A program made the position numbers and the translations under genes. From assembly GCF_003268655.1 (NCBI RefSeq), contig NZ_CP029642.1:3348001-3412000 (forward strand): a stretch of DNA of 64,000 nucleotides. The letters run 5' to 3'. The notes beneath the pieces are model-generated. The model saw nothing but the letters and a program-made list of their open reading frames with translations, made no database searches and was not told the DNA's origin. This DNA is from Arthrobacter dokdonellae. GTDB lineage: Bacteria > Actinomycetota > Actinomycetes > Actinomycetales > Micrococcaceae. This document shows, one piece after another, positions 1 to 64,000 of this stretch. Numbering within the stretch: the first letter of the stretch is position 1; the number at the start of each line of letters is the position of its first letter.

Positions 1-40
1 GCTCGCCGGGTGACACGCGCCGCAGCCGCGGCGGCCCACG

Positions 41-301
41 TCACCCGTCTTCGCGAAGGAAGTCCGGCAGCTGCTCCACGTAGACGGTCTGCGGCGGTTC
101 GAAGTACATCACCAGGACCCGCTCCCCCACGGGATACACGCTGGTTTCGTCGTAGGGGTGGGCATGGAACGCGGTGGTTCCGCCCAGAAACGGGACCATC
201 ACCTCACCCACCGTTCCCGGCCCCACCGCCCCTGACACGCGGCCCACCCGTCCCGTCAGGCTCCGGTCCAGGTCCCTACGGTTGGGACGGCCGCCCGCCA
301 T
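41..301 (-). CDS. NfeD-like OB-fold protein, flotillin partner
   Basis: An 86-residue protein whose start overlaps the 3' end of the flotillin gene by about 26 bases, so the two are probably co-translated. After a basic N-terminus the pattern GRVSGAVGPGTVGEV, GGTTAFHAH, GERVLVMYF, TVYVEQL resembles the small beta-barrel (OB-fold) domain of NfeD proteins, which are classically encoded next to flotillins and are thought to work with them at membrane microdomains. It lacks the NfeD membrane helices and protease domain, so it would be a soluble or peripheral minimal form. The family assignment rests on the residue pattern and the neighbour; the exact role is inferred. Confidence 0.6.
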   Translation of the reverse strand: MAGGRPNRRDLDRSLTGRVGRVSGAVGPGTVGEVMVPFLGGTTAFHAHPYDETSVYPVGERVLVMYFEPPQTVYVEQLPDFLREDG

Positions 302-1670
302 CGCCCTTTCCCTTCCTCAGCGATTCGGTCAGGGCGGGCAGGTAGCTCCCCACCTGGGCCAGGATGCCGCCGACCATCTCGTTGACGCCGTCGCCGCCGT
401 TGAGGACGGTCAGCTGGCCCACATGGCCGAAGGGCTCGGCCGCGGCGGCAACAATGGCGGGCATGTTTTCCGCCAGCTGCTGCGAGATGACGGCCTCCTG
501 GTTGCTGCCGAGGGCCTCCGCGCGGGCCTTGATGCCGTCGGCCTCGGCAAGGGCCTTGGCCTTGATGGCCGACGCCGCCGCCTCCCCGCGTGCCCTCGTC
601 GCGGCAGCCTCGGCCTCGCCGGTGATCTTCGTGGCGCCGGCCATGGCCGCGGCGGCCGTGGCGTTGGCCTGCGCCTCCACCTCGGTCTTTTTGGCCCGGG
701 CCTCGGCGGCGCTGATGTCCGCCGCCTTCTGGGCTTCGGCCTCGGTGCGCTGGGCGTAGGCCCGGGCGTCGGCGGGCTTGCGGACGGTGGTCTGAAGCTT
801 TTGTTCCTCGCGGTCGGCCTCCAGCATGGCCACCTGGGTCTCCTGCACCACCACCTGCTGCCGCGCCGTGGCCTCGGCGAGCGGGCCGGCCTGTGCCGCG
901 TTGGCCCGGGCACGCTCGGCGTTGGCGGCGGCGGCGGACTGCCGGATGGCGGAGACGCTTTGCGCGTCGGCAATGAGAGACGCCGCCTCGGCTTCCTTCT
1001 CGGCGGCCTCGCGGTTGCGGGTGGCCTCCGCAATCCGCGCCTCCATCTTGACCTGGGCAATGTGCGGCTTCGCCAGGTTTTGGATATACCCGGTGGGGTC
1101 CTCGAGGTCCTTGATCTGCAGGGAGTCGACCACCAGCCCCAGCTTCTCCATTTCAATGCCGCTGGCGCTGCGCACCTGGGACGCGAGCTTGTCGCGCTCC
1201 CGAATGATCTCCTCGACGGTCATGCTGCCGATGATGGAGCGCAGGTGCCCTTCAAAGACGTTGTAGACCTGGCTTTCCATCTTGGGCTGCTGTCCCAGGA
1301 AGCGCCGCGCGGCGTTGGCGATGAACGGCGTCGAGTCCCCGATCTTGAAGATCACCACGCCCTGGACCACCACCTGGATGCCCTGCGACGTGACGCAGTT
1401 GACCTGCAGCTCCGTCTCGTTCAACGTCAGCGACAGGGCGCGGACGGTCTGCAGCCCGGGGACCACAAACGCGCCCTTACCGGTGACAATCTTAAAGTCC
1501 ATGCCGTCGGTGGTGGCGGGCCGTCCGCGGGTCAAGCCGGAGATAATCAGGGCCTCGTTGGGTTCGGCCACCTGCCACATCATTTTCACGGACACCCGGA
1601 TCACCACGAGAAGCACCACCACCGCCACGATGATGGCGATGAGTGGCAGGAACGCTAACAGTAATGGCAT
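276..1670 (-). CDS. Flotillin-family (SPFH/band 7) membrane protein
   Basis: About 464 residues. The ATG at 1668-1670 gives MPLLLAFLPLIAIIVAVVVL, one N-terminal membrane helix; the open frame further upstream is arginine-rich and not flotillin-like. An SPFH domain follows (roughly residues 30-200), then a long Ala/Glu-rich coiled coil (AEATRNREAAEKEAEAA and similar) and a C-terminal part ending LTESLRKGKGDGGR. Bacterial flotillins oligomerise at the cytoplasmic face and organise functional membrane microdomains. The downstream NfeD-like gene overlaps its end, the usual flotillin-NfeD pairing. Length and domain order fit the FloA/FloT/YuaG group; the particular clients cannot be read from sequence. 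Confidence 0.88.
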   Translation of the reverse strand: MPLLLAFLPLIAIIVAVVVLLVVIRVSVKMMWQVAEPNEALIISGLTRGRPATTDGMDFKIVTGKGAFVVPGLQTVRALSLTLNETELQVNCVTSQGIQVVVQGVVIFKIGDSTPFIANAARRFLGQQPKMESQVYNVFEGHLRSIIGSMTVEEIIRERDKLASQVRSASGIEMEKLGLVVDSLQIKDLEDPTGYIQNLAKPHIAQVKMEARIAEATRNREAAEKEAEAASLIADAQSVSAIRQSAAAANAERARANAAQAGPLAEATARQQVVVQETQVAMLEADREEQKLQTTVRKPADARAYAQRTEAEAQKAADISAAEARAKKTEVEAQANATAAAAMAGATKITGEAEAAATRARGEAAASAIKAKALAEADGIKARAEALGSNQEAVISQQLAENMPAIVAAAAEPFGHVGQLTVLNGGDGVNEMVGGILAQVGSYLPALTESLRKGKGDGGRPSQP

Positions 1671-2063
1671 GGTCGCGGCCTTTGCACTGGGCCAGACGCC
1701 GCGTGCGGCGCCGGCCGCGGGCCGCCGGCTTGCCCGGCGGCCCTGAAATGAAGTTGTGGTTGCCGGCGGCGTTCCGGCCTCCGGGGAGTGCCGCGCGCCG
1801 CGTCGACGGGCTCGACGCCGGCAGCGCACCGGCGGCGGGAACGAAAAGGCTGGTTGGTTGGAGCCTTTATGTGCACGTACTTTTTGTTGCAGGCAACGCT
1901 ACTCGCCGATGCTTGGAATTGACCCGCTGGCAGCCGGGAGAACACACGCCGCGGGACGGGCAACCGGAGGGGCTGCCGACGTCCGTGTCGGCGCATGTCC
2001 CGATAGACTTTGACGGGCCTGTTTTTGGCAGGCCCCACCATCACCTGCATTTCTGGAGCCTAA
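1671..2063. promoter_or_regulatory. Divergent intergenic region, flotillin / glycosidase
   Basis: A 393-base region between two divergent genes with no convincing gene. It must hold both promoters, but no clear -35/-10 pair stands out. Just before the glycosidase start, positions 2015-2035 form a 7-bp hairpin (GGGCCTG, loop TTTTTGG, CAGGCCC), whose position in the likely 5' leader could affect translation. A GC-rich stretch next to the flotillin start is otherwise unremarkable. Confidence 0.4.
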
Positions 2064-3818
2064 ATGACACCGTCCCGCAAGTCCCCCAAGCAACCCGCCA
2101 AACCGAAGGGCCAAGGCCAGGCCCGCCGGATGAAGCGGTCCCCTGCGGGCGGCATGGCCCGAAAGCGCATGGCTGCGGCCGGCGTGGCCGGTGCGGTGGT
2201 GGCCACGGCCGTGGTGTCCCTCGTGGTGGCGGGCATGCCGATGCTAAACAACTTCTTCGGGTCCAGCGGCGCCGAGAAAATCACACAGGCTCCCATCGTC
2301 ATTACCACTCCGGCCACGCCGTCGGTGTTCCCGACTTTTAACAGGCCGGCGTACGTACAGCCGGCCGTGCCAGCGACGGCAACCGAAGCGGTCAAGCCGA
2401 CCACCATCAAGGTCGGCTCCGACGCCACCGGAAAAATCATGCCCGTCGGGCTGGCCGGGCTTTCCATGGACACGGATCATCTTGTTGATATGCAGATGGA
2501 TCCAGCCCAATCGAACTTTGCGGAAATCCTGAAGATGTCCGGCGATCCCGTCATCCGCTTCGGGGCGCAGGCCGTGGACCGCCGGTTCTTCTGGACGTCC
2601 ACGGACGAGCCCATCCCGAACTGGAAGGTCGTGCCGGCCTACAAGGGCGACAAGCGCCAAATCGTCAAGGTGACGCCCGACACGTTGCGTACGCTCAAAC
2701 GCCTGCTCGACGCCGGGGACGCCCGCGTCCTGCTGTCAACGGACATGGGCCACCTGGACCCCGCACGTTCCGCGGACCTGGCCAAATGGGCCCAAGAAAT
2801 CCTGGGCAACCGGCTCGTTGGCATTAGTTTGGGTAACGAGCCCAACGGCTGGGCCCTCACGGGCGACCCGTATAAGACCCTGCGAAAGGCCCCTTGGACG
2901 GTCCAGGACTACAACGTGGAAGCGCAGCAGGTGTCGGCTGCCATTGCCACGTCGGCACCCGGCGTCAAGGTCATTGGCCCCGAGGTATACAGGGAAAGCT
3001 GGTGGAAGGATTTTGTGGCGCTCAAGCTTCCAAACATTGGCGCGATGTCGTACCACAACTACCCCTTATACCTGTGCAAAGTAGACTCGCCTGAACCGTT
3101 CACGCGTTCCATCGCGAACCTTATGTCACGCCAAGGGGCGGAAGCCAGCTTCGACTATGCCGCGGCAGCAGCAAAAGCCGCCAGCGCTGCTGGCCTCCAC
3201 GCTTGGAATACGGAGACCAACGCGTCCTCGTGCTCGGGCTCCGATGAAGTCACCCGGTCCCATGCCACCGCTGTCTGGGCCGTCAACTTTGCCTTGGGCT
3301 CCGCCGAGGCGGGAGTGACCCAGCTCAACTTCCACGGGGGCTTTGAACCGTGCCGCGGCGGCGCTCCAATGTCGCCCTTGTGTGACACCGGAACGCGCAG
3401 TCAGCCGACGGGCAAGCTAAGAATGGAGCCCCTGTATTACGGAATCATGATGGTCAACAAGCTCGGTGCCGGAAACTTCCTCAGGTCTGAAGTGGACGGC
3501 GACGAAAACATCTACGCCTACCCGGTCGAGCACAAGGACGGCACGATGGGTGTCATGGTGGTCAACCAAAACGACCCCGCAAAGCAGACCCCTGTCAAGA
3601 TCACGTTGATGCTGCCCCGCCAGGCGGCCACGGGAACCATGACCCAGCTGTCCGGCCCGGCGCTGAGCGCCCGGGACCAGACCCGGATCGACGGCGAGGA
3701 GTCCTCGGGCAAGCCGTTGGCCGAGCAGGCCCGGATCCCCGGCTTCAAGTCGGGCGAACAGTCCATGACCCTGGAGTTGAATTCGGGGACGACGAGCATT
3801 CTGAACTTCACGTTCTAG
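2064..3818 (+). CDS. Membrane-anchored GH79-like glycoside hydrolase
   Basis: 584 residues. A basic N-terminal tail (about 1-35) is followed by one hydrophobic helix (about 36-60, AAGVAGAVVATAVVSLVVAG) and then an extracellular domain, so the enzyme should be anchored outside the cell. The catalytic pattern is that of a clan GH-A TIM barrel: ISLGNEPNGW gives the acid/base candidate Glu259 (the GNEPN motif of heparanase and other GH79 enzymes) and WNTETN gives the nucleophile candidate Glu384. The C-terminal 90 residues look like the beta-sandwich domain of GH79 enzymes. The likely activity is exo-glucuronidase or a related glycosidase; substrate unknown. It stands alone with a strong terminator behind it. 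Confidence 0.68.
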   Translation: MTPSRKSPKQPAKPKGQGQARRMKRSPAGGMARKRMAAAGVAGAVVATAVVSLVVAGMPMLNNFFGSSGAEKITQAPIVITTPATPSVFPTFNRPAYVQPAVPATATEAVKPTTIKVGSDATGKIMPVGLAGLSMDTDHLVDMQMDPAQSNFAEILKMSGDPVIRFGAQAVDRRFFWTSTDEPIPNWKVVPAYKGDKRQIVKVTPDTLRTLKRLLDAGDARVLLSTDMGHLDPARSADLAKWAQEILGNRLVGISLGNEPNGWALTGDPYKTLRKAPWTVQDYNVEAQQVSAAIATSAPGVKVIGPEVYRESWWKDFVALKLPNIGAMSYHNYPLYLCKVDSPEPFTRSIANLMSRQGAEASFDYAAAAAKAASAAGLHAWNTETNASSCSGSDEVTRSHATAVWAVNFALGSAEAGVTQLNFHGGFEPCRGGAPMSPLCDTGTRSQPTGKLRMEPLYYGIMMVNKLGAGNFLRSEVDGDENIYAYPVEHKDGTMGVMVVNQNDPAKQTPVKITLMLPRQAATGTMTQLSGPALSARDQTRIDGEESSGKPLAEQARIPGFKSGEQSMTLELNSGTTSILNFTF

Positions 3819-3830
3819 GCAGCCTGATCC

Positions 3831-3863
3831 GGCCGCGGGACGTTGTCAGGCGGTCCCGCGGCC
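3831..3863 (+). terminator. GC-rich hairpin terminator after the glycosidase gene
   Basis: Perfect 11-bp stem GGCCGCGGGAC / GTCCCGCGGCC with an 11-base loop, starting 13 bases after the stop codon. There is no long T-tract, which is common for actinobacterial intrinsic terminators. Confidence 0.6.
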
Positions 3864-3865
3864 GC

Positions 3866-3925
3866 GGATGACGAATCGGAGATTTGAGGCCGATATACCC
3901 GCCTCAAATCTCCGATTCGTCATCC
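3866..3925. repeat. 25-bp perfect inverted repeat between convergent genes
   Basis: Arms 3866-3890 and 3901-3925 are exact reverse complements around a 10-base spacer (CGATATACCC). The arms contain an AT-richer core (GGAGATTTGAGGC) unlike the surrounding sequence. Lying between the convergent glycosidase and rsmD genes it could be a bidirectional terminator, but the length and perfection also suit a small mobile palindromic element. Confidence 0.75.
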
Positions 3926-4003
3926 TGATCAAAGTCGAATTCATGCAAGACGGCGGTGCCAGTCGGGCGGCGGGGAAACGACAGCCGTGCAGTCACCTGC
4001 GGG

Positions 4004-4582
4004 TCAATTACCTGCCGGCTCGGCGAACCACAGCCGTGTCTCGCCGTACTTCTTCTCCGCAAACAGCTCCAACGACGCCGGCCAGGCGGGCTCGGGCGTG
4101 CGGGCGGAGCGTTCCACCACCACCACCGCGTACGGGCTGAGCCGCGGGCCCAGAAGCTCCAGCACCTGCGACAGTTCGGGCTCGGTCAGGGGGTAGGGCG
4201 GGTCCATGAAGACCAGGTCCCACTGGTCCACGCCGGCGTCGGCCACACGTGCGAGGAACGATTCCACCCGGGACCGCTGCACCGAGACAACCTTGGCTCC
4301 GCGGACCTTGTTCACGAGTTCGGCATTGCGCTGACACACGCCGGCGGCCTTTTCATTGAACTCCACCAGCTCCACGGACTTCGCCCCGCGGCTGGCGCTT
4401 TCCACCCCGAGCGAGCCGGAGCCGGCATAGAGGTCCAGCACCCGGACATCGGCGAGCATGTTCATGGATTCCAGGCGCGAGAACAGCGCCTCCTTCACCC
4501 GGTCCGTGGTGGGCCGCGTGCCGTCGCCGGGCACCGACACCAGCGGCGTTCCACCGGCGGCACCGGCAACAATCCGGCTCAC
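4004..4582 (-). CDS. rsmD: 16S rRNA (guanine(966)-N(2))-methyltransferase
   Basis: 192 residues, the usual RsmD length. It begins MSRIVAGAAGGTPL, where the RI.AG..GG pattern is typical for the family, followed by TRPTTDRVKEALFSRL, the SAM-binding motif VLDLYAGSGSLGVE and the catalytic DPPY motif in LVFMDPPYPL. The enzyme methylates G966 of 16S rRNA during 30S assembly in the cytoplasm. It lies 30 bases downstream of recG in the same direction, the standard actinobacterial order. Confidence 0.95.
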   Translation of the reverse strand: MSRIVAGAAGGTPLVSVPGDGTRPTTDRVKEALFSRLESMNMLADVRVLDLYAGSGSLGVESASRGAKSVELVEFNEKAAGVCQRNAELVNKVRGAKVVSVQRSRVESFLARVADAGVDQWDLVFMDPPYPLTEPELSQVLELLGPRLSPYAVVVVERSARTPEPAWPASLELFAEKKYGETRLWFAEPAGN

Positions 4583-4612
4583 GCGGCCATCCTTGAAGGA
4601 TCCGAACTGCCC

Positions 4613-7042
4613 TTAGCCGCGTTCAAGGAAGGCCTCATTCTGTTCAGTCAGGTAGGTGTCGATTTCAAGTTTTAGCGCAGGGTGCGTTTTCAGCTCCGGA
4701 TCGGCGCTGACAATCTCGGTGGCATCCGCACGGGCCCGTTCAATCAGTTCCTCGTCGCGCAGGACGCTGAGCATGCGCAGGCCCGAGCGCCCGCCGGACT
4801 GCCGGGCACCGAGGATGTCACCCTCACGCCGCAGTTCCAGGTCCTGGCGCGCCAGCGCGAATCCGTCCGTTGTTGCAGCCACGGCGTCGAGCCGCCGCCT
4901 GCTGGGGTGGCCGCGTTCCAGCCCGGTCACCAGCAGGCACAGGCCCTTGTGCCCGCCGCGGCCCACGCGCCCGCGCAGCTGGTGCAGCTGCGACATCCCA
5001 AACCGGTCCGAATCAAGAATCACCATCAGCGCGGCGTTGTGCACGTCCACGCCCACCTCGATCACCGTGGTGGCCACGAGCACGTCAATGCCGCCAGCCG
5101 CGAATTCGGCCATGGTGGCCTGCTTGTCCGCCGAATCGAGCCGCCCGTGCAGCGCCTCAATGCGCGTGCCTGCCAGCGCCGGGACCGTGCGCAGATACTG
5201 TACGACGTCGAGTACCCCCGCCATGGCGCGCTCGTCGCCGCCATCGGTGGTCGATCCCCAAGCGCTCCCCTGCCTCGCAAGCTCGGCCGGGGCCCCCTCG
5301 CGCTCGTGGGCCCCTGTCGAAACGCCAGGTCTCGACGCGCTCGCAGAGCTCGCTGCTCGACTACCGGGGCCGCTCGCAGGGCTCGCTGCTCGACCACCGG
5401 AGCCGCTCCCACCGGGTGTGTCGTCGTCGCCGATCTTGGGGCACACCACGTACACCTGGCGGCCTTCGTCGATCTCCTCGCGCGCCCGTTCCCAAACCCG
5501 CGATGCCCACGACGGGTGGTCGGCCAGCGGCGCCACGTGCGTGGTGATGGCGGCGCGGCCCTTGGGCAGCTCGGTCAGCTCGGACACTTCCAGGTCACCG
5601 AAGACGGTCATCGCCACGGTGCGCGGGATCGGCGTGGCGGTCATGACCAGCAGGTGTGGCGGCTTGGCCGCCTTGGAGCGCAGGACGTCGCGCTGTTCCA
5701 CGCCAAAGCGGTGCTGCTCGTCCACCACAATCAGTCCCAGGTCGGCGAACTGCACGTTGTCCGAAAGCAGCGCGTGCGTGCCGATGACAATGCCGGCCTC
5801 CCCTGACGCCGCGGCCAGCAGTGACTTCTTGCGGGCCGCCGCCGGCATGGAGCCCGTCAGCAGCACCACGGTGGTGGCGTGCGGCCCGCCCAGCAGCGGG
5901 CCCTGGCCCAGGCTCCCCAGCAGGGCAAGGACGGAGGTCAGGTGCTGGGCGGCGAGCACCTCGGTGGGGGCCAGGAAGGCGGCCTGCCCGCCGGCGTCGA
6001 CCACTTGGAGCATGGCGCGCAGGGCCACCACGGTCTTGCCGGAGCCCACCTCGCCCTGCAGCAGCCGGTGCATGGGGTGCCCGGCGGCGATTTCGCCGGC
6101 CACGAGGTCGCAGATCTGACGCTGGCCAGCGGTGAGCGTGTAGGGCAGCTGCGCGTCGAAGGCGTCCAGCAGCCCGCCCGGAACCAGGGGCCGCGCGGTG
6201 GCGTCCAGCCGCAGGGCCTCAAGCCGCTTTTGCGCCAGCGAGGCCTGCAGCGCCAGGGCCTCCTGGTAGCGGAAGCGTTGCTGCGCGCGCGGCCAGTCGT
6301 CCATGGTGGCGGGCATGTGGATTTGCTCGTAGGCCTCCCACAACGGCATGAGCCTTTCCCGCGCGGCAATGGCCGGCGGCACGGGGTCGGGAACCTTGGT
6401 GAGGTCCAGGGCCGGCAGCAGGGCCGTGATGACGCCTTGGGTCTTCCAGCTCGGAAACTTTGCGGTGGCCGGGTAGACGGGCACCGGCTTGACCGCTTGA
6501 AGCTCGGCCTCGTGTTCGGCGAGGGGATCATCCGGCAGCAGCACGTAGTCCGGGTTGGTCAGCGACTTGTGGCCGCCGTACAGGGAGACTCGGCCGGAGA
6601 ACATGGCCAGCACGCCCGCATGAAGCTCCTTTTGCGCCTTCCAGCCGTTGAAAAAACTGATCTTCAGGGTGGAGGGGCGCCCGGAATTGTCCGTGATGAC
6701 GACGTCGCTGATGGTCCCCTTGCGCCGTTGCATGTGCCGGGTGGTGAGGTCCACCACCCGGGCCAGGATGGTCACCTCCTCATCGAGGGGAAGGTTGTCA
6801 AGGTCGGTCAGCTCGCCGCGGGCGAGATACCGGCGCGGGAACTGGTGGAGCATCTGGCCCACCGTGGTGATGTCCAGGTGCTTCTCCACCGACTTCGCGC
6901 TGGCTGCGCCCACCAGCCGGGAGAGCTGCAGGGCCAGGTCGGCGTATTCGCGGGGGCGTGGCGGCTGCGGCGAGTCGGGCACGCCGCCGAGCCCGGCGTC
7001 GAACGCGCCAAAATCAAAGCCGGGGCCCTCAGAGGAGGTCAT
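4613..7042 (-). CDS. recG: ATP-dependent DNA helicase RecG
   Basis: 809 residues. An N-terminal wedge/OB domain is followed by a superfamily-2 helicase core: Walker A GEVGSGKT near residue 330, DEQHRFG (DEAH-type motif II), MTATPIPRT (motif III) and the RecG-specific QLRGRVGRGG in motif VI. RecG remodels stalled replication forks and branch-migrates Holliday junctions. The protein is longer than usual because residues about 543-600 (Gly/Ser/Ala/Arg-rich, between VVCPKIGDDD and AGVLDVVQYLR) are encoded by an in-frame block of dispersed repeats. The start overlaps the DAK2 gene by 14 bases. Confidence 0.95.
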   Translation of the reverse strand: MTSSEGPGFDFGAFDAGLGGVPDSPQPPRPREYADLALQLSRLVGAASAKSVEKHLDITTVGQMLHQFPRRYLARGELTDLDNLPLDEEVTILARVVDLTTRHMQRRKGTISDVVITDNSGRPSTLKISFFNGWKAQKELHAGVLAMFSGRVSLYGGHKSLTNPDYVLLPDDPLAEHEAELQAVKPVPVYPATAKFPSWKTQGVITALLPALDLTKVPDPVPPAIAARERLMPLWEAYEQIHMPATMDDWPRAQQRFRYQEALALQASLAQKRLEALRLDATARPLVPGGLLDAFDAQLPYTLTAGQRQICDLVAGEIAAGHPMHRLLQGEVGSGKTVVALRAMLQVVDAGGQAAFLAPTEVLAAQHLTSVLALLGSLGQGPLLGGPHATTVVLLTGSMPAAARKKSLLAAASGEAGIVIGTHALLSDNVQFADLGLIVVDEQHRFGVEQRDVLRSKAAKPPHLLVMTATPIPRTVAMTVFGDLEVSELTELPKGRAAITTHVAPLADHPSWASRVWERAREEIDEGRQVYVVCPKIGDDDTPGGSGSGGRAASPASGPGSRAASSASASRPGVSTGAHEREGAPAELARQGSAWGSTTDGGDERAMAGVLDVVQYLRTVPALAGTRIEALHGRLDSADKQATMAEFAAGGIDVLVATTVIEVGVDVHNAALMVILDSDRFGMSQLHQLRGRVGRGGHKGLCLLVTGLERGHPSRRRLDAVAATTDGFALARQDLELRREGDILGARQSGGRSGLRMLSVLRDEELIERARADATEIVSADPELKTHPALKLEIDTYLTEQNEAFLERG
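5220..5425. repeat. Dispersed-repeat block inserted in frame in recG
   Basis: Contains two near copies of GCTCGC...GCTCGCTGCTCGAC with CCGG (about 5337-5405), a further GTCTCGACGCGCTCGCAGAGC and a GCAAGCTCGG module. These belong to the GTCGAG/CGAGAC-rich short repeats seen again at 44.25 kb and 49.75 kb. The block encodes a low-complexity stretch of RecG and keeps the frame open. Confidence 0.6.
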
Positions 7043-8018
7043 GGGCGTCCGCCACGGCGTTGGGGCTCAGGCCTGAAATGCTGACATTGCTTGGATCACC
7101 CACGGCCTGGATGGCATCCAGCGCGGTGGCCGGCGAGGGGACGTGGACGTGGACGCGCCACGGGTACGCGCCGGTGTCGTCGGCCTGTTCGGAGACGGCG
7201 CTCATGATCACGGACTCCCCCAGTTCGTCCAGCTGCATGCGCAGCCCGGCGGCCGCGAGCGGCGTGAGGTTGATGGTGCACATGACCTCAACGCCCAGCT
7301 GTTCGGGCATGTCGAGGGCGATGTTGGGGTCCTGGATCTTGTATCCGGCAAGCCCGTCCAGCAGGTCCTCCTGCAGCGGCTCGCCCACGACCACCGAACG
7401 CAGGCAGTCCAGGATCAGCAGCAGCCCCACCCCGCCGGCGTCCACCACATGGGCGTCCGACAGCACGCCGAGTTGGCTTTCGGTCAGCACCACGGCTTCC
7501 CGGGCCGCGGCCACGGCGCCGTCAAGGGTTTCGGCCAGCGCCTGGTTGGAGTCGTCGCCGTTGAGCGCGGATTCCACCTCGGAGGCGCCGTGCGCCGCTG
7601 CCTCCAGCACGGACAGCATGGTCCCGGGCATGGGATCGCTCAGTGCGCTCCAGGACCGCAGCTGGGCCCGGTGCAGGGCGGCGGCCAGCAGGGGCCCGCT
7701 GAGCCGCTGCTGCCCGGCCAGGGGTTCGGCCATGGCGCTGAGGAAAACGGAGAACAACGTGCCGGAATTGCCCCGGGCATGTTCCATGGCGGCCCGCCCG
7801 GCGGCGGCCATGGTGGCCCCGGCGTCGCAGGGCTCGAGCTCGGCCACGGTCTGGGAGGCGGCCCTGACGGTCAGGTAGAGGTTGGTCCCGGTGTCGGCGT
7901 CGGCCACGGGATAGATGTTGATGGCGTTGAGCCGGTCGCTGTGGTTGGCGAGTGTCTGTTCGGCCTTGACGAGCCAACGCCGAATTACGGGGGCAGTTGC
8001 GGCAATCTTAGACTGCAA
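7029..8018 (-). CDS. DAK2-domain protein (DhaL/FakA-type nucleotide binding)
   Basis: 329 residues. The DAK2 (DhaL-like) signature is clear: NAINIYPVADADTGTN near residues 32-47, where the aspartates bind Mg-ATP, then GRAAMEHARGNSGTLFSVFL and DPMPGTMLSVLEAA. DAK2 domains occur in dihydroxyacetone kinases and in the fatty-acid kinase FakA. Here only the DAK2 part plus a C-terminal region is present, as in the DAK2 proteins that sit next to recG in many Gram-positive bacteria. The end overlaps recG and the start overlaps thiL, so the three are co-translated. The substrate is not determined; a link to fatty-acid phosphorylation is family inference. Confidence 0.85.
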   Translation of the reverse strand: MQSKIAATAPVIRRWLVKAEQTLANHSDRLNAINIYPVADADTGTNLYLTVRAASQTVAELEPCDAGATMAAAGRAAMEHARGNSGTLFSVFLSAMAEPLAGQQRLSGPLLAAALHRAQLRSWSALSDPMPGTMLSVLEAAAHGASEVESALNGDDSNQALAETLDGAVAAAREAVVLTESQLGVLSDAHVVDAGGVGLLLILDCLRSVVVGEPLQEDLLDGLAGYKIQDPNIALDMPEQLGVEVMCTINLTPLAAAGLRMQLDELGESVIMSAVSEQADDTGAYPWRVHVHVPSPATALDAIQAVGDPSNVSISGLSPNAVADAHDLL

Positions 8019-9024
8019 AATGATCCCATCCCACAGCGCCGTCCACGACGCTTTTGAAGTTCCGTCCGTCGATGGAAACGGCCGGTTGGCCGGCGCCCGC
8101 GGACACTACTGAGCCTATCCCAACGAACCCGTGCGGGAGCGCAGCGTTGGCTGGGAATGTGGATAACAATCCGTGGTCCTCCCCACCGCTGAGCACCCAT
8201 CGCAGCGGATCCGCCCCCAGCGCCAGCGCGCACTCCGCCAGCTGCCCGGCCATGTTTGCCAGCACGACGCCGTCCAGGTCCAGGCCGCTGCCGCTGGCCG
8301 CGGCCAGGCGCCCGGCGTCGCGCAGCAGGCCGTCGGAAATGTCCATCATGGCTGTTGCCCCGGCACGGGCGGCAGCGGGTCCGGCTGCCAGCGGCGGCTG
8401 CGGCCGGTTGAAGAGGTCCGCGGCCTTTTGCGGGCCCGCGGTGTAACTCTCCGGCGCGATGCCGCTTTCCTGCAGCGCCCACCCGGCTGCGGACCATCCC
8501 AGGTTGCCGCATACGGCCGCAACGTCCCCGGGGCGGGCGCCGCTGCGCAGCACGGGGTCCAGCCCGTCGAGGGAGCCGGTCACCGCGGCGGTCACCACAA
8601 TTTCAGAGCCGCCGGACAGGTCTCCCCCGGCGACGGAACATTGCCTTGCGCCGAGCGCAACAATCGCGGCGCTCAGGCCGTCGGCCAGCCCCTCAACCCA
8701 GGCCACCGGCGTCGTGCCCGGAAGTGTCAGGCTCACCACCATGGCCGTGGCCACGGCGCCCATGGCGTTGATGTCGCTGAGGTTTTGCGCAGCGGCCTTC
8801 CAGCCGACGTCGTAGCCGGTGGTGGCGTAGCCGTTGGGCCAGGCGAGGCGGAAGTCCCTGTCCTGGACCTGGGTGTCGATCGAGATGACGGTGCGGCCGT
8901 CAGGGGCGGCGATGATGGCTGAATCGTCGCCGGGTCCCAGCAGCGTGGAGGTGCCGGCATGCAGGCGCGGGAAGATGCGCTGGAGCAGCTCGGACTCGGA
9001 CAGCTGGGCGACGGTGAGGGTCAT
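8008..9024 (-). CDS. thiL: Thiamine-monophosphate kinase
   Basis: 338 residues. ThiL hallmarks in order: ESELLQRIFPRL at the N-terminus, LGPGDDSAII (ATP/Mg-binding loop, about residues 29-38), SIDTQVQDRDFR, LSDINAMGA and GGDLSGG. The enzyme phosphorylates thiamine monophosphate to the active cofactor thiamine pyrophosphate. It starts the thiL-DAK2-recG-rsmD run, with an 11-base overlap to the next gene. The promoter should lie in the 87-100 base gap shared with the divergent acetyltransferase. Confidence 0.95.
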   Translation of the reverse strand: MTLTVAQLSESELLQRIFPRLHAGTSTLLGPGDDSAIIAAPDGRTVISIDTQVQDRDFRLAWPNGYATTGYDVGWKAAAQNLSDINAMGAVATAMVVSLTLPGTTPVAWVEGLADGLSAAIVALGARQCSVAGGDLSGGSEIVVTAAVTGSLDGLDPVLRSGARPGDVAAVCGNLGWSAAGWALQESGIAPESYTAGPQKAADLFNRPQPPLAAGPAAARAGATAMMDISDGLLRDAGRLAAASGSGLDLDGVVLANMAGQLAECALALGADPLRWVLSGGEDHGLLSTFPANAALPHGFVGIGSVVSAGAGQPAVSIDGRNFKSVVDGAVGWDHFAV

Positions 9025-9126
9025 GGTTTAACCGTAGCGGGTGGGGCTGACACGGTGCGTCCGCCGGCGGGATGACAGCGGCGGGCCCGGTTGCGGCCAG
9101 CGTAGCGGACTGTGAAGATGGTCAGA

Positions 9127-9909
9127 ATGACTGACACAGAGCGGTACCTTCAGGCCTATGACGACCAGCTCCGGACCGACGCGGAAACGCCCAGCGCGTT
9201 GAGCGTGGCCGCGATGGGGCCGCTGCGGCTGGTGACCTTTGCCGGGGGCCGCGGATTCGTCACCTACCGGGATCTGGCGGGGGCCGTTGATATCGCGGCT
9301 CTGGTGGGGGACGCGCTGGCCCACTTCCGCGCGGACCCGGACATCGCCGGCGTCGAATGGAAGACCCGTGGCCACGACCACGCGCCGGGCCTGCACGAGG
9401 CGCTGGTGGCGAACGGCTTTGTGCCCGGCGAGCCCGAATCCATCATGGTCGGCCCGCTCGAGGGCCTGTGTGCGGACGCCCCCGTGCCGGCCGGCGTGAC
9501 GCTGCGCAAGGTCACGGACGATGGCGACGTGCGGGCCATGAGCGCCATGGCCGACGAGGCGTTCGGCGAGTCCGTGAACACGCGCAGCGCGGACGCCCTC
9601 ATCGCGCGCCTGGCGCGCGATGACGGGATGGAGCTGTGGGTGGCAGAGACGGCCGGCCGCATGGTCAGCGCGGGCCGGCTGGAACCTGTCCCGGGCACGG
9701 ACTTCGCGGGGATCTGGGGCGGCGCCACCCTGACGGAGTTCCGCGGCCGGGGCATCTACCGGGCGCTGACGGCCGCACGGGCCCGTTCGGCGCTGGCCAT
9801 GGGCAAAAAGCTGGTCCACAGCGACTCCACGGAATTCTCCCGCCCCATCCTCGAACGGTCCGGGCTCGTCAAGGTGTCCACCACGACGCCGTACGAGTGG
9901 ACGCGCTGA
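9127..9909 (+). CDS. GNAT-family N-acetyltransferase
   Basis: About 260 residues from the ATG at 9127 (MTDTERYLQAYD). A GTG at 9112 and an ATG at 9118 are in-frame alternatives. The C-terminal half carries the acetyl-CoA-binding motif A, TEFRGRGIYRALTAARA, where RGRGIYRAL matches the Q/RxxGxG/A loop, preceded by a beta-strand region AGIWGGATL. The N-terminal half is a diverged GNAT-like domain. The acceptor is unknown. The gene is divergent from thiL and ends just before a palindromic repeat. Confidence 0.78.
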   Translation: MTDTERYLQAYDDQLRTDAETPSALSVAAMGPLRLVTFAGGRGFVTYRDLAGAVDIAALVGDALAHFRADPDIAGVEWKTRGHDHAPGLHEALVANGFVPGEPESIMVGPLEGLCADAPVPAGVTLRKVTDDGDVRAMSAMADEAFGESVNTRSADALIARLARDDGMELWVAETAGRMVSAGRLEPVPGTDFAGIWGGATLTEFRGRGIYRALTAARARSALAMGKKLVHSDSTEFSRPILERSGLVKVSTTTPYEWTR

Positions 9910-9970
9910 AGCCAAGACGACGGCGGGCACACCTTCCAGCGGCCCCAAAGCCGACGGCGCGCCATACCGG

Positions 9971-10010
9971 CGGGGCGTGTGAATTTCACACGCCGCCGCC
10001 GGCCTGGCAC
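9971..10010 (+). repeat. Flanking direct repeat, left copy, with internal palindrome
   Basis: Forty bases reading CGGGGCGTGTGAATTTCACA and then CGCCGCCGCCGGCCTGGCAC. The inner part (9974-9994) is a palindrome, GGCGTGTGAA / TTCACACGCC, with one central base. A near copy in the same orientation lies at 36177-36217 (36 of 41 aligned positions identical). This copy lies between the convergent acetyltransferase and TPR genes and may also terminate transcription. Confidence 0.75.
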
Positions 10011-10024
10011 TCCGTCCCTCGCGG

Positions 10025-11965
10025 CTACTCGCGCCGGGCCGGGTCGGTGAGCCACCGGACAGGCCGGGACGGGTCGGGCTCGTAGCGGCACATCCTCCCG
10101 GTGCTGATCCCGTCGCGCAGCAGGCGGGCCACGTCCGGATCCGCGGCGGCAATCCTTTCCAAGGCGGCGGCGACAGCCTTGCGCACCGATGTCCGAGCCC
10201 GTTCAGACGCCGGGCCCAAGGCGCGCGGCCGCCCCAGCAGCCCGCGGGCCGCGGCCAGCTGGTGGATGAACTCCTGCCGTTCACTCCGGGCTGCGGCGGC
10301 GCGGTCCGGATCGTTCCAGTCCTCGGCCTCGCCGATCTCCGCATCCAGCTCCGCCAGGCGCCGCCGGTAGGCAGCAAGGGCCCGTGCGTCGAGAACGGGG
10401 CCGCCCGAGTCCTGGTCGGCCCGCAACGCCCTGTCAAACCCTGAAACAAGGTCAACGCTGGCAATGTCCTTCCCCGGGTTCCGCAGCAACAGCCGCAAGT
10501 ATGAGAATCCCACTCGCGCGGGAAAGACCTGTGGAGCCTCTTTCCGGCCGATCTGCCAGATCCCGGGCGCCCCGGGCGCAAACAGCAGTTCAGCCGGCGG
10601 CGCGCCCGCGAGGTGGACGGAAGGACCTGGCCTGTCCGCCGCGCCGCGGTCTCCCGCCCCGTCTCCGGCCGCCCTGCCGCCGGCCGCCGCACCTTCGCCG
10701 GCCGCCGGGGAGAGGCGCGCGGCCCACCAATCGGCCCCGAGGGCGGCATACGCGTTTTCGGCGACCGAGCGGTGGCGCTCCGCCCGGCCGCCGTCGCCCA
10801 GCAGGGTGTAGGCGCCGGCAAGATAGTGGTCCACCACGCCGTGGAAGCTGACAGCCGCGGCGTTGACCACCCCCCGCCCCGCAAAGGGTTCAAGGACGCC
10901 TGCCATGAGCGCCGCGGCGGCCCGGTCGCCGGTCCCCGTCGCAACCTCCGCCACCTGGGTTGCGGTCAGCAGCCAGTCGACGTCCCGGGGAATGCCGGCA
11001 AAGCCGTCGCCAATGATGCGCCGTGCCAGGACGGACGCATGTCCGGACTCCCCGGCGTCGAGCCACAGGACGGCGGCCTGGGCCAGGATGGAAGGCACGC
11101 CCTCGGCGGTCGCGTAGTCCTCATAGCTCGCGGCCTCGGCACGGAGCTCCGGGGCCCGGCCGCGCTGGCGGGCAATCTCGCCGCCGAGCGCATGCCCCAC
11201 GGCATACGTGTCCGCCTCGCCGGCGCGGGCGCCGGAGGCTGCGGCGGCAGCAGCCAACCGTTCGGCCTCGCCGGTCCGGCCGGCGAGGAGCGCGGCCATG
11301 GCCCTGCGGCACTGCGAGTAAAAGAGCGCCCGTTCCGCACCGGACTGCCGGGCCAGCAGTTCGAGGTCGCGCAGTCGGCGCTGAAGGGCCAGCCCGTCAA
11401 GCCGTTCGAGGGCACTCGTCAGGGCCCAGCACAGGGCGCGGAGGCGCAGGTCGACGTCGGCAGTATGGGCCGTGAGTTCTTCCAGCTCGGCACAAAGCGG
11501 TGTCCGGACCCCAAAGTCGTCCGGCCCCCAGTGCGCCAGCAGCCCTGCCTCCAGCGCCGCGGCGACGTCGTCGGCGTCGCCGGATGCGCGGGCCGTGTCC
11601 AACGCCTCCGCAGCGAAGGGCGCCGCCCGGGCGGCCTCCCCGGCGTACACCCAGAGCCGGGCCAGCGCAACGGCCAGGCGCCCGCGCTCAGGCGGCCCCG
11701 CAGCGGAGTAGGCCTGGTGGAGGAGGGCCGGGAGCGTGCCGGCCGGGGTCCCAAAGCGGTGGTGGTCCACCAGGGCCAGCGCGGCGGAGACCAGCACGCC
11801 GGTTTGGCCTGACTGCGCGGCCGCGCGGCACGCGGCGAGGTACAGCCCGTCGGCGTCGGACGATTTGGCCTGGCGGGCGGCGGCCGCGCGCTGGAGGAGT
11901 TCGACGGCGGATGGCCCGGAAGAGCCGGCCCCGGCGGATGAATCGGACCCCATGGCAGTGGCCAT
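10025..11965 (-). CDS. TPR-like protein with C-terminal regulator-type domain, eCIS-adjacent
   Basis: About 646 residues from the ATG at 11965; a GTG at 12001 is an alternative and no start has a clear ribosome binding site. Most of the protein is Ala-rich helical hairpins spaced like tetratricopeptide repeats (for example ALEAGLLAHWGP, RAMAALLAGRTGEAERLA). The C-terminal 200 residues (IWQIGRK, FSYLRLLLRNPGKDIASVDL, AYRRRLAELDAEIGEAE, ERARTSVRKAVAAALERI) form a module found at the end of actinobacterial ATPase/cyclase-type signalling proteins. No nucleotide-binding motif or kinase is present. It follows the eCIS operon in the same direction, so a regulatory or assembly role is possible but inferred. 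Confidence 0.55.
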   Translation of the reverse strand: MATAMGSDSSAGAGSSGPSAVELLQRAAAARQAKSSDADGLYLAACRAAAQSGQTGVLVSAALALVDHHRFGTPAGTLPALLHQAYSAAGPPERGRLAVALARLWVYAGEAARAAPFAAEALDTARASGDADDVAAALEAGLLAHWGPDDFGVRTPLCAELEELTAHTADVDLRLRALCWALTSALERLDGLALQRRLRDLELLARQSGAERALFYSQCRRAMAALLAGRTGEAERLAAAAAASGARAGEADTYAVGHALGGEIARQRGRAPELRAEAASYEDYATAEGVPSILAQAAVLWLDAGESGHASVLARRIIGDGFAGIPRDVDWLLTATQVAEVATGTGDRAAAALMAGVLEPFAGRGVVNAAAVSFHGVVDHYLAGAYTLLGDGGRAERHRSVAENAYAALGADWWAARLSPAAGEGAAAGGRAAGDGAGDRGAADRPGPSVHLAGAPPAELLFAPGAPGIWQIGRKEAPQVFPARVGFSYLRLLLRNPGKDIASVDLVSGFDRALRADQDSGGPVLDARALAAYRRRLAELDAEIGEAEDWNDPDRAAAARSERQEFIHQLAAARGLLGRPRALGPASERARTSVRKAVAAALERIAAADPDVARLLRDGISTGRMCRYEPDPSRPVRWLTDPARRE

Positions 11966-12014
11966 GCATAGATCATAGACATCCGGCGGGGCCGTTCCCA
12001 CCTTTCCGGCGGCG

Positions 12015-12452
12015 TCAGGGCCTGATCAATGTTTCCGCGGCCGCGTGTTGCGCCCTGAGCGCCTGGTCCCAGTCCCCGGTGCAGTAGACGGACAGTTCGG
12101 CCACCTCTCCGCCGGCGACGTCCGCCCGGGCCATCTCGCGTGCGGTCCACTGCTGCCCGTCGGCGGCCCAGGCTTCCTCAAATTCGATGACGAAGCCGCC
12201 GGGGGTGGCGTCGGCGCGCCAGCGGGGCACGGTGCCGGGACCGGGGTGGCCCGCCCGGCGCAGCTGCTCGGCGGCCCGCCTTCCGCGGACCTGCTTGCGC
12301 CACAGGGGAAGGGTGAAGTCGACAAAGACGTCCTCGGCAAACAGGCCAGCGGGCGCCGTTCCCGTCTCGAGAAACTGGACGAACCGGCGCGCCAGGGCCT
12401 CCGTGGCGGGGTCCATCCGGGCGGAAAGGGTTTGAGCTGTGGTTTCTGGCAT
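12015..12452 (-). CDS. SnoaL/NTF2-fold protein at the end of the eCIS operon
   Basis: 145 residues from the ATG at 12452, which follows a near-perfect ribosome binding site (AAGGAGGTGG); the open frame extends upstream but has no such site. The alternation of helix and strand (RFVQFLETG, FAEDVFVDFTLPLWRKQVRG, GFVIEFEEAW, VAELSVYCTGDWDQAL) fits the alpha+beta barrel of SnoaL-like proteins. The fold includes enzymes and binding proteins; no catalytic residues can be assigned. It is separated from the DUF6519 gene by 102 bases, so it may have its own promoter. Confidence 0.6.
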   Translation of the reverse strand: MPETTAQTLSARMDPATEALARRFVQFLETGTAPAGLFAEDVFVDFTLPLWRKQVRGRRAAEQLRRAGHPGPGTVPRWRADATPGGFVIEFEEAWAADGQQWTAREMARADVAGGEVAELSVYCTGDWDQALRAQHAAAETLIRP

Positions 12453-12554
12453 TGCAGCCACCTCCTTGATTGGTGTTGATGCAAGGAAGGCGTGAGAACC
12501 GGCTTCACAGTGTGACGCCGGGCGGCACAGGGCCATGCCAGCGGGGCCGGCGGC

Positions 12555-13934
12555 TCACACGGCCAGCGGGGCAAAGAACTTCCGCAGCTCGGTGAACACC
12601 TGCCCCGGGGTGCCGGCCGGTCCGGGGCCGACGCCTGCCAGCGAGGCGTACGCGTGTTCCTCGCCCCTGGGCGGCAAGGGCTGCGGGTTGAGGGCTGCCG
12701 CACCGTCGTCGCGGGGCCACTCGACGTCGCCGGTGGCGGTCCGGGCCGGGATGAGCCAATAGTCGCCCGTCCGGTACGTGGCCGGGGATCCGCCGTCGGC
12801 GGCGGGGAAACAGACCTGCACCCCGTCCTCAAGATCCTGCCACTGCGGCTGCCCCACCGGGGATTCGACGACGGCGACGGCCCCGCCGGCGGCCGCGTCG
12901 CCGTCGTGGTCCCAGCGGCGCAGGTACGGGTGCAGCCGCGGGTCCAGGCCCGATTCGGGGTCCGCCTGCCCTTCCAGCACCACGCTGAACTCGTCGCGGT
13001 CGATCGAATGGACGCGCAGCAGGGGCGCGGCGGCATGCCGGAGCGTGGAATTGTCGTCCACCAGTTCCACCCAGCCGCCCACCACCAGGCCCAGGTCCGT
13101 GTCCCGCCCCAGCGTGGCCAGTGTGACAGTGGTGGTGTTGGACGCGGCGTCCACGGCGGGTGATCCGGCCAGCGGCAGGGTCACGGAGCCGTTGTCCCGC
13201 GACCACTTGAACGTGGCGCCCCGCCCCGGTCCGCCGGCAGGTCCCGGGGCGTGGATTTCCACCCGGTACAGCTGGTTTTCCAGGCCCCGGTAGCGGGCCG
13301 CCGGATCCACCGAACAGGGGTCGTTGTTCGTGGCGGGCGGCTCAGCCTGCGCGGCCAGCAACGGCACGGCACGCACAAACTGCCCCGCCACACCCGTTCC
13401 GTCGTCGGGCAAACTGATGGGCAGCACCCGCACCTGCCAGGTGAGCTGTGCCCGGGTGGCGGTGTCCGGTCCGCCGAGGGCCGGTTCCAGGAGTCCCGGG
13501 TTCTCCACGACGTTGATGTGCCGCTCCCAGACGTCGAGGTAGATGGTGTAGTTGGGCAGCTCGGCCAGGTTGTCCGTGGTGCTCGCGGCGTCGAACGGGT
13601 AGCCCGGTTGCTCGCTGTACAGCAGGGCTGCGGGATTTTGGCACATGGCCCCGTTGACGTAATAGCGCCCGGCGCCGATCAAAAAGTCCCCCGGCACCAG
13701 CTTCTTGCCCAGCGCCTTCGCCGCGGCGGGGTCCGTGATGACGGCAAAACCGGCATTGTCCCGCGGCCCGCCTTCGGGGCCGATCAGGTCCCGGGCAAGG
13801 AGCCGCCGGGCGTGCACGGCGATGGCGGCCTGCTCGTTGAAGTCGGCGTCGAGGTGGACACGTCCCTGTTGCATGAGGACGCGGGTATAGTGGTTCCGCG
13901 GATCAAAGGTGTCCCGGCTGAAGTCGCCCTTCAT
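12555..13934 (-). CDS. DUF6519-domain protein of the contractile injection system
   Basis: 459 residues. The N-terminus MKGDFSRDTFDPRNHYTRVLMQQGRV followed by LDADFNEQ is the hallmark of the DUF6519 proteins found in phage-tail-like injection clusters. The rest is beta-rich (YTIYLDVWERHIN, YRVEIHAPGPAG, GATFKWSRDNGSV), which suits a fibre or baseplate-attached surface protein. It sits ten bases after the gpI-like gene, at the distal end of the operon where fibres are usually encoded. Its molecular role is unproven. Confidence 0.75.
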   Translation of the reverse strand: MKGDFSRDTFDPRNHYTRVLMQQGRVHLDADFNEQAAIAVHARRLLARDLIGPEGGPRDNAGFAVITDPAAAKALGKKLVPGDFLIGAGRYYVNGAMCQNPAALLYSEQPGYPFDAASTTDNLAELPNYTIYLDVWERHINVVENPGLLEPALGGPDTATRAQLTWQVRVLPISLPDDGTGVAGQFVRAVPLLAAQAEPPATNNDPCSVDPAARYRGLENQLYRVEIHAPGPAGGPGRGATFKWSRDNGSVTLPLAGSPAVDAASNTTTVTLATLGRDTDLGLVVGGWVELVDDNSTLRHAAAPLLRVHSIDRDEFSVVLEGQADPESGLDPRLHPYLRRWDHDGDAAAGGAVAVVESPVGQPQWQDLEDGVQVCFPAADGGSPATYRTGDYWLIPARTATGDVEWPRDDGAAALNPQPLPPRGEEHAYASLAGVGPGPAGTPGQVFTELRKFFAPLAV

Positions 13935-13943
13935 GATGTGCCC

Positions 13944-16205
13944 CTATCTGGTGTAAAAGATGCCGGCGGAATAGCTGGCGACGGTGTATTCATCCAGCCG
14001 TGCGTGCAGGTTGGCGGCACGCTGGGGTTGGAAGAGCTCGTGGAAGGCGCCCATCTCGGATTCACCGGAGGCGCCGCGCACAATTTCCGCGGCGGTGCCC
14101 GGGGCCAGCCGCCCGTACACCGGGTTGCCGTAGCGCCGGCTTTCCAGCGCGGGGCGGACCCGCAGCGCCTCCCGATCCGCCGCCGCGGCTGCTGCAGCCG
14201 GGTCCGACGGCGCCCCAAGGTCGGCCGCCTCCCGCACCAGGTCCGGCTGGCAGTTGTAGCGGCGCGGGGTCCTGGAACCCGGTGAAACGTAGCAGAACCT
14301 CAGGCAGCCGAGCTGCCGGCGGGCCGCCAGAAGAGTGCCGAGGAAGATGGTGTCCTCCCCCAGCGTGACGGCGTGGACCAGGACGTCCCCCATCACGGTG
14401 CAGCGTCGCACGCACAGTACGCTGAACGCGGAGCCGCCTGTCTCGTCGCCCAGCACGATGCTGCATGGATCGGTGGCGTCCCAGAGGGAGTCGGCGAGCG
14501 CCAGCACGGGAGCCTGGCCGTTGTCCGGGTCGCGGCGCACCTGCACGGGCCCCAGGATGCTGCGGGTGATCCGCACCGCCGCACGCGTACCGTCCAGGAG
14601 TATGCTGGGCTCCTCGGGGCGCAGCGGCACGCAGTCGCAGTCCAGGTTCCAGCCGGGCACCAGCGTGCAGTGGCGGATGGACACGTCGCACAGATCGCCG
14701 GCGCCTGTGGGGTCCTCGCCGTCGCTGGCGGCGCGTCGGGCGGCCGGCCCGTTGACCACCAGCCCTCGGCCCACCACCAGCAGCCCGTCCAGCACGAAGC
14801 GGGCGGCCGCCCCGCCGGTGACGCTGAGGGGGTCGGGCTGGTCCACCCGGTAGTCCAGGAGCCGCAGGACGGGCCGGGTACCGTTGGCCGCCCGCAGCTG
14901 CAGGTACTCGCCGGGAACCAGAGCGAATTCGAAGCGTTCCTCGTAGGCGCGGCTGTCCATGATCTCCAGCACGGCAGATTTGGTGCCCGCCGCCGGGTCC
15001 GCGGCGTCGCGGTCGGTGCACCATTGGCTGTAGGCGGCGGACACCGTGGCATATTCGCCGGCCAGCCGGCCGCTCTTGCGCACCCGGTACACGCGTGCAC
15101 CGTCCGGCTGGGCCGTTGGGCGCGGATATTCGCCGCCGCCGATCTCCATGCTGAAGCCGTAGTGGTAGTCCACCGTCACCCCGCGGGGCAGCTGGCCAGC
15201 CGGAAACACGAGCCGGCCACGTTCGGGGTCCACCAGGACCTTGGTGCGGGGCGCCTTGTAGGCGTGCCAGTCGGAAAGGTTGGCCGGGATGACGTCGTCG
15301 GGCTCCAGCACCAGCCGGGACTGTCCCCGCCATCCCCACGCCGTGACGGAGATGCTGCGGCCGGGCCCGAAGTACGACGCCGACGCCCTGGCCCTGGGCG
15401 GGCGGCGGCTCTCCACCTGCTCGAATTCCCGGCGGCCGATGGCCCTGGGCAGACGCAGTTCCGGGCGGAGTGCGTCGGCCGAGCCGTGGTCCACGGGTTG
15501 GGTGAACAAGGGGGCGTCATGGCCCAGCACGCTGAAGGTGAAGCACTGGCTGCCTTCCTTTTCCACGCAGCAGGCGGGGGCGTCGGTGAGCCCGAAGGAG
15601 GACAGGGGCGCCACGAAGAGGCCGATGGAGGGAATGTTGTGGCGGCCGCGGGTGCGGTGGGAGCCCGGACGCCGGACATCGACGGAATGTGCCGTGCCGT
15701 CGTCCGGGCCGCCGAGCCTGGCCAGGACACGGCCGTCGCGCAGGGAAGCCGATCCGCCGCGGTCCAAGTGCTGGTGGTTGAGCTGCTGGTTCCAGCCCAG
15801 CAGCGTGAAGAACTCAGCGGCGTGGGCCTCCCAGCCCGAGTTGTCCAGGGCCAGCTGTTCCAGAACGGACAGGGTTCCCTTCCGCCGCCTGAAGTTCACG
15901 GTGTGGGCGGCCTCGCGCCGGGGTGCCAGGATCCTGTTGCGGGCGGCGCTGGACGCCCCGGTCCCGGGCAGGCCGGCGTCGTGCACGGGCTGGTAGCCCA
16001 CCAGCTCCCCCAGGTAGGGGACGGCCCAGTCCTCGGCCGTCTCGATGAAGAAGTTCCCGTAGAGCGTGGCCATGTTTTGCTCAATCAGGGCGCCCTGTTC
16101 GTCCATGACGGCCAGCAGCTCACGCAGCGGGTATCCCTGCTCGGCATCGCGGATGCGGTAGATGACGGGCAGGAGGTTGTACAGGTAGTCTGCCGGCCGG
16201 TTCAT
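13944..16205 (-). CDS. Phage tail protein (gpI-like), eCIS baseplate/fibre region
   Basis: 753 residues. The N-terminal block MNRPADYLYNLLPVIYRIRD, YPLRELLAVMDEQGALIEQN, FIETAEDWAVPYLGELVGYQ is the conserved tail-protein-I-like module of actinobacterial eCIS clusters, which links the baseplate wedge to fibres. The next 650 residues are beta-rich and end in a part that could form a beta-helix (VSIRHCTLVPGWN, VRITRSILGPV). Start and stop overlap or nearly touch the neighbouring genes (ATGA with the upstream gene). It should act in the assembled particle; receptor binding is inferred. Confidence 0.75.
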   Translation of the reverse strand: MNRPADYLYNLLPVIYRIRDAEQGYPLRELLAVMDEQGALIEQNMATLYGNFFIETAEDWAVPYLGELVGYQPVHDAGLPGTGASSAARNRILAPRREAAHTVNFRRRKGTLSVLEQLALDNSGWEAHAAEFFTLLGWNQQLNHQHLDRGGSASLRDGRVLARLGGPDDGTAHSVDVRRPGSHRTRGRHNIPSIGLFVAPLSSFGLTDAPACCVEKEGSQCFTFSVLGHDAPLFTQPVDHGSADALRPELRLPRAIGRREFEQVESRRPPRARASASYFGPGRSISVTAWGWRGQSRLVLEPDDVIPANLSDWHAYKAPRTKVLVDPERGRLVFPAGQLPRGVTVDYHYGFSMEIGGGEYPRPTAQPDGARVYRVRKSGRLAGEYATVSAAYSQWCTDRDAADPAAGTKSAVLEIMDSRAYEERFEFALVPGEYLQLRAANGTRPVLRLLDYRVDQPDPLSVTGGAAARFVLDGLLVVGRGLVVNGPAARRAASDGEDPTGAGDLCDVSIRHCTLVPGWNLDCDCVPLRPEEPSILLDGTRAAVRITRSILGPVQVRRDPDNGQAPVLALADSLWDATDPCSIVLGDETGGSAFSVLCVRRCTVMGDVLVHAVTLGEDTIFLGTLLAARRQLGCLRFCYVSPGSRTPRRYNCQPDLVREAADLGAPSDPAAAAAAADREALRVRPALESRRYGNPVYGRLAPGTAAEIVRGASGESEMGAFHELFQPQRAANLHARLDEYTVASYSAGIFYTR

Positions 16206-19200
16206 GGGCGCACCTCGTTCAGGATCAGGCTGTCCGGGACAGCGGCTTGGAACCAGGCCAGCTGGGCCGGGAGTGCCGCGCCGGACTCCACCCGGTCCGG
16301 GGCGACGCGGATGCGGCGGGGCGGCTGCGTGCCGGGATCATCGCCCGCTTGCAGGGGCGAATTCGGCGTGGGCCCCCCGGTCAGGTCCGCCACGCCGGCG
16401 GTCAGCTCCGCTGCCCGGAGCGTGCGGAAGACGTCCACGTCCACGTAGTCCACGCCGGGCACGGCTGCCATGGCGGCGGTGACGGCGCTGGTGGGCACGT
16501 CCCGGCCCAGCGCCATGGCGTCAAAGCCGTAGGTCCGGAGCAGTGCCGCCCGCACGGCGGGCTCCACGAGGGTCCAGTCATAGTCGGCAGCCACTTTCAC
16601 GTTGGCGCTGAGCACCAGGGCCAGCGCCTCGCGCGCCACCAGGCGGACGCGCAGCTGGGGGTCTCCGTAAAGGATGAGGGCGCTGCGGAGGTTGCGGAAC
16701 AGGTCGGAGCCGGCATCGATGGGGACATCGCCCAAACCGGCAATCGTCACCTGAAGCAGTGCCGAGCCCCCGGCGTACAGGAGGGCGGAGCTTGCCTTGC
16801 CGATCCCGGCGAAGGTGGCGGCGAAGTCCGCATAGTCCCCAACGGACACCAGCCGGTCAAGGGCCGTGACGGAGCGCGGCGCGTTGCTGCGGGTCAGCTC
16901 GGAGGGCTCGGCGTCCGCCCCGCCGGAGGTCCGCAGCGGGTTGGTGACGGCCATGACGCCGAGGGGGCGCGTTGCCAGCTGGCTGATCTGCCCGGGCCGG
17001 ACATTGCCCGGCGCCCCGATGCCGCTGCGGTACCCGGCCCTGACGTTGTCCGTTCCGGTGGGAAGCCGCTGGCCGTGGGGCGGATTGCCGAACGTGATGG
17101 TGGTACTGCCCGTGGGCGCGGCGGTGGTGAAGAATCCGCGCCGGGATCCGGACAGGTAGCCCAGGGACGGTGCTTCCGGCCACTGCACGCCGTTGACGCG
17201 GACCACCAGGGTGCTCGCGACCCCGGCGGGCGTGGGCGCGGCCAGATACGTCAGGGGTGATTGTTTGAGGGTGAACTGCTGCAGTGCCAGTGCGGCGTTG
17301 CCGGCGCCGAGGACTTCCTGCCGCGTTTCGCCGTGCGTGGCATGGGCAACGTTGCCAAAGACGCTCACCGTGTCCCGTTGGTAGGTGTAGGCCAGCGGCC
17401 GGGCAAAGGTCAGGAAGGTGTGGCGTTCCTCCCCCGCCAGGATGCCGCCGTCGCCGCGTTGGCCCGTGTGGACGACGGCGGCCAGCATGAGCAGCTCGGC
17501 GCCCTGCACGCCGGCCGCCGCCACGTCGGTCCGCACCCCCGTCACGATGACCCAACGCCCTGCGGTCAGTCCGTCGTAGAGCCCGTCGAGTTCGAGTTCC
17601 CTGCCGCCGACGTCCTCGGTGATGGGTTCCCGGGCCAGCTCCAGGGCTTCCTGCCCGGCGTAGGCGGTGGACGCCCGCAGCGTGCCCATGGTGTCGGGTC
17701 CGTCGGGGAAGTCCCGACCCCTCGGCTTCCACCAGGCATCGGAGAGGACCATGGTGGTGGCGGGAGCCGCGAGCCCGTAGGCGAGGCGGGATCCGGTGCG
17801 GACGGTCTTGATCACGGTCAGCTCAGCGGTGAAGTCGCCCGGATCCGTGTCGGCGCCGTGCTGCATCACCACGTATTGCCCGGCCTGAAGCAATTCCCGG
17901 GCACCGTCCAGGTAGGCCACATTCGCGTGTTCGTCGGGGGCCAGGGCCCAGTCGGAGGTCGGCGGGACATAGACGCCGCCCTTGAAGGAGCCGGGGACCG
18001 GGGCGTTGTGGCCAAACAGGGGGCAGCGTTGGCGCAAGGCGGACACGGACAGCGTGGTGGAACTGCTGATGCGTTCCGCGGCGAGCGCCGGGAACAGGGT
18101 GGGTCCCAGGTTGGCGTACAGGCCGGCGAGCAGCTGGGGGTAGACCTCGCCGGCGCCGGCGAACGTGGCCGAGTAGGAGCGTTCCAGCTTTTGGGCGTTG
18201 GCGGGCGGCACGGAGGCGGGGCGGAGCAGGCCGTCCACCAGGATGTCCACGGGGTTCTCCTCGCGGCCGCCGGCGCGATCTGCCGGCCGCGCCGGTGTCC
18301 GTCCCGCAGGCGCGCCGGCAGGCTCCGGTCCGGGGGCCGCGATGGAGGCAAGGATGGCGTGGGCCGCCTCCAGGGCTGGGATCAGCCGGGCGTAGCCCCT
18401 GTCCCTGGCTGCGGCCAGTTCCCGGCCCAGCGCGGGCATAGCGTTTGCGCCTGCTTGGCGGGCAAGTTCGGAGGCCGGCACGGTGCCCACGAGCCGCTCC
18501 AGCCGGTCGAGCACGAGGCTTACCCGTTGCGCGGTGGCGGTCCCGGCGGCCGCGTCCATGGCAGCCCTGGATGCGGCGAGCGCCTGGCGTTGGGCGGACG
18601 CGCCGAAGCTGCCGCCCTGCCAGTCCGCCAGTTCCACCCGGGTCAGCTGCGCAACGGGGTCTTCGGTGACGGTTCTGACCCGCACGGCCTGCACCGTCCC
18701 GGTGCCCAGGTCCAGCACGAGGGGGTCGTTGGGTGCCAGTTTGGTGGCCGTGCCTGCCAGATACAGGCCGTCGGCGATGACCGAAGCCGCCGTCTGGGCA
18801 CGGGCCATGCGGGGGCGCAGTTCGTTCCAGCTGGCCCGGGCCGGGAGGTCGTCGCTGCTTTCGAAGGCCTGCATGGTCTCGTCCGGGCCGGGGATGCTGT
18901 TGGCCCGGGACCCGGCGGGAATGAGGACCTCGGACGTGTGGGGGTCCACCGTGTACGCCAGGTACGCGGTGGCGGCGACGCCGGGGCGGGGCCGCCAGCC
19001 GACCAGTGCGGCCAGTTCCCGCACCGAGCGTTGTTCCGTGGCGGAGCGCAGGTAGCCTTCGTTGCAGAGCCGCTCCTGATAGAAGGTGAGCACGTCGCCG
19101 GCCGTGGCCCAGGCATCCAGCATGGCCATGGACGCGTCGCCGGGGTCACGGGTGCGCAGCGCCGCGAGAGGCGTGTGGGCGCCGCTGGAGAGCCTGGCGG

Positions 19201-19363
19201 TCATGGCGGCCAGGAAGCTTGGCCGGGACCCCACCCGGTAGGACAATGTTGCGAGGCCCGGCGGGTTGGACGTAGCTGCCGGGGTGGCCGCGGATCCGCC
19301 GCACCCGCAACCACCGCCGCATGAGCCGCACGGACCGCACCCGCCTGCTGCCGGATTGTTCAC
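16202..19363 (-). CDS. Putative baseplate assembly protein (large, Afp11/12-like)
   Basis: 1053 residues. Typical sequence of the large eCIS putative baseplate assembly proteins: RDPGDASMAMLDAWATAGDV, LTFYQERLCNEGYLRSATE, LVGWRPRPGVAATAYLAY, and a late baseplate-J-like region (VGDYADFAATFAGIGKA, VDYVDVDVFRT). It should form part of the baseplate wedge ring around the spike. The first 24 residues are Gly/Cys-rich with cysteines at 9, 12, 15, 19 and 21, unusual for a baseplate protein. It overlaps the next gene by four bases (ATGA). Confidence 0.82.
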   Translation of the reverse strand: MNNPAAGGCGPCGSCGGGCGCGGSAATPAATSNPPGLATLSYRVGSRPSFLAAMTARLSSGAHTPLAALRTRDPGDASMAMLDAWATAGDVLTFYQERLCNEGYLRSATEQRSVRELAALVGWRPRPGVAATAYLAYTVDPHTSEVLIPAGSRANSIPGPDETMQAFESSDDLPARASWNELRPRMARAQTAASVIADGLYLAGTATKLAPNDPLVLDLGTGTVQAVRVRTVTEDPVAQLTRVELADWQGGSFGASAQRQALAASRAAMDAAAGTATAQRVSLVLDRLERLVGTVPASELARQAGANAMPALGRELAAARDRGYARLIPALEAAHAILASIAAPGPEPAGAPAGRTPARPADRAGGREENPVDILVDGLLRPASVPPANAQKLERSYSATFAGAGEVYPQLLAGLYANLGPTLFPALAAERISSSTTLSVSALRQRCPLFGHNAPVPGSFKGGVYVPPTSDWALAPDEHANVAYLDGARELLQAGQYVVMQHGADTDPGDFTAELTVIKTVRTGSRLAYGLAAPATTMVLSDAWWKPRGRDFPDGPDTMGTLRASTAYAGQEALELAREPITEDVGGRELELDGLYDGLTAGRWVIVTGVRTDVAAAGVQGAELLMLAAVVHTGQRGDGGILAGEERHTFLTFARPLAYTYQRDTVSVFGNVAHATHGETRQEVLGAGNAALALQQFTLKQSPLTYLAAPTPAGVASTLVVRVNGVQWPEAPSLGYLSGSRRGFFTTAAPTGSTTITFGNPPHGQRLPTGTDNVRAGYRSGIGAPGNVRPGQISQLATRPLGVMAVTNPLRTSGGADAEPSELTRSNAPRSVTALDRLVSVGDYADFAATFAGIGKASSALLYAGGSALLQVTIAGLGDVPIDAGSDLFRNLRSALILYGDPQLRVRLVAREALALVLSANVKVAADYDWTLVEPAVRAALLRTYGFDAMALGRDVPTSAVTAAMAAVPGVDYVDVDVFRTLRAAELTAGVADLTGGPTPNSPLQAGDDPGTQPPRRIRVAPDRVESGAALPAQLAWFQAAVPDSLILNEVRP

Positions 19364-21990
19364 AGCCCGCCTCCCAACGTCAATGTGAGCTTCCCGTGGT
19401 CCGGGAAGTCCGGGGAGTTGTCCAACCGCACGATTTCCAGCGGCCCCACGGCCAGCACGCCGGTTTCCAGCTCATGGTTGGCCGCTTTCCCCTGCCGCTG
19501 CAGCCGCGTCACCACGACACTTTCGACGCCGGGAACGGACTGGGCGGCCGCCACCAGGGCCGAGGCGTATACGCCGCCGCCAAAAGTCAGCCGGTCCGGG
19601 TGGAAGAAGCCAAGCGCCCCGTTGCCGGCGTCGCCGCTGCCCAGCACGCGCAGCAGCCGCGCCCTGACATCCCCCCGGACATGGTGCGGGAGCACGCACA
19701 CGGACAGTTCGACGTCGACGGGCACGTAGTCGGCCGCGGCCACGGCGAGGTCGTGCCCCATGCGCCGGTAGGGGGCCAGGCCGGCGCGGGTGTCGGAGAG
19801 CAGTTGCGCCGTGGGTTGTTCGCTCCCCCAGGGATCCACGCCCACCCTGGCCTCGTACCAGCTTCCCGTCCAGGCCAGTTGGGCGGCGGCCCGTTGCAGG
19901 CCGGGTTGCGTTCCGGCGAGTTCGGCGTAGTCCTCCGCCGTGATGGCCCGCAGCCGGCCGCGGCGGAACTCGTCAGGCGCCAGCAGCCGGGCCTCGGCCA
20001 CGGTTTCGGGATCGGTGCCGCCCATGGCGGGCAGCGGGTTCCGCGGCCTGATGTTGGCCCCGCTCCAGGACGCATTCCGCAGCACCAAGAAGGCGATGCT
20101 GTCCCGGCCCACGTTCCCCGCCGCCCCGTTGCCCACCCGGTAGCGTGCCGTTCCCACCAGCCCGGCGCCGGGCTGTTGCCCCAGGGCGCCGTCGCCAAAC
20201 CGCAGGCAGGCGCGGCCGCCGTCGTCGATCTCCGCCACAAAAACCCGGTCCAGGGGCCCGCTGTCCAGCAGGGTCCGCCGCGGCTCCCACAGCGTGGGCG
20301 CGCCGGTGGCGGGGTCCGTGAAGGAAAGTCCGACGGCGGGCAGCGCCCACCGCGGGTCCCGGACCAGGACGTTGGCGGCCGGGCCCGGCACCACGGCGTC
20401 GCAGTGGGTGAGGGGACCACGGGCCAGGGTGGGCGTGAGGGCCGCGGCTACGCGGGTTTCCTCCACGGCGGCGCCCTCGCAGGAGCATTCGCCGGTCACG
20501 GTCAGCGTCGGCACGGGGTCCCAGGGCGGGTCCGCCACGCGCCGGCCATGGTCCACGAGCAGCACGTTGCCGCGCACCACGGAGACCCCCTCCACCGGCG
20601 CGCAGTCCGGGGCCGGGGCGCGGGTGGACAGGCACAGCGGGAAGGCGAGCGCATCGGCGGCGTCCCATTCCACGTCCACGAGCCAGCCGCCGTCGGCCGG
20701 CGGGGTCACGGCGGTCAGCCGCACGGCCTGCCGGTGGTTGGGGTCGGCGTCGGCGGGGTCGCCCGTGGCGGGCCCGCGGACCTCCTCGAAGATCAGCACG
20801 TCGCCCACCGCCAGGTTTAGCGGCTGCCCGGGGATGGCGCCGCCCCAATGGGCCGGCGTCGGGGTCTCCGGGTTGGCCTGCCGCCACAGGGCCTTGTCCA
20901 CCAGGGTGGCGTGCGTGGCACCCCGGGGCAGCGAACACTCCTGCTCGCCGCCCGCGTCCAGCGCGATTTCGCTGTGCGCGGCCCGGAACACCAGGGCCCT
21001 GGCGGTGGCGTCGGCGGGTTCAAACACGGTGTAGCCGCCGGCGGGCAGCTGCGCCAGGGCTTCATCCGTGAGCACTGTGCCCGGAGCCGCGGCCAGGTCC
21101 GGGAAGCCGGTGATGAAGTAGGCGTCGGCGGCGTCCACGGGAGGGGTGTCGCGGTCCGTCCACACGGTCAGCCAGGCGCGTGCATTCAGACCCTCGTGGA
21201 GGTAGTAGTCCACCAGGCGCACGTGGCGGCGCACCGAGATCCGCCGCCGCGCCGTGCGCAGGTATGCCTCGGTGGCGACGGCGTCCTGGTAGTAGCTCAG
21301 CTCGTCCGCGGCGTAGGCCATCGCCTCCACCAGGGCGATCCCGACGTCGGCCGCGTGGCGTTCCCGCCACGCCGGCATGGTGGTGGCGAGCCGGTCCAGC
21401 AGGAGCGTGCGGAAACTTTCGTAGTCCTTGGCAAGGTAGTCGATGGAGGAGTCCGGCGGTGCGCCGGCCGGCGTGTCGCAGGCCGGCACGCAGTCGATGC
21501 CGGTGGGGCAGGCGGCCTTGAAGCTGAAGCAGGCGGCTGAGAAGGAGGGGTCGAATCCGGGCAGGGTGCCCCACCCGCCGTCCGGTGCCGGGACGCCCAG
21601 GCTGAGGGTGTACGTGGAGAAGTCCCCGCGGCGGTCCACCGTGACGGCGAGCGCGGTGCCGGCCGATTCCGCGCCGGAGTCGTCGCCCGGGGCGGCGCCG
21701 TCGTCGGCTTCAAGCACGTACACGCCTGTCGCCGCGATCCCGGTCACGGCCTCGCCGCCGGTGATGCGGGCGTTGGCCGTCCGCAGGCCGTCGGGGGCCG
21801 TGCCGCCCGCCACGGCGGGCACGGCACCCATGAAATACACGAAGACGGTCAGCTGGTCGTCGGAGACCTCCACATAATCGATCGCGTTCAGTTGCGCCCG
21901 GTTGGCAAAGGCCGACGCCCGGGCCACGTCCGTGCCGCAACAGCCGGCGCACCGGCCGCCGCAGGGCGTCCCGGCAGTCCCGTCACTCAT
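19360..21990 (-). CDS. Baseplate J-like protein (Afp11-like)
   Basis: 876 residues from the ATG at 21990; the longer open frame upstream overlaps gp25 and is not protein-like. SSIDYLAKDYESFRTLLLDR, ERHAADVGIALVEAMAYAAD, ELSYYQDAVATEAYLRTARR and ITAEDYAELAGTQPGLQRAA are the standard signature of eCIS/phage baseplate J proteins, which build the wedge that triggers sheath contraction. The N-terminus (TPCGGRCAGCCGTD) has four cysteines, echoing the Cys-rich start of its neighbour. Four-base overlaps on both sides indicate translational coupling. Confidence 0.87.
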   Translation of the reverse strand: MSDGTAGTPCGGRCAGCCGTDVARASAFANRAQLNAIDYVEVSDDQLTVFVYFMGAVPAVAGGTAPDGLRTANARITGGEAVTGIAATGVYVLEADDGAAPGDDSGAESAGTALAVTVDRRGDFSTYTLSLGVPAPDGGWGTLPGFDPSFSAACFSFKAACPTGIDCVPACDTPAGAPPDSSIDYLAKDYESFRTLLLDRLATTMPAWRERHAADVGIALVEAMAYAADELSYYQDAVATEAYLRTARRRISVRRHVRLVDYYLHEGLNARAWLTVWTDRDTPPVDAADAYFITGFPDLAAAPGTVLTDEALAQLPAGGYTVFEPADATARALVFRAAHSEIALDAGGEQECSLPRGATHATLVDKALWRQANPETPTPAHWGGAIPGQPLNLAVGDVLIFEEVRGPATGDPADADPNHRQAVRLTAVTPPADGGWLVDVEWDAADALAFPLCLSTRAPAPDCAPVEGVSVVRGNVLLVDHGRRVADPPWDPVPTLTVTGECSCEGAAVEETRVAAALTPTLARGPLTHCDAVVPGPAANVLVRDPRWALPAVGLSFTDPATGAPTLWEPRRTLLDSGPLDRVFVAEIDDGGRACLRFGDGALGQQPGAGLVGTARYRVGNGAAGNVGRDSIAFLVLRNASWSGANIRPRNPLPAMGGTDPETVAEARLLAPDEFRRGRLRAITAEDYAELAGTQPGLQRAAAQLAWTGSWYEARVGVDPWGSEQPTAQLLSDTRAGLAPYRRMGHDLAVAAADYVPVDVELSVCVLPHHVRGDVRARLLRVLGSGDAGNGALGFFHPDRLTFGGGVYASALVAAAQSVPGVESVVVTRLQRQGKAANHELETGVLAVGPLEIVRLDNSPDFPDHGKLTLTLGGGL

Positions 21991-22349
21991 GGCGCACCCC
22001 CACCCGTAAACGTTTCCGTCCGGACGTCGCCGCTGCCGGCCAGCCGGTAGCTGATGTCCACGCTGATGGTCGAGTCGCTGCTGTCCACGGCCAGGGACTG
22101 CACGTCCACGACGTCGCCGAGCCACCGCTGCAGCCCGGCCTGGACGGTGAATTGCAGGGCGGCGGCCAGTTCGGGGCTGTTGGGGCCGAAGATGAGCTGT
22201 TGGAGACCGCTGCCAAAATCGGGGCGGTTCACGCGCTCGCCGGGGTTCGTGAACAGGAACTGTTCGATCATGTCGCGTACGTGGCCGGCCTCGTCGGTGG
22301 TCGCCGTGCGGCCCTTTTCGTCAAAGTGCCACGGGTAGTCGAAGTTCAT
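21987..22349 (-). CDS. GPW/gp25-family baseplate protein
   Basis: 120 residues from the ATG at 22349. The core NRPDFGSGLQQLIFGPNSPE and the region FTVQAGLQRWLGDVVDV match the gp25/GPW lysozyme-like family (Afp9/PVC9, TssE), which connects the baseplate to the first sheath ring. The N-terminus MNFDYPWHFDEKGRTA is family-typical. It overlaps the baseplate J gene by four bases. Confidence 0.9.
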   Translation of the reverse strand: MNFDYPWHFDEKGRTATTDEAGHVRDMIEQFLFTNPGERVNRPDFGSGLQQLIFGPNSPELAAALQFTVQAGLQRWLGDVVDVQSLAVDSSDSTISVDISYRLAGSGDVRTETFTGGGAP

Positions 22350-22357
22350 GGCGTCCC

Positions 22358-22681
22358 TCACGTCCCCGTGGCCCGCAGCTGGAACGCCACGGGCCGCAGC
22401 GGCGTGGCCGTCGGTGCGCACAGCGCCTGGCTGTCGGCCAGGAGCAGCGGCACGCCGCCGGAGAGCAGGCGGGTGGCCGCCGTCGTCCAGGTGGCGGTGG
22501 CGCAGGGGCCGTTTCCGGCCGACGGCGGCGGCATGGGGCAGCCGGCCACGGTCCAGGGCGGTGTCATGGTCACGGTGGGCTGCCCGCCCACCGTGACGCG
22601 CGGGTTGGGCGTGGTGGGCTGGGCCTGGCCGCCGTGCGCGCACAGCACCGTGGCGCCCACGTGGAGCAGTGGTCCCGGCAT
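22358..22681 (-). CDS. PAAR-like spike tip protein
   Basis: 107 residues. MPGPLLHVGATVLCAHGGQA, NPRVTVGGQPTVTM and GCPMPPPSAGNGPCATA resemble the PAAR-like (DUF4280-type) proteins that cap the injection spike; the Cys and His residues could bind the tip metal ion. It lies between gp25 and the spike gene with an AAGGGGA ribosome binding site, the position of Afp10/PVC10. The sharp tip punctures the target membrane and can carry effectors. Confidence 0.78.
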   Translation of the reverse strand: MPGPLLHVGATVLCAHGGQAQPTTPNPRVTVGGQPTVTMTPPWTVAGCPMPPPSAGNGPCATATWTTAATRLLSGGVPLLLADSQALCAPTATPLRPVAFQLRATGT

Positions 22682-22705
22682 GGTGTTCCCCTTTCGTTCC
22701 GGCCC

Positions 22706-23212
22706 TCAGGTGACGGCCAGCGCCCCGTTGTTGATGGTCACCGTGGGGCCGGCCAGCACTATCGTGGCCGCCCCGTTGGTGATGGTGATGCCCGTTTCAT
22801 TGACCAGGATGGCCGCCCCGCCGGCGCTCTTGATCTGGATGCCGCCGGCGGGCCCGGGCAGGTCGCTGATGGTGATGGAGTTCCCGAGCCCGCTTTGGAG
22901 CACGATGCTGGGGCTGAGCGGGTTGCCGGCGAGCGCGATCGCGGGCACCTCGGCGGCGCTGCCCCAAAACCCGCCCGTCCAGATCGGGTAGTCCAGGTCC
23001 CCCTGTTCGTACTCGATCCAGACGGCCGATCCGATGGCCGGGACCACGAACACGCCCGACTGCGTGCCTGTGAACGGCACGCACGGCATGGCCCACGTGG
23101 TGGGGATGACGTTGGTGGCGCTGGGGACGATCGCCTGGATCCGGCCCATCTGCTGCGGGTCCACGTTTTGCACGACGGTGCCGCGGAATTTGCCGAAGTA
23201 GTCCCCGCTCAT
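22706..23212 (-). CDS. Phage baseplate assembly protein V (gpV/gp5-like spike)
   Basis: 168 residues. The OB-fold start YFGKFRGTVVQNVDPQQMGR, IQAIVPSATN, the segment GSAVWIEYEQGDLDYPIWTG, and a C-terminal repeat-like beta-helix (SITISDLPGPAGGIQIKSAG, ITITNGAATIVLAGPTVTIN) are exactly the layout of gpV/gp5C spikes. In Afp/PVC the spike and hub are one VgrG-like protein; here they are two genes, with a four-base overlap to the hub gene. Confidence 0.9.
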   Translation of the reverse strand: MSGDYFGKFRGTVVQNVDPQQMGRIQAIVPSATNVIPTTWAMPCVPFTGTQSGVFVVPAIGSAVWIEYEQGDLDYPIWTGGFWGSAAEVPAIALAGNPLSPSIVLQSGLGNSITISDLPGPAGGIQIKSAGGAAILVNETGITITNGAATIVLAGPTVTINNGALAVT

Positions 23213-24336
23213 GCCGCCACCGCCGATACCGTCGAGATGAGCCCGTTGCGGCTGAGCGTGAATTTTTGCGTGAACTCGCCGCGCTTGATCGAGTGCCGCA
23301 CCCCGGAGACGTAGTAGAGGCCGTCAAAGGCCAGCCCGGCGCCGCGCACGCCCACGAGCTGGCGCGGGGACAGCAGCCGCCCGTAGCGCAACACGTCCAG
23401 GGAGCCGGTGCCCTCGACGGTGTCCGCAGTGTTCGCCGCGGCGGCGATCCCCACCATGATGGCCTGGGCCGGGGTGTACTTGGCCGTGTCCCTCAGCGGC
23501 AGCGTGTTCGACGGCGGCGGGTTCACGAGTCCCAGCGGCGGGTTCAGCGGGGTGATGGGCGGGATGGGGATGACGACGGGGATGTGGGTTTGTTCGTTGT
23601 GGATGTAGACCAGGGGCAGGACGGACCTTTGCGGCTTGTAGCTGAAGGTGATCGAGACCGCGTTCGTGAAGGCGTCCATGTCCAGGTTCAGCGCAGGCTG
23701 CGGGGCGCCCACCTTGATCCGCGGTCCCCAGTACGCCGTGCTGGTGCCGGGCAGGGGGCCGGGCGAAAGGTAAAACACGTAGCCCACCTTCGTGGCCAGC
23801 GCCGTGATGTATTTCAGGTCCGTGCCCTGCTGGGCGGGGATCTTCTCCGTGGGGATGGGCACGTCGAGCATGATGCTCGGCACGATCAGCGGCAGCACGC
23901 CCAGGGCGGCGTACTTGGCCAGCACCAGCGCCACGGCCGCCTCGGCCGGCATGGCCGGGAACGGCAGCCCGGTCAGGTCCAGCTTGTCCATGAGCTTGGT
24001 CAGGTCCTCGCCCGTGACCTGCAGGACCGAGTGCGCCGCGTCGCTGCCGGGCAGCACCTGGACCTGGGTCACGACGCCGTCGGCCAGCACGGCCACGGAG
24101 CCGTTGAGGGTGGCGGTGAGCACCACCCGCACGATCGGGAAGGGGGATCCGCCGGACACGAGGAACAGGGTGGGGAGCACGGAGTTGTTGCTCATGGTGA
24201 ACAGGAGCGTGAAGGCCCCCGGGCCGGTGTCCCCCGCCGTGACCTCGACGCTCGTGAGCGCCTCGATGACGTCCCCGGGGACCGGAACCGCGATGGCCGG
24301 GCCCACCATGAGCCCCAGTTGCAGCGAGCTAGACAT
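23209..24336 (-). CDS. Hub protein (gpD/late control D-like)
   Basis: 375 residues from the ATG at 24336. The sequence DVIEALTSVEVTAGDTGPGA, FTLLFTMSNN, DLTKLMDKLD, GTDLKYITALATKVGYVFYL, GVRGAGLAFDGLYYVSGVRH matches the gp27/gpD-like tail hub, which forms the trimeric adaptor between tube and spike. It is the split-off N-terminal half of a VgrG-like protein. Pro-rich residues about 270-300 form an unusual linker. Overlaps with the spike and LysM genes support one complex. Confidence 0.85.
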   Translation of the reverse strand: MSSSLQLGLMVGPAIAVPVPGDVIEALTSVEVTAGDTGPGAFTLLFTMSNNSVLPTLFLVSGGSPFPIVRVVLTATLNGSVAVLADGVVTQVQVLPGSDAAHSVLQVTGEDLTKLMDKLDLTGLPFPAMPAEAAVALVLAKYAALGVLPLIVPSIMLDVPIPTEKIPAQQGTDLKYITALATKVGYVFYLSPGPLPGTSTAYWGPRIKVGAPQPALNLDMDAFTNAVSITFSYKPQRSVLPLVYIHNEQTHIPVVIPIPPITPLNPPLGLVNPPPSNTLPLRDTAKYTPAQAIMVGIAAAANTADTVEGTGSLDVLRYGRLLSPRQLVGVRGAGLAFDGLYYVSGVRHSIKRGEFTQKFTLSRNGLISTVSAVAA

Positions 24337-24649
24337 GGGGCACCCCCGGGACTCCTTCGGGCAGGGCGATGCGCAACGTGGTGCCCGGCTCCGCGGTGAG
24401 CTCGCGCGGGAGCATGGCCCGGTTGGCGTCGGCCACCCGCCACCACAGGTCCGGGTCCCCCAGCGCCGCGGCGGCAATGTTGTCCAGCCGGTCCCCCGCG
24501 ACCACCACGTGGCTGCCGGTCCCCGCCAGGTTTTCCGGGTGCGGGAGGAAGCGGCGGGCCAGGTAGGCAATGACCTGCCCGTCCGGCGTCGTCCACGTCC
24601 GGGACTCCGTTGCTGCGTAGCGGCTGTTGGCGGCAAAGCTGGCGGCCAT
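24329..24649 (-). CDS. LysM-domain tail protein (split Afp7 C-terminal module)
   Basis: 106 residues from the ATG at 24649. The segment HVVVAGDRLDNIAAAALGDP, DLWWRVADANRAMLP, GTTLRIALPEG is a LysM-like fold as in gpX/gp53-type baseplate proteins and the C-terminus of Afp7. N-terminal YAATESRTWTTPDGQVIAYL, ARRFLPHPE is conserved in eCIS homologues. It lies two bases from the CIS_tube-type gene, so the pair probably equals one Afp7. Confidence 0.82.
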   Translation of the reverse strand: MAASFAANSRYAATESRTWTTPDGQVIAYLARRFLPHPENLAGTGSHVVVAGDRLDNIAAAALGDPDLWWRVADANRAMLPRELTAEPGTTLRIALPEGVPGVPHV

Positions 24650-24651
24650 GG

Positions 24652-25302
24652 CTAAATCCCCCTGATTCCGAGCGTGTCCAGCGTGGCTTGCGGGCTGCCG
24701 GCGGCGAACTGTTCCTTTTGCGCCAGGTAGCTCATGAACAGGCCGCCCGCGCGGTGGTCGAAGCCGGTGTCGTCCACCGTGAGCACGCGCAGGCCCAGGC
24801 TGACCTTGGCCTGGATGGGGTTGAGGTTGACGTCGAACGCCTCCTCGGTGATGGAGAAGTCGGTGATGCGCACGGGAATTACCCGGTTCCTGCTCCACAC
24901 GAAGAGGGGCAGGGGTGCCTCCATGGGCAGGATCTCCAGCCGGCCGGCCTGCTGCAGGGCGTTGTTGGCGAGCAGTTGCGTGCTGCTGGGGTACACCATG
25001 GTTTCCAGGGCGGCCAGCTGCGGGAAGATTCCCGAGGCGGTGGCCGGGCCGGTGCCGAGCTCCAGCTGGTCGACGGCGTCGATGTCCGCCTCCAGTTTGA
25101 TCGTCTCGGTGGGCGGGCCCTTGATGCGCAGCACCTCGGAGCGGTCCGGCGTGTCCGTGCCGGCGCCGTGCACGGCCAGGGTGCGCGTCAGGGTGGCCGG
25201 GTTGTACTGCAGCGCGATGATGCGCACGACGGCGGCCGTGACCGGGTCGATCAGCACGATCCCGCCGCGGACCAGCCGGGGGGCGATGGGCGGGGAGCTC
25301 AT
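24652..25302 (-). CDS. CIS_tube N-terminal domain protein (Afp7-like)
   Basis: 216 residues. IIALQYNPATLTRTL followed by PTETIKLEADIDAVDQLE, FPQLAALETMVYPSS, VPVRITDFSITEEAFDVNLN and LGLRVLTVDDT is the signature of the contractile injection system tube/baseplate adaptor N-terminal domain. In Afp and PVC the same domain with a C-terminal LysM forms the adaptor between inner tube and hub. Here the LysM is encoded by the next gene. Four-base overlap with the DUF4157 gene upstream. Confidence 0.85.
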   Translation of the reverse strand: MSSPPIAPRLVRGGIVLIDPVTAAVVRIIALQYNPATLTRTLAVHGAGTDTPDRSEVLRIKGPPTETIKLEADIDAVDQLELGTGPATASGIFPQLAALETMVYPSSTQLLANNALQQAGRLEILPMEAPLPLFVWSRNRVIPVRITDFSITEEAFDVNLNPIQAKVSLGLRVLTVDDTGFDHRAGGLFMSYLAQKEQFAAGSPQATLDTLGIRGI

Positions 25303-26636
25303 GGGGTACCCCTGCCTTTCTCCTGGATGGCTGCTTCCACGGCCTTTTCGACAGCCTTCAATCCGTCCGCGTCATGCAGGCCAAGGCTCTCGGCCGCGGC
25401 GCGCGCAGCGGCCGAGGAACCCTTGATGACGGCGTCACGGGCCTTCTCCTTGAGCCAGTCCCGCTTGTCCTTGGACAGCCCCCCGGCCACGGCGTCGATG
25501 ACGGGGTCGATCAACTTTTCCGCCACCGTGTCCACGATTGACGTCGGCCCGCTGCCCTTGACCGGCGGGGGCAGTGGCTTGTAAAAGTCCGGCGGCAGGT
25601 TCACGCCGTTGTCCGGCACGGGCTGGGGATGGTAGGTGAGGTCGATGGGTTTGGGGGCCGGGGGGCCAAGGCCGGCACCACCCGGTCCGGGCGGCGGGAC
25701 AAGTTCCGGCACCATCCGTCCCAGCGGCGATTTGCGCGGGTGGAAGCGGATTTCCACCCGCCGGTTGCGTGCGTTGGGGACATTGTCCTTGGTTGCCACG
25801 GCCTGGGCGGGCCCCTCGCCCTGGCTGTCCGTGGCCATGATGGCGGCGGGGACGCCCATTCCGGACAGGGCGCCTGCCACCGCATCCGCCCTGTCCTGGC
25901 CGAGCCGGGCGTTGCTGGCTTCCGTGCCCACGGTGTCGGCGTGGCCGGTGATGGTGACGATGGACAGCGTGTAGCGCTGCAGGAGGACGGTGATGGTGGC
26001 GGCCAGCACTTTCAGCTGCCCCAGCTGGTCCGGCGTGGGTTCGGCCTGGCCGGTCGGGAAATTGTCCAGGGTCTGCGAGCCAATGGCCGACGCCAGAAAC
26101 GGGGAGGCGTCTTCAATCAGGGCCGTCGCCGGGTCGCCCTGCACGGAGTTGCCGGCACCCGCCAGCGGCTGGCGGCGGACCGCCCCGGGAAGGTGCCGGC
26201 CGCCGGGGGGAATGCGCAGCATGCCGCTGCCCGGGTAGGCGGCCGCGTTCCGGTCGGCTGCCCGCTCCGACGCATCCCCTGGCGTGGAAACCCCCTGGCC
26301 TGCCGGTTGCAGGGTGTGCGTGAGTTCATGGGCCAGCAGCATCCTGCCTTCCATGGTGCCCGGCTGAAACCGGCCCCCGCCAAAGAAGATGTCGCTGCCA
26401 ACCGTCAGTGCCGCCGCGTTCATCGACTGCGCCAGGGCCGCCGCCCCCGAATCCGCATGCACCCGGACCCGGGTGAAATCCCGCCCGAAACGCGCTTCAA
26501 AGCCCCGCCGCACCCCGTCCGCCAGGGGAGCGCCGCCGGACCGGGCGGCCTCCCCCGTGGCGCGGGCCGGGCGCGCGACAGACATGGCTGCCGCCTTGGC
26601 CGCTTCCGCCCGTGCGCCGTCAAATTCATCGGCCAT
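25299..26636 (-). CDS. DUF4157 (eCIS core) - OmpA-like fusion protein, candidate cargo
   Basis: 445 residues. Residues about 35-125 are a DUF4157 domain: LADGVRRGFEARFGRDFTRV, RVHADSGAAALAQSMNAAAL, and an intact metallopeptidase-type HELTH at 103-107. Residues about 200-305 are OmpA-like (VTITGHADTVGTEASN, LGQDRADAVAGAL, NARNRRVEIRFHP), a fold that usually binds peptidoglycan. The C-terminal 100 residues are helical with a KDKRDWLKEKARDAV stretch. DUF4157 is strongly linked to eCIS loci and their cargo; its place inside the structural operon suggests a particle component or cargo with cell-wall affinity. The function is inferred. Confidence 0.82.
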   Translation of the reverse strand: MADEFDGARAEAAKAAAMSVARPARATGEAARSGGAPLADGVRRGFEARFGRDFTRVRVHADSGAAALAQSMNAAALTVGSDIFFGGGRFQPGTMEGRMLLAHELTHTLQPAGQGVSTPGDASERAADRNAAAYPGSGMLRIPPGGRHLPGAVRRQPLAGAGNSVQGDPATALIEDASPFLASAIGSQTLDNFPTGQAEPTPDQLGQLKVLAATITVLLQRYTLSIVTITGHADTVGTEASNARLGQDRADAVAGALSGMGVPAAIMATDSQGEGPAQAVATKDNVPNARNRRVEIRFHPRKSPLGRMVPELVPPPGPGGAGLGPPAPKPIDLTYHPQPVPDNGVNLPPDFYKPLPPPVKGSGPTSIVDTVAEKLIDPVIDAVAGGLSKDKRDWLKEKARDAVIKGSSAAARAAAESLGLHDADGLKAVEKAVEAAIQEKGRGTP

Positions 26637-26925
26637 GGTTCAGCCCTCCCATCACGGCTCCGGCGATGGAACGGCCCATGGCCCGCGGGTCGGAACCGCC
26701 GGGCAAGGCCACCGGCGCCGGGCGAAGGGCCGGCACCGCCGCACCGGCCAGCATCCAATCCGCCGCCCGGGCGCCGCCATCGCCGGCCTCCGCGGTGTTC
26801 CCGGCATCACCGCCCAGCCGGCGCGCCAGCTCCGTCTCGAGGGCGGTGGAAACCAGGGCTGCAGAGCGGGTATCCACATCCAGCCCCTCCAGGACCAGCC
26901 TGTCGATTCTCACGTCAATGTCCAT
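26626..26925 (-). CDS. Small conserved eCIS-operon protein
   Basis: 99 residues, family not recognised. It starts MDIDVRIDRLVLEGLDVDTR, continues with a helical AALVSTALETELARRL and ends with a Gly/Ala-rich MGRSIAGAVMGGLNHGR. It overlaps both the ATPase gene and the DUF4157 gene (11 bases each), so it is expressed with them. Homologues of similar size beginning with an I-x-x-LxLxG pattern are common beside eCIS ATPases, perhaps as adaptor or chaperone; that role is a guess. Confidence 0.6.
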   Translation of the reverse strand: MDIDVRIDRLVLEGLDVDTRSAALVSTALETELARRLGGDAGNTAEAGDGGARAADWMLAGAAVPALRPAPVALPGGSDPRAMGRSIAGAVMGGLNHGR

Positions 26926-28969
26926 AGCGGTCCGCCTCCGTGTGCCAGAAAAAGTCGGCGTCGATTATGGGCCGCTCCAGCTTGCGGAACTCGCTGCGCG
27001 CCGCAGCCAGGACCAGCGGCATGGTGACCCGGCCGCCGTCGTTCGCGGCCAGGAATGCCGCGTTCAGGGCCACGCTGTGGATGCTCCCGCCGGTGAGGTT
27101 CAGCCGGGCCAGCCGGTCCAGGTCGAGGCCACCCACGGGGGCTTGGGCCGGGAAGGCCCCCTGCCAGATGGACAGCCGTTCGGCCTGCGCGGGGAACGGG
27201 AAATTCACCACAAACCGCAGGCGCCGCAGAAAGGCCGGATCCAGGCTGTCCTTGCGGTTGGAAGCCAGCACCGCCAGTCCGTTGAAGCTCTCCATGCGCT
27301 GGAGGAGGTAGCTCACTTCAATGTTCGCGTAGCGGTCATGGCTGTCCCTGACCTCGCTGCGCTTTCCGAACAAGGCGTCCGCCTCATCGAAGAACAGCAC
27401 GGCCCCGCCCCCCTCCGCGGCGTCGAAGAGCCTGCGCAGGTTCTTCTCGGTTTCGCCAATGTACTTGCTGACCACGGCGGAGAGGTCAATTTTGTACAGC
27501 ATGAGGGCCAGCTCGTTGGCCAGCGCCTCCGCGGCCATCGTCTTGCCCGTGCCGCTCTCGCCGGCAAAGAGAACGCTGATGCCGGTGCCGCGGTTCATCC
27601 GGGCGCCGAACCCGTAGCCGTCGTACACGGCGCGGCGCTGCCCGGCCTGGCCTGCAATTTCGCGCAACATCGCCGATTCGACGGCCGGCAGCTTGAGGTC
27701 GGCCAGCCGGGCCCTGGCGTCGACCCGGCGGGCCAGCCGGTTCAGGGCGGGCCGGGAGGTTTCCAGTGCCGCGGCCCAGGCCAGTGCACCGTCCAGCCCG
27801 CCTTGCCGCTTCCCGTCCTCCGCCGGGGAAGCCGCATCCGCCGGGCCGGCCTGCGCCAGGGAGGCGGCCTGCGCCAGGGACGCGGCGATCTCGCCAAGTT
27901 CAAAGTCGAAGCTGTTGGCCAGCGCGGTGGCCGCCCCGGCACTCCCGGGCCCCAGGCCGGACCGCCAGGCGTCGGCCTGTTCGGCTGCGGTGGGCTTGCC
28001 GATGGTGACGGCGGCCGCCCCAAGCCTGGGCCAGGGCTCCCTGACGGCCACAAAGACCAGCCCGCCGGTCTGCGCCAGCCACCGGCGGACAGCGTCCGCC
28101 TGCGCCCCCGCGGGCTCGGTGTCCGTGGCGTCGATGAACAGCGCAACCGTGGACAGCAGTGCCTCCCGGTGCCACAACCGGGCGCTCGCCGTCACGTCCG
28201 CGGCCCCGGCGGGCAGTTCGGCGGCGTCGAGCTTGAACAGCTCCAGCCCAAAGCCGGCCGCCACGTGGGCTGCCACGAGTTCCTTGCCCAGCTGGTTCGG
28301 TCCCGGCAGGGCAATGGCCGGGGTGGCGCCGGTGCCGGCAGCCATCGCGGCAATCCGTGCCGCGGCGGCCGCCTGTGACGGCGGCAGCGAACCGGAGGCC
28401 GGCAGCTGCGCCAGCAGCGGTTCAAAGAATTCGTCCAGGTGGTCCAGGCCCTTGAGGTAATTGACAATCCGCTCGTCGGCGGACAGCCGGGCGCCCGTCA
28501 GGGGGGCAGCCCGTTCGACGGCGGCCAGCGGCCAATGGCGCAGCGGCCGGTGCGGCGCCATGGCCTCCCAGGCGGGGTTGTCAAAGGCCGCCAGGGCCAG
28601 GGCAAAGGTCGGGTAGTTGCACTGCGGATCGTGCTGGGCCCGGGCGCACAGCCCGCCGAGGCCCGTGTCCAGTTCCATGGCCGCGCACAGGAACAGCACG
28701 TCCTCTTCAAAGCTGCTCAGGCCAAAGGCGCGGGCCAGCCGCTCCAGCGGCAGCTCCGCGCGAAGCCCGCCTTCCACCGCCGGCTCACCCGGCCCGGGCG
28801 CGACCGCCGGCCGGGGCGCTTCAGGCCGCGGCGCCGCCGGGCCGGAGCGGCGAATTCCATTCTCGCCGGCGCCCCCGCCGGCAAGCGCCTCCAGCCTCCC
28901 CCGCAGCCAGTCCAGCCGGGCGGCCAGGAACTCGTCGTTGGCCGCCAGCCACTCCTGCTGCGCGATCAT
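26915..28969 (-). CDS. AAA+ ATPase of the contractile injection system (Afp15-like)
   Basis: 684 residues from the ATG at 28969; the long open frame upstream overlaps DUF4255 and is a shadow. The N-terminal half carries a degenerate AAA-like region (LPGPNQLGKELVAAH). The C-terminal half is an active AAA+ module: Walker A GESGTGKT near residue 470, Walker B AVLFFDEADALFG near 526, sensor 1 VLASNRKDSLDP and the arginine-finger region LRRLRFVVNFPFP. Afp15/PVC15 ATPases are universal in eCIS and absent from most phage tails, so this gene is a key marker. It probably acts in the cytoplasm in assembly or cargo loading. Confidence 0.92.
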   Translation of the reverse strand: MIAQQEWLAANDEFLAARLDWLRGRLEALAGGGAGENGIRRSGPAAPRPEAPRPAVAPGPGEPAVEGGLRAELPLERLARAFGLSSFEEDVLFLCAAMELDTGLGGLCARAQHDPQCNYPTFALALAAFDNPAWEAMAPHRPLRHWPLAAVERAAPLTGARLSADERIVNYLKGLDHLDEFFEPLLAQLPASGSLPPSQAAAAARIAAMAAGTGATPAIALPGPNQLGKELVAAHVAAGFGLELFKLDAAELPAGAADVTASARLWHREALLSTVALFIDATDTEPAGAQADAVRRWLAQTGGLVFVAVREPWPRLGAAAVTIGKPTAAEQADAWRSGLGPGSAGAATALANSFDFELGEIAASLAQAASLAQAGPADAASPAEDGKRQGGLDGALAWAAALETSRPALNRLARRVDARARLADLKLPAVESAMLREIAGQAGQRRAVYDGYGFGARMNRGTGISVLFAGESGTGKTMAAEALANELALMLYKIDLSAVVSKYIGETEKNLRRLFDAAEGGGAVLFFDEADALFGKRSEVRDSHDRYANIEVSYLLQRMESFNGLAVLASNRKDSLDPAFLRRLRFVVNFPFPAQAERLSIWQGAFPAQAPVGGLDLDRLARLNLTGGSIHSVALNAAFLAANDGGRVTMPLVLAAARSEFRKLERPIIDADFFWHTEADRYGH

Positions 28970-30246
28970 GTGACCCTCACCTGCTGGGCCGGGTCGAAGG
29001 CCGGCACGGGACCGGTGAAGTCGACGGGGATGCTGTCCACGCCGTCCACGCGCAGCCTGACCGGGTGGAGCCCGGCAGGAACGGCCGGGACGGCAAACGT
29101 CACAGTGGTGGGCGTGCCGGCGTAGCCCGGGTCCCCGGGCGACGGGTTGCTCACGGTGGCCCCGGCCGTGGCGCCGCCGCACAGCACCACGACGTCCTGG
29201 CCGGCGCCAATCCGGGGCGAGCAGGTCAGTGTGACCGTGCCGCCCACGGACACGGCGGCCGGGTTGTGCGGGCTGACGGTCACGGCCGGGGCCAGGGCAA
29301 AGGCCACCTTGTTGCTGACCACTGCCGGGAGGCCGGGCGTACGGGTCACGGCGGACACGGTATAGAAGCCGGGCACCCATTGGCCCCAGGCGGCGGGGTC
29401 CGCGCCAAGGTCCGGCGGCACCACCACCAGCTGGCCGGGCGCGGGGCCGGGCGCCGGGGCCAGCTCCACGGGCGGCAGCGGCGGGCCGGGCGGCAGGGGG
29501 CGCCACAGGCTCGTGAAGCGCAGCACCGTGTCCAGCACCGCCAGCCCGCTTCCGGCCACCACCACGGGCTGCCCCTGCGCGGCGGCCGCCTGCGAGCGCG
29601 GCGGCACCAGCGCGCTGAGCGTGGCAGCCGCACCGAGGACCGTTTGTGCGCCTTCGTCGCGGCTGCCGCGGGCCAGGACGGGGAGTGCGGCGCTCCCCGG
29701 CGTGTGGCTGTCGATCAGCACGACCGTCACCTCGTAGGCGGCGGAGACGTGCAGGCTGGTTTGGAATGCCGTCCACAGCTTGGACAACTCGTCGGTGGAG
29801 AGCGGCAGCGGCGTGATGCGCAGGCGTTCGGGCTGGCCGGCCACGTCGCTGTTGGCCAGCGCCGCCGTCAGTTCGTCGGGGCTGAGCACGGGGTGGTCGT
29901 GCAGCACGCTCATGGCCGCGGCCAGGGCCCGGTGGCTCACCGCGTCCTGGTCCGTGTCGTCGCGGCCGTAGGCCGTGACCAGGTAGTGCAGGTTCAGCGA
30001 CAGCGGCGGGGTGGCCGACTCCCCCGGCCGGGTCCGCGGCAGGTCCTGGTTGCGCCAGCCGGCGTTGACGGCCGTGCCATAGAGGAACACGTTCAGGGAG
30101 GCCCCGGTGACGGTCTTGCGGGCCATGTCCGGCGTGCGGGTGGTGACGCTGAGGTCGGAAAGGGCCGGATCCAGCACCGGGACGGTGTTCAGCAGGAGGT
30201 TCCGCAGGGCTGCGGTCACGACGGCGACTGCCCAGGTGCTGCTCAT
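28966..30246 (-). CDS. DUF4255 protein, tail terminator/cap (Afp16-like)
   Basis: 426 residues. The N-terminal half is a classic DUF4255 domain: VAVVTAALRNLL, VTTRTPDMARKTVTGASLNV, NVFLYGTAVNAGWRN, PPLSLNLHYLVTAYG, followed by LAAAMSVLHDHPVLS. It caps the tube and sheath ends as Afp16/PVC16. The C-terminal 170 residues hold Ig-like strands (VSVGGTVTLTCSPRIGAGQD, TTVTFAVPAVPAGLHPVRLR), an extension common in actinobacterial homologues. Overlaps of four bases with both neighbours. Confidence 0.9.
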   Translation of the reverse strand: MSSTWAVAVVTAALRNLLLNTVPVLDPALSDLSVTTRTPDMARKTVTGASLNVFLYGTAVNAGWRNQDLPRTRPGESATPPLSLNLHYLVTAYGRDDTDQDAVSHRALAAAMSVLHDHPVLSPDELTAALANSDVAGQPERLRITPLPLSTDELSKLWTAFQTSLHVSAAYEVTVVLIDSHTPGSAALPVLARGSRDEGAQTVLGAAATLSALVPPRSQAAAAQGQPVVVAGSGLAVLDTVLRFTSLWRPLPPGPPLPPVELAPAPGPAPGQLVVVPPDLGADPAAWGQWVPGFYTVSAVTRTPGLPAVVSNKVAFALAPAVTVSPHNPAAVSVGGTVTLTCSPRIGAGQDVVVLCGGATAGATVSNPSPGDPGYAGTPTTVTFAVPAVPAGLHPVRLRVDGVDSIPVDFTGPVPAFDPAQQVRVT

Positions 30247-31085
30247 CGCCGGCCCTTGAGGTACTCATCCAGGCTCATGAGCCCGGATGCCGGCGGCCCG
30301 GCAGCGGGCGGTTGCGCCGGCGCCGCCGCGGCCTTGACCTCGATCCGGCCGATGTGGACGTGGATGTGCTGTTCGGGGGCCCGTGCCGGTTCGCGGCGCA
30401 GCAGCTGCTCCAGCCGCGGCCGGACCGTGCCGGCTTCCGGGAATTGGGACGGCGCAGGCGTCTCGGTGCGGCGCTGTGCCGGCACCCCGGCGGGCCGCCA
30501 TACCGTTGCCTCCCCGCGGACGACGCCGGCCGCCCGCATCAAGTGCCCGGGCTCGCCGCCGGTGTTGTGGCGGTCGTCCGGGCCAGCCGCGCCCGGCCGG
30601 ACGCCTGGCTGGGGCACGGCCGGCACGGGGCTGCCGGGGCGGTTCGCCGCGGCCGCGCGCGGCGGCGCGGCGTCCACCGCCAGGTGCGGGCGTTCCCGGA
30701 CGGCGGGCGGCGTCACAGTGCCAGCCCGGGGAGTACGGACTCCGCCCGGCTGCGGCGCGGCGGCTGCGGGCGGCGCGGGCCTCGGTCCCGGCCGCGGCAC
30801 GGCAGGACGGTCCGGTGCCGGAGCGCTGGCGGCAGCGGCGGTACACGTGCTGCCGGAGGGGGCGTCGCCTGTCCACGGGCCCGCGTCCTCGCCCGTTGCT
30901 GCTGCCACGTTTCCGCTGCCCGGCCACAGCGGGGCGCCCGGTTCCTCGAAGCGGGAGGCCAGGCGCGGCACCACGGCGCCCTCCGGCGTCGTTCTTCCAG
31001 CTATAAAGGTGCCGGCGCCCAAGGTTCCGGCACCTGGGGCAGCGGGGGGAAGCTCGCGGCGCAACAAGCCGGCCAGGTAGTTCAC
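30243..31085 (-). CDS. Pro/Ala/Arg-rich eCIS-operon protein of unknown function
   Basis: 280 residues if it starts at the GTG 31083-31085, whose GTGA overlaps the stop of the gp51-like gene; this coupling is why the start was chosen. The N-terminus VNYLAGLLRREL and the C-terminus RLEQLLRREPARAPEQ, HIHVHIGRIEVKA, LMSLDEYLKGRR are ordered; the roughly 190 residues between are Pro/Ala/Arg-rich and likely disordered. Short proteins ending in an I.V.IGRIEV-type strand plus SLDEYL.. recur in eCIS operons at this position. It might be a scaffold or sheath-cap chaperone; not established. Confidence 0.6.
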   Translation of the reverse strand: MNYLAGLLRRELPPAAPGAGTLGAGTFIAGRTTPEGAVVPRLASRFEEPGAPLWPGSGNVAAATGEDAGPWTGDAPSGSTCTAAAASAPAPDRPAVPRPGPRPAPPAAAAPQPGGVRTPRAGTVTPPAVRERPHLAVDAAPPRAAAANRPGSPVPAVPQPGVRPGAAGPDDRHNTGGEPGHLMRAAGVVRGEATVWRPAGVPAQRRTETPAPSQFPEAGTVRPRLEQLLRREPARAPEQHIHVHIGRIEVKAAAAPAQPPAAGPPASGLMSLDEYLKGRR

Positions 31086-31807
31086 GGGGCCACCAGCTCC
31101 AGGTAGGCCTGGCGGCGGCGTGGCGGCAGGGCCAGGACGTCGCGCTCGGACCAGCCGTAGGCGTGCGCCAGGGTGTGGATGTCCAGCAGCATGCGCCGGG
31201 CCCAGTGGTGCAGCTCCGCCCACAGGTAGGAGGCAATGTGGAGCGGCGCCAGCCAGTGCCGGGCGCACCCGGGGCACTCGAGCGCGAGCTCCGTGGTGCC
31301 GGCAGGATCCGCCCGGCCCAGCTCCTCCCCGAGGGCGGCCACCAGGCCGGCGGGCAGGGATGCCGGCTCCACGGCGACCCCGCCGGCCGAGGCGCCGGCG
31401 ATGCAGCGGTGCACCAGGGCTGACTGTGCGTCGGGCTGTGCGTCGGCGGAGTCCAGGCCGAGCAGGTCGTTGCTGGTGACGGCGCGCAGGACAACCTCGA
31501 AGCCGTCCCGCCGGACCGTGACCGGCTGCGCGGCGCCCGCGGGCCCGAGGGAGCCGGCCGGGAAGGACAGCTCCACCTCCAGGCCGCAGCCCGGGCACTG
31601 CGCAAGAGCCTCCAGCTCCGGCCCGAACAGTTCCGCCCTGAACGCCAGCAGCGCCGCGTCGCGCCGGCCCAGCGGCCAGCCGGCCAGCTCCCCTGCCGAT
31701 TCCCGCGGGCAGGCTGCGGCCAGCAAGGTCAGCGCACGCCGCACCGGCTCCTGGTCAAGGCCCCGTTCCCACACCTCCAGCAGTTGGGCTGCCCCCGGCC
31801 CCGGCAC
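31082..31807 (-). CDS. T4 gp51-like baseplate hub assembly protein with CxxC pairs
   Basis: 241 residues. The start QLLEVWERGLDQEPVRRALT, then PLGRRDAALLAFRAELFGPE and the C-terminal helix ELHHWARRMLLDIHTLAHAY, GWSERDVLALPPRRRQAYLE follow the pattern of eCIS-encoded proteins related to phage T4 gp51/gp26-type hub assembly factors. Two CPGC motifs (about residues 90 and 179) could bind zinc. It probably acts in assembly rather than in the finished particle. It lies six bases after the tube gene. Confidence 0.68.
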   Translation of the reverse strand: MPGPGAAQLLEVWERGLDQEPVRRALTLLAAACPRESAGELAGWPLGRRDAALLAFRAELFGPELEALAQCPGCGLEVELSFPAGSLGPAGAAQPVTVRRDGFEVVLRAVTSNDLLGLDSADAQPDAQSALVHRCIAGASAGGVAVEPASLPAGLVAALGEELGRADPAGTTELALECPGCARHWLAPLHIASYLWAELHHWARRMLLDIHTLAHAYGWSERDVLALPPRRRQAYLELVAP

Positions 31808-31813
31808 CGCCCA

Positions 31814-32341
31814 TCACCCGTTCGCCGAACTCAGGGTCGGTTCCGTGGGTTCGGTGACGGAGGGGTCCCGTTCCCAGCCTTCGTTTTCCAGCTTGATGTG
31901 CGCAATGGCGACGGCGTTGGCGTTGGCGTCCAAGTCCGGCAGCGCCTGGTACTCGGAAACCCAGCAGCGGTAGATGTTGTAGGCGAGCACCTTCTGGCCG
32001 GCCTCGTTGTAGACCTCCAGGATGATGTCCTTGCGGAAGTCCTTGAGCGAGACTTCGGCACCGAGCCCCGAGCCGAAGTCCCACACCTTAGCCGCCCACG
32101 CCTCAAAGTCGGTGTCATGCGTGACGCCGCGTTCAATCGTGACGGCGTCAAATTCGGTGCGGCCCGGGGACTTCCTGGACGACGACGGGTCCCCGCCTTC
32201 GCGGTGCTTGACCACCTCCGTGGTGCGCTTGAGGCCGCCAACCTTGCTGACGCCGGCCACGTACCTCCCGTCCCACTTAATGCGGAACTTGAAGTTCTTG
32301 TAGGGGTCAAAACGCTGGGCATTGACGCTGAACTGGGCCAT
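31814..32341 (-). CDS. Inner tube protein (phage tail protein, gp19/Afp1-like)
   Basis: 175 residues. MAQFSVNAQRFDPYKNFKFR, VAGVSKVGGLKRTTEVVKHR, DAVTIERGVTHDTDFEAWA, KDIILEVYNEAGQKVLAYNI and RCWVSEYQALPDLDANANAV are the standard landmarks of the tail tube (gp19) family. Hexamers stack into the tube that is driven into the target. Only one tube gene is seen, whereas Afp has three. Nine bases separate it from the sheath gene. Confidence 0.93.
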   Translation of the reverse strand: MAQFSVNAQRFDPYKNFKFRIKWDGRYVAGVSKVGGLKRTTEVVKHREGGDPSSSRKSPGRTEFDAVTIERGVTHDTDFEAWAAKVWDFGSGLGAEVSLKDFRKDIILEVYNEAGQKVLAYNIYRCWVSEYQALPDLDANANAVAIAHIKLENEGWERDPSVTEPTEPTLSSANG

Positions 32342-32350
32342 GGTCCCCTC

Positions 32351-34240
32351 CTAAACCTGCACCGCGCCGGCAATTTGCGCCAGCGTGATGACCACAAATT
32401 CGGCCGGCTTGAGCGGGGCGAATCCGACCAGGATGTTGACCACGCCCAGGTCGATGTCGTTTTGCGTGGTGGTCTCGCCATCACACTTGACGAAGTAGGC
32501 GTCCTTCGGCGTGGAGCCCTGGAACGCGCCCTGGCGGAACAGGTTGTGCATGAAGGCGCCGACGTTGAGCCGGATCTGCGCCCAGAGCGGTTCGTCGTTG
32601 GGCTCGAACACCACCCACTGCGTGCCCCGGTACAGGCTCTCCTCGATGAACAGTGCCGTCCGGCGCACCGGGAGGTACTTCCATTGCGAGGCCAGCTGGT
32701 CGTTTCCTTCCAGGGTCCGGGCGCCCCAGGCCACTGTGCCGGCGGCCGGAAAGCTGCGCAGGCAGTTCACGCCCAGCGGGTTCAGATTGCCGTTTTCGGC
32801 GTCGTTCATGGTGACGGTCAGGGCCTGCGCGCCATTCAACGTGGCGTCCAGCCCGGCCGGTGCCTTCCACACGCCCCGGCTGCTGTCGGTGCGTGCCATG
32901 ATGCCGGCCATGGCCCCACAGGGGACCAGTTCTCCGGGCTGGCTGCCGCGCAACGGGTCCGGGGACAGCATCCGGGGGAAGTACAGGGCCGCGTAGTTGC
33001 TGGTGGTTCCGATCACGCCGGAGCGGAACTGCGTGACGGCGGTGGCCGCGTCGCCCCAAGCGTGCGGGGAGTCGAGCAGCAGGACGGCACGGCGCGACTG
33101 GCAGTAGGCCACGGCGTCCGGAACCAGCCCGGCGTAGTCGATGTCGCCGTCGTTCGGTCCGTTCAGGTAGGGCGGGATGCACAGCAGGTTGAACAGGTCG
33201 GCGTTGGCCAGGGCGTACAGGCCCGTCTTGCCGTCCTGCTTGCCGGGTCCGTTGAAGTCGGTGGTGGCCAGGGCGCCGCCGTCACTGGCCAGTCCGGCAG
33301 GGGCCACCACCGCGTTGGTGGCCGGCAGGGCCGGGATGGCGGGGGTGGGCGGGTTGGTGGTGTTGTCGGCCGGCACTTCGGCCACGGCGTTGTCGCCCCA
33401 CTTGTCGAACTGGTGCCGGGAGGTGTCCGGGTCCGGGCTCTTGTCCGGGCGGGAGGCCGGAAGCCCGGCGGCCGTGACCAGCCCGGAGCCGCCGGCAAGC
33501 ACCGCGTCCACCCGCCGCACGTCGCCGGGAAGCACCGAGACGTTCAGGAACGTCTCGACCTTGCCCGTGGTGCCGTCGCGGACCAGGAGGTTGAAAACGT
33601 CCGGCTGTTGCACGCCGTTGACGGTGACGTATTCCACCCGGGCCCGCAGGCTGTTGCCCCAGGCGCCGGGATACTTGGCGTTGAGCGTGAGGGTGGACAT
33701 GGCGAGCTGCGCCGCGTCAAGCGGGGTGGCGGTCGCCGCTGCCGCCGTGGCGGCGTCCCCCACCGTGGCGGCTGTTGCGCCGGATGCGGTGGAGGCGGCC
33801 TGCGCGGCGGCGGCCACGACGTCCGCGGCAGCCTTCTCCGGTCCGCTGGAGTACGTGGCGGCCTTGGCGGCCGCCGCCGCGGCGGCGGCCTGGGCGCTGC
33901 TGCCCGTCGCCGCCGCCGCCGTGGCAGTTGCGGCCGCGACGGCATTGGCCCGGGCCGTGGCGTCTGCGTAGTTGTTGTGGAAAAGCCGCACCACGATGGC
34001 CCGGCTGCCGCCGTTGCGGTAAAAGTCGCGGACCGCGTAGCCCAGGGAACTGCCCAGCCACAGCCCGCCAAAGGTGCGCTCAAAATCGGAAAAGCTGTTG
34101 ATGGTGACCGGTGCATCCACGGGTCCGCGGGCCGCCCTGCCAATGAAGGCGGTGATGGAAGTGGCCACACCCGTGATGGTGTGGACCCCGCTGGACACTT
34201 CGGTGACATAGACGCCCGGATAGCTTGTTGTGACTGGCAT
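32351..34240 (-). CDS. Contractile tail sheath protein
   Basis: 629 residues from the ATG at 34240, which has a GGTGGGGGA ribosome binding site. It starts with the sheath signature YPGVYVTEVSSG, then TSITAFIGRAARGP, SFSDFERTFGG, YAVRDFYRNGGSRAIVVRL, and ends with the C-terminal domain: NCLRSFPAAGTVAWGARTL, YLPVRRTALFIEESLYRGTQ, FEPNDEPLWAQIRLNV. Contraction of this sheath drives the tube. Residues about 92-180 are an Ala-rich (AAA...) insertion between the conserved N-terminal arm and the next domain. First gene of the main operon. Confidence 0.93.
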   Translation of the reverse strand: MPVTTSYPGVYVTEVSSGVHTITGVATSITAFIGRAARGPVDAPVTINSFSDFERTFGGLWLGSSLGYAVRDFYRNGGSRAIVVRLFHNNYADATARANAVAAATATAAAATGSSAQAAAAAAAAKAATYSSGPEKAAADVVAAAAQAASTASGATAATVGDAATAAAATATPLDAAQLAMSTLTLNAKYPGAWGNSLRARVEYVTVNGVQQPDVFNLLVRDGTTGKVETFLNVSVLPGDVRRVDAVLAGGSGLVTAAGLPASRPDKSPDPDTSRHQFDKWGDNAVAEVPADNTTNPPTPAIPALPATNAVVAPAGLASDGGALATTDFNGPGKQDGKTGLYALANADLFNLLCIPPYLNGPNDGDIDYAGLVPDAVAYCQSRRAVLLLDSPHAWGDAATAVTQFRSGVIGTTSNYAALYFPRMLSPDPLRGSQPGELVPCGAMAGIMARTDSSRGVWKAPAGLDATLNGAQALTVTMNDAENGNLNPLGVNCLRSFPAAGTVAWGARTLEGNDQLASQWKYLPVRRTALFIEESLYRGTQWVVFEPNDEPLWAQIRLNVGAFMHNLFRQGAFQGSTPKDAYFVKCDGETTTQNDIDLGVVNILVGFAPLKPAEFVVITLAQIAGAVQV

Positions 34241-34500
34241 TGGATCCCCCACCAGAACTGGAGCTCTTAACTTGTCGGTGCTAAACGGGGGTCCTGATGC
34301 CGGGCCCGCCGTCGCGTTGAAAGACTCATGGCGACGCGATGCAGAATAATGCCTAGAATGCGCCGCAGCGGCCCATCGTGTCAACAAGAATCTTGGCCGG
34401 CGCGGATTGCGCAAATGCGTCCATGGCAGGCAAGCGCCCCGCGCCGGAGTCCGTCCGCGGCGCGGGGAATCCCACGGTCACGCTCCCGGCGCCGCGAACG
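34241..34500 (-). promoter_or_regulatory. Upstream region of the main eCIS operon
   Basis: This 260-base gap must hold the promoter of the sheath-to-DUF6519 operon, read on the minus strand. A strong ribosome binding site (GGTGGGGGATCC) precedes the sheath ATG. No canonical -35/-10 pair is clear. The distal part holds a hairpin that ends the upstream unit. Confidence 0.45.
34437..34467 (-). terminator. Hairpin after the upstream eCIS cargo unit
   Basis: Perfect 10-bp stem CCCCGCGCCG / CGGCGCGGGG with an 11-base loop, 34 bases past the stop of the preceding minus-strand gene. It would separate the two-gene cargo unit from the structural operon. Confidence 0.55.
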
Positions 34501-34986
34501 CTACGTGACGTCAAACCACAACGTGTTCGACTCCCAGGAACCGGGCCGCCACTGCACAGAGTGCCGTCCGGGAGTGCCAAAAGTGTATTCCGTGATGTCG
34601 AAGTTGAAGTCGAGGCCGGGCCCCGGGGCCACCCGTCCGTCGTAGGACGGCGGAATGAGGGGATGGTCGTCCGCCGGGCCCTGGGGCGCGACCAGTTGCC
34701 CGTCGACGTATTCGCCGGTGACAGGTTTGGGGCCCATGGGATACACGGGGGCGTCCGCTGCCACGGACTCGCAGACATGGATGATCCTGACTGTCTGGCC
34801 GACCGTGCATGCCGGACCTTCGGCCAACAGGGTCAGCCGGTAGCCGCCGGCCGCGTGGCCCTTGTCCGCCGCTTGTGCATACCCTGCCGCCACGGCCTGG
34901 TCCGCCGGGGGCGCATCGACGATCCGCCCTCCCTCCCGGACGAACAGGTGGGGGCGCCCTGCTGGATTTTCCGGCGGATTTTCCAC
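34501..34986 (-). CDS. eCIS-associated hypothetical protein, partner of the DFSRIPV protein
   Basis: 161 residues, family not recognised. It has no signal peptide. Beta-rich stretches GGYRLTLLAEGPACTVGQTV, RIIHVCESVAAD, FNFDITEYTFGTPGRHSVQW, ESNTLWFDVT suggest a sandwich fold. The gene begins four bases after the upstream gene ends, so the two are surely co-expressed, then a hairpin follows. It could be a chaperone, neutralising partner or second cargo; the sequence alone does not tell. Confidence 0.6.
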   Translation of the reverse strand: MENPPENPAGRPHLFVREGGRIVDAPPADQAVAAGYAQAADKGHAAGGYRLTLLAEGPACTVGQTVRIIHVCESVAADAPVYPMGPKPVTGEYVDGQLVAPQGPADDHPLIPPSYDGRVAPGPGLDFNFDITEYTFGTPGRHSVQWRPGSWESNTLWFDVT

Positions 34987-34990
34987 TGCG

Positions 34991-35986
34991 CTACGGCCTG
35001 ACCACTACGTCTTCACCCTGGGACGGTGACGGCCCTGCGGCCGTGGTAAACCCGTTGACCGTGCAGGCGTGTGGGTCCTTTTGGAGCCGGAACACGATGC
35101 GCGTTCCGGTGACGGTGATGATGCGCCGGATGAGATAGCCCGAATTGGGGATGGCCGTCGGGGTGGTGACGCCGCTGCCGGGCGCTGTGAACGTGTCCAA
35201 CTGTTCGCGCTCCATGCTGCCGTTGCCGCCAAGGTTGTCGGCGCAGTCGATAATCCTGGCCTTGCCTTCCGTGTGTTGGTCATCCGGGATCGGGAACCCC
35301 GCCATGTACCCGCTGTTGTTGCTGCGCCCAGACGGAACAGTCGCATAGGAACCGGTGTGGTTCAAGGAGGAGCTGACCTGTTCACTGTCCTGAACCGCTG
35401 CCATGTCGGCGTCATTGCCGGTTGACGACGTCAAGGTGATGGCGATGGCCATCCCCGCAACGTCGGGCCGGTCGATCGGGGTGTGCGCGGGCCCGTTGCG
35501 GACGGCCACGGGCACGGGGCCGGACGGACCGGCCGGGCCGCCGCCAAGGGCCGCCCCGATTCCCGCACCCAACGCCGCGCCGCCCAATCCGCCGATGACG
35601 GCCCCCGCCCCGCCGCCCAGCAGAAAACCTGCAATGCCGCCCACAACGGCACCTATGCCGCCGCCGATGAGGGCGGCCGTTGACCTGTCGTCGGTGGATT
35701 CCGCGTCCGTGACCGCCAGGCCGCGGCCGTCGCCGGGCCCGGACTCCGGAAGAAGCGCCATGGTGTGGCCGGCAGCCAGGCGTTGGGCTGCGGCCCCCCT
35801 GTCGGCCGCCATAGGCCGCGTGTACACCGGAATCCTGGAAAAGTCGTGCCCCCATCCGGGGTCCGCCGTGCCCGGACGGCCGTGATTCGCGGTCTGGTGT
35901 GCCGCAGGTCTGCCTGCCGGAAGTACCCGCAACGCACGGCCGGGGGCAGGCACGCGTTGAAACTGCCGCAAACTCTCCGATCCCAT
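34991..35986 (-). CDS. Candidate eCIS cargo: DFSRIPV leader plus glycine zipper
   Basis: 331 residues from the ATG at 35986. Residues 46-57 read GHDFSRIPVYTR, the short leader usually found near the start of DUF4157 eCIS proteins, yet no HExxH domain follows. Residues about 104-153 are a long glycine zipper (LIGGGIGAVVGGIAGFLLGG, AGAVIGGLGGAALGAGIGAA) able to form membrane helices. The last 170 residues are a polar beta-rich domain (GMAIAITLTSSTGND, GYLIRRIITVTGTRIVFRLQ). It heads a two-gene unit just upstream of the sheath gene in the same direction. A membrane-active toxin delivered by the particle is the simplest reading, but it is inference. Confidence 0.62.
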   Translation of the reverse strand: MGSESLRQFQRVPAPGRALRVLPAGRPAAHQTANHGRPGTADPGWGHDFSRIPVYTRPMAADRGAAAQRLAAGHTMALLPESGPGDGRGLAVTDAESTDDRSTAALIGGGIGAVVGGIAGFLLGGGAGAVIGGLGGAALGAGIGAALGGGPAGPSGPVPVAVRNGPAHTPIDRPDVAGMAIAITLTSSTGNDADMAAVQDSEQVSSSLNHTGSYATVPSGRSNNSGYMAGFPIPDDQHTEGKARIIDCADNLGGNGSMEREQLDTFTAPGSGVTTPTAIPNSGYLIRRIITVTGTRIVFRLQKDPHACTVNGFTTAAGPSPSQGEDVVVRP

Positions 35987-36140
35987 TATCGGCTCCTCGG
36001 CGTTGGCCGCGCGGCGCCCCAGAAGTGAAACCCCGCTTCGACCATCCCAGTATCTGCCCAATTCAGGAGGCCGGTCAACGGCGTGCGCGGCCATGGGGCG
36101 GCCGAAACTTTGAAGCTGCGCACGGCTGGCGGCTGACGGT

Positions 36141-36161
36141 GCGCCACTTCAAAAGTGGCGC
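36141..36161. terminator. Hairpin between hutU and the eCIS locus
   Basis: Perfect 9-bp stem GCGCCACTT / AAGTGGCGC with a three-base loop, about 100 bases past the hutU stop on the minus strand. It could end hutU transcription before the eCIS locus; there is no T-tract. Confidence 0.5.
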
Positions 36162-36176
36162 GGTGCCGGCGAGCAA

Positions 36177-36217
36177 CGGGGCGTATGAAATTTCACACGC
36201 CGTCGTCAGCCTGGCAC
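36177..36217 (+). repeat. Flanking direct repeat, right copy, with internal palindrome
   Basis: 41 bases, CGGGGCGTATGAAATTTCAC then ACGCCGTCGTCAGCCTGGCAC, matching the left copy at 9971-10010 at 36 of 41 aligned positions in the same orientation. The differences are four transitions and one extra A. The palindromic centre is GCGTATGAAATTTCACACGC-like. The copies lie about 26.2 kb apart, just outside the eCIS and TPR genes. Confidence 0.75.
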
Positions 36218-36257
36218 GCCGCCGCCGCAGAAGACCGCAGAAGACCGCAGGAAAACG

Positions 36258-37937
36258 CTACTGCTCCTGCATGGGGATGCGGACGCCACGCTCGGCGGCC
36301 ACCTCCACGGCCCGCTCGTAGCCGGCGTCGACGTGGCGGATCACGCCCATGCCGGGATCGTTGGTCAGCAGCCGGGACAGCTTCTCCGCTGCCAGCGGGG
36401 TCCCGTCGGCCACGGAGACCTGGCCGGCGTGGATGGAGCGGCCGATGCCCACGCCGCCGCCGTGGTGGATGGAAACCCAGGTGGCGCCGGAGGAGGTGTT
36501 GAGCAGGGCGTTCAGCAGCGGCCAGTCGGCGATCGCGTCGGAGCCGTCCTTCATGGCCTCGGTCTCGCGGTACGGGGAGGCCACGGAGCCGGAGTCCAGG
36601 TGGTCGCGGCCAATCACAATCGGGGCCTTCACCTTGCCGGAGGCCACCAGTTCGTTGAACAGCACGCCGGCCTTGGCGCGTTCGCCGTAGCCCAGCCAGC
36701 AGATGCGCGCGGGGAGGCCCTCGAACTCGACGTGCTCCGCCGCGGCGTCGAGCCAGCGGTGCAGGTGTGCGTTCTCGGGGAAGAGCTCCTTCAGGGCCTC
36801 GTCGGTCACGCGGATGTCCTCGGGGTCGCCGGAGAGGGCCACCCAGCGGAACGGGCCCAGGCCCTCGCAGAACAGCGGGCGGATGTAGGCCGGGACGAAG
36901 CCGGGGAACTCGAACGCCCTCGCGTAGCCGCCCTTGCGGGCCTCGTCGCGGATGGAGTTGCCGTAGTCGAACACCTCGGCGCCGGCGTCCTGGAATACCA
37001 CCATGGCCTGCACGTGGCGGGCCATGGCGTTCTGGGCCTTCTTGGTAAAGCCGTCCGGGTCCGCCTCGGCCTCGGCGGCCCACTCCTCCACGGAGTATTC
37101 GGTGGGCAGGTAGGAGAGGGGGTCGTGGGCGCTGGTCTGGTCAGTGACAATGTCCACGGTGAACTCGCCGGCCTGGTGACGGCGCAGGATCTCGGGGAAG
37201 ATCTCGGCGGCGTTGCCCACAACGCCCACGGACAGCGGGGTCTTCGCAGCTTTCGCCGACAGGACGCGCTCCAGCGCCGCATCCAGGTCCGGGGCCACCT
37301 CGTCCAGGTACCTCTTGCCCACGCGGCGCCGCAGCCGCTCCTCGGACACGTCCACGATCAGGCACGCGCCGCCGTTGAGGGTGACGGCGAGGGGCTGGGC
37401 GCCGCCCATGCCGCCGCAGCCGCCGGTCAGGGTCAGCGTCCCGGCCAGGGTGCCGCCGAAGCGCTTTTCCGCGATCGCCGCGAAGGTCTCGAAGGTGCCC
37501 TGCAGGATGCCCTGGGTGCCGATGTAGATCCAGGACCCGGCCGTCATCTGGCCGTACATCATCAGGCCCTCGGCCTCGAGCTTGCGGAATTCCGGCCAGG
37601 TGGCCCAGTCGCCCACCAGGTTGGAGTTGGCCAGCAGCACGCGCGGGGCCCAGACGTTGGTGCGGAACACGCCCACGGGCTTGCCGGACTGCACCAGGAG
37701 GGTCTCGTCGTCGTCGAGCGTCTTCAGCGTGGCCACGATCGCGTCATAGGCCTCCCAGGAGCGCGCCGCCCGGCCGGTGCCGCCGTAGACCACCAGGTCC
37801 TCGGGGCGCTCGGCCACCTCGGGGTCCAGGTTGTTCATGAGCATGCGCAGGGGCGCCTCGGTCTGCCACGACTTGGCGGAAAGGTCGGTGCCGCGGGCGG
37901 CCCGGATGGTGCGGGAGGGGTCATGCATCGTTGCCAT
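36258..37937 (-). CDS. hutU: Urocanate hydratase
   Basis: 559 residues from the ATG at 37937 ([13 protein letters not shown]), preceded by AAGGAAA; the longer frame upstream is not protein-like. Urocanase landmarks: [55 protein letters not shown], the NAD-binding [19 protein letters not shown] near residue 180, and [13 protein letters not shown]. It converts urocanate to imidazolone propionate in histidine breakdown, in the cytoplasm. The other hut genes are not in the window. A near copy of the palindromic operator found at 42.66 and 50.65 kb lies about 100 bases upstream. Confidence 0.96.
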
Positions 37938-38039
37938 GATGGTTTCCTTAGATGTTGGTCCGAAAAGTCCGGCGGGATTTCCCTTACTTCCATCCAACCC
38001 CCGCGGGCGCCGCAATCCTAGGCGTGCGGCAACCGTGGT

Positions 38040-38055
38040 GTCTGTGATCCAAGAC
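38040..38055. promoter_or_regulatory. Imperfect operator upstream of hutU
   Basis: GTCTGTGATCCAAGAC, 14 of 16 identical to the perfect palindrome GTCTGTGATCACAGAC at 42657 and 50648. It lies about 100 bases before the hutU start, the same spacing as at the other two sites. Confidence 0.5.
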
Positions 38056-38121
38056 AATGCGGCCGCCGTGGACGCACGACGCCGGGACCCCCGCCCTGGG
38101 CGGCCGGCCCACCCCGGCGGC

Positions 38122-38553
38122 TCACCCCTCCGTCGGGGACAGCAGAGCCACTCGTGGGAAGTAGGTGCGGTATCGGCGCGCGTCTCGGGTGAGCAGTCGG
38201 TAACCAGCCACCGCCGCGTGGGCACCAATGTAGAAGTCCGGCAGCGGCGATGACTTCGTGCCGCCGCGGCGACGATAGCTCAGGAAGGCCTTGCCGGCGA
38301 GGAAACCCGCCGGATACGGAAGTGGCTCGCGCCGAAACGCCGTCGTCGGCAGCACGTCATCCAGATCCTCGATCCGGTCGAAGCCGACGGACACCTCAGC
38401 ATAGACGAGGGGATTCAGGACGGCCACGCCCTCATCCAGGACACGCCCAAGGGCCCGGCTGGACCACCGCGACCACACTGGATCGTCGGTGGCTATGTCG
38501 AGAAGCACGTTGGAGTCGACCAGCGTGACCCGCGGCCCGCCGTCACTCGCCAC
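38122..38553 (-). CDS. vapC: PIN-domain toxin, VapC family
   Basis: 143 residues. PIN-domain features: [15 protein letters not shown] with the first acidic residue, [13 protein letters not shown] with the second (Glu), and the C-terminal [31 protein letters not shown] with the remaining acidic residues. VapC proteins are Mg-dependent RNases held inactive by a VapB partner. It overlaps vapB by 11 bases, in the usual antitoxin-first order. Confidence 0.88.
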
Positions 38554-38770
38554 GCAGCAACTTCATCAGCTCGTCGGTTGTCTGCGTCGTCGTTGCCCGG
38601 CCGCGCAACCGGTTGACCAAGCGTTCACCTCTGCTCTGGCCGGGCGTTGAATGCACGATGCGTAGCGTGCAGCCGTCCTCGACGACGTCGACCTCGTCGC
38701 CCTCGTCAAATCCATGCCGGTGCCGCAACTCGGCCGGGATGGTCACCTGGCCCTTGCTGTTGAGCTTCAC
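38543..38770 (-). CDS. vapB: AbrB/SpoVT-type antitoxin, VapB family
   Basis: 75 residues. The first 45 are a swapped-hairpin AbrB domain (MKLNSKGQVTIPAELRHRHG, FDEGDEVDVVEDG); the C-terminal tail ([12 protein letters not shown]) should bind VapC. It binds the toxin and represses its own promoter. The promoter lies within 38771-38985, which also holds two 16-bp near-repeats at 38910-38925 and 38928-38943. Confidence 0.88.
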   Translation of the reverse strand: MKLNSKGQVTIPAELRHRHGFDEGDEVDVVEDGCTLRIVHSTPGQSRGERLVNRLRGRATTTQTTDELMKLLRGE

Positions 38771-38985
38771 CTGCGCCTCCTGACACGTTGCTGACGTAAT
38801 ACATGATACGCCGACGGAGCGCCGATCAGGTAGCAGACAAGGGCGGACCCGGCAGTGGGCGCGAACCGGTTGTCCGTGCTCGGGACGCCTGAATAGGCAC
38901 CTGAATATACGTGTAAGTCATGAATATCGTGTAAGTCGTGAATGTGTCTGTCCCATGCTCCGCGGTTGCCGATTCCATGCACCAG

Positions 38986-39228
38986 CATGGCCGCCGCCCA
39001 CCCGGGCGAGGCGGCCGCCATCGGACCTTTACGTGAACGACGCGTTCCCCGTGATCGCCCGCCCGGCGACCAGGTGTTGATCTCACAGGTGCGTTGTGTC
39101 CCGGACGATGTTGGATTGCGCCACCTTATTGAACTGGGGCACGAAGACGTCACTCAGGAAAATGTCGGCATTCTGAACCGCGTGCAGGGCGATCCGGTTT
39201 TCAATCAGCGTCGCGGTGAACCCGGCCG
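38986..39228 (-). pseudogene. Decayed duplicate of the acyl-CoA dehydrogenase 3' end
   Basis: Two blocks match the intact gene at 41371-42552 and its terminator. About 38986-39086 matches 41331-41430 (GGCCGCCGCCCACCCGGGCG and on through TTTACGTGAACG and the last codons). About 39094-39228 matches 41823-41953 (for example CAGGGCGATCCGGTTTTCAA, identical in both). Roughly 390 bases in between are missing and many substitutions and small indels are present, so this is a dead remnant in the same orientation as the intact gene, separated from it by the RloAB cassette. Confidence 0.85.
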
Positions 39229-39869
39229 CCCCCGGCTGCTTTCACCTTTGCATCGATGAGCGTTACGAGTTCATCAAATGATGAAGAGGGGTTGTCATGG
39301 GGGAACTTGGTGCCATCACCAAGATGTTTCTTGCGCAGCGACTGCGCCCTGCGTATTGCGTCCCTTCTGGCCGCCATGTATGTGGCGCCGTCAAGGTGTT
39401 TCCCGTCAGAACCATCCAGTCCCTTTCGAAGCCGGATGGCCTCGTCCGTGGAAAGGTGAGCCGTCTGGTCCCGATAGTGGAGGATCAACCACAGCTCAAA
39501 GCACGGATTGCTTATCGCCAAGGACACGTCGTTGTCGCGTGCCATGTTTGTGGCACGGTCAAGATATGGATGAGGCTTTGGGTGCTCGACGTCGAAAACA
39601 CACCAGTAGAAGTCAATGTCCAAATCAACCCGGTGCTTTGCGGCACATGCCGACTCAACGAGATGCATGGGAGTCGCGCCAACCTCTTCGATCGCGATAT
39701 CCACCGCAATCGTTTCCGCAAATTCCGGGAGGCGTTTTAGGGCGTCGATGTATTCCGGTTCAGTTGACTCACCTTCTGAGTAGATTCGAAAGGTGATGCG
39801 AACAGGCTTAGTTTCCGTAGTGCGTCTGAGCCTTTTGCCTCTCTGGTTGGCCCGGCCTTTGGCTGTCAT
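39201..39869 (-). CDS. RloB-like protein of a two-gene defence cassette
   Basis: 222 residues. The start FRIYSEGESTEPEYIDALKR (a Toprim-like acidic strand with ExxTEPxYf), the middle FYWCVFDVEHPKPHPYLDRA and SLAISNPCFELWLILHYRD are the signature of RloB/AbiL-ii proteins, which work with an RloA-type ATPase in abortive-infection phage defence, probably as the effector nuclease. It overlaps the ATPase gene by four bases (ATGA). Its last nine or ten codons and its stop (39201-39203) lie inside the dehydrogenase remnant, so the native C-terminus was probably altered at insertion. Visibly lower GC than the neighbours. Confidence 0.82.
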   Translation of the reverse strand: MTAKGRANQRGKRLRRTTETKPVRITFRIYSEGESTEPEYIDALKRLPEFAETIAVDIAIEEVGATPMHLVESACAAKHRVDLDIDFYWCVFDVEHPKPHPYLDRATNMARDNDVSLAISNPCFELWLILHYRDQTAHLSTDEAIRLRKGLDGSDGKHLDGATYMAARRDAIRRAQSLRKKHLGDGTKFPHDNPSSSFDELVTLIDAKVKAAGGGRVHRDAD

Positions 39870-41143
39870 CCTATGAGCCCCAGGTCGCGCAACACCCCGG
39901 GACGGGACACATCAGGAAGCGCTCCGAACCGTCCGCTCAGGTAGCCGCTTTCAAGATTTGCGGAACGTCTCACCCGCTCCCCTGCAAAATCAGAGAGCGC
40001 TGCAAATCTGGTGGAACCATTCGGGTTCTTTTCCGTAAGCCACACCTCGTCGCGATTTAGGTGATTGAGCAAGTTGGCGTCGTGGGACGTAAAAACGAGC
40101 TGCGCTCCATAAGGATTGGAGTTTTGCGCCTCAAATAGCTTGATCAATTGTGCCGTCAGCGTAGGGTGCAACCCTGCTTCTAGCTCATCGAAAATGACAA
40201 GGGCCCCGGTGCGAAGCGAGTTCAGTACAGGCCCAATAAGCTCGAACCAAGTCCGCGTTCCTGCAGACTCGTCCAGGTAGTCAAAGGATAAGCGCTCACT
40301 GTTCATCAAGTGAACAAGTCGAGGGGAGCGTCGAATGGCCGGCTCCCCGCTGCGAGAATGGATGGTGGTCTCCTCAATCTCCACATCCGCCACGCCGAGG
40401 TCGGCAAGCTGGAGGAGGGAAATTGCCTGTTGCCTCGTGGACTGCAATTCAGGCTCCGCCCCCAGCTCCCCCTCACCAAACAGGTTGAGCTCCTCATCCT
40501 GCGGTCGGTCAAAGACCCGCAGCGTCGAAACTACGGTTCCACCCAGGGGGCGCATACCGCGGTTCAGCGGCTGCCCCAGCGTGCTGAGGCGTAGAAGCTC
40601 CCGCGCAAACGACGACGTGTCTGGCTCATCGAACCTGCGCATGATGGACAGTGCCAGAGATCGGTCCGTCAGCAGAGACCTGGTGCCGGAAAGCTCCCCC
40701 AGGCCCCGCTGAAGAACCAGCTCGTTTAGGTTGCGCTCGAAGATCCGCCGGCGCCGCCCCTCCGGGTAGTGGAAAAGCGCCTCATAGCTGACGCGCTCTC
40801 GCCCGACGTCAAGCAGGTATTCAAAGCGAACGCCCTGCACTTCCATTTCAAGGACAAATGAGGAATCGCGGTGTTTCGCGTCCCCAAAAGCGAACGGCTC
40901 GACCGGGATTTCATCGTCCCAGCGGCGGAGGGAATCGCGGACCGCTATCCGGAGCCACGCAAGTGCCGCCAACACGTTTGACTTCCCCGAAGCGTTCGGG
41001 CCGAAAATCCCGGCAACAGGTACCAGCGACGCCCCGATCCTGGGATGGTCCCGAGCCTCACGCCGGTCGTCAATTGCAACCATTGACAGCTCCGCGGGTT
41101 CTAGTATCGAGCGAAAGTTCTCCACTTCAAATCGGATAAGCAC
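39866..41143 (-). CDS. RloA-like AAA15-family ATPase of a two-gene defence cassette
   Basis: About 425 residues from the GTG at 41143, chosen because GAGGTGG lies just before it and the protein then starts LIRFEVENFRSI as in the family; an ATG at 41155 is the alternative. Walker A GIFGPNASGKSN is near residue 50. The Walker B region ALVIFDELEAGLHPTLTAQL and the H-loop QLVFTSHDANLLNHL follow, with a long helical insert between, as in SMC/ABC-like AAA15 (RloA, AbiL-i) proteins. It is the sensor/regulator half of the pair and is co-translated with the RloB-like gene. Confidence 0.82.
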   Translation of the reverse strand: MLIRFEVENFRSILEPAELSMVAIDDRREARDHPRIGASLVPVAGIFGPNASGKSNVLAALAWLRIAVRDSLRRWDDEIPVEPFAFGDAKHRDSSFVLEMEVQGVRFEYLLDVGRERVSYEALFHYPEGRRRRIFERNLNELVLQRGLGELSGTRSLLTDRSLALSIMRRFDEPDTSSFARELLRLSTLGQPLNRGMRPLGGTVVSTLRVFDRPQDEELNLFGEGELGAEPELQSTRQQAISLLQLADLGVADVEIEETTIHSRSGEPAIRRSPRLVHLMNSERLSFDYLDESAGTRTWFELIGPVLNSLRTGALVIFDELEAGLHPTLTAQLIKLFEAQNSNPYGAQLVFTSHDANLLNHLNRDEVWLTEKNPNGSTRFAALSDFAGERVRRSANLESGYLSGRFGALPDVSRPGVLRDLGLIG

Positions 41144-41330
41144 GAGCCACCTCATTGCGGATAGATAAGTGATTTCGTCTACATCGTACCAAAACACCAA
41201 TCTAAGTGCGCCAATGATGCAGATCAAAAACACGCTAGGAAAGCTGAGACCTGCCTTCCAAGGCCGTCCCCCAATTCAGGACGGGTGCAGCGGCGGAGGC
41301 TCGATGCCACTGACCGCCGCCCGCCCACTT

Positions 41331-41358
41331 GGCCGCCGCCCACCCGGGCGAGGCGGCC
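41331..41358 (-). terminator. Hairpin after the acyl-CoA dehydrogenase gene
   Basis: GGCCGCC / GGCGGCC outer stem (7 bp) with an inner GCCC / GGGC stem, 13 bases after the stop. The same hairpin is conserved in the remnant at 38986-39013, marking the outer boundary of the duplication. Confidence 0.6.
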
Positions 41359-41370
41359 GCCGTCGAACTT

Positions 41371-42552
41371 TTACGTGAACGCAGCGATCCCCGTGATGGC
41401 GCGCCCGGCCACCAGCGTGTTGATCTCGTAGGTGCCCTCGTAGGTGTAGATGGCCTCGGCGTCGCAGAAGATCTTGGCCATCTCGTAGTCCACGGAGATG
41501 CCGTTGCCGCCCAGGATCCCCCGCCCCAGCGCCACGGTCTCGCGCATGCACTTGGTCACGAACGCCTTGGCCAGGGCGGAGTGCTCGTTGCGGGTGGTCC
41601 CGTCGTCCTCCATCTGGGCCAGCCGGACCATCATGCCCATCGACGCCTGGGCGTTGGAGAGCATGGTGACGAGCTGCTCCTGGATGAGCTGGAAGCTGGC
41701 GATCGGCTTGCCGAACTGGTGGCGCTCCACGGCGTACTTGCGGGCCACGTCAAAGGCGGCCAGCTGCATGCCCACGGCCTGCCAGCCCACCGTGGCGCGG
41801 GTGGTCTTGAGGACCTTGTTGGTGTCGCGGAAGCTGTTGGCTCCCGCCAGCTTGTTGAAGTGGGGCACGACGACGTCCGTCAGGACAATGTCGGCGTTCT
41901 GGACCGCGCGCAGGGCGATCCGGTTTTCAATGAGGGTCGCCTTGAAGCCGGGCGTGGAAGTATCCACGAGGAAGCCCTTGACCTGTCCGTCCGCCACGTC
42001 CTTGGCCCAGACAATGACGTAGTCGGAGAACGTCGAGTTGCCGATCCACCGCTTCTCGCCGTTGAGGATCCAGGAGTCCCCGTCCCGCACGGCCGTGGTC
42101 TGCGTGCCGCCGGCCACGTCGGAGCCGGCCAGCGGCTCGGTGATGGCAAACACGCCGGTCTTCTTCAAGGAGTAAATGTCCGGCAGCCACGCGGCCTTCT
42201 GCTCCTCCGAGGCCAGCAGCTCGATGGAGCCGGTGAACAGGCCGTCGTGGCCGCTGAAGAAGGTGCCGAAGGAGGCGTCCACGCGGTGGATCGCGGCCGT
42301 GACCATGCCGGCCAGGAGGTGCGAATGGCCCTGCCGGCGCACGGGACTGATCATGTCCAGCTCCGCCACGCCAGGGATCAGGTGGACGGGGAATTCGCTG
42401 CGGCCCCAGTATTCGCGGGAGATGGGGCGCACGTGGGCCTCCATCCAGTCGCGGATCTCGTTCAGCCGGGCCAGCTCGTTGGCTGGCAGCAGGCTTTCAA
42501 AAAAGAAGAAGTCGCCGTCAACGTACGGCAGGGCGGCGGCGGAGTCGCTCAT
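41371..42552 (-). CDS. Acyl-CoA dehydrogenase, glutaryl-CoA dehydrogenase-like
   Basis: 393 residues from the ATG at 42552 with a GGAGGAAA ribosome binding site. FAD/acyl-CoA features: ITEPLAGSDVAGGTQTTAVR, WILNGEKRWIGNSTFSDYVI, VERHQFGKPIASFQLIQEQL, GRGILGGNGISVDYEMAK and, near the end, YTYEGTYEINTLVAGRAITG with the catalytic-base Glu. The GRAITGI ending is typical of glutaryl-CoA dehydrogenases. However, the RVDSGYRS segment that holds the arginine binding the glutaryl carboxylate reads RVDASFGTFF here, so glutaryl-CoA is not a safe substrate call. Divergent from the permease, with a 16-bp palindrome between. Confidence 0.82.
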   Translation of the reverse strand: MSDSAAALPYVDGDFFFFESLLPANELARLNEIRDWMEAHVRPISREYWGRSEFPVHLIPGVAELDMISPVRRQGHSHLLAGMVTAAIHRVDASFGTFFSGHDGLFTGSIELLASEEQKAAWLPDIYSLKKTGVFAITEPLAGSDVAGGTQTTAVRDGDSWILNGEKRWIGNSTFSDYVIVWAKDVADGQVKGFLVDTSTPGFKATLIENRIALRAVQNADIVLTDVVVPHFNKLAGANSFRDTNKVLKTTRATVGWQAVGMQLAAFDVARKYAVERHQFGKPIASFQLIQEQLVTMLSNAQASMGMMVRLAQMEDDGTTRNEHSALAKAFVTKCMRETVALGRGILGGNGISVDYEMAKIFCDAEAIYTYEGTYEINTLVAGRAITGIAAFT

Positions 42553-42656
42553 GAGAAATTTCCTCCGATGGAAAGGGATCAGTGGGAAGGGGGTGTCCCT
42601 CGAACATAGCCGCAGCCCGCACCGGGATTGGGCCAGATCACAGAGAATGCCGCTTT

Positions 42657-42672
42657 GTCTGTGATCACAGAC
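42657..42672. promoter_or_regulatory. 16-bp palindromic operator, dehydrogenase/permease promoter
   Basis: Perfect palindrome GTCTGTGATCACAGAC, identical to 50648-50663. It is about 104 bases from the dehydrogenase start and 93 from the permease start. A half-site GATCACAGA lies nearby at 42636-42644. The IclR regulator at 49.8 kb is the candidate binder. Confidence 0.6.
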
Positions 42673-42765
42673 CGGATTCGTGAACCGCGTCACGGGGGGA
42701 AGCACCATCCATGCTCAGATGGGTAACCGAAGCAGGGCACCGCGAGATCCCATCGGAGGAACCAC

Positions 42766-44232
42766 ATGTCACGGATTCAAACAGTCAAGAAGTCAGGGCC
42801 GGTGATTGAACGCCGCTCCATCGACTTCGTGCCGCACGCCGAACGCCACGGACGGCCGTTTGGCCAGTTCACCCTGTGGTTCGGCGCCAACATGCAGATC
42901 ACCGCCATCGTCACCGGCGCCCTCGCCGTGATCTTCGGCGCCGACGCCTTCTGGGGCATCATCGGGCTGTTCATCGGCAACCTCCTCGGCGGCACCGTCA
43001 TGGCCCTGCACGCCGCCCAGGGCCCCAAGCTCGGCATGCCGCAGATGATCTCCAGCCGCGCCCAGTTCGGCGTATTTGGCGCCGTCATCCCGCTGGTGCT
43101 GGTGATCATCATGTACCTGGGCTTCGCGGCCACGGGCGCCGTGCTGGCCGGCCAGGCCGTGGGCCAGATCATCCCCACCGGCCATCCCGCCGTCGGCGTC
43201 ATCATTTTTGGCGCCCTGACCGTGCTGGTGGCCACGCTGGGCTACAAATACATCCACCTGCTGGGCCGCATTTCCACCGTGGTGGGCATCGTCGGCTTCA
43301 CCTACCTGGCCGTCCAGCTCTTCATCAAGCACGACGTCGGCGCCGTCATGGGCACGGGCAAATTCGCCGTCCCCACGTTCCTCCTGGCCATCTCCCTCAG
43401 CGCCGGCTGGCAGCTGACCTACGGCCCCTACGTGGCCGACTACTCCCGCTACCTGCCCGCCAACACCCCGGCCGGGCGGACGTTCCTTTCCTGCTTCTCG
43501 GGCGCCGTGCTGGGTTCACAGTGGTCCATGACGCTCGGGGCGCTGTTTGCCGCGATCGCCATGCCCAAGGGCCACGAGTTCCTGGACGGGCAGGTGGCCT
43601 TTGTGGGCGAGCTGTCCGGCGGCGGGGCCATTGCCGTGCTGATGTACCTGGTGATCGTGGTGGGCAAGCTGACCGTCAACACGCTCAACGCCTACGGCGG
43701 CTACATGACCATCCTGACCAGCGTCAGCGCCTTCACACGCCAACTGCGCTTCGCCCCGTGGGTCCGGTTCGCCTACGTGATCGGCTTCATCACGGTCTCC
43801 GTCATCATCGCCATCGCGGCGTCGGCGGACTTCATCTCCAACTTCAAGAACTTCGTCCTCCTGCTCCTGATGGTCTTCATCCCGTGGAGTTCCATCAACC
43901 TGGTGGACTTCTGGCTGGTGTCGAAGGAGAAGGTGGACGTCCCGGCGCTCTACGACCCCAAGGGCCGCTACGGCGCCTGGAACGTGCCGGCGCTGCTGAC
44001 CTACGCGCTCGGCGTGGTCGTCCAGATCCCGTTCCTGGCCCAGTCCATGTACACCGGCCCCATCACTCCCCTGCTGGGCGGCGCGGACATCTCCTGGCTG
44101 GTGGGCCTGGTGGTCACCGCGGCGGTCTACTACCCGGTGGCCAAAAAGTTCCAGCGCCCGCCGGCGGAAATGGTCTACCCGGCGGCCGATTACCAACTGG
44201 CCGAGACCTCCGCGGTCGAGCCTGTCGCATAG
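42766..44232 (+). CDS. NCS1-family cytosine/purine/hydantoin-type permease
   Basis: 488 residues with about 12 hydrophobic helices. NCS1 features: GRPFGQFTLWFGANMQITAI near the N-terminus, LHAAQGPKLGMPQMISSRAQ with FGVFGAVIP, and LTYGPYVADYSRYLP. Members take up nucleobases, hydantoins, allantoin, vitamins and similar compounds by Na+ or H+ symport; the substrate here is unknown. Strong ribosome binding site (CGGAGGAACC). The C-terminal residues AVEPVA and the stop codon are contributed by a dispersed repeat, so the native tail was probably changed. Likely co-regulated with the divergent dehydrogenase. Confidence 0.88.
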   Translation: MSRIQTVKKSGPVIERRSIDFVPHAERHGRPFGQFTLWFGANMQITAIVTGALAVIFGADAFWGIIGLFIGNLLGGTVMALHAAQGPKLGMPQMISSRAQFGVFGAVIPLVLVIIMYLGFAATGAVLAGQAVGQIIPTGHPAVGVIIFGALTVLVATLGYKYIHLLGRISTVVGIVGFTYLAVQLFIKHDVGAVMGTGKFAVPTFLLAISLSAGWQLTYGPYVADYSRYLPANTPAGRTFLSCFSGAVLGSQWSMTLGALFAAIAMPKGHEFLDGQVAFVGELSGGGAIAVLMYLVIVVGKLTVNTLNAYGGYMTILTSVSAFTRQLRFAPWVRFAYVIGFITVSVIIAIAASADFISNFKNFVLLLLMVFIPWSSINLVDFWLVSKEKVDVPALYDPKGRYGAWNVPALLTYALGVVVQIPFLAQSMYTGPITPLLGGADISWLVGLVVTAAVYYPVAKKFQRPPAEMVYPAADYQLAETSAVEPVA

Positions 44233-44248
44233 GCGCCGGAGCCCCCGG

Positions 44249-44317
44249 CGGTCGAGCCTGTCGAGACCCCGTCGGTCGAGCCTGTCGAGACCCCGTCGGT
44301 CGAGCCTGTCGAGACCC
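44249..44317. repeat. Tandem array of a 24-bp GTCGAG repeat
   Basis: Three consecutive units CGGTCGAGCCTGTCGAGACC plus CCGT, starting at 44249, 44273 and 44297, the last one partial. A further truncated unit (about 44210-44230) overlaps the end of the permease. A single unit also occurs at 49753-49776, and related modules are inside recG. Confidence 0.85.
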
Positions 44318-44337
44318 AAGGAGCAACAACTCCGGAA

Positions 44338-44660
44338 CCCCGCGCACTCGTCGCCACACTCCCCGTCTATTCGACAGCCGGCGGGAGCCAGCCGCCGCGG
44401 TGGCGGGCGTCGTCCAAAGAATCCTTCCTGCCGCCGTCGGCCCCGGTCCGCAAGGACCTGGCCGCGGCGCTCGCGTTACGCGGGGTGGACGTGCCGCGCA
44501 GCGGAGCCAATTTCATGTGGCTGCCGGTGGGCTGCGGCGCCGCCAGCCCGGAGGCTGCCTGCCTGGCCGAGGGCGTGAGCGTGCGCCGCTTTGCGGGCGA
44601 GGGTGTCCGGTCACGTTGGGCTCCCGGGAGGCGGAGGCAGCAGTGCTTCGCGGCGTGGAC
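44338..44660 (+). pseudogene. 3' remnant of a HisC-type aminotransferase
   Basis: Frame 1 reads RKDLAAALALRGVDV, then GANFMWLPVG, AEGVSVRRFAGEGVR, the C-terminal pattern of histidinol-phosphate/aromatic aminotransferases (GANFVWLP..., GV.VRPFAGEGVR). At about 44607 the reading must shift frame to continue as VTLGSREAEAAVLRGVDA, which ends at a TGA at 44665-44667. The 5' two thirds of the gene, with the PLP lysine, are missing and replaced by the repeat array. A repeat-mediated deletion is the simplest explanation. Confidence 0.75.
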
Positions 44661-44833
44661 GCGTGACTGGGCGCCGGTCGCGAGAGGTGGACGCCGAAGG
44701 GCAATGAAGCCGGGGCGGCCCAGTTGATACCGGGCCGCCCCGGGCTTCTGTCGACCAGTTTGAATGACGAAACTGCTTGCCTAAAATCCGAAAGGGTAAT
44801 ACTCGGCCGTCAAGGTTTTGGCGCTTTGGTACG

Positions 44834-46660
44834 TCAATGGACCGGTCGACTGCTGTCTTGTTCCTCCTCGTCCCAACTGGATGCAACATTCGGCTCAAGT
44901 CCGTTGTCTCGCAGGCATTTGAGGGCTCGTTCGACCGCATCGATCTTGCGTTTCAGTTCCTTGAGTCCCGGCGAAGACTCGTCTGAGAACTCGTCGAGCC
45001 GCTCATGTTCACGCCTGACATGGATCTCAGTCTCTACCAGCAGCCTCCAGGTGGCCGGATCCTGGTCGATTTCCAGGCGCTTCCGCAGCATGGCTGCAGA
45101 AAGCTGGCGTGCAACGACCCCTTCGACGATCTCGGCCGTGGTGGCGGGGCTGGCCAGGCCAAAGGCGATACCGCCGCCCCCTGCGCTAGCGAGGGTGCCA
45201 GCCGTCACGAGTCCACCAATCATCCCGCCCGGGCCGAAACTAGCAAGCGCGCTGGTTATTAGGGCGGCCCCGGCAAGACCGGCCCCAGCCGCAAGGGCAA
45301 GCCCCGCGGTAGCCACGACCAACGCGGCCGCACCGACGCCGAGGGCTCCCCACTTGATCCAACTCATTCCGCGGGCGCCGCTCAGAACCTCCCGGGCATG
45401 TTTGGCTGCAAGGAATACCTCTGTGCCGTATTGGCTTCCAAGTCCCATTTCGGCGGTGAGATCCTCCATGGCCGCCTGGCGTATATCCTTTGGGACCACT
45501 ATTTCAAAGGGGCGGATGATGTTCTCGGCCGCGAGGATGGTCAGCAACACCACGGCTTGGTCCGCCGGGATGTGGCTGCTCGGTCGCGGCTCAGGCACCG
45601 CCGCTTGCGGATCGGAGAAATCAAATGCCAGGCGCGAGATCTGCGACGACGTGGCGCGCCCTTGGTCGGTATTCCACCGCTTGATATCGTCAACGAGCCT
45701 TGCCTGCACCTGTCGAAGCGCTCCGGCATAGCGGTCCTTCACGTCACCGGTGAGTTTCATCTTCACCAGGTATGCATACCGAAGCGCCGTCAGCCCCAGG
45801 CGTTCGGTGTCGTCCAAGGGGATGTCAGCCCCGATTTCAACATGGGCAACCTCTTTCGAGGTGGACCCGAATAGCGAGAACCCGATGGCTTGTCCGACGG
45901 TTTCGTTGGACAAGTATTCCTCCGCAGAATGGGCTTCCAATCCGAACTTTTTCGTCTCTAGCCTAAAATCGACGATCCACGGGAAAACGGACGACACGCC
46001 ACGATGAGCGGCGACGAGGTCGTTGTCGTTCCAAAAATTGACCCACCATCCCAGGTTGCTTGGCGGATCCTTCAATTCCTCCCGCAACTTGTCAACATTG
46101 AAGCTGCCATTTGCGAGCGGGCTTCCGATTGTGACCATGCCGGCAATGTCAAGTCCCACGGGCAATCGGGGCACCAAATCAGCGGCAATCACGGAACCAA
46201 GGCTGTGCGCGACGATAACCAGTTTCCCTCGCTTGGGAAGCTTTTCAAGGATACGCGTGAGCACTTGGGCCCTTATTTGACGCTTCGTGAGGTAGTTGTC
46301 CGCTTGGATGAACTTGGGATGTCCAACTGCCAAGTTGATGGCGGCATCAAAGCCAGGGAACCCGTTGCCACGCTCATGCCGCCCGAGCCTGAATTCAATG
46401 GCTCCCGTGCGGCGTTCAAAGTCACGGCGGTTTTTCTTCGCGGCCTCGCGCGGGAATCGTTTGGCTGTCGTCCCCGGCAAGGGCACTTCTTCGTCCCACC
46501 CCTTGAGTGCGTGTGCATACTTAGGAGCAATGACTTTGGCCGCGTCCAAACCGGAATAGCCCAGGCCAGACAGCGTTTCAGCGATCCGTAGCTTCCATCG
46601 GTCGCCTGGATCGCCGTCGCCAACGCCATGCAAAAACAGCAAGATCGGTTCGCTTGACAT
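44834..46660 (-). CDS. Alpha/beta-hydrolase-fold protein with a C-terminal membrane domain
   Basis: About 608 residues from the ATG at 46660, which follows a GGGGG site (46684 is an alternative). Residues 1-230 look like a lipase-type alpha/beta-hydrolase: ILLFLHGVGDGDPGDRW at the oxyanion region and LVIVAHSLGSVIAADL with nucleophile candidate Ser153 (the usual G-x-S-x-G has Ala in front). Residues about 430-510 are strongly hydrophobic and Ala/Gly-rich (GALGVGAAALVVATAGLALA), then a charged coiled coil. Base composition is lower in GC than the neighbours and the gene has no functional partners, so it is probably acquired. A membrane-attacking defence or toxin function is possible but unproven. 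Confidence 0.6.
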   Translation of the reverse strand: MSSEPILLFLHGVGDGDPGDRWKLRIAETLSGLGYSGLDAAKVIAPKYAHALKGWDEEVPLPGTTAKRFPREAAKKNRRDFERRTGAIEFRLGRHERGNGFPGFDAAINLAVGHPKFIQADNYLTKRQIRAQVLTRILEKLPKRGKLVIVAHSLGSVIAADLVPRLPVGLDIAGMVTIGSPLANGSFNVDKLREELKDPPSNLGWWVNFWNDNDLVAAHRGVSSVFPWIVDFRLETKKFGLEAHSAEEYLSNETVGQAIGFSLFGSTSKEVAHVEIGADIPLDDTERLGLTALRYAYLVKMKLTGDVKDRYAGALRQVQARLVDDIKRWNTDQGRATSSQISRLAFDFSDPQAAVPEPRPSSHIPADQAVVLLTILAAENIIRPFEIVVPKDIRQAAMEDLTAEMGLGSQYGTEVFLAAKHAREVLSGARGMSWIKWGALGVGAAALVVATAGLALAAGAGLAGAALITSALASFGPGGMIGGLVTAGTLASAGGGGIAFGLASPATTAEIVEGVVARQLSAAMLRKRLEIDQDPATWRLLVETEIHVRREHERLDEFSDESSPGLKELKRKIDAVERALKCLRDNGLEPNVASSWDEEEQDSSRPVH

Positions 46661-46803
46661 AAAACCCCCATCAACATCACTCATGCATGTTCAGACCGAA
46701 ACGTCCGAAACTTCCGGGCCAGTCTAACTGAACGGCCCATTGAAGCTGGAACAGATGGCCCGACCTCTATGCTCCATACCAAAATGGAACCGGCAAGCTG
46801 CGC

Positions 46804-48192
46804 CTACCCCGCCAGCACCTTGCCCGGGTTGAGGATCCCGCGGGGATCGAGGGCCTTCTTGATGGCCGCCATGACGGGCAGCGCGGAGGCATGCTCCTTG
46901 GCCAGGGACGCCGTCTTGCCCAGGCCGATCCCGTGCTCGCCTGTCGAGGTGCCACCCATGGACAGCGCACGGTCCACGAGCCGGCCGTTGAGCGCGGCGG
47001 CCGCGGCGACGGCGTTCTCGTCCCCGGGCGGCAGGACAAAGGCCAGGTGGAAGTTGCCGTCGCCCACATGGCCCACGATCGGCGCCAGGACTCCATGGGC
47101 ATCGGTGTCCTCCTTGGTCAGCGTGATGCATTCCGCGAGGCGCGAGATGGGAACGCAGACGTCCGTCGGCCAGGTGCTGGAACCGGGCACCAGCGCGGCG
47201 TAGGACGGCAGGGCGTCGTGCCGGGCCCGCCAGATCCGGCCGATCCGACCGGGCTCGTCGGCATAGTCCCAGCCCACGCCGTCGTGCCGGTCCACCAGGG
47301 CACGCACCGTACTGCTGTGTTCGGCGATGCTGGACGGGGAGCCCTCAAACTCGAAGATGAGCGTGGGCATGACGGGCAGTCCCAGGCCGGTGTAGCGGTT
47401 GACGGAGTCCACGGTGACGTCGTCGAGCAGTTCCACACGGGAGATGGGAACGCCCGCCTCCAGCGTCGCCTGCACCACCGCCGTGCAGTTTTCCAGGGTG
47501 GGGAAGGAACAGATGGCCACGGCGGTTGCCTCGGGAATTCCGTACACGCGCAGCGTCACCTCGGTGAGTATGCCCAGGGTTCCCTCGGCGCCGACAAAGA
47601 GGTGTGTCAGGTCGTAGCCGGCGGCCGACTTGCGCGAGCGCCCGCCCGTCTTGATGACGGTCCCGTCGGCCAGGACCACCGTCAGGCCCAGCACGTTCTC
47701 CTTCATGGTCCCGTAGCGGACGGCCGTGGTTCCGCTGGCCCCCGTGGATGCCATGCCGCCTACGCTGGCATCGACGCCGGGTCCCACGGGGAACGTGAGC
47801 CCGTGGTCGGCAAGGGCGGCGTTGAGCGAGCTCTTCATGACACCGCATTGGACGGTGGCGTCGAGGTCCCGGGCCCCGATGCGCAGGATCCCGTCCATGC
47901 CGGAAAGGTCAAGGCAGACGGCGTCGGCCGTGCTGTTGGCCCCGCCTTCCAGGCCGGTGCCGGCCCCGATCGGCACGGCGGGCACGCCGTGGCGGGAGCA
48001 GATGGCCAGCGCGGTGGAGACATCCGCGGTGCTGGTGCAGTGCACCACGGCCGACGGCGGTTCCCAGGGCAGGTGCGAGCGGTCGTGCCCGCGTGCCGCC
48101 CGGACGCCGCGGTCCGTGGAGACCTTGCTTCCCAGCGACGCCGCCAACTCGTCAATGGCTGCAGCGTTGGTGCTGGTTGGAAGGGCTGTCAT
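46804..48192 (-). CDS. FAD-linked D-2-hydroxyacid dehydrogenase (D-lactate/glycolate oxidase type)
   Basis: 462 residues from the ATG at 48192. FAD-binding (PCMH-type) features: VPAVPIGAGTGLEGGAN, FPVGPGVDASVGGMASTGAS, GTTAVRYGTMKENVLGLTVV; the substrate domain has HVGDGNFHLAFVL with metal-binding His and GTSTGEHGIGLGK, ending ILNPGKVL. This is the GlcD/Dld/D2HGDH family, which oxidises D-lactate, glycolate or D-2-hydroxyglutarate and passes electrons to the respiratory chain. The substrate cannot be chosen from sequence. It is alone, followed by a 120-base gap. Confidence 0.87.
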   Translation of the reverse strand: MTALPTSTNAAAIDELAASLGSKVSTDRGVRAARGHDRSHLPWEPPSAVVHCTSTADVSTALAICSRHGVPAVPIGAGTGLEGGANSTADAVCLDLSGMDGILRIGARDLDATVQCGVMKSSLNAALADHGLTFPVGPGVDASVGGMASTGASGTTAVRYGTMKENVLGLTVVLADGTVIKTGGRSRKSAAGYDLTHLFVGAEGTLGILTEVTLRVYGIPEATAVAICSFPTLENCTAVVQATLEAGVPISRVELLDDVTVDSVNRYTGLGLPVMPTLIFEFEGSPSSIAEHSSTVRALVDRHDGVGWDYADEPGRIGRIWRARHDALPSYAALVPGSSTWPTDVCVPISRLAECITLTKEDTDAHGVLAPIVGHVGDGNFHLAFVLPPGDENAVAAAAALNGRLVDRALSMGGTSTGEHGIGLGKTASLAKEHASALPVMAAIKKALDPRGILNPGKVLAG

Positions 48193-48337
48193 GTGGTGGG
48201 CGTCCTTGGTCCTTAGGGGCGGCGCATGCCGCTGCGGCTGCTTTACAGCCACGATACCCACGGTGCCGGGCCACGTGGGGTCACGCGGTGGCTCATCCGA
48301 GCCGCGCAGTCGCCGTCGCCATACGCTGTCGCCGTCG

Positions 48338-49093
48338 TTAGAACGGAACCTGAGTCTCGAGCAGGCCAACCGCGGGCGCCCGGCCTGAAACGGCACGGAT
48401 GAACTCGATGGCATCCAAGGCCACATCGGGTCCGCCGGCAGCGAACTGCCAACGGCCGCCGGCCGGACCGGTCAGCGTCAGCTGCACGGGCTGGCCATGG
48501 CGGGCCGCCCACTCGATGACGACGTCGGCCACGATCACGGCGTCGTGACCGGGCGTCAGGACCGGAGGTCGGCCCGTTGCCAACGCGATGTCCAGGCGGT
48601 GCATCCACGGATCCCGGGTCAAAACCGTGTCCGTGAGGAAGCCGATGGTCCACGTTTCGGTTTTTCCGCCGACGATCTGCGAGCCGGGCAGCCTGCGGGC
48701 CCGGACGAGTCCAGCGGTGCGTCGCCGGGCCCTCGCCGCCTTTGGCCCGATGGCGGCGAACCGGTCGACGACCTCCGACGTCGAAAGGGTAGCGTGTTCC
48801 TCGACCTGGAGCCCTGTGAGGGCATCGATCGGGATGCCTCCACGCTTGCCAGCGAGCCGCTGCTGCCTGATGGTCTCCTTGATCGAGGACGCCATCTCGG
48901 CCATGCCGAGGCAATGGCCGGCCATGTCCCGCACGTTCCAGCCCGGACAGTTGGTTGTCCGGTCCCAATCGGCGCCGTCGAGTTCCCGGAGGGCTGATGC
49001 GAAGCGTCCGTATTCAGTCTCGGCCAACCGCATCAGCGTGGGCCGGTCAAGGGTGGACACGCGGGGGCGCGCCTGTGTGAGTGTGGCAATCAT
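48338..49093 (-). CDS. Mycothiol-dependent maleylpyruvate isomerase-fold protein
   Basis: 251 residues. The DinB-like four-helix bundle is visible: DWDRTTNCPGWNVRDMAGHC with LG, where GH contributes a metal ligand, and a second motif RDPWMHRLDIALATGR with another His. The actinobacterial MDMPI N-terminal family uses these to bind metal and mycothiol. The C-terminal part (VQLTLTGPAGGRWQFAAGGP) is an SCP2-like strand region. Its start overlaps the TetR gene by four bases, so the regulator probably controls this gene and itself. Confidence 0.83.
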   Translation of the reverse strand: MIATLTQARPRVSTLDRPTLMRLAETEYGRFASALRELDGADWDRTTNCPGWNVRDMAGHCLGMAEMASSIKETIRQQRLAGKRGGIPIDALTGLQVEEHATLSTSEVVDRFAAIGPKAARARRRTAGLVRARRLPGSQIVGGKTETWTIGFLTDTVLTRDPWMHRLDIALATGRPPVLTPGHDAVIVADVVIEWAARHGQPVQLTLTGPAGGRWQFAAGGPDVALDAIEFIRAVSGRAPAVGLLETQVPF

Positions 49094-49704
49094 GGTGTTC
49101 TCCTGGGGGTTGGGGGCAGCCCGAGACGATCTGCGAACATGTCCACTGCTTCATCGATGAGCCGGGCCCAGCGGTCTCCGCCGGGATCATTTGCTTGTTG
49201 GGCATCGACGAGTCCGCCGACGAGGGCGGTGTAGATGTCGAACTTGCCCTGGTCCCCGCCGCAACGCTCGGTGAACAGGGCGCGTCCACGCTGCAGCACC
49301 GCAATGGCGGGGGCGTATGCCTCGGGGCTCGGCTCGAAGCCCGGGATGGTGCGTTGGTTCATCAACTGGTGGCGGGCGAGGTCGGCAACGGCGAAGTCAA
49401 AGAACAGGTGCGTCATCGACTTCAGTGCGGCCCGTGGTGATTCGGGGAGTGTTGGTTCGTGCTCCTCGACGAGGGCGAGATAGTCGGACCAGCTCTGCCC
49501 GAACATGGCGTCGTAGATGTCGTTCTTTGACGCGAAATAGGAATACAGCGACGGCGCGCGCATCCCAATACGGGAGGCCACAGCTCGAAGCGTGAGGTTC
49601 GCCAGGCCATGGTCGCGGGCGATCTCCCAAGCGGCCTCCAGGATCTCGACGCGCGTCGCCTCACGACGTTCAGCTTGCCTATCACGATTCGACGTACCTA
49701 ACAT
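49090..49704 (-). CDS. TetR-family transcriptional regulator
   Basis: 204 residues. N-terminal helix-turn-helix: RREATRVEILEAAWEIARDH, GLANLTLRAVASRIGMRAPS, LYSYFASKNDIYDAMFG. The C-terminal ligand domain (TetR_C-like, TMHLFFDFAVADLARHQLM) is diverged. It forms a translationally coupled pair with the downstream isomerase-fold gene; the ligand is unknown. Confidence 0.92.
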   Translation of the reverse strand: MLGTSNRDRQAERREATRVEILEAAWEIARDHGLANLTLRAVASRIGMRAPSLYSYFASKNDIYDAMFGQSWSDYLALVEEHEPTLPESPRAALKSMTHLFFDFAVADLARHQLMNQRTIPGFEPSPEAYAPAIAVLQRGRALFTERCGGDQGKFDIYTALVGGLVDAQQANDPGGDRWARLIDEAVDMFADRLGLPPTPRRTP

Positions 49705-49752
49705 AGTTAGAATTGTTCGCCTGCGCAGAAGCCGCTGTCAAGAGTCTGCCGG

Positions 49753-49776
49753 CGGTCGAGCCCGTCGAGACCCCGG
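49753..49776. repeat. Single GTCGAG-type dispersed repeat
   Basis: CGGTCGAGCCCGTCGAGACC plus CCGG, two substitutions away from the 24-bp units at 44249. It lies just after the iclR stop, between the iclR and tetR genes. Confidence 0.7.
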
Positions 49777-49782
49777 CCCTGC

Positions 49783-50625
49783 CTACCCGCTCGGCCGCAG
49801 CCTCCGCGAAATCTCCGCCGCGCAGCGCTTGACCTCGGGCAGCCAATGCGTGGCGAGATCTTCCAGCTGCACGGTCCGCTCCGGCACCGTGCCTTCGGCG
49901 GCATGGCGGGCGGCGGCCGCCGTGGACAGCGCCGGCCGGTTGGCCACGGTCAGCGTCACGCTGGCCACGGCGTAGCCGCTGCGGTCCACCACGGGCACGG
50001 CCAGGCTCGAGAAGCCGTCGGTGACCTCGTCCTGCTCCCACGAAAAGCCGCGCTCGCGGATGCGGGCCAGCAGCTCGTTCAGCGCCTCCACCGAATGGAC
50101 CCCATTCTCGTAGCGGGTGGGGAACGCCTCCGGACCCGGGTAGAGCGCGGCCAGCTGGGCGGCTGACATGGACGCCAGCATGGCCCGGCCGCTGGCGGTG
50201 AGGTGGGCGGGGAGGCGGACGCCGGCGTCGGTCACCAGTTCGCTCTGCCGCTTGGCCCGCTCCTCGATCACGTAGATGACCTCCCGCCCGTGCATGACGG
50301 CCAGGTGCGCGGTTCGCTTGGTGCGGACCACCAGCTGCGCAATGGGAAAGCGGGCGATGCGCTGCAGCGGCGCCTGGCGCGAGTAGCCCGTGCCCAGCTC
50401 ATGGGCGGTCACACCCAGCGCGTACTTGCGCTCCTCCGGCAGGTGCACCGCGAAGCCGTCGTCCACTAGGGCCGCCAGCAGGTGGTAAGTGGTGGAGCGG
50501 GGCAGCCCCACGTCGCGCGCAATGGCAGCGGCGCCCACCGGGCCGGCCTGGGCGGCCACATAACGCAGCACCGAGAGGACGTTCTTGGCGGCCGGCACCT
50601 GCGCCGGCGGCTGGGGCGAGTTCAT
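49783..50625 (-). CDS. IclR-family transcriptional regulator
   Basis: 280 residues. Winged helix at 20-75 (VLSVLRYVAAQAGPVGAAAI, ARDVGLPRSTTYHLLAALVD, DGFAVHLPEERKYALG) and an IclR ligand-binding domain (HGREVIYVIEERAKRQ, PAHLTASGRAMLASM, SVEALNELLARIRERGFSW, SSLAVPVVDRSGYAVASVTL). It is divergent from the CoA-transferase, and a perfect palindrome lies 23 bases upstream of its start, consistent with autoregulation. The identical site between the dehydrogenase and permease genes makes these the likely regulon. Confidence 0.92.
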   Translation of the reverse strand: MNSPQPPAQVPAAKNVLSVLRYVAAQAGPVGAAAIARDVGLPRSTTYHLLAALVDDGFAVHLPEERKYALGVTAHELGTGYSRQAPLQRIARFPIAQLVVRTKRTAHLAVMHGREVIYVIEERAKRQSELVTDAGVRLPAHLTASGRAMLASMSAAQLAALYPGPEAFPTRYENGVHSVEALNELLARIRERGFSWEQDEVTDGFSSLAVPVVDRSGYAVASVTLTVANRPALSTAAAARHAAEGTVPERTVQLEDLATHWLPEVKRCAAEISRRLRPSG

Positions 50626-50647
50626 TCCACCATCCTACTGCGCAACA

Positions 50648-50663
50648 TGTCTGTGATCACAGA
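50648..50663. promoter_or_regulatory. 16-bp palindromic operator, iclR/CoA-transferase promoter
   Basis: Perfect palindrome GTCTGTGATCACAGAC, 23 bases before the iclR start and 108 before the CoA-transferase start. Identical to 42657-42672. Confidence 0.6.
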
Positions 50664-50771
50664 CGCTGCACGGAGACATCATGTGCCGCAGGACCCCTTT
50701 CGGTGGTCGGATGGTGGGTACACCTTCCCGGACATCCGGGCCCGCCACGACCCTGAAGGACCGACCCCGCC

Positions 50772-51959
50772 ATGCCCTCGATTCCCGAAGCAGCCCTCCC
50801 CTCCCCCGCCGCCGGGCTGGGGCGCCCCGGCTCCCTTGAGGGCCTGCGCGTCCTGGACCTCTCCCGCGTCCTGGCCGGCCCGTTCTGTGCCATGATCCTG
50901 GCGGACCTCGGCGCCGAGGTCATCAAGGTGGAGAGCCCTGACGGCGACGACTCCCGCCACTTTGGCCCCTGGTACAACGGCGAGTCCGCCTACTACCGGC
51001 TCTTCAACCGCAGCAAGTTCGGCGTCACCATGGACCTTAAGGACGACGGCGAACGCGACCGCCTGCTGGACCTTGCCCGACGCTCCGACGTGGTGATCGA
51101 GAACTTCCGCCCGGGCGTCATGGATCGGCTGGGGCTGTCCGCCGAGCGACTCATGGCGGAAAACCCGCGGCTGGTCGTTGTCAGCATCTCCGGGTTCGGC
51201 CAGGACGGCCCGCTGCAAAACGCCCCAGCCTACGACCTCATCGCCCAGGCGATGAGCGGGCTGATGTCCATCACCGGCTGGCCCGGCGGGCAGCCCACGC
51301 GCGTGGGCATCAGCATCGGCGACGTCATCCCCGGCCTGTACGGCGCCATCGCCGCCCTGGCCGCCATCAACGAGCGGCACACCACCGGCCTCGGCCAGCA
51401 CATCGACGTGGCCATGCTGGACAGCCTGGTCTCCGTGCTGGAGTCGGTGGGCATGCGCGCCCTGCACGGGGAGGAGCCGGTGGCGTGCGGCAACGACCAC
51501 GCCATGTCCACGCCGTTCAGCACCTACCAGACCGGCGACGGCGCCATCGCGATTGCCATTGCCGGCGACAGGCTGTTCCCCCGCCTGACCGAGGCGCTAA
51601 ACCGCCCGGAATGGCTGGAGGACGAGCGATTCAGGGAACAGACGCGGCGCAACGAATTCCCCGTGGAGTTCCGCGAAGCCCTCGAGGCGGCCCTGCTCCC
51701 GTTCACGGCGGACGAGGCCATCGAACTCCTGTCCGCCCACCACGTCCCGGTGTCCAAGGTGTCCACGGTGAACCAGGCGCTCAACAGCGAGCATGCCGTT
51801 CACCGTGGCGCCGTCGCCACGGAGTCCGACGGCTTCCGCACGCTCGCCTCGCCGCTGCGCCTGACGGGTTCGGTGGCTCCCTCCCCCGCCCCCACGCTGG
51901 GCCAGCACAACGCCCTGATCGACCAGTGGGCGTCCGGGCCGCTGCGCACGGGCGCCTGA
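50772..51959 (+). CDS. Class III CoA-transferase (CaiB/BaiF family)
   Basis: 395 residues. Family landmarks: LEGLRVLDLSRVLAGPFCAM, ILADLGAEVIKVESPDGDDS, RRSDVVIENFRPGVMDRLGL, VSISGFGQDGPLQ, and the catalytic aspartate in YDLIAQAMSGLMS, then GLGQHIDVAMLDSLV. These enzymes move CoA between a donor thioester and a carboxylic acid. Together with the similarly regulated acyl-CoA dehydrogenase it could activate an acid and then oxidise it, as in glutarate or related dicarboxylate catabolism; the substrate is inferred. Confidence 0.93.
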   Translation: MPSIPEAALPSPAAGLGRPGSLEGLRVLDLSRVLAGPFCAMILADLGAEVIKVESPDGDDSRHFGPWYNGESAYYRLFNRSKFGVTMDLKDDGERDRLLDLARRSDVVIENFRPGVMDRLGLSAERLMAENPRLVVVSISGFGQDGPLQNAPAYDLIAQAMSGLMSITGWPGGQPTRVGISIGDVIPGLYGAIAALAAINERHTTGLGQHIDVAMLDSLVSVLESVGMRALHGEEPVACGNDHAMSTPFSTYQTGDGAIAIAIAGDRLFPRLTEALNRPEWLEDERFREQTRRNEFPVEFREALEAALLPFTADEAIELLSAHHVPVSKVSTVNQALNSEHAVHRGAVATESDGFRTLASPLRLTGSVAPSPAPTLGQHNALIDQWASGPLRTGA

Positions 51960-51981
51960 GCCTCGCGGTTAGAATGGGGCA

Positions 51982-52572
51982 ATGCCCGCCCTCAAAATGC
52001 CACGCAAGAAGACTGCCCTCATTTCGATTGCGGTCCTTGCGGCACTCTTCCTGGGCTGGCTCCTGACGGCGTACCAGTTGTTCTACAACGTGCACACGCC
52101 GGCACCCAAGCAAGCAGACGCCGTCGTGATGCTGGGCGGAGCCAGCAAGGAGCGCCTGCTGGACGCCATGATGCTGCGGGCCGAGATCAACGCACCGTAT
52201 CTGGTGATCTCGCACACGAACACCCCGGGCAATGCCAGCGCCGACGACTACTGCAGAACCCACAGCAACAAGGCCACCTATCCCGACGTGGTGTGCTTCA
52301 CCCCGGGCACCATGGACACCCGCGGGGAGGCCTCGGCGCTGGGCAAGCTGGCCGCGGAGCACCAGTGGAAGACCATGGCAGTGGTCACCTCGAAGTACCA
52401 CATCCAGCGGGCGGGCCTGCTGATGCGCCAGTGCGTCAACGCGGACGTCACCATGTTCTCCACCACGCCGCAGTTCTCCACGTGGCAGTGGCTGCGCCGG
52501 TTCGTCATCGAGACCGGCGGATTGCTGGACGTCCACCTCCGGCCGCAGTGTCAGGCACCCGTCGGCAAATAG
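51982..52572 (+). CDS. DUF218 (YdcF/SanA-like) membrane-anchored protein
   Basis: 196 residues. One N-terminal membrane helix (TALISIAVLAALFLGWLLTA, about residues 11-30) places the domain outside the membrane. DUF218 features: QADAVVMLGGASKERLLDAM, YLVISHTNTPG, AEHQWKTMAVVTSKYHIQRA. The family is linked with cell-envelope integrity and polysaccharide metabolism, and its position before wecB suits that; the reaction is not known. Confidence 0.83.
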   Translation: MPALKMPRKKTALISIAVLAALFLGWLLTAYQLFYNVHTPAPKQADAVVMLGGASKERLLDAMMLRAEINAPYLVISHTNTPGNASADDYCRTHSNKATYPDVVCFTPGTMDTRGEASALGKLAAEHQWKTMAVVTSKYHIQRAGLLMRQCVNADVTMFSTTPQFSTWQWLRRFVIETGGLLDVHLRPQCQAPVGK

Positions 52573-52628
52573 TGCGGAATATCTCGGATAAACTGGGTAT
52601 TCACCGCTCATGATTCCTTGGGGGAATA

Positions 52629-53768
52629 ATGCCCGTCATCATGCCTATTTACGGCACCCGCCCTGAAGCCATCAAGATGGCTCCCATCGTCGCCGCACTT
52701 AATGACTCTGATGTTCTTGACTGCCTCGTAACAGTCACCGGACAGCATCGGGAGATGCTGGATCAGGTCAACGACCTCTTCGGCATCACCCCGGACCATG
52801 ACCTGGACATCCTGCAGCAGGGCCAGTCGCTCTCGGACATCCTCACCCGCACCATCAACGGCCTGGACAAGCTGTTTGCCGTTTCCAAGCCCGACGTCGT
52901 TGTGGTCCAGGGCGACACCACTACGTCCACGGCGGGCGCCATCGCCGCGTTCTACCGCGGCATACCTGTGGTCCACGCCGAGGCGGGCTTGCGATCCCAC
53001 AACTTGTTCTCCCCTTTCCCCGAAGAAGCCAACCGCAAGATCACTACTCAGATTGCCAGCCTCCATCTGGCACCTACCAGCACCAGCAAAGCAAATCTGC
53101 TGGCCGAGGGTGTCAAGGCAGAAGACATCGTGGTCACGGGCAACACCGTGATCGACGCCCTGCTCACCACGGTGGACAAGAAGGTTCCGTTCACGGATCC
53201 GGCACTCGAGAAGCTGGCCGCGCGCGGCCGCAAAATCCTGCTGGTCACCACCCACCGCCGCGAAAACCAGGGCGACGCCATGCGGGCCGTGGGACGCGCA
53301 CTGGCCCGCATCGCCAAGGCCGAACCCGAGCTCGTGATCGTGCTGCCTGCCCACAAGAACCCAGTGGTTCGCGAAGCCGTGCTGCCGGCCATTGAGTCGC
53401 TGCCGAACGTCATGGTCACCGAGCCGCTGGCCTATGGCGAGTTCACGCGCATGCTGTCTCTGGCGCACGTGGTCCTGACGGACTCCGGCGGCGTGCAGGA
53501 GGAAGCACCCAGCCTTGGCAAGCCGGTACTGGTCATGCGGGACAACACGGAGCGCCCGGAGGCTCTCGCAGCTGGGACTGTAAGGCTCATCGGCACTGAC
53601 GAGGAACGAATCGTCACCGAGGTCAGCCAACTCCTCCACGACCCCGCCCACTTTGAGGCCATGGCGAACGCGGTGAACCCCTATGGCGACGGCAAGGCCG
53701 CCGCCCGAACAGCCGCGGCCATCGCCCACTTACTAGGCATTGGCTCTAGGGTTGACCAATTTGAATAA
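52629..53768 (+). CDS. wecB: UDP-N-acetylglucosamine 2-epimerase (non-hydrolysing)
   Basis: 379 residues, full length. Landmarks: IYGTRPEAIKMAPIV, VTGQHREMLDQV, VVVQGDTTTSTAGAIAAFYR, VVHAEAGLRSHNLFSPFPEE, NRKITTQIASLHLAPT, VTTHRRENQGDAM, LTDSGGVQEEAPSLGKPVLV, MRDNTERPEALAAGTV. It converts UDP-GlcNAc to UDP-ManNAc in the cytoplasm. With wecC downstream it supplies UDP-ManNAcA for a surface polymer, such as the teichuronic acids of related Micrococcales. Confidence 0.96.
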   Translation: MPVIMPIYGTRPEAIKMAPIVAALNDSDVLDCLVTVTGQHREMLDQVNDLFGITPDHDLDILQQGQSLSDILTRTINGLDKLFAVSKPDVVVVQGDTTTSTAGAIAAFYRGIPVVHAEAGLRSHNLFSPFPEEANRKITTQIASLHLAPTSTSKANLLAEGVKAEDIVVTGNTVIDALLTTVDKKVPFTDPALEKLAARGRKILLVTTHRRENQGDAMRAVGRALARIAKAEPELVIVLPAHKNPVVREAVLPAIESLPNVMVTEPLAYGEFTRMLSLAHVVLTDSGGVQEEAPSLGKPVLVMRDNTERPEALAAGTVRLIGTDEERIVTEVSQLLHDPAHFEAMANAVNPYGDGKAAARTAAAIAHLLGIGSRVDQFE

Positions 53769-53849
53769 ATACCAGTTCGGCCAAATCAACCAATTGACAT
53801 CGGCCAAAATAGAACACCACACGCGCCACAACAGATAAACACACCTGGG

Positions 53850-54746
53850 ATGAATATGCGGACACGATTCATTGACACCAAAGCAAATAAAGTCACCCGC
53901 TTCGCGAGCCTGACTGAATACACATCGACGCCGACCGTTCCACTCGGCATCACGACAATAATGGATAACGGGATCCCCATCGATGTACTAAATAGCGACA
54001 TTGGGTCCGATACCACGATCGTATTCTTTCACGGGGCAATCGAAAAGACCCATACGCTCCCCGTATTGTCAGGTCAAGGCATTTCCACAAATGTCGCGGC
54101 CAATAGAATATTCGTATCGGACCCAACACTCGGTCTCTCAGATGAGCTCCTGCTTGGATGGTATGCCGGCAACAGACACCAAAACCTTCAATCTATTTTA
54201 GAACGAATAATTCGCAAAATCTGGGAAAGTCACAATTCCCGACGAATTGCTTTTTTTGGAGGCTCGGGAGGCGGATTCGCTTCATTGTACTTCGCTTCGC
54301 GTTTTCCCGAATCACTGGCGATCGCATTCAATCCACAAACAGATATCGGGCAGTACAATGATCACGCTGTAATTGCGTACGCTCGAAATGCCTTTAACCT
54401 AAATATTACGAAGGCATCTGAAATCGACCGCACTCCGAAGTCAATAATCACCAACCTAGTCGAAATATACGCTAATTCGCTGAATTGCGATATAGCTTAC
54501 ATTCAGAATCTCAATGATGAAACACACATCCAACGACATATGAATCCATTCATCGAGTCGCTAAACAACAAAAACCGCATAGCAGTCCTTGCGGATAAAT
54601 GGCGGGCTGGACACACTCCTCCGCCCAAGGAAATATTAACGAATATTCTGGAACATATAGCTGGGGGACAAGACTGGCAAACTTCGCTCAGAGAAGCAGG
54701 GTTTAGAATCACTAAAGACTCTACCCGGCCAAGCGAGCCGGCGTAG
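53850..54746 (+). CDS. Alpha/beta-hydrolase-like protein, copy 1 (polysaccharide locus)
   Basis: 298 residues (an ATG at 53856 is an alternative start). The nucleophile elbow is FFGGSGGGFASLYFASRFPE with Ser139, the oxyanion strand is TTIVFFHGAIE near residue 57, and a late His sits in RAGHTPPP, so the triad looks complete. The layout recalls accessory Sec protein Asp2-like or glycan-locus acylesterase proteins; the substrate is unknown. It is paralogous to the gene facing it at 54859. The composition is AT-rich, unlike the core genes, suggesting acquisition. Confidence 0.68.
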   Translation: MNMRTRFIDTKANKVTRFASLTEYTSTPTVPLGITTIMDNGIPIDVLNSDIGSDTTIVFFHGAIEKTHTLPVLSGQGISTNVAANRIFVSDPTLGLSDELLLGWYAGNRHQNLQSILERIIRKIWESHNSRRIAFFGGSGGGFASLYFASRFPESLAIAFNPQTDIGQYNDHAVIAYARNAFNLNITKASEIDRTPKSIITNLVEIYANSLNCDIAYIQNLNDETHIQRHMNPFIESLNNKNRIAVLADKWRAGHTPPPKEILTNILEHIAGGQDWQTSLREAGFRITKDSTRPSEPA

Positions 54747-54858
54747 GGTCGCCGCCCGGAGAGGTAGCCCAAAGGCCAAAGGATTCCTGCATACGTAGCG
54801 TCCTGGGGTATGGGTCGGGTATCCGGACACCCGGCACCCTAACCCACCCGAAAGGGAC

Positions 54859-55773
54859 TCACAACAATCTTTGTCCCCCAAGGTCCCGTACCATTTCTGT
54901 CATTGGACCGCGGATAAAACCAACGGCTGACAACCCGGAATCCCAGTCTCCGGAACAACTCGCCGCCGCGGTTAGTATTTCTTGGATTTTATCCTTCGGT
55001 GCCGGTACGTGTCCGTCCCCGCCATCCTCGCCCCAACGTTCCATAAGAACATATACATTAGGATTCGAAGGAACGCCGTTGATGAATGGAATAAGGTGTT
55101 TTTGTATATGAAAGAAGTCACGCACATTTTGCATATAGCCAACCGTATTTTCGAATCCATCAATATAGGCCGAAACTAGATCATGCTGAACCGAATTTGG
55201 CAACTTCCCGAGATCACCATCATCCACTGACCAAGCGTTCGACAAATACCTATCCACTGCAGTTGGGTAGTATTCAGCCAAACTTGTCTGCGGATTCATG
55301 GCAAGCGCAAGAGATCCAGAAAATTGTCTCGACAGCGCAAGCGCCGCAAATCCACCGCCAGAACTTCCAAAGAATATCAAATTCTTAGAATTGGTCGACG
55401 CAACAATTCTTTCGATGATGGACACCAGCTGCCGCTGCAGGTCGACTTGCACCATAGAACCGGCGTACCAAGAAAGACCGAGCTTCTCAGAGATGTAGAG
55501 CGATGGGTCCGAAATGAAAATTCGGCTGGCCGGAAGTCCTCTCGTGACTCCAAATCCAACGAGCATAGGCAAAGGCGCCTGAGAATCTATGGCACCGTGG
55601 AGGCTCACAATGGTTGTGTCTGAATCAGCCGGGCTGTTCATGACATCTATGGGGACGCCATTGCTCCCAATAGACAAAATACCAGGAGGAACGATCTCCG
55701 CCGATAAGAAACCTCCAAGATCACTAAATCCAGTAACCCGATGAACGGATCGATCTATGATTTGATCCCGCAT
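54859..55773 (-). CDS. Alpha/beta-hydrolase-like protein, copy 2 (polysaccharide locus)
   Basis: 304 residues from the ATG at 55773 (GGGGAA upstream); a TTG at 55800 extends the frame. The elbow FFGSSGGGFAALALSRQFSG, the strand TTIVSLHGAID and DGHVPAPKDKIQEIL correspond one by one to copy 1. Shared stretches such as NPQTSLAEYYP versus NPQTDIGQYND show clear but distant paralogy. The pair is convergent. AT-rich. A glycan- or teichoate-modifying esterase is possible but inferred. Confidence 0.68.
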   Translation of the reverse strand: MRDQIIDRSVHRVTGFSDLGGFLSAEIVPPGILSIGSNGVPIDVMNSPADSDTTIVSLHGAIDSQAPLPMLVGFGVTRGLPASRIFISDPSLYISEKLGLSWYAGSMVQVDLQRQLVSIIERIVASTNSKNLIFFGSSGGGFAALALSRQFSGSLALAMNPQTSLAEYYPTAVDRYLSNAWSVDDGDLGKLPNSVQHDLVSAYIDGFENTVGYMQNVRDFFHIQKHLIPFINGVPSNPNVYVLMERWGEDGGDGHVPAPKDKIQEILTAAASCSGDWDSGLSAVGFIRGPMTEMVRDLGGQRLL

Positions 55774-56096
55774 CACATATTCCCCGATCTTATAGTGCAA
55801 AACGTCGCATAATAAACAAATACTTCGTTTCGCAGAAATTTTATTGACTTACATTGATCGCAATAATCCTGCAGTAAAACGGCGAAATCAGCATGGTGAA
55901 ATACATGCGCCATCTAGAAATCAACAACGTTAGATTCCGTAGTCTGAACGACTGCCAGTTATTGCATCTACCTGTCAAATCACTCTCCGCACTGACCGCA
56001 CAAAGCTAAGTAGTGAAAATAGCGGCACGGTCTTAGAACAAATAGACTTTACCGGCCAATGGTCGAATTCAAAAGTAGCCATACACCATAGGCCGA
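55774..56096. other. AT-rich intergenic region
   Basis: This 323-base gap lies between the start of the minus-strand hydrolase and the end of the GT4 gene. It is markedly AT-rich and should hold the hydrolase promoter. No gene, long repeat or hairpin was seen. Confidence 0.5.
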
Positions 56097-57191
56097 CTAA
56101 CCCACCGCCTGTTCCAGCAAACTACCGAGTTCTAAATCGATACGGCTCTGGCGCAATAGCGGCGCAATCCTTGCCCTTGATCGCACCTGCTCGATCCCGT
56201 AGGAATCGTAGTCTCCAAACAATCGCACCAATTCGATATCTCCTTCATCTGTCCAGGGTGAAATTGGGATTGGGAACCCACCAAAATTACCCCAAAGCCC
56301 AATATCCAGTCGACGGCCTGTTTGTAGCCCAAATGTGCCCTGTGATCCAGTAGCGATCGTTGGCGTTCCTGCAGCAATGCCTTGGGCTGCTCCTCGACCC
56401 GAGGCAAAGACCAAGGAACTACGCCGGAGAATCCTAGGAACGTCAGACATACTCATCCAACCAAGCCATTCAACTTCGACATTATCGTGATGGCGACTGA
56501 ATTCAGTAAACAACCGATCGGCCTCCGACACCCCATTACCATCTCCGGGGACTCTGATTCTCCACCGTCTGCCTGGATGTTGCGCAGCTAGTAAGGCCAT
56601 ACCTGAGAATACGGAATCCCATAACAGACGTTTGTCCGGATCAAGCCTCGAAAGAACCACCACATCGTAAGTACCCGAGGAGATATTCAATTTTTCATCA
56701 AGAGTCAATATGCGGCAATCGAATATCTGATCGTCAACTCCATTCCTCATCGTCACTACTAATTCAGGAGAAACATTCGTTTCACGACACAACATATTTA
56801 CCAAGGCAGGGCTCACCGCAGTCGTAATTCGTGCACGATCGAACCAAGTAGAATAAGCGTCAAGATAATTTCCATGAAAACTCGCAACGAAAGGAATCCC
56901 CAAGATCCCAGCCACACGCACGCCGACCTCCCTGGCGACAAAAGGATGGCAATAGACAAGGTCATAGGAATCCACTGCGGCAATCCGCCGAGCAGTGGCA
57001 GCAGAGTCTTCATCCAAACCGTAACGCAACACATTGACCCCGGCTATTAGCAGGAGGTCAGGCAACCTAGTACCCGTGCAGAGTACATCTACTATGTGGC
57101 CTCGGGAAACCAAACTCTTCGCAGCGAAATATATGTTTTCGTGCAAACCACCCCAATCGGAGACAGCGTGCATGGTTATCAGAATTCTCAA
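56097..57191 (-). CDS. Glycosyltransferase family 4-like protein
   Basis: About 364 residues from the TTG at 57189-57191, whose TTGA overlaps the stop of the upstream gene and gives a natural start (L/M)RILITMHAVSDWGGLHEN; in-frame upstream codons add a non-homologous tail. GT-B features: the Rossmann start, VASFHGNYLDAYSTWFDRAR, TAVSPALVNMLCRET, VVVLSRLDPDKRLLWDSVF. The usual C-terminal EX7E of GT4 enzymes reads ASGRGAAQGIAAGTP, so the two acidic residues are missing; the enzyme could be altered or inactive. Transfers a sugar in polymer synthesis at the membrane. Confidence 0.7.
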   Translation of the reverse strand: MRILITMHAVSDWGGLHENIYFAAKSLVSRGHIVDVLCTGTRLPDLLLIAGVNVLRYGLDEDSAATARRIAAVDSYDLVYCHPFVAREVGVRVAGILGIPFVASFHGNYLDAYSTWFDRARITTAVSPALVNMLCRETNVSPELVVTMRNGVDDQIFDCRILTLDEKLNISSGTYDVVVLSRLDPDKRLLWDSVFSGMALLAAQHPGRRWRIRVPGDGNGVSEADRLFTEFSRHHDNVEVEWLGWMSMSDVPRILRRSSLVFASGRGAAQGIAAGTPTIATGSQGTFGLQTGRRLDIGLWGNFGGFPIPISPWTDEGDIELVRLFGDYDSYGIEQVRSRARIAPLLRQSRIDLELGSLLEQAVG

Positions 57192-58639
57192 AGGTCCGCC
57201 AATCCCAAAGAATGCGACCCCAGAGAGTGCGACGCCCGCGCGAACCCTATCGGCCATGGATTAGGGATGGAGATGTCAATATTTTCATACGATAACGTTT
57301 CGGATATTGCCACTTTCACGGGCCAATCGGATCTACCAATTTCAGCCGCTATCAAATCCCCTGCAAGCCGACTCAGAAAATTACTCCTAGCATTAAAACA
57401 CTGGTAATTTACACGACGCGTCCAGTCCAAGTGACTCCGAGCCATAGCGATTTGAAGTACCCTCATTGCGCGTGATGCCTTGATATCCCAATAAATCAGA
57501 GCCAAATCTGTGCGACAAATATCGGTCATTATATCGATGGGTACTGGATGGCGAGAAAATAGTTCGCCTAGGACGCCGTCAGAAACTGGAACATCAGCCT
57601 CCGTAGCATCAAACACGGCATCTTCGACGTCAAGGCCGACGGCAGCAAGCGCAGCTGAATAATCGATTTCCCTATAGAACCGATTTTCTGCTAAATCGCT
57701 CAGAATGAGCCAAGCACCATCGCTCGGGTTGTTCGCGAAGTAGGTCCTAATATCTGACCGTATTGGCTCTAGCTTGTGGGGTTCTAGATAATCGATAATC
57801 CGGGCAATCGATGTATTACTAATCGACTCACCAAAATTGGAGATACGAACTGGCGAACAAATTGCCGTATTCATAAAATTCTGAATACCACTGATTACGG
57901 TCGATAATTCGCTCTCACGATTCACCTCTGTCGTGCCAATTGGTTTGTAACGCGTCGACCCGGCTTCAAAAAGAACTACGTCGGTGTAGGGCCCGACTAA
58001 CAGTATCGGAAGGGCGCCGAACAGTGCCGCAATCACAGGGACCTGGGTACAGCGCGAATTATTAGGCGAATCGAATCGAAAATCGGTCCCGTACGCCATT
58101 TGACCGACGCCGTCAGATAATACCCCAGTCGGACCTTCGAAGGAGTCAAACCAAACGTGATCCACCGGTTCCGACTCATCCATGCACAGTCCCAAAAGCG
58201 TCTCGATTAGCTCGCTGCGGATACCGTTCGGGGCTAAAATAAGGGTCTTACTTTCAAACCCCGCAGCCATCATTTGGTCTCGAAGAAATTTTGGAGGAAA
58301 TGAAGACACTGACAAATTCTGCAATTTATTTCCAGTAGAGCTGCACGGCACGATCATACGTTCGATGAATCGCCAACTGTCGATACTAATGGCATAGTCC
58401 GTCCTGACTGTGATGGACGAAGCTTTGTCCGAATCTGTGAGGGACTTTAATTCCCAGGCGAGTTGAATAACGACAAAAAGTTCAGTCTCCAGGTTCGACA
58501 AATCTAAATCCCCATACTGGATGTGCCAAGACCGATGCTCGACCGATTCTATCGTCCCTTCGCCGGCCTGGAGGGTCGACGAAAAGTCGACCCTAGACCC
58601 CGATATAACCGGCAAATGTACCGTGAATTCACTCGTCAT
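57188..58639 (-). CDS. Unrecognised protein of the surface polysaccharide locus
   Basis: 483 residues from the ATG at 58639, whose ATGA overlaps the previous stop. No family recognised. It has no signal peptide or membrane helix. The middle (LILAPNGIRSELIETLLGLC, VPVIAALFGALPILLVGPYT, VNRESELSTVISGIQNFMNT) resembles the second half of a GT-B glycosyltransferase, with an NDP-sugar-like pocket, but without clear catalytic motifs. Co-translated with the flanking genes, so it should act in the same pathway. AT-rich. Confidence 0.5.
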   Translation of the reverse strand: MTSEFTVHLPVISGSRVDFSSTLQAGEGTIESVEHRSWHIQYGDLDLSNLETELFVVIQLAWELKSLTDSDKASSITVRTDYAISIDSWRFIERMIVPCSSTGNKLQNLSVSSFPPKFLRDQMMAAGFESKTLILAPNGIRSELIETLLGLCMDESEPVDHVWFDSFEGPTGVLSDGVGQMAYGTDFRFDSPNNSRCTQVPVIAALFGALPILLVGPYTDVVLFEAGSTRYKPIGTTEVNRESELSTVISGIQNFMNTAICSPVRISNFGESISNTSIARIIDYLEPHKLEPIRSDIRTYFANNPSDGAWLILSDLAENRFYREIDYSAALAAVGLDVEDAVFDATEADVPVSDGVLGELFSRHPVPIDIMTDICRTDLALIYWDIKASRAMRVLQIAMARSHLDWTRRVNYQCFNARSNFLSRLAGDLIAAEIGRSDWPVKVAISETLSYENIDISIPNPWPIGFARASHSLGSHSLGLADL

Positions 58640-59832
58640 TCTACGACACCATTGGCAGGACGCCCCCAGGTGTGGAGCAGTACGTCCGGTGCGGCGTCTT
58701 GACGAATAAACCGCCATGACTTAAGTAGCGATGTCAGCTCATCAGGCTCCCTCGTATAGACTTCCGACAATCGGGGAACGGATATAATTTTCAAGGAAAG
58801 ATAACTGGGCACGCTCCTGCAAAAGTCCCCCAGCAGCTCCATAGTCTTCGACGAAGGCTCAGTGACTAAAATGCAAATGGCCTCTGACGAGCCAACCCCC
58901 ACCTGTCCAAGAATACCGTCTATGGCTAGATCCACAGCTCCAAAGACATTAGATCTCTGTCCAAGAGCCTCAGCCGAAATGGCACTCAGCCTAATATCAG
59001 TATCAATAACATATAGCGAAAGGCTTGGGTTTCCATATTCTGAAAGGAAATAAGTCAGGGAATCAATGCCAAAATCGACAATAACTGCGTCCTTGCTGAT
59101 CGCCTCTGCAGCACGCTGAATAATCCGGGGGGCCACTGTGAATGACCTCGGAGCGACCCCGCCCGACTGGAAGTATATTCGGTCGATCCAAGTGATAAGA
59201 TTTGAATTCCAAATTTCTAGGTCGTTTGCGTGATATTCTATATCACCCGCTACTAATACTCTCGCTGACGCGTCCGGTACATCCTCATCAAACGCAACAA
59301 AATGCTGATGTGCAGTACACGCACTCGCGTCGTGTTGCGTAGGCTCATCATCACTAGCAGGAACAAGTACACTGCCGATGCCTTGGCTCGCCGTCACCAA
59401 ATCCAACAAGCGACCGTTCAATCGACCTACTCCATTGTTAATCAATTGCAGGCCCGCGGTCGTCTCACGCATATGGTAGGACACGGCCGCAGTTCTGGCC
59501 TCTTCGTGAACCCGCGCGGCGCCAGCTATTTCTTCAGCCAAAACTTCATATAATGCTGAAACGTCCCCCGCGGACTCTCGCACAACTACACCTAGTTGCT
59601 TGATTCTTTTCTCTTCAGCCCTGCGGAAAGTAAGAACGACGTCAATCAATCGTTGTAGAAGCAAAAGGATACCGCAGCCAAGGAAAAATAGACTCAAGAA
59701 CGGAATGAGGCTCCAATAACTATCTGACTCCGCAGCCTGAAGCGTTGTTCCAATTACGCCAATGACCCCGAGTGATCCGAGCAATATAAAATTACTCCGC
59801 CGGCGTAGCAACACGGCAAATGTTCTACTCAC
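58636..59832 (-). CDS. Membrane-anchored protein with C-terminal Rossmann-like domain
   Basis: 398 residues from a GTG at 59832 (GGGG site upstream). Two membrane helices (about 16-32 and 42-60: NFILLGSLGVIGVIG, LIPFLSLFFLGCGILLLL) are followed by a helical/coiled stretch (RAEEKRIKQLGVVVRESAGD) and a C-terminal domain with DAVIVDFGIDSLTYFLSEYG and LSLYVIDTDIRLSAISAEAL, which resembles a degenerate methyltransferase fold. Unrecognised family. Neighbour overlap suggests a membrane partner in polymer synthesis. Confidence 0.5.
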   Translation of the reverse strand: MSRTFAVLLRRRSNFILLGSLGVIGVIGTTLQAAESDSYWSLIPFLSLFFLGCGILLLLQRLIDVVLTFRRAEEKRIKQLGVVVRESAGDVSALYEVLAEEIAGAARVHEEARTAAVSYHMRETTAGLQLINNGVGRLNGRLLDLVTASQGIGSVLVPASDDEPTQHDASACTAHQHFVAFDEDVPDASARVLVAGDIEYHANDLEIWNSNLITWIDRIYFQSGGVAPRSFTVAPRIIQRAAEAISKDAVIVDFGIDSLTYFLSEYGNPSLSLYVIDTDIRLSAISAEALGQRSNVFGAVDLAIDGILGQVGVGSSEAICILVTEPSSKTMELLGDFCRSVPSYLSLKIISVPRLSEVYTREPDELTSLLKSWRFIRQDAAPDVLLHTWGRPANGVVE

Positions 59833-59844
59833 TATTCTAACCCC

Positions 59845-61848
59845 TCAGACTGACACGTGCCGCAATGGGGAGCCATAGACGCACACTGGCCCAGATGCGA
59901 ATAACTCATGATCTCCAACCTGCCAGGTGTGTTCCGAAGTGTTGGCTTTGCGGTTTATAACATAATTAAAACGGTCGGCGGAATAGATTAGCCCACCAGA
60001 AGAAGCTATCTCCCTTAGAAACGTAGAGTCTTCAGAGACACTTAGATCACGAAACGGATTTTCGACAAATGTTTCACGACGGGCCGTCAAAGTTGCACCG
60101 CGAACAAAATCCGAATAACGGTGTTCATGTGATTCGTATGTCAAAACCGTTGCATCTTTAGATTCAAAGTATATATACGTGGCCGCCTTTCCAACTACAT
60201 CGGCACTTGAATAGTGAAGAGCGTGCACAAGGTCGGGAATATAATTTTCTGCATAAAAGTCATCATCATCCATTTTACTAAGTACGTCCCCCTCCGCCAT
60301 TCCAACCATCTGATTCAGACAACTACCCAAACTACGTTCGCGGGGGGCACTCATGAGAGCTAAGTTTTCTATACCGTATTCTGAGGCACGCTTCCGTAGT
60401 TCTCGTTCTTCGATATCAAATCCGTGTGTATTGAGAACTAACTGAATATCCCTATACCTTTGCCGGCCTACATTTTGTAGAATCGTATCTATCTGATCAG
60501 GACGAATCGTAGGTGCAAGGACGGATACACTTGGACTGGCGTCGTCCACGGTTAGGCCAATATAGCCACAGACTTCCTTGACCCTCTGAGAATACGTGTG
60601 GTTTTCCCAGATATGGCGCTGGGCAATGTGCAATTTCCGTGTTCGGTAATCTTCGCTTCGTAGCAATCCTCGAATCTGGTGGTAGGTGTCTTTTTCGTCA
60701 ACTACAACAGGAATCGACTGGTCAGGGAAAAACTCCTTAATTGCAGGCGTGGGAGGAGTGACCACTGTTGCACCGGAGGCAGTGATTTCAAAAATCCTTC
60801 TGGCGCACATACTAGGAGAATCCGTGACACTGTTCACATTGAGGAAGATCTTATACGCGTGATAAGCGGTAAGCATTTCATCATATTTCAGACTGCCCCT
60901 GACATTGTCCGAAAACGGCGAAGGGAATTGGTAGTTAGGATCCCCACCCAGTTGTCTTGAATATATGTCTAGACTAAATTCGTTGGCAGCGGGGAGGAGA
61001 TAGTCCATTTGAGCACGACGTTCGGGATATTTATGATGGAAATACATGCCGCCAAACGCAACCTCGCGATCCCGCGTCACTTTTCCGGGCCTCGCTGGAT
61101 TGTGTAGCCTTGGCTGGGCAGCGAATGGCAACACGTGGATTCGGTCATGCCCTAGGTCGGCCTTATACTTGGGAATGCACGTAACATCAGAAGTTAGCAC
61201 AACGTCGAATAGCGCGGCAGTTCTAAGGAAGTCTTCATAGTGGGGAGGATCTTCTTTGTTCCAAAAAACCGTTGGAATTGATTCGTCTCCACACCATTTC
61301 AATAGCTCAATAACTTCTATACGCGGCGCACTGGGGCCCGTGAACATGTAAGTCCAGCTACCATCATTGCCTTGCCAGGCGGACTCCACAAAAAGCAAGT
61401 CGGGTCTTTCGTTTTCCATTTGATCTCGCCAACCCGTTGGGCTCAGTACAATATTCGTCCATTCAAATGAGAAGGCGGCCTGAGAAAAAGGGTCAAGAAT
61501 TGAAGCGACGCGAAGTTCCGGGCGGTTCGGATTGGACCCTATTGGCTCGTATGCCGCAAATTCATACGGCGAAACCGTCGTGCTCTTCGAACCCCTTGAA
61601 GCATGAATTGAGCGTCCCGCTACATCATTAGCGCGCGCGCTATTGATGTTTGTCCTGCCTGAATCTCCCTTTACAAAAAGAAGTCGGTCAAAGTCCTCTA
61701 GTGCCCTAGTCGCCTCTTCCGTTGCGATTCGCGAGTCAGCGGCAGCCTTCCGAAAGGCGTCAGAGCTGTCTTCATCGACCAATTCTAGCAATGCTCCTAT
61801 GGCGCTACTTAGGCGAGCTGAAGCGGAATTACGGCTATTAGGCAACAT
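59845..61848 (-). CDS. Bifunctional glycosyltransferase (CgeB-like GT-B plus GT2)
   Basis: 667 residues. A helical N-terminus (1-60) is followed by a GT-B region of the CgeB/DUF3880 type (residues about 110-420: LLFVESAWQGNDGSW, TVFWNKEDPPHYEDFL, FLNVNSVTDSPSMCARRIFE with ITASGATVV). The C-terminal 220 residues are a GT2 fold: VLAPTIRPDQIDTILQNVGR, LVLNTHGFDIEERELR, and the metal-binding SKMDDDDFYAENYIPDLVHA. Two transfer reactions are likely. A close paralogue is at the right edge. Overlaps wecC by 11 bases. Confidence 0.75.
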   Translation of the reverse strand: MLPNSRNSASARLSSAIGALLELVDEDSSDAFRKAAADSRIATEEATRALEDFDRLLFVKGDSGRTNINSARANDVAGRSIHASRGSKSTTVSPYEFAAYEPIGSNPNRPELRVASILDPFSQAAFSFEWTNIVLSPTGWRDQMENERPDLLFVESAWQGNDGSWTYMFTGPSAPRIEVIELLKWCGDESIPTVFWNKEDPPHYEDFLRTAALFDVVLTSDVTCIPKYKADLGHDRIHVLPFAAQPRLHNPARPGKVTRDREVAFGGMYFHHKYPERRAQMDYLLPAANEFSLDIYSRQLGGDPNYQFPSPFSDNVRGSLKYDEMLTAYHAYKIFLNVNSVTDSPSMCARRIFEITASGATVVTPPTPAIKEFFPDQSIPVVVDEKDTYHQIRGLLRSEDYRTRKLHIAQRHIWENHTYSQRVKEVCGYIGLTVDDASPSVSVLAPTIRPDQIDTILQNVGRQRYRDIQLVLNTHGFDIEERELRKRASEYGIENLALMSAPRERSLGSCLNQMVGMAEGDVLSKMDDDDFYAENYIPDLVHALHYSSADVVGKAATYIYFESKDATVLTYESHEHRYSDFVRGATLTARRETFVENPFRDLSVSEDSTFLREIASSGGLIYSADRFNYVINRKANTSEHTWQVGDHELFASGPVCVYGSPLRHVSV

Positions 61849-63094
61849 TCAAGATTCCCCGCGTGTCAATGAGTGATTTGCCCGTCAATGACGCGAAATT
61901 AAATGACTTAACGGCTTCATGGTCCACGAGAATTACTACCACTTTCGATCGGCCAACGGCTGCATCAATGTCCATGAGGGCAACGCGGTCATAACCAACG
62001 AGGGCGATTGGTAGGGAATTGACATGAGGTTCAACAACATTAATTCGTGTCTTCGGCAACCGACCAGCAAGATCAGCAGTGATACCTACCGAGGGTGACT
62101 CTCTCAGATCATCGATATTAGCCTTAAACGCCAGTCCAAGCACCGCAACTTCAGCTTCAGGGTCATGTTTGGATAATTCGGCGAGTACGCGGTCCCGCAC
62201 CCAATGAGGTTTAGAATCATTGACTTCACGTGCCTGACGTATCAGCTTGGATTCGTTGGGAGCAGCGGCAACTATAAACCAAGGATCGACGGCAATGCAA
62301 TGTCCACCCACACCGGGCCCTGGTTGCAGAATGTTGACTCGAGGATGATGGTTTGCAAGGCGAATAAGTTCCCATACATCTATGCCTATCTTGTCACTTA
62401 TGATGGAAAGCTCATTAGCAAAGGCTATATTAACATCACGATATGAATTCTCAACCAATTTTGCCATCTCGGCAGTCTTAGCATCAGAGATGAGAATTTC
62501 GCCTTGGCAAAATACACTGTATAGTTCCTTGGCCATATCAGCGGCTTCTCTAGTGATACCGCCCACAATTCGGTCATTGGTAACGAGCTCGATCATGACT
62601 CTGCCTGGCAGTACGCGCTCTGGGCAGTGCGCCAGCAGAATCGTGGCCTTGCCATTAGAACCATCCAGGCTCAAATCGGGACGCAACTCTACGAGCAAGT
62701 CCCCGAGGTGCTGGGTCGCACCTGGCGGCGAAGTTGATTCAAGGATGACGAGTTCTCCACCATTAAGATGAGGCGCGATTCCCTTGGCTGCCGCATCAAT
62801 ATATGACAGGTCCGCCGTATGATCCTCGTTGAATGGCGTAGGAACTGCAACAATGTATGCGTCGGCTGCCGGAGTATCCGTCGTCGCCTTCAGTTTACCT
62901 TGACTAACGGCACCTGCGACATGCGCTGCCAGGTCCGGTTCGACAAATGGGACCTGCCCAACATTAACAGCATCCACCGTTTTTTGGTTGACGTCGACTC
63001 CGACAACATCGATGCCGTTGACAGCAAGTATAGCGGCCGTCGGCAACCCGATATAGCCAAGTCCAATAACGGCAACGGTTTGTATTTTAGACAT
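61838..63094 (-). CDS. wecC: UDP-N-acetyl-D-mannosamine dehydrogenase
   Basis: 418 residues. Nucleotide-sugar dehydrogenase landmarks: VAVIGLGYIGLPTAAILA (NAD-binding), VPTPFNEDHTADLSYIDAA, ESTSPPGAT, LLAHCPERVLPGR with the catalytic Cys, KLVENSYRDVNIAFANELS, ILQPGPGVGGHCIAVDPWF, LGLAFKANIDDLRESPS. It oxidises UDP-ManNAc to UDP-ManNAcA in two NAD-dependent steps, following WecB. It lies in the same locus but on the opposite strand to wecB. Confidence 0.96.
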   Translation of the reverse strand: MSKIQTVAVIGLGYIGLPTAAILAVNGIDVVGVDVNQKTVDAVNVGQVPFVEPDLAAHVAGAVSQGKLKATTDTPAADAYIVAVPTPFNEDHTADLSYIDAAAKGIAPHLNGGELVILESTSPPGATQHLGDLLVELRPDLSLDGSNGKATILLAHCPERVLPGRVMIELVTNDRIVGGITREAADMAKELYSVFCQGEILISDAKTAEMAKLVENSYRDVNIAFANELSIISDKIGIDVWELIRLANHHPRVNILQPGPGVGGHCIAVDPWFIVAAAPNESKLIRQAREVNDSKPHWVRDRVLAELSKHDPEAEVAVLGLAFKANIDDLRESPSVGITADLAGRLPKTRINVVEPHVNSLPIALVGYDRVALMDIDAAVGRSKVVVILVDHEAVKSFNFASLTGKSLIDTRGILNVA

Positions 63095-63108
63095 TTAAAT
63101 AGTCCCCA

Positions 63109-64000
63109 TCAGATTGATACTTGATTCTTTGGATCGCCAAAGAACTTGAGGTCGCCGGATGCGAGTAATTCGGCGTCTTCCACTTGCCAGGTGTGGCCGT
63201 CTCCGGCCCGCACTTGGTAAAAATTGAAACGGTCCGCAGAATATATCTGCATCCCGGATGTTCCGGCACTGCGTAAAAAGCCCGAGTCTTCTCCAATGCC
63301 TAGGGCTGGGAAAGGGTTGGCAACGAAAATTTCTTTGCTAGCGACGATAGTGGGCCCCATGACGAAGTCAGTGTATCGGTGCTCCCTATGGCCAAACCGC
63401 AGGATAGTGGCCTTGGATGCGGCCAGATGCATGTAATGCGCCTGCTTACCCACCACATCTGCCTTGGAAAAGTCCATCGCGAAGATCTGGTCCGAAAGGT
63501 AGGAGGTGCCGTAAAAGTCGTCATCGTCAATCTTGGCCAATATATCCCCATCTGCCGCATTCACGCAGCGGTTTAGACACTCCCCCAAAGTCACATCTCG
63601 TCCGGCCTTCAAGAGAATAACGTCCGTAAGCCCATAACGGTTCTGCAGCTCACGCAAAGTTTTCTCTTCCAGTTCAAAACCGTGTGTCAGTAGTACCAGC
63701 TGGGTGGAGATCCCTCGTTGCCCGGCGACAGTCCGGAACACATCTTCCACCTTGTGTGGTCGGATCGTCGGCACCAACGCGGAGGCCGTAGGTCGCTTCA
63801 TGCCTGATGTCCTGGCCGGCAGGGCACGGGCAAGCACTGATTCCACGCGGTGCGCGTAAGTATGTTCCTGCCAAATGCGCCGCTGGGCCAGGTGTGCCGT
63901 CCTGTCATTGAGCTCGGCATTCTTCACCAGGGCCCGGCTCAGGTGGGCCGCCGCCTGGCGGGTGTCCGCAACGGGGACCTCGTCTGCCGTGAAGAAGTTC
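63109..64000 (-). CDS. Glycosyltransferase (CgeB-like/GT2), 5' part outside the window
   Basis: The open frame runs to the window edge; an apparent start at 63927 is internal because the upstream sequence (FFTADEVPVADTRQAAAH) aligns with the paralogue at 59845 (EFFPDQSIPVVVDEKD). The visible part holds the end of the GT-B region and a full GT2 domain: ALVPTIRPHKVEDVFRTVAG, LVLLTHGFELEEKTLR, LAKIDDDDFYGTSYLSDQIF. About 300 residues are seen. It probably transfers sugars of the same polymer. Confidence 0.8.
   Translation of the reverse strand, partial: NFFTADEVPVADTRQAAAHLSRALVKNAELNDRTAHLAQRRIWQEHTYAHRVESVLARALPARTSGMKRPTASALVPTIRPHKVEDVFRTVAGQRGISTQLVLLTHGFELEEKTLRELQNRYGLTDVILLKAGRDVTLGECLNRCVNAADGDILAKIDDDDFYGTSYLSDQIFAMDFSKADVVGKQAHYMHLAASKATILRFGHREHRYTDFVMGPTIVASKEIFVANPFPALGIGEDSGFLRSAGTSGMQIYSADRFNFYQVRAGDGHTWQVEDAELLASGDLKFFGDPKNQVSI

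Follow-up and report, generated by a model that had tools for sequence, protein, structure and literature searches.

Among described eCIS, which are phage-tail-like injection systems, the type marked by DUF6519 is already known: DUF6519 is the 'eBAP5' of eCIS of Actinobacteriota reported in January 2026 (PMC12923769, Nat Commun 2026), and the accessible part of that report gives it a role as fibre anchor. The same part contains no mention of a cargo slot, a small protein beside the ATPase, or cassette exchange. The locus considered here, which lies in a 64,000-nucleotide stretch of Arthrobacter dokdonellae DNA (the window), adds another example of this type. It shares with the eBAP5/Tail_P2_I eCIS the actinobacterial host, a DUF6519 anchor downstream of Tail_P2_I-type and baseplate genes, and DUF4157, Pvc16_N, and CIS_tube-type genes; it differs in that its fibre is a stub. 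An Afp12 homologue is largely lacking in the described systems; the window encodes two wedge proteins, one of which might be the Afp12 equivalent. What it adds beyond the known type is the spread of the gene order, the small protein, an exchange-like case in one relative (G006), and a cargo family, g1, for the eCIS repertoire.

Two other described groups are informative for comparison. The Streptomyces IId CIS (CIS-Sc, SLP) also have an actinobacterial host, a related sheath, and probable cargo genes beside the sheath, but they have two tube paralogues (Cis1a/1b) and a VgrG-like spike, whereas the window has one tube, separate hub and spike, and DUF6519. A membrane adaptor, CisA, also belongs to the Streptomyces IId group. 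Afp/PVC (lineage Ia) share the DUF4255 cap, AAA+ ATPase, gp25, spike, and PAAR protein with the window, which in contrast has one tube, one sheath, a split Afp7, a hub separate from the spike, no recognised tape measure, and a Tail_P2_I/DUF6519 baseplate; the original prediction had listed the single tube and sheath, the separate hub and spike, and the split Afp7, in agreement with the annotation. Afp/PVC cargo genes sit at the operon end, whereas window cargo lies inside the operon. Payload choice by eCIS is little known outside PVC.

The complete eCIS gene set occupies window positions 12555-34240 on the minus strand (Table 1), between the housekeeping genes thiL and urocanase, and sequence comparison supports its identity as a complete eCIS of an Arthrobacter-group actinobacterium. 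The original prediction, a complete eCIS of an Arthrobacter-like actinobacterium at 10025..35986, is borne out by profile matches, direct or via orthologues, for most parts; its extent is narrowed, since 10025-12452 is unrelated and 34501-35986 holds a probable cargo pair. Besides the DUF4157 protein, the sheath, single tube, DUF4255 cap, AAA+ ATPase, gpV spike, gp25, baseplate wedge proteins, and DUF6519 anchor have profile matches of their own. The CIS_tube and gpI-like calls hold through orthologues only, and the PAAR-like, LysM, and hub calls rest on a weak DUF4280 match, orthologue annotation, and a partial NF033848 match far below its cut-off; searched against Pfam, none of the window's own CIS_tube, LysM, hub, and gpI proteins gives a significant match. 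The CIS_tube profile matches three of six family members (best 4e-4), with orthologue matches in four of six genomes (4e-4 to 2e-3), all below the curated cut-off. PF09684 passes its cut-off in the gpI-like orthologues of G377 and G236, and Tail_P2_I finds no match at this gene in the other four of the six genomes. In Streptomyces europaeiscabiei the LysM orthologue bears the annotation 'tail protein X'. Overlaps of 4-11 bp, previously described for the operon as a whole, occur at 11 of the 17 junctions from sheath through DUF6519; the remaining six are gaps of 2-24 bp. The 99-aa, zinc-ribbon, and proline/alanine-rich genes, g1 and g2, and the OmpA domain on the DUF4157 protein had been overlooked.

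Table 1. Features of the eCIS locus and its cargo pair (window coordinates)
Feature	Length (aa)	Position	Strand	Evidence
DUF6519 (eBAP5) fibre anchor	459	12555..13934	-	PF20129 E 6e-104; no C-terminal extension
Tail_P2_I (gpI)-type fibre adaptor	753	13944..16205	-	orthologues only; own protein no match
Baseplate wedge protein 2	1053	16202..19363	-	TIGR02243 E 8e-65; PF04865 (Baseplate_J) 2e-6
Baseplate wedge protein 1	876	19360..21990	-	phrog_219 E 2e-15
gp25 baseplate wedge	120	21987..22349	-	PF04965 E 9e-15
PAAR-like tip	107	22358..22681	-	DUF4280 E 0.0027, below cut-off; position kept across loci
gpV-type spike	168	22706..23212	-	PF04717 (Phage_base_V) E 1e-20
Spike hub (gp27/VgrG hub-like)	375	23209..24336	-	NF033848 partial, E 3e-4; position
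LysM/tail protein X	106	24329..24649	-	orthologue annotation; no Pfam match
CIS_tube (Afp7 N-terminal part), tube initiator	216	24652..25302	-	relatives only, below cut-off
DUF4157 (eCIS_core) + OmpA-family domain	445	25299..26636	-	PF13699 3e-28; PF00691 1e-11
Small protein, proposed cargo adaptor	99	26626..26925	-	no Pfam/NCBIfam match
Afp15/Pvc15-type AAA+ ATPase	684	26915..28969	-	PF00004 E 2e-29; winged-helix PF22977
DUF4255/Pvc16 (Pvc16_N) tail-terminator cap	426	28966..30246	-	PF14065 E 1.5e-48
Proline/alanine-rich protein, fast-evolving	280	30243..31085	-	no Pfam match
T4 baseplate-hub-assembly-like zinc-ribbon protein	241	31082..31807	-	PF12322 E 0.0045, under cut-off
Inner tube	175	31814..32341	-	PF06841 E 2e-43; PDB 7b5h, 7adz
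Contractile sheath	629	32351..34240	-	PF17482 7e-11, PF04984 4e-9; PDB 8bky E 2e-81
g2, g1 partner	161	34501..34986	-	8 database proteins including itself
g1, probable cargo	331	34991..35986	-	leader, homologues, AF2

All parts descend from phage tails, and the tube shares 32-34% identity with the tail tubes of six Streptomyces phage records, as would be expected of a prophage tail module or a bactericidal tailocin that carries no payload. This reading is nevertheless very unlikely: the AAA+ ATPase, DUF4255, and DUF4157 are present, Pfam and PHROGs scans of flanking proteins (part of the ORFs) gave no capsid, terminase, or portal family, as the original prediction had held for capsid and terminase, and the hub has no match among 50,697 phage records. 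Housekeeping flanks, a hub unmatched in those phage records, and the intactness of every gene compared show that the locus is no prophage. The eCIS operon has no recognised lysis gene; at 44834-46684, 9 kb away from it, there is a weak endolysin-type match (E 3e-5).

The machine is conserved among relatives. In G019, 15 of the 16 machine and loading proteins compared are 92-100% identical, the exception being the proline/alanine-rich protein (76%), which is 32-76% identical across five genus loci. The dN/dS ratios against G019 range from 0.00 to 0.41 across operon genes, again except for the proline/alanine-rich gene (0.71), and no aligned gene contains a stop codon; the disabling sheath or tube mutations considered in the original prediction were thus not found. 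Gene order is common to five genus and ten class loci, and recurs on plasmids of three alphaproteobacteria (Rhizobium, Novosphingobium, and Ciceribacter) and partly in Nostoc; on plasmids, this arrangement thus extends to phyla other than the Actinobacteriota, with which the DUF6519 branch has been said to correlate. Of 13 other genomes with a hub match, the four with weak matches, G195, G373, G429, and G471 (E 2.5e-6 to 2.7e-4), were left out; the loci of G100, G102, G108, and G139, which have ATPase relatives with no match to this hub, entered the locus-stretch comparison only (the G102 contig ends at 14.6 kb, so that a hub gene may lie beyond it), and the plasmid comparison took in five of ten records with a hub match. 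The zinc ribbon was recognised by eye in a gene that adjoins the tube gene in 16 of 16 loci.

A DUF6519/eBAP5-type eCIS, a headless contractile tail in which the ATPase and a 99-aa adaptor feed DUF4157-type payloads, very probably accounts for the locus as a whole; judged by its genes, it would make a functional particle. The sheath would polymerise around the single-protein tube, which the DUF4255 cap would close; CIS_tube, LysM, hub, gpV spike, and PAAR-like protein would form the tip, gp25 and the two wedge proteins would hold the baseplate, and the Tail_P2_I protein would carry the minimal DUF6519 anchor. On contraction the spike would pierce an envelope and release the payload. Counted against this explanation are the four parts with no significant Pfam match of their own, the lack of a recognised tape measure in the locus or lysis gene in the operon, and a fibre with no receptor-binding extension.

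Since the fibre gene is a stub, intracellular firing of the Streptomyces kind is considered beside extracellular action. The genome has a single sheath gene, whose best solved-structure relatives are 8bky/8bl4, both Streptomyces CIS. The DUF6519 protein is 442-478 aa long in six genus loci and G402, ending at 459-478 aa with no receptor-binding part in all six genus loci, and 823-1143 aa long in G200b, G377, and G236. A cytoplasmic CIS that fires inside the producer under stress and kills or remodels its own cell with no release, like CIS-Sc/SLP, would fit these features and the lack of a recognised lysis gene in the operon, and loci with no fibres might act intracellularly according to the accessible part of PMC12923769. 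However, dN/dS values of 0.16-0.29 show that selection maintains the DUF6519 anchor and the Tail_P2_I-type gene, and CIS-Sc has two tube proteins and, in the part of the source at hand, no fibre genes (PMC12237407), so that intracellular firing is a real possibility that falls short of probable. It is compatible with the eCIS identity and differs in the site of firing, and the likelihoods of the two readings therefore overlap.

In nine of ten class loci a single large protein of 1,164-2,524 aa fills the slot that separates ATPase and CIS_tube, and seven of these nine match DUF4157. The slot and its variability are established by comparison: across five pairs drawn from six of these large slot proteins, similarity is 67-91% over the first 200 residues and 5-26% in the last two blocks. 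DUF4157 polymorphic cargo proteins have a conserved N-terminal DUF4157 and a variable C-terminal part, as far as the sources were available (PMC8213781, PMC11297309); the window protein is built likewise, but carries an OmpA domain. It has an HExxH motif (HELTH), is 66-71% identical in G012 and G007, was not found in G019 or G006, and is proposed to be cargo or a cargo carrier.

Behind the OmpA protein, G007 and G012 encode a second DUF4157 protein (635 aa, with an HExxH motif), beside which G007 has an additional 206-aa partner; G006 holds a DUF4157 protein similar to this second one. (The G012 relative comes from its listed ORF and tblastn.) The second protein is missing from the window, and the G019 slot is empty, which could be taken to mean that the eCIS is decaying, with its main toxin lost and the machine alone retained. 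Decay is improbable, since the machine genes are intact and constrained and g1/g2 may be the current payload.

Profile searches recover a small protein of about 80-110 aa in 19 of 21 loci, and in almost every case its gene directly follows that of the ATPase. The 99-aa protein matches 765 database entries at E 0.01; AF2 models it poorly, with two main helices and a mean pLDDT of 65. Pvc6 is a DUF5908 protein, and a DUF5908/Pvc6-type identity for the 99-aa protein was rejected, as PF19265 gave no match at this place in six genomes at E 10. A role of Pvc15 in payload selection is published (PMC11495950, accessible in part), and the ATPase and small adaptor most likely load DUF4157-tagged payloads. 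In this model the ATPase, with the 99-aa protein as adaptor, would feed the payload into the particle after recognising either the DUF4157 region at its N-terminus or the short leader of that region. Together with the G006 case described next, this conserved small gene between ATPase and payload opens payload loading to direct testing in a soil bacterium.

G006 provides a natural example of joint difference: beside a machine much like the others, its ATPase, small protein, and cargo are all far more diverged than that machine, in this one case, as if they may have been exchanged together as a cassette. In the window-G006 comparison the zinc-ribbon gene stands out as well, with a ratio of 2.27 that ranks third among 120 pairs (median 1.27), and wedge 1 is slightly elevated (1.5, rank ten), so the divergence is strongest in, and not confined to, the ATPase and small protein. 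The ATPase tree groups the window and G019 with G007 and G012 against G006 (support 92/94), and the AU test leaves the other grouping unrejected (p 0.055). An ATPase matched to payload type, with one cargo in the window, G007, and G012 and another in G006, was rejected because G007 and G012 carry both cargo kinds. A further point against the main explanation is that Streptomyces-type cargo swaps its far end while the ATPase stays unchanged, which excludes a match between the ATPase and the payload over its full length. It is tentatively suggested that ATPase, small protein, and DUF4157 cargo form an exchangeable loading cassette that recombines between machines; that ATPase and adaptor read the payload N-terminus; that the small protein is a dedicated adaptor of an eCIS branch across Actinomycetota, Cyanobacteriota, and Alphaproteobacteria; and that g1 stands for a cargo family, as yet without a matching fold, that retains just the short DUF4157 leader as its loading signal.

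The slot DUF4157-OmpA protein and g1 with its partner g2 would be the likeliest payloads in this strain. g1 and g2, separated from the sheath gene by 260 bp, are a probable cargo pair. The g1 N-terminus bears an 'HDFSRIPV' leader resembling that of DUF4157 proteins; g1 thus retains a short leader only, in contrast to the polymorphic cargo proteins. A glycine-zipper hairpin (residues 101-146) precedes a C-terminal domain of about 175 aa, predicted to be beta-rich. In the AF2 model pLDDT is below 50 for residues 1-112, followed by two helices and strands, and above 90 across nearly all of 156-331; it shows no N-terminal coiled coil, unlike Sle1, a coiled-coil, tape-measure-type effector, and on this model g1 is no such protein. 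The domain links of g1 are established by its 51 database homologues (E 0.01) and by P0152, in which the C-terminal domain is fused to a complete eCIS_core. g1 is 92% identical in G019 and was not found in the other four genus loci. The g2-g1 pairing recurs in 'Bacillus sp. SRB_336' (neighbouring locus tags B5P43_17870/17875), and g2 may be an immunity protein, a chaperone, or a second cargo. In a hydrophobicity scan of the locus, only g1, hub, and CIS_tube exceed 1.9.

The regulator and SnoaL-like gene at 10025-12452 were rejected as eCIS parts and form an unrelated two-gene module. The pair is missing from the locus stretches of four of five eCIS-bearing relatives, and the regulator from the whole genomes of G006, G007, G011, and G012; both genes are present in G013 and G092, which have no such eCIS ATPase.

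The locus is a real, complete and constrained extracellular contractile injection system (eCIS), as the original prediction held, and its branch was already described in 2026. The window corresponds to 3348001-3412000 of contig 1 in a 4.53-Mb genome. The locus comprises a minus-strand run of 18 genes. The sheath, tube, cap, AAA+ ATPase, DUF4157, spike, gp25, two wedge proteins and DUF6519 are all identified by profiles; the proposed CIS_tube and gpI-like proteins are recognised in relatives only (the former with a score there under the cut-off, the latter as Tail_P2_I), and LysM is named via orthologue annotation in Streptomyces europaeiscabiei. The matches of the tip protein (to the PAAR profile) and of the hub (to the VgrG-related model NF033848) are both weak, that of the hub being partial as well. 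The overlaps of 4-11 bp first described occur at 11 of the 17 junctions, the other six being gaps of 2-24 bp. The extent first proposed, 10025..35986, needs correction at its lower end, where there are two other genes, a SnoaL-like one (assigned by eye) and one for a regulator-like protein of 658 aa that hits no family. This pair is rejected as an eCIS component: among the six genus loci it is found only in the window and in Arthrobacter wenxiniae AETb3-4 (G019), and it is present in the genomes G013 and G092, both of which lack this eCIS ATPase.

Positions of the features discussed (counted within the window)
Feature	Position	Strand
thiL-urocanase interval	9024-36258	
SnoaL-like and regulator-like pair	10025-12452	-
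18-gene run, sheath to DUF6519	34240 to 12555	-
Small protein (99 aa)	26626-26925	
g2 (161 aa)	34501-34986	
g1 (331 aa)	34991-35986	
AbiLi/AbiLii-like pair, with PIN-domain gene	39201-41233, with 38122-38553	- (39201-41233)
ARAGORN tRNA-Gln call, probably false	41690-41787	-
616-aa protein	44834-46684	-
Probable polysaccharide island	54000-64000	

The predicted lack of capsid and terminase genes is borne out as far as the proteins scanned go: these cover part of the frames in and around the locus, and no head or packaging family is among them. The whole genome has one sheath gene, and the locus is flanked by urocanase above and, below, by a GNAT-acetyltransferase-like gene (by eye), thiL, a DAK2/FakA-like gene, recG and an rsmD-like frame (by eye). 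Of 50,697 phage records none matches the hub, and six match the tube distantly. A search for disabling mutations found no stops in the genes aligned with G019. Against G019, dN/dS is 0.00 for the tube, 0.10 for the sheath, 0.71 for the proline/alanine-rich gene and 0.06-0.41 for the other operon genes, a comparison outside which falls the DUF4157-OmpA gene, missing in G019; against the genus locus G006 it is 0.02-0.39, save for the proline/alanine-rich gene (0.51) and the 99-aa gene (0.68). Elsewhere in the window, a 616-aa protein weakly matches an endolysin-type PHROG (E 3e-5) and has no Pfam match at 0.001.

This ATPase is found with high score in six of 23 genus genomes (the window and 5/22 others). 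The eCIS lies between thiL/GNAT and urocanase in the window, G019 and G006, and at other genome positions in Arthrobacter sp. HY1533 (G007), Specibacter cremeus (G011) and G012. The thiL-urocanase interval, which spans 71 bp to 27 kb across the 19 of 23 genus genomes with both genes on the same contig, is a likely insertion site and looks as if used repeatedly; its 16 eCIS-free versions measure 71-3,335 bp in nine cases and 7.5-25.6 kb in seven.

The closest known kind is the eBAP5 eCIS of Actinobacteriota; passages of PMC12923769 present it as a previously missed subtype and name DUF6519 eBAP5, a fibre anchor. That paper alone was found to join DUF6519 with 'contractile', and the word 'Arthrobacter' is absent from the main texts (as distinct from supplements and eCIS databases) of PMC12923769, PMC8213781 and PMC12210884; parts of further literature were also drawn on (PMC12237407, PMC10066040, PMC8213781, PMC11297309, PMC12210884). 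The hub profile matches strongly in nine of 393 other genomes of the class (10 loci, one genome having two) and weakly in four more, which are not among the 10 loci compared. All 10 keep the order sheath-tube-zinc-ribbon-cap-ATPase-cargo-CIS_tube-LysM-hub-spike-PAAR-gp25-wedge-wedge-gpI-DUF6519, except that in G402 the sheath, tube and zinc-ribbon genes are shifted behind the cargo. Among 72,556 plasmid records the hub matches in 10, and gene order was compared in five: it is full in plasmids of Rhizobium (L085), Novosphingobium (L086) and Ciceribacter (L087), sheath, tube, zinc-ribbon and PAAR matches are absent from the Nostoc stretch (L084), and the Streptomyces europaeiscabiei locus is rearranged. 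L084-L087 are large plasmids with complete or near-complete eCIS relatives, whose genes are unannotated in the collection.

The DUF6519 protein of the window measures 459 aa, as do those of G019, G006, G007 and G012; the length is 478 aa in G011, 442 aa in G402 and 515-519 aa in the class loci G478, G361, G432 and G200a. Long forms occur in G200b (823 aa), G236 (1143 aa) and G377 (931 aa), and in G485 and G386 the gene extends past the end of the stretch. At 459 aa against 823-1143 aa, the window protein thus lacks a receptor-binding extension.

Two parts of the locus merit further attention: a proposed loading cassette and the family of g1. The slot between the ATPase and CIS_tube genes varies in content. 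In the window it holds the 99-aa gene and the DUF4157-OmpA protein, and in G019 the 99-aa gene alone. G007 and G012 share the window's DUF4157-OmpA protein (66-71%), behind which comes another DUF4157 protein (635 aa, HExxH by eye), with a 206-aa partner of the latter in G007; G006 has a second-type DUF4157 protein (655 aa) and a 214-aa partner, the OmpA protein being absent; in G011 the slot carries a 161-aa gene and a pair of related proteins that begin with a short leader and have a glycine zipper at the C-terminus. Nine of the 10 class loci carry a single large slot protein (1,164-2,524 aa), with a DUF4157 match in seven of the nine. Five pairs drawn from six of these proteins show agreement of 67-91% over the first 200 residues, as against 5-26% in the last two blocks; the ATPases of G432 and G200a are 98% identical, yet the far ends of their slot proteins have still diverged. 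This identity pattern can be read as a conserved loading end and a variable working end.

The 99-aa protein has no Pfam or NCBIfam match. Searched with a profile built from 38 relatives, 19 of 21 loci (15/16 genome loci and 4/5 plasmid records) give a match at E 3.3e-5 or better, the exceptions being G200b (candidate by eye only) and L088; 10 of the 19 are rows of the profile itself, and those of G402, G236, G377 and L084-L087 lie outside it and match nonetheless. The gene directly follows the ATPase in 18 loci and just precedes CIS_tube in G402. Database matches number 765 at E 0.01 (7,992 candidates scored), the best 120 being mostly Streptomyces 'hypothetical protein' entries with a few 'DUF4424'. 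The AF2 model consists of helices at low confidence. Where the gene lies, how small its product is and its conservation across phyla point to a putative cargo adaptor.

One joint exchange of ATPase, small protein and cargo is the best reading of the G006 locus. Machine proteins (those of the structural particle) are 78-99% identical between the window and G006, save the proline/alanine-rich protein (45%); the ATPase is 63% and the small protein 41% identical. Both are closer to the window in G007 (68 and 60%), the machine of which is farther from the window than that of G006 except in gp25 (87 vs 85) and the proline/alanine-rich protein (48 vs 45). G006 is not simply faster, since the ATPases of the window and G006 are equally far from G011 (57 and 56%). 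For the pairs window-G006 and G019-G006 the ATPase distance is 3.8-3.9 times the machine distance, and the other 118 of 120 pairs give at most 1.9 (median 1.09); the ratio of the zinc-ribbon gene is also raised (2.27 vs median 1.27). At synonymous sites the most divergent genes are those of the proline/alanine-rich protein (0.84), the small protein (0.83) and the ATPase (0.73); the remaining operon genes give 0.19-0.53 (computed without the DUF4157 gene), and the nucleotide identity profile along the locus agrees. A tree of six machine proteins places G006 with the window and G019 (support 100/100) and rejects the alternative grouping (p 3e-42; cap alone p 5e-4); the ATPase tree favours that alternative (92/94), but the grouping of the machine tree is not rejected by the ATPase (p 0.055). 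Payload selection by Pvc15 is known (passages of PMC11495950).

By the sheath lies the probable cargo pair g1 and g2. All 51 relatives of g1 at E 0.01 align across most or all of its C-terminal ~175 residues, and the fronts vary in 31 aligned rows, with 'LQRTAGN.AV'-type starts, DFSRIPV-type leaders and glycine zippers, the zipper lying before the C-terminal domain or, in the relative P0160, behind it. Because this shared domain carries eCIS-type fronts, including a complete eCIS_core in the relative P0152, g1 is highly likely to be a payload of the eCIS, and g2 accompanies it. The AF2 model of the domain has pLDDT above 90 almost throughout, with no significant match among solved folds. Passages of PMC13277306 describe, for Streptomyces SLP, the payload Sle1 and, as its partner, the DUF4157 protein Sle2, both directly upstream of the sheath in reverse direction; the payload genes lie by the sheath as g1 and g2 do, though Sle1, unlike g1, is a coiled-coil protein.

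Between urocanase and acyl-CoA dehydrogenase lies an AbiLi/AbiLii-like phage-defence pair (PADLOC 1e-82 and 5e-24; Pfam RloB, AAA_21) with a PIN-domain gene; the pair was not found in the stretches retrieved for G006 and G019. The tRNA-Gln call falls within the gene for acyl-CoA dehydrogenase and shares its strand. In the probable polysaccharide island G+C drops to 48-53%, and glycosyltransferase and UDP/GDP-sugar dehydrogenase genes occur.
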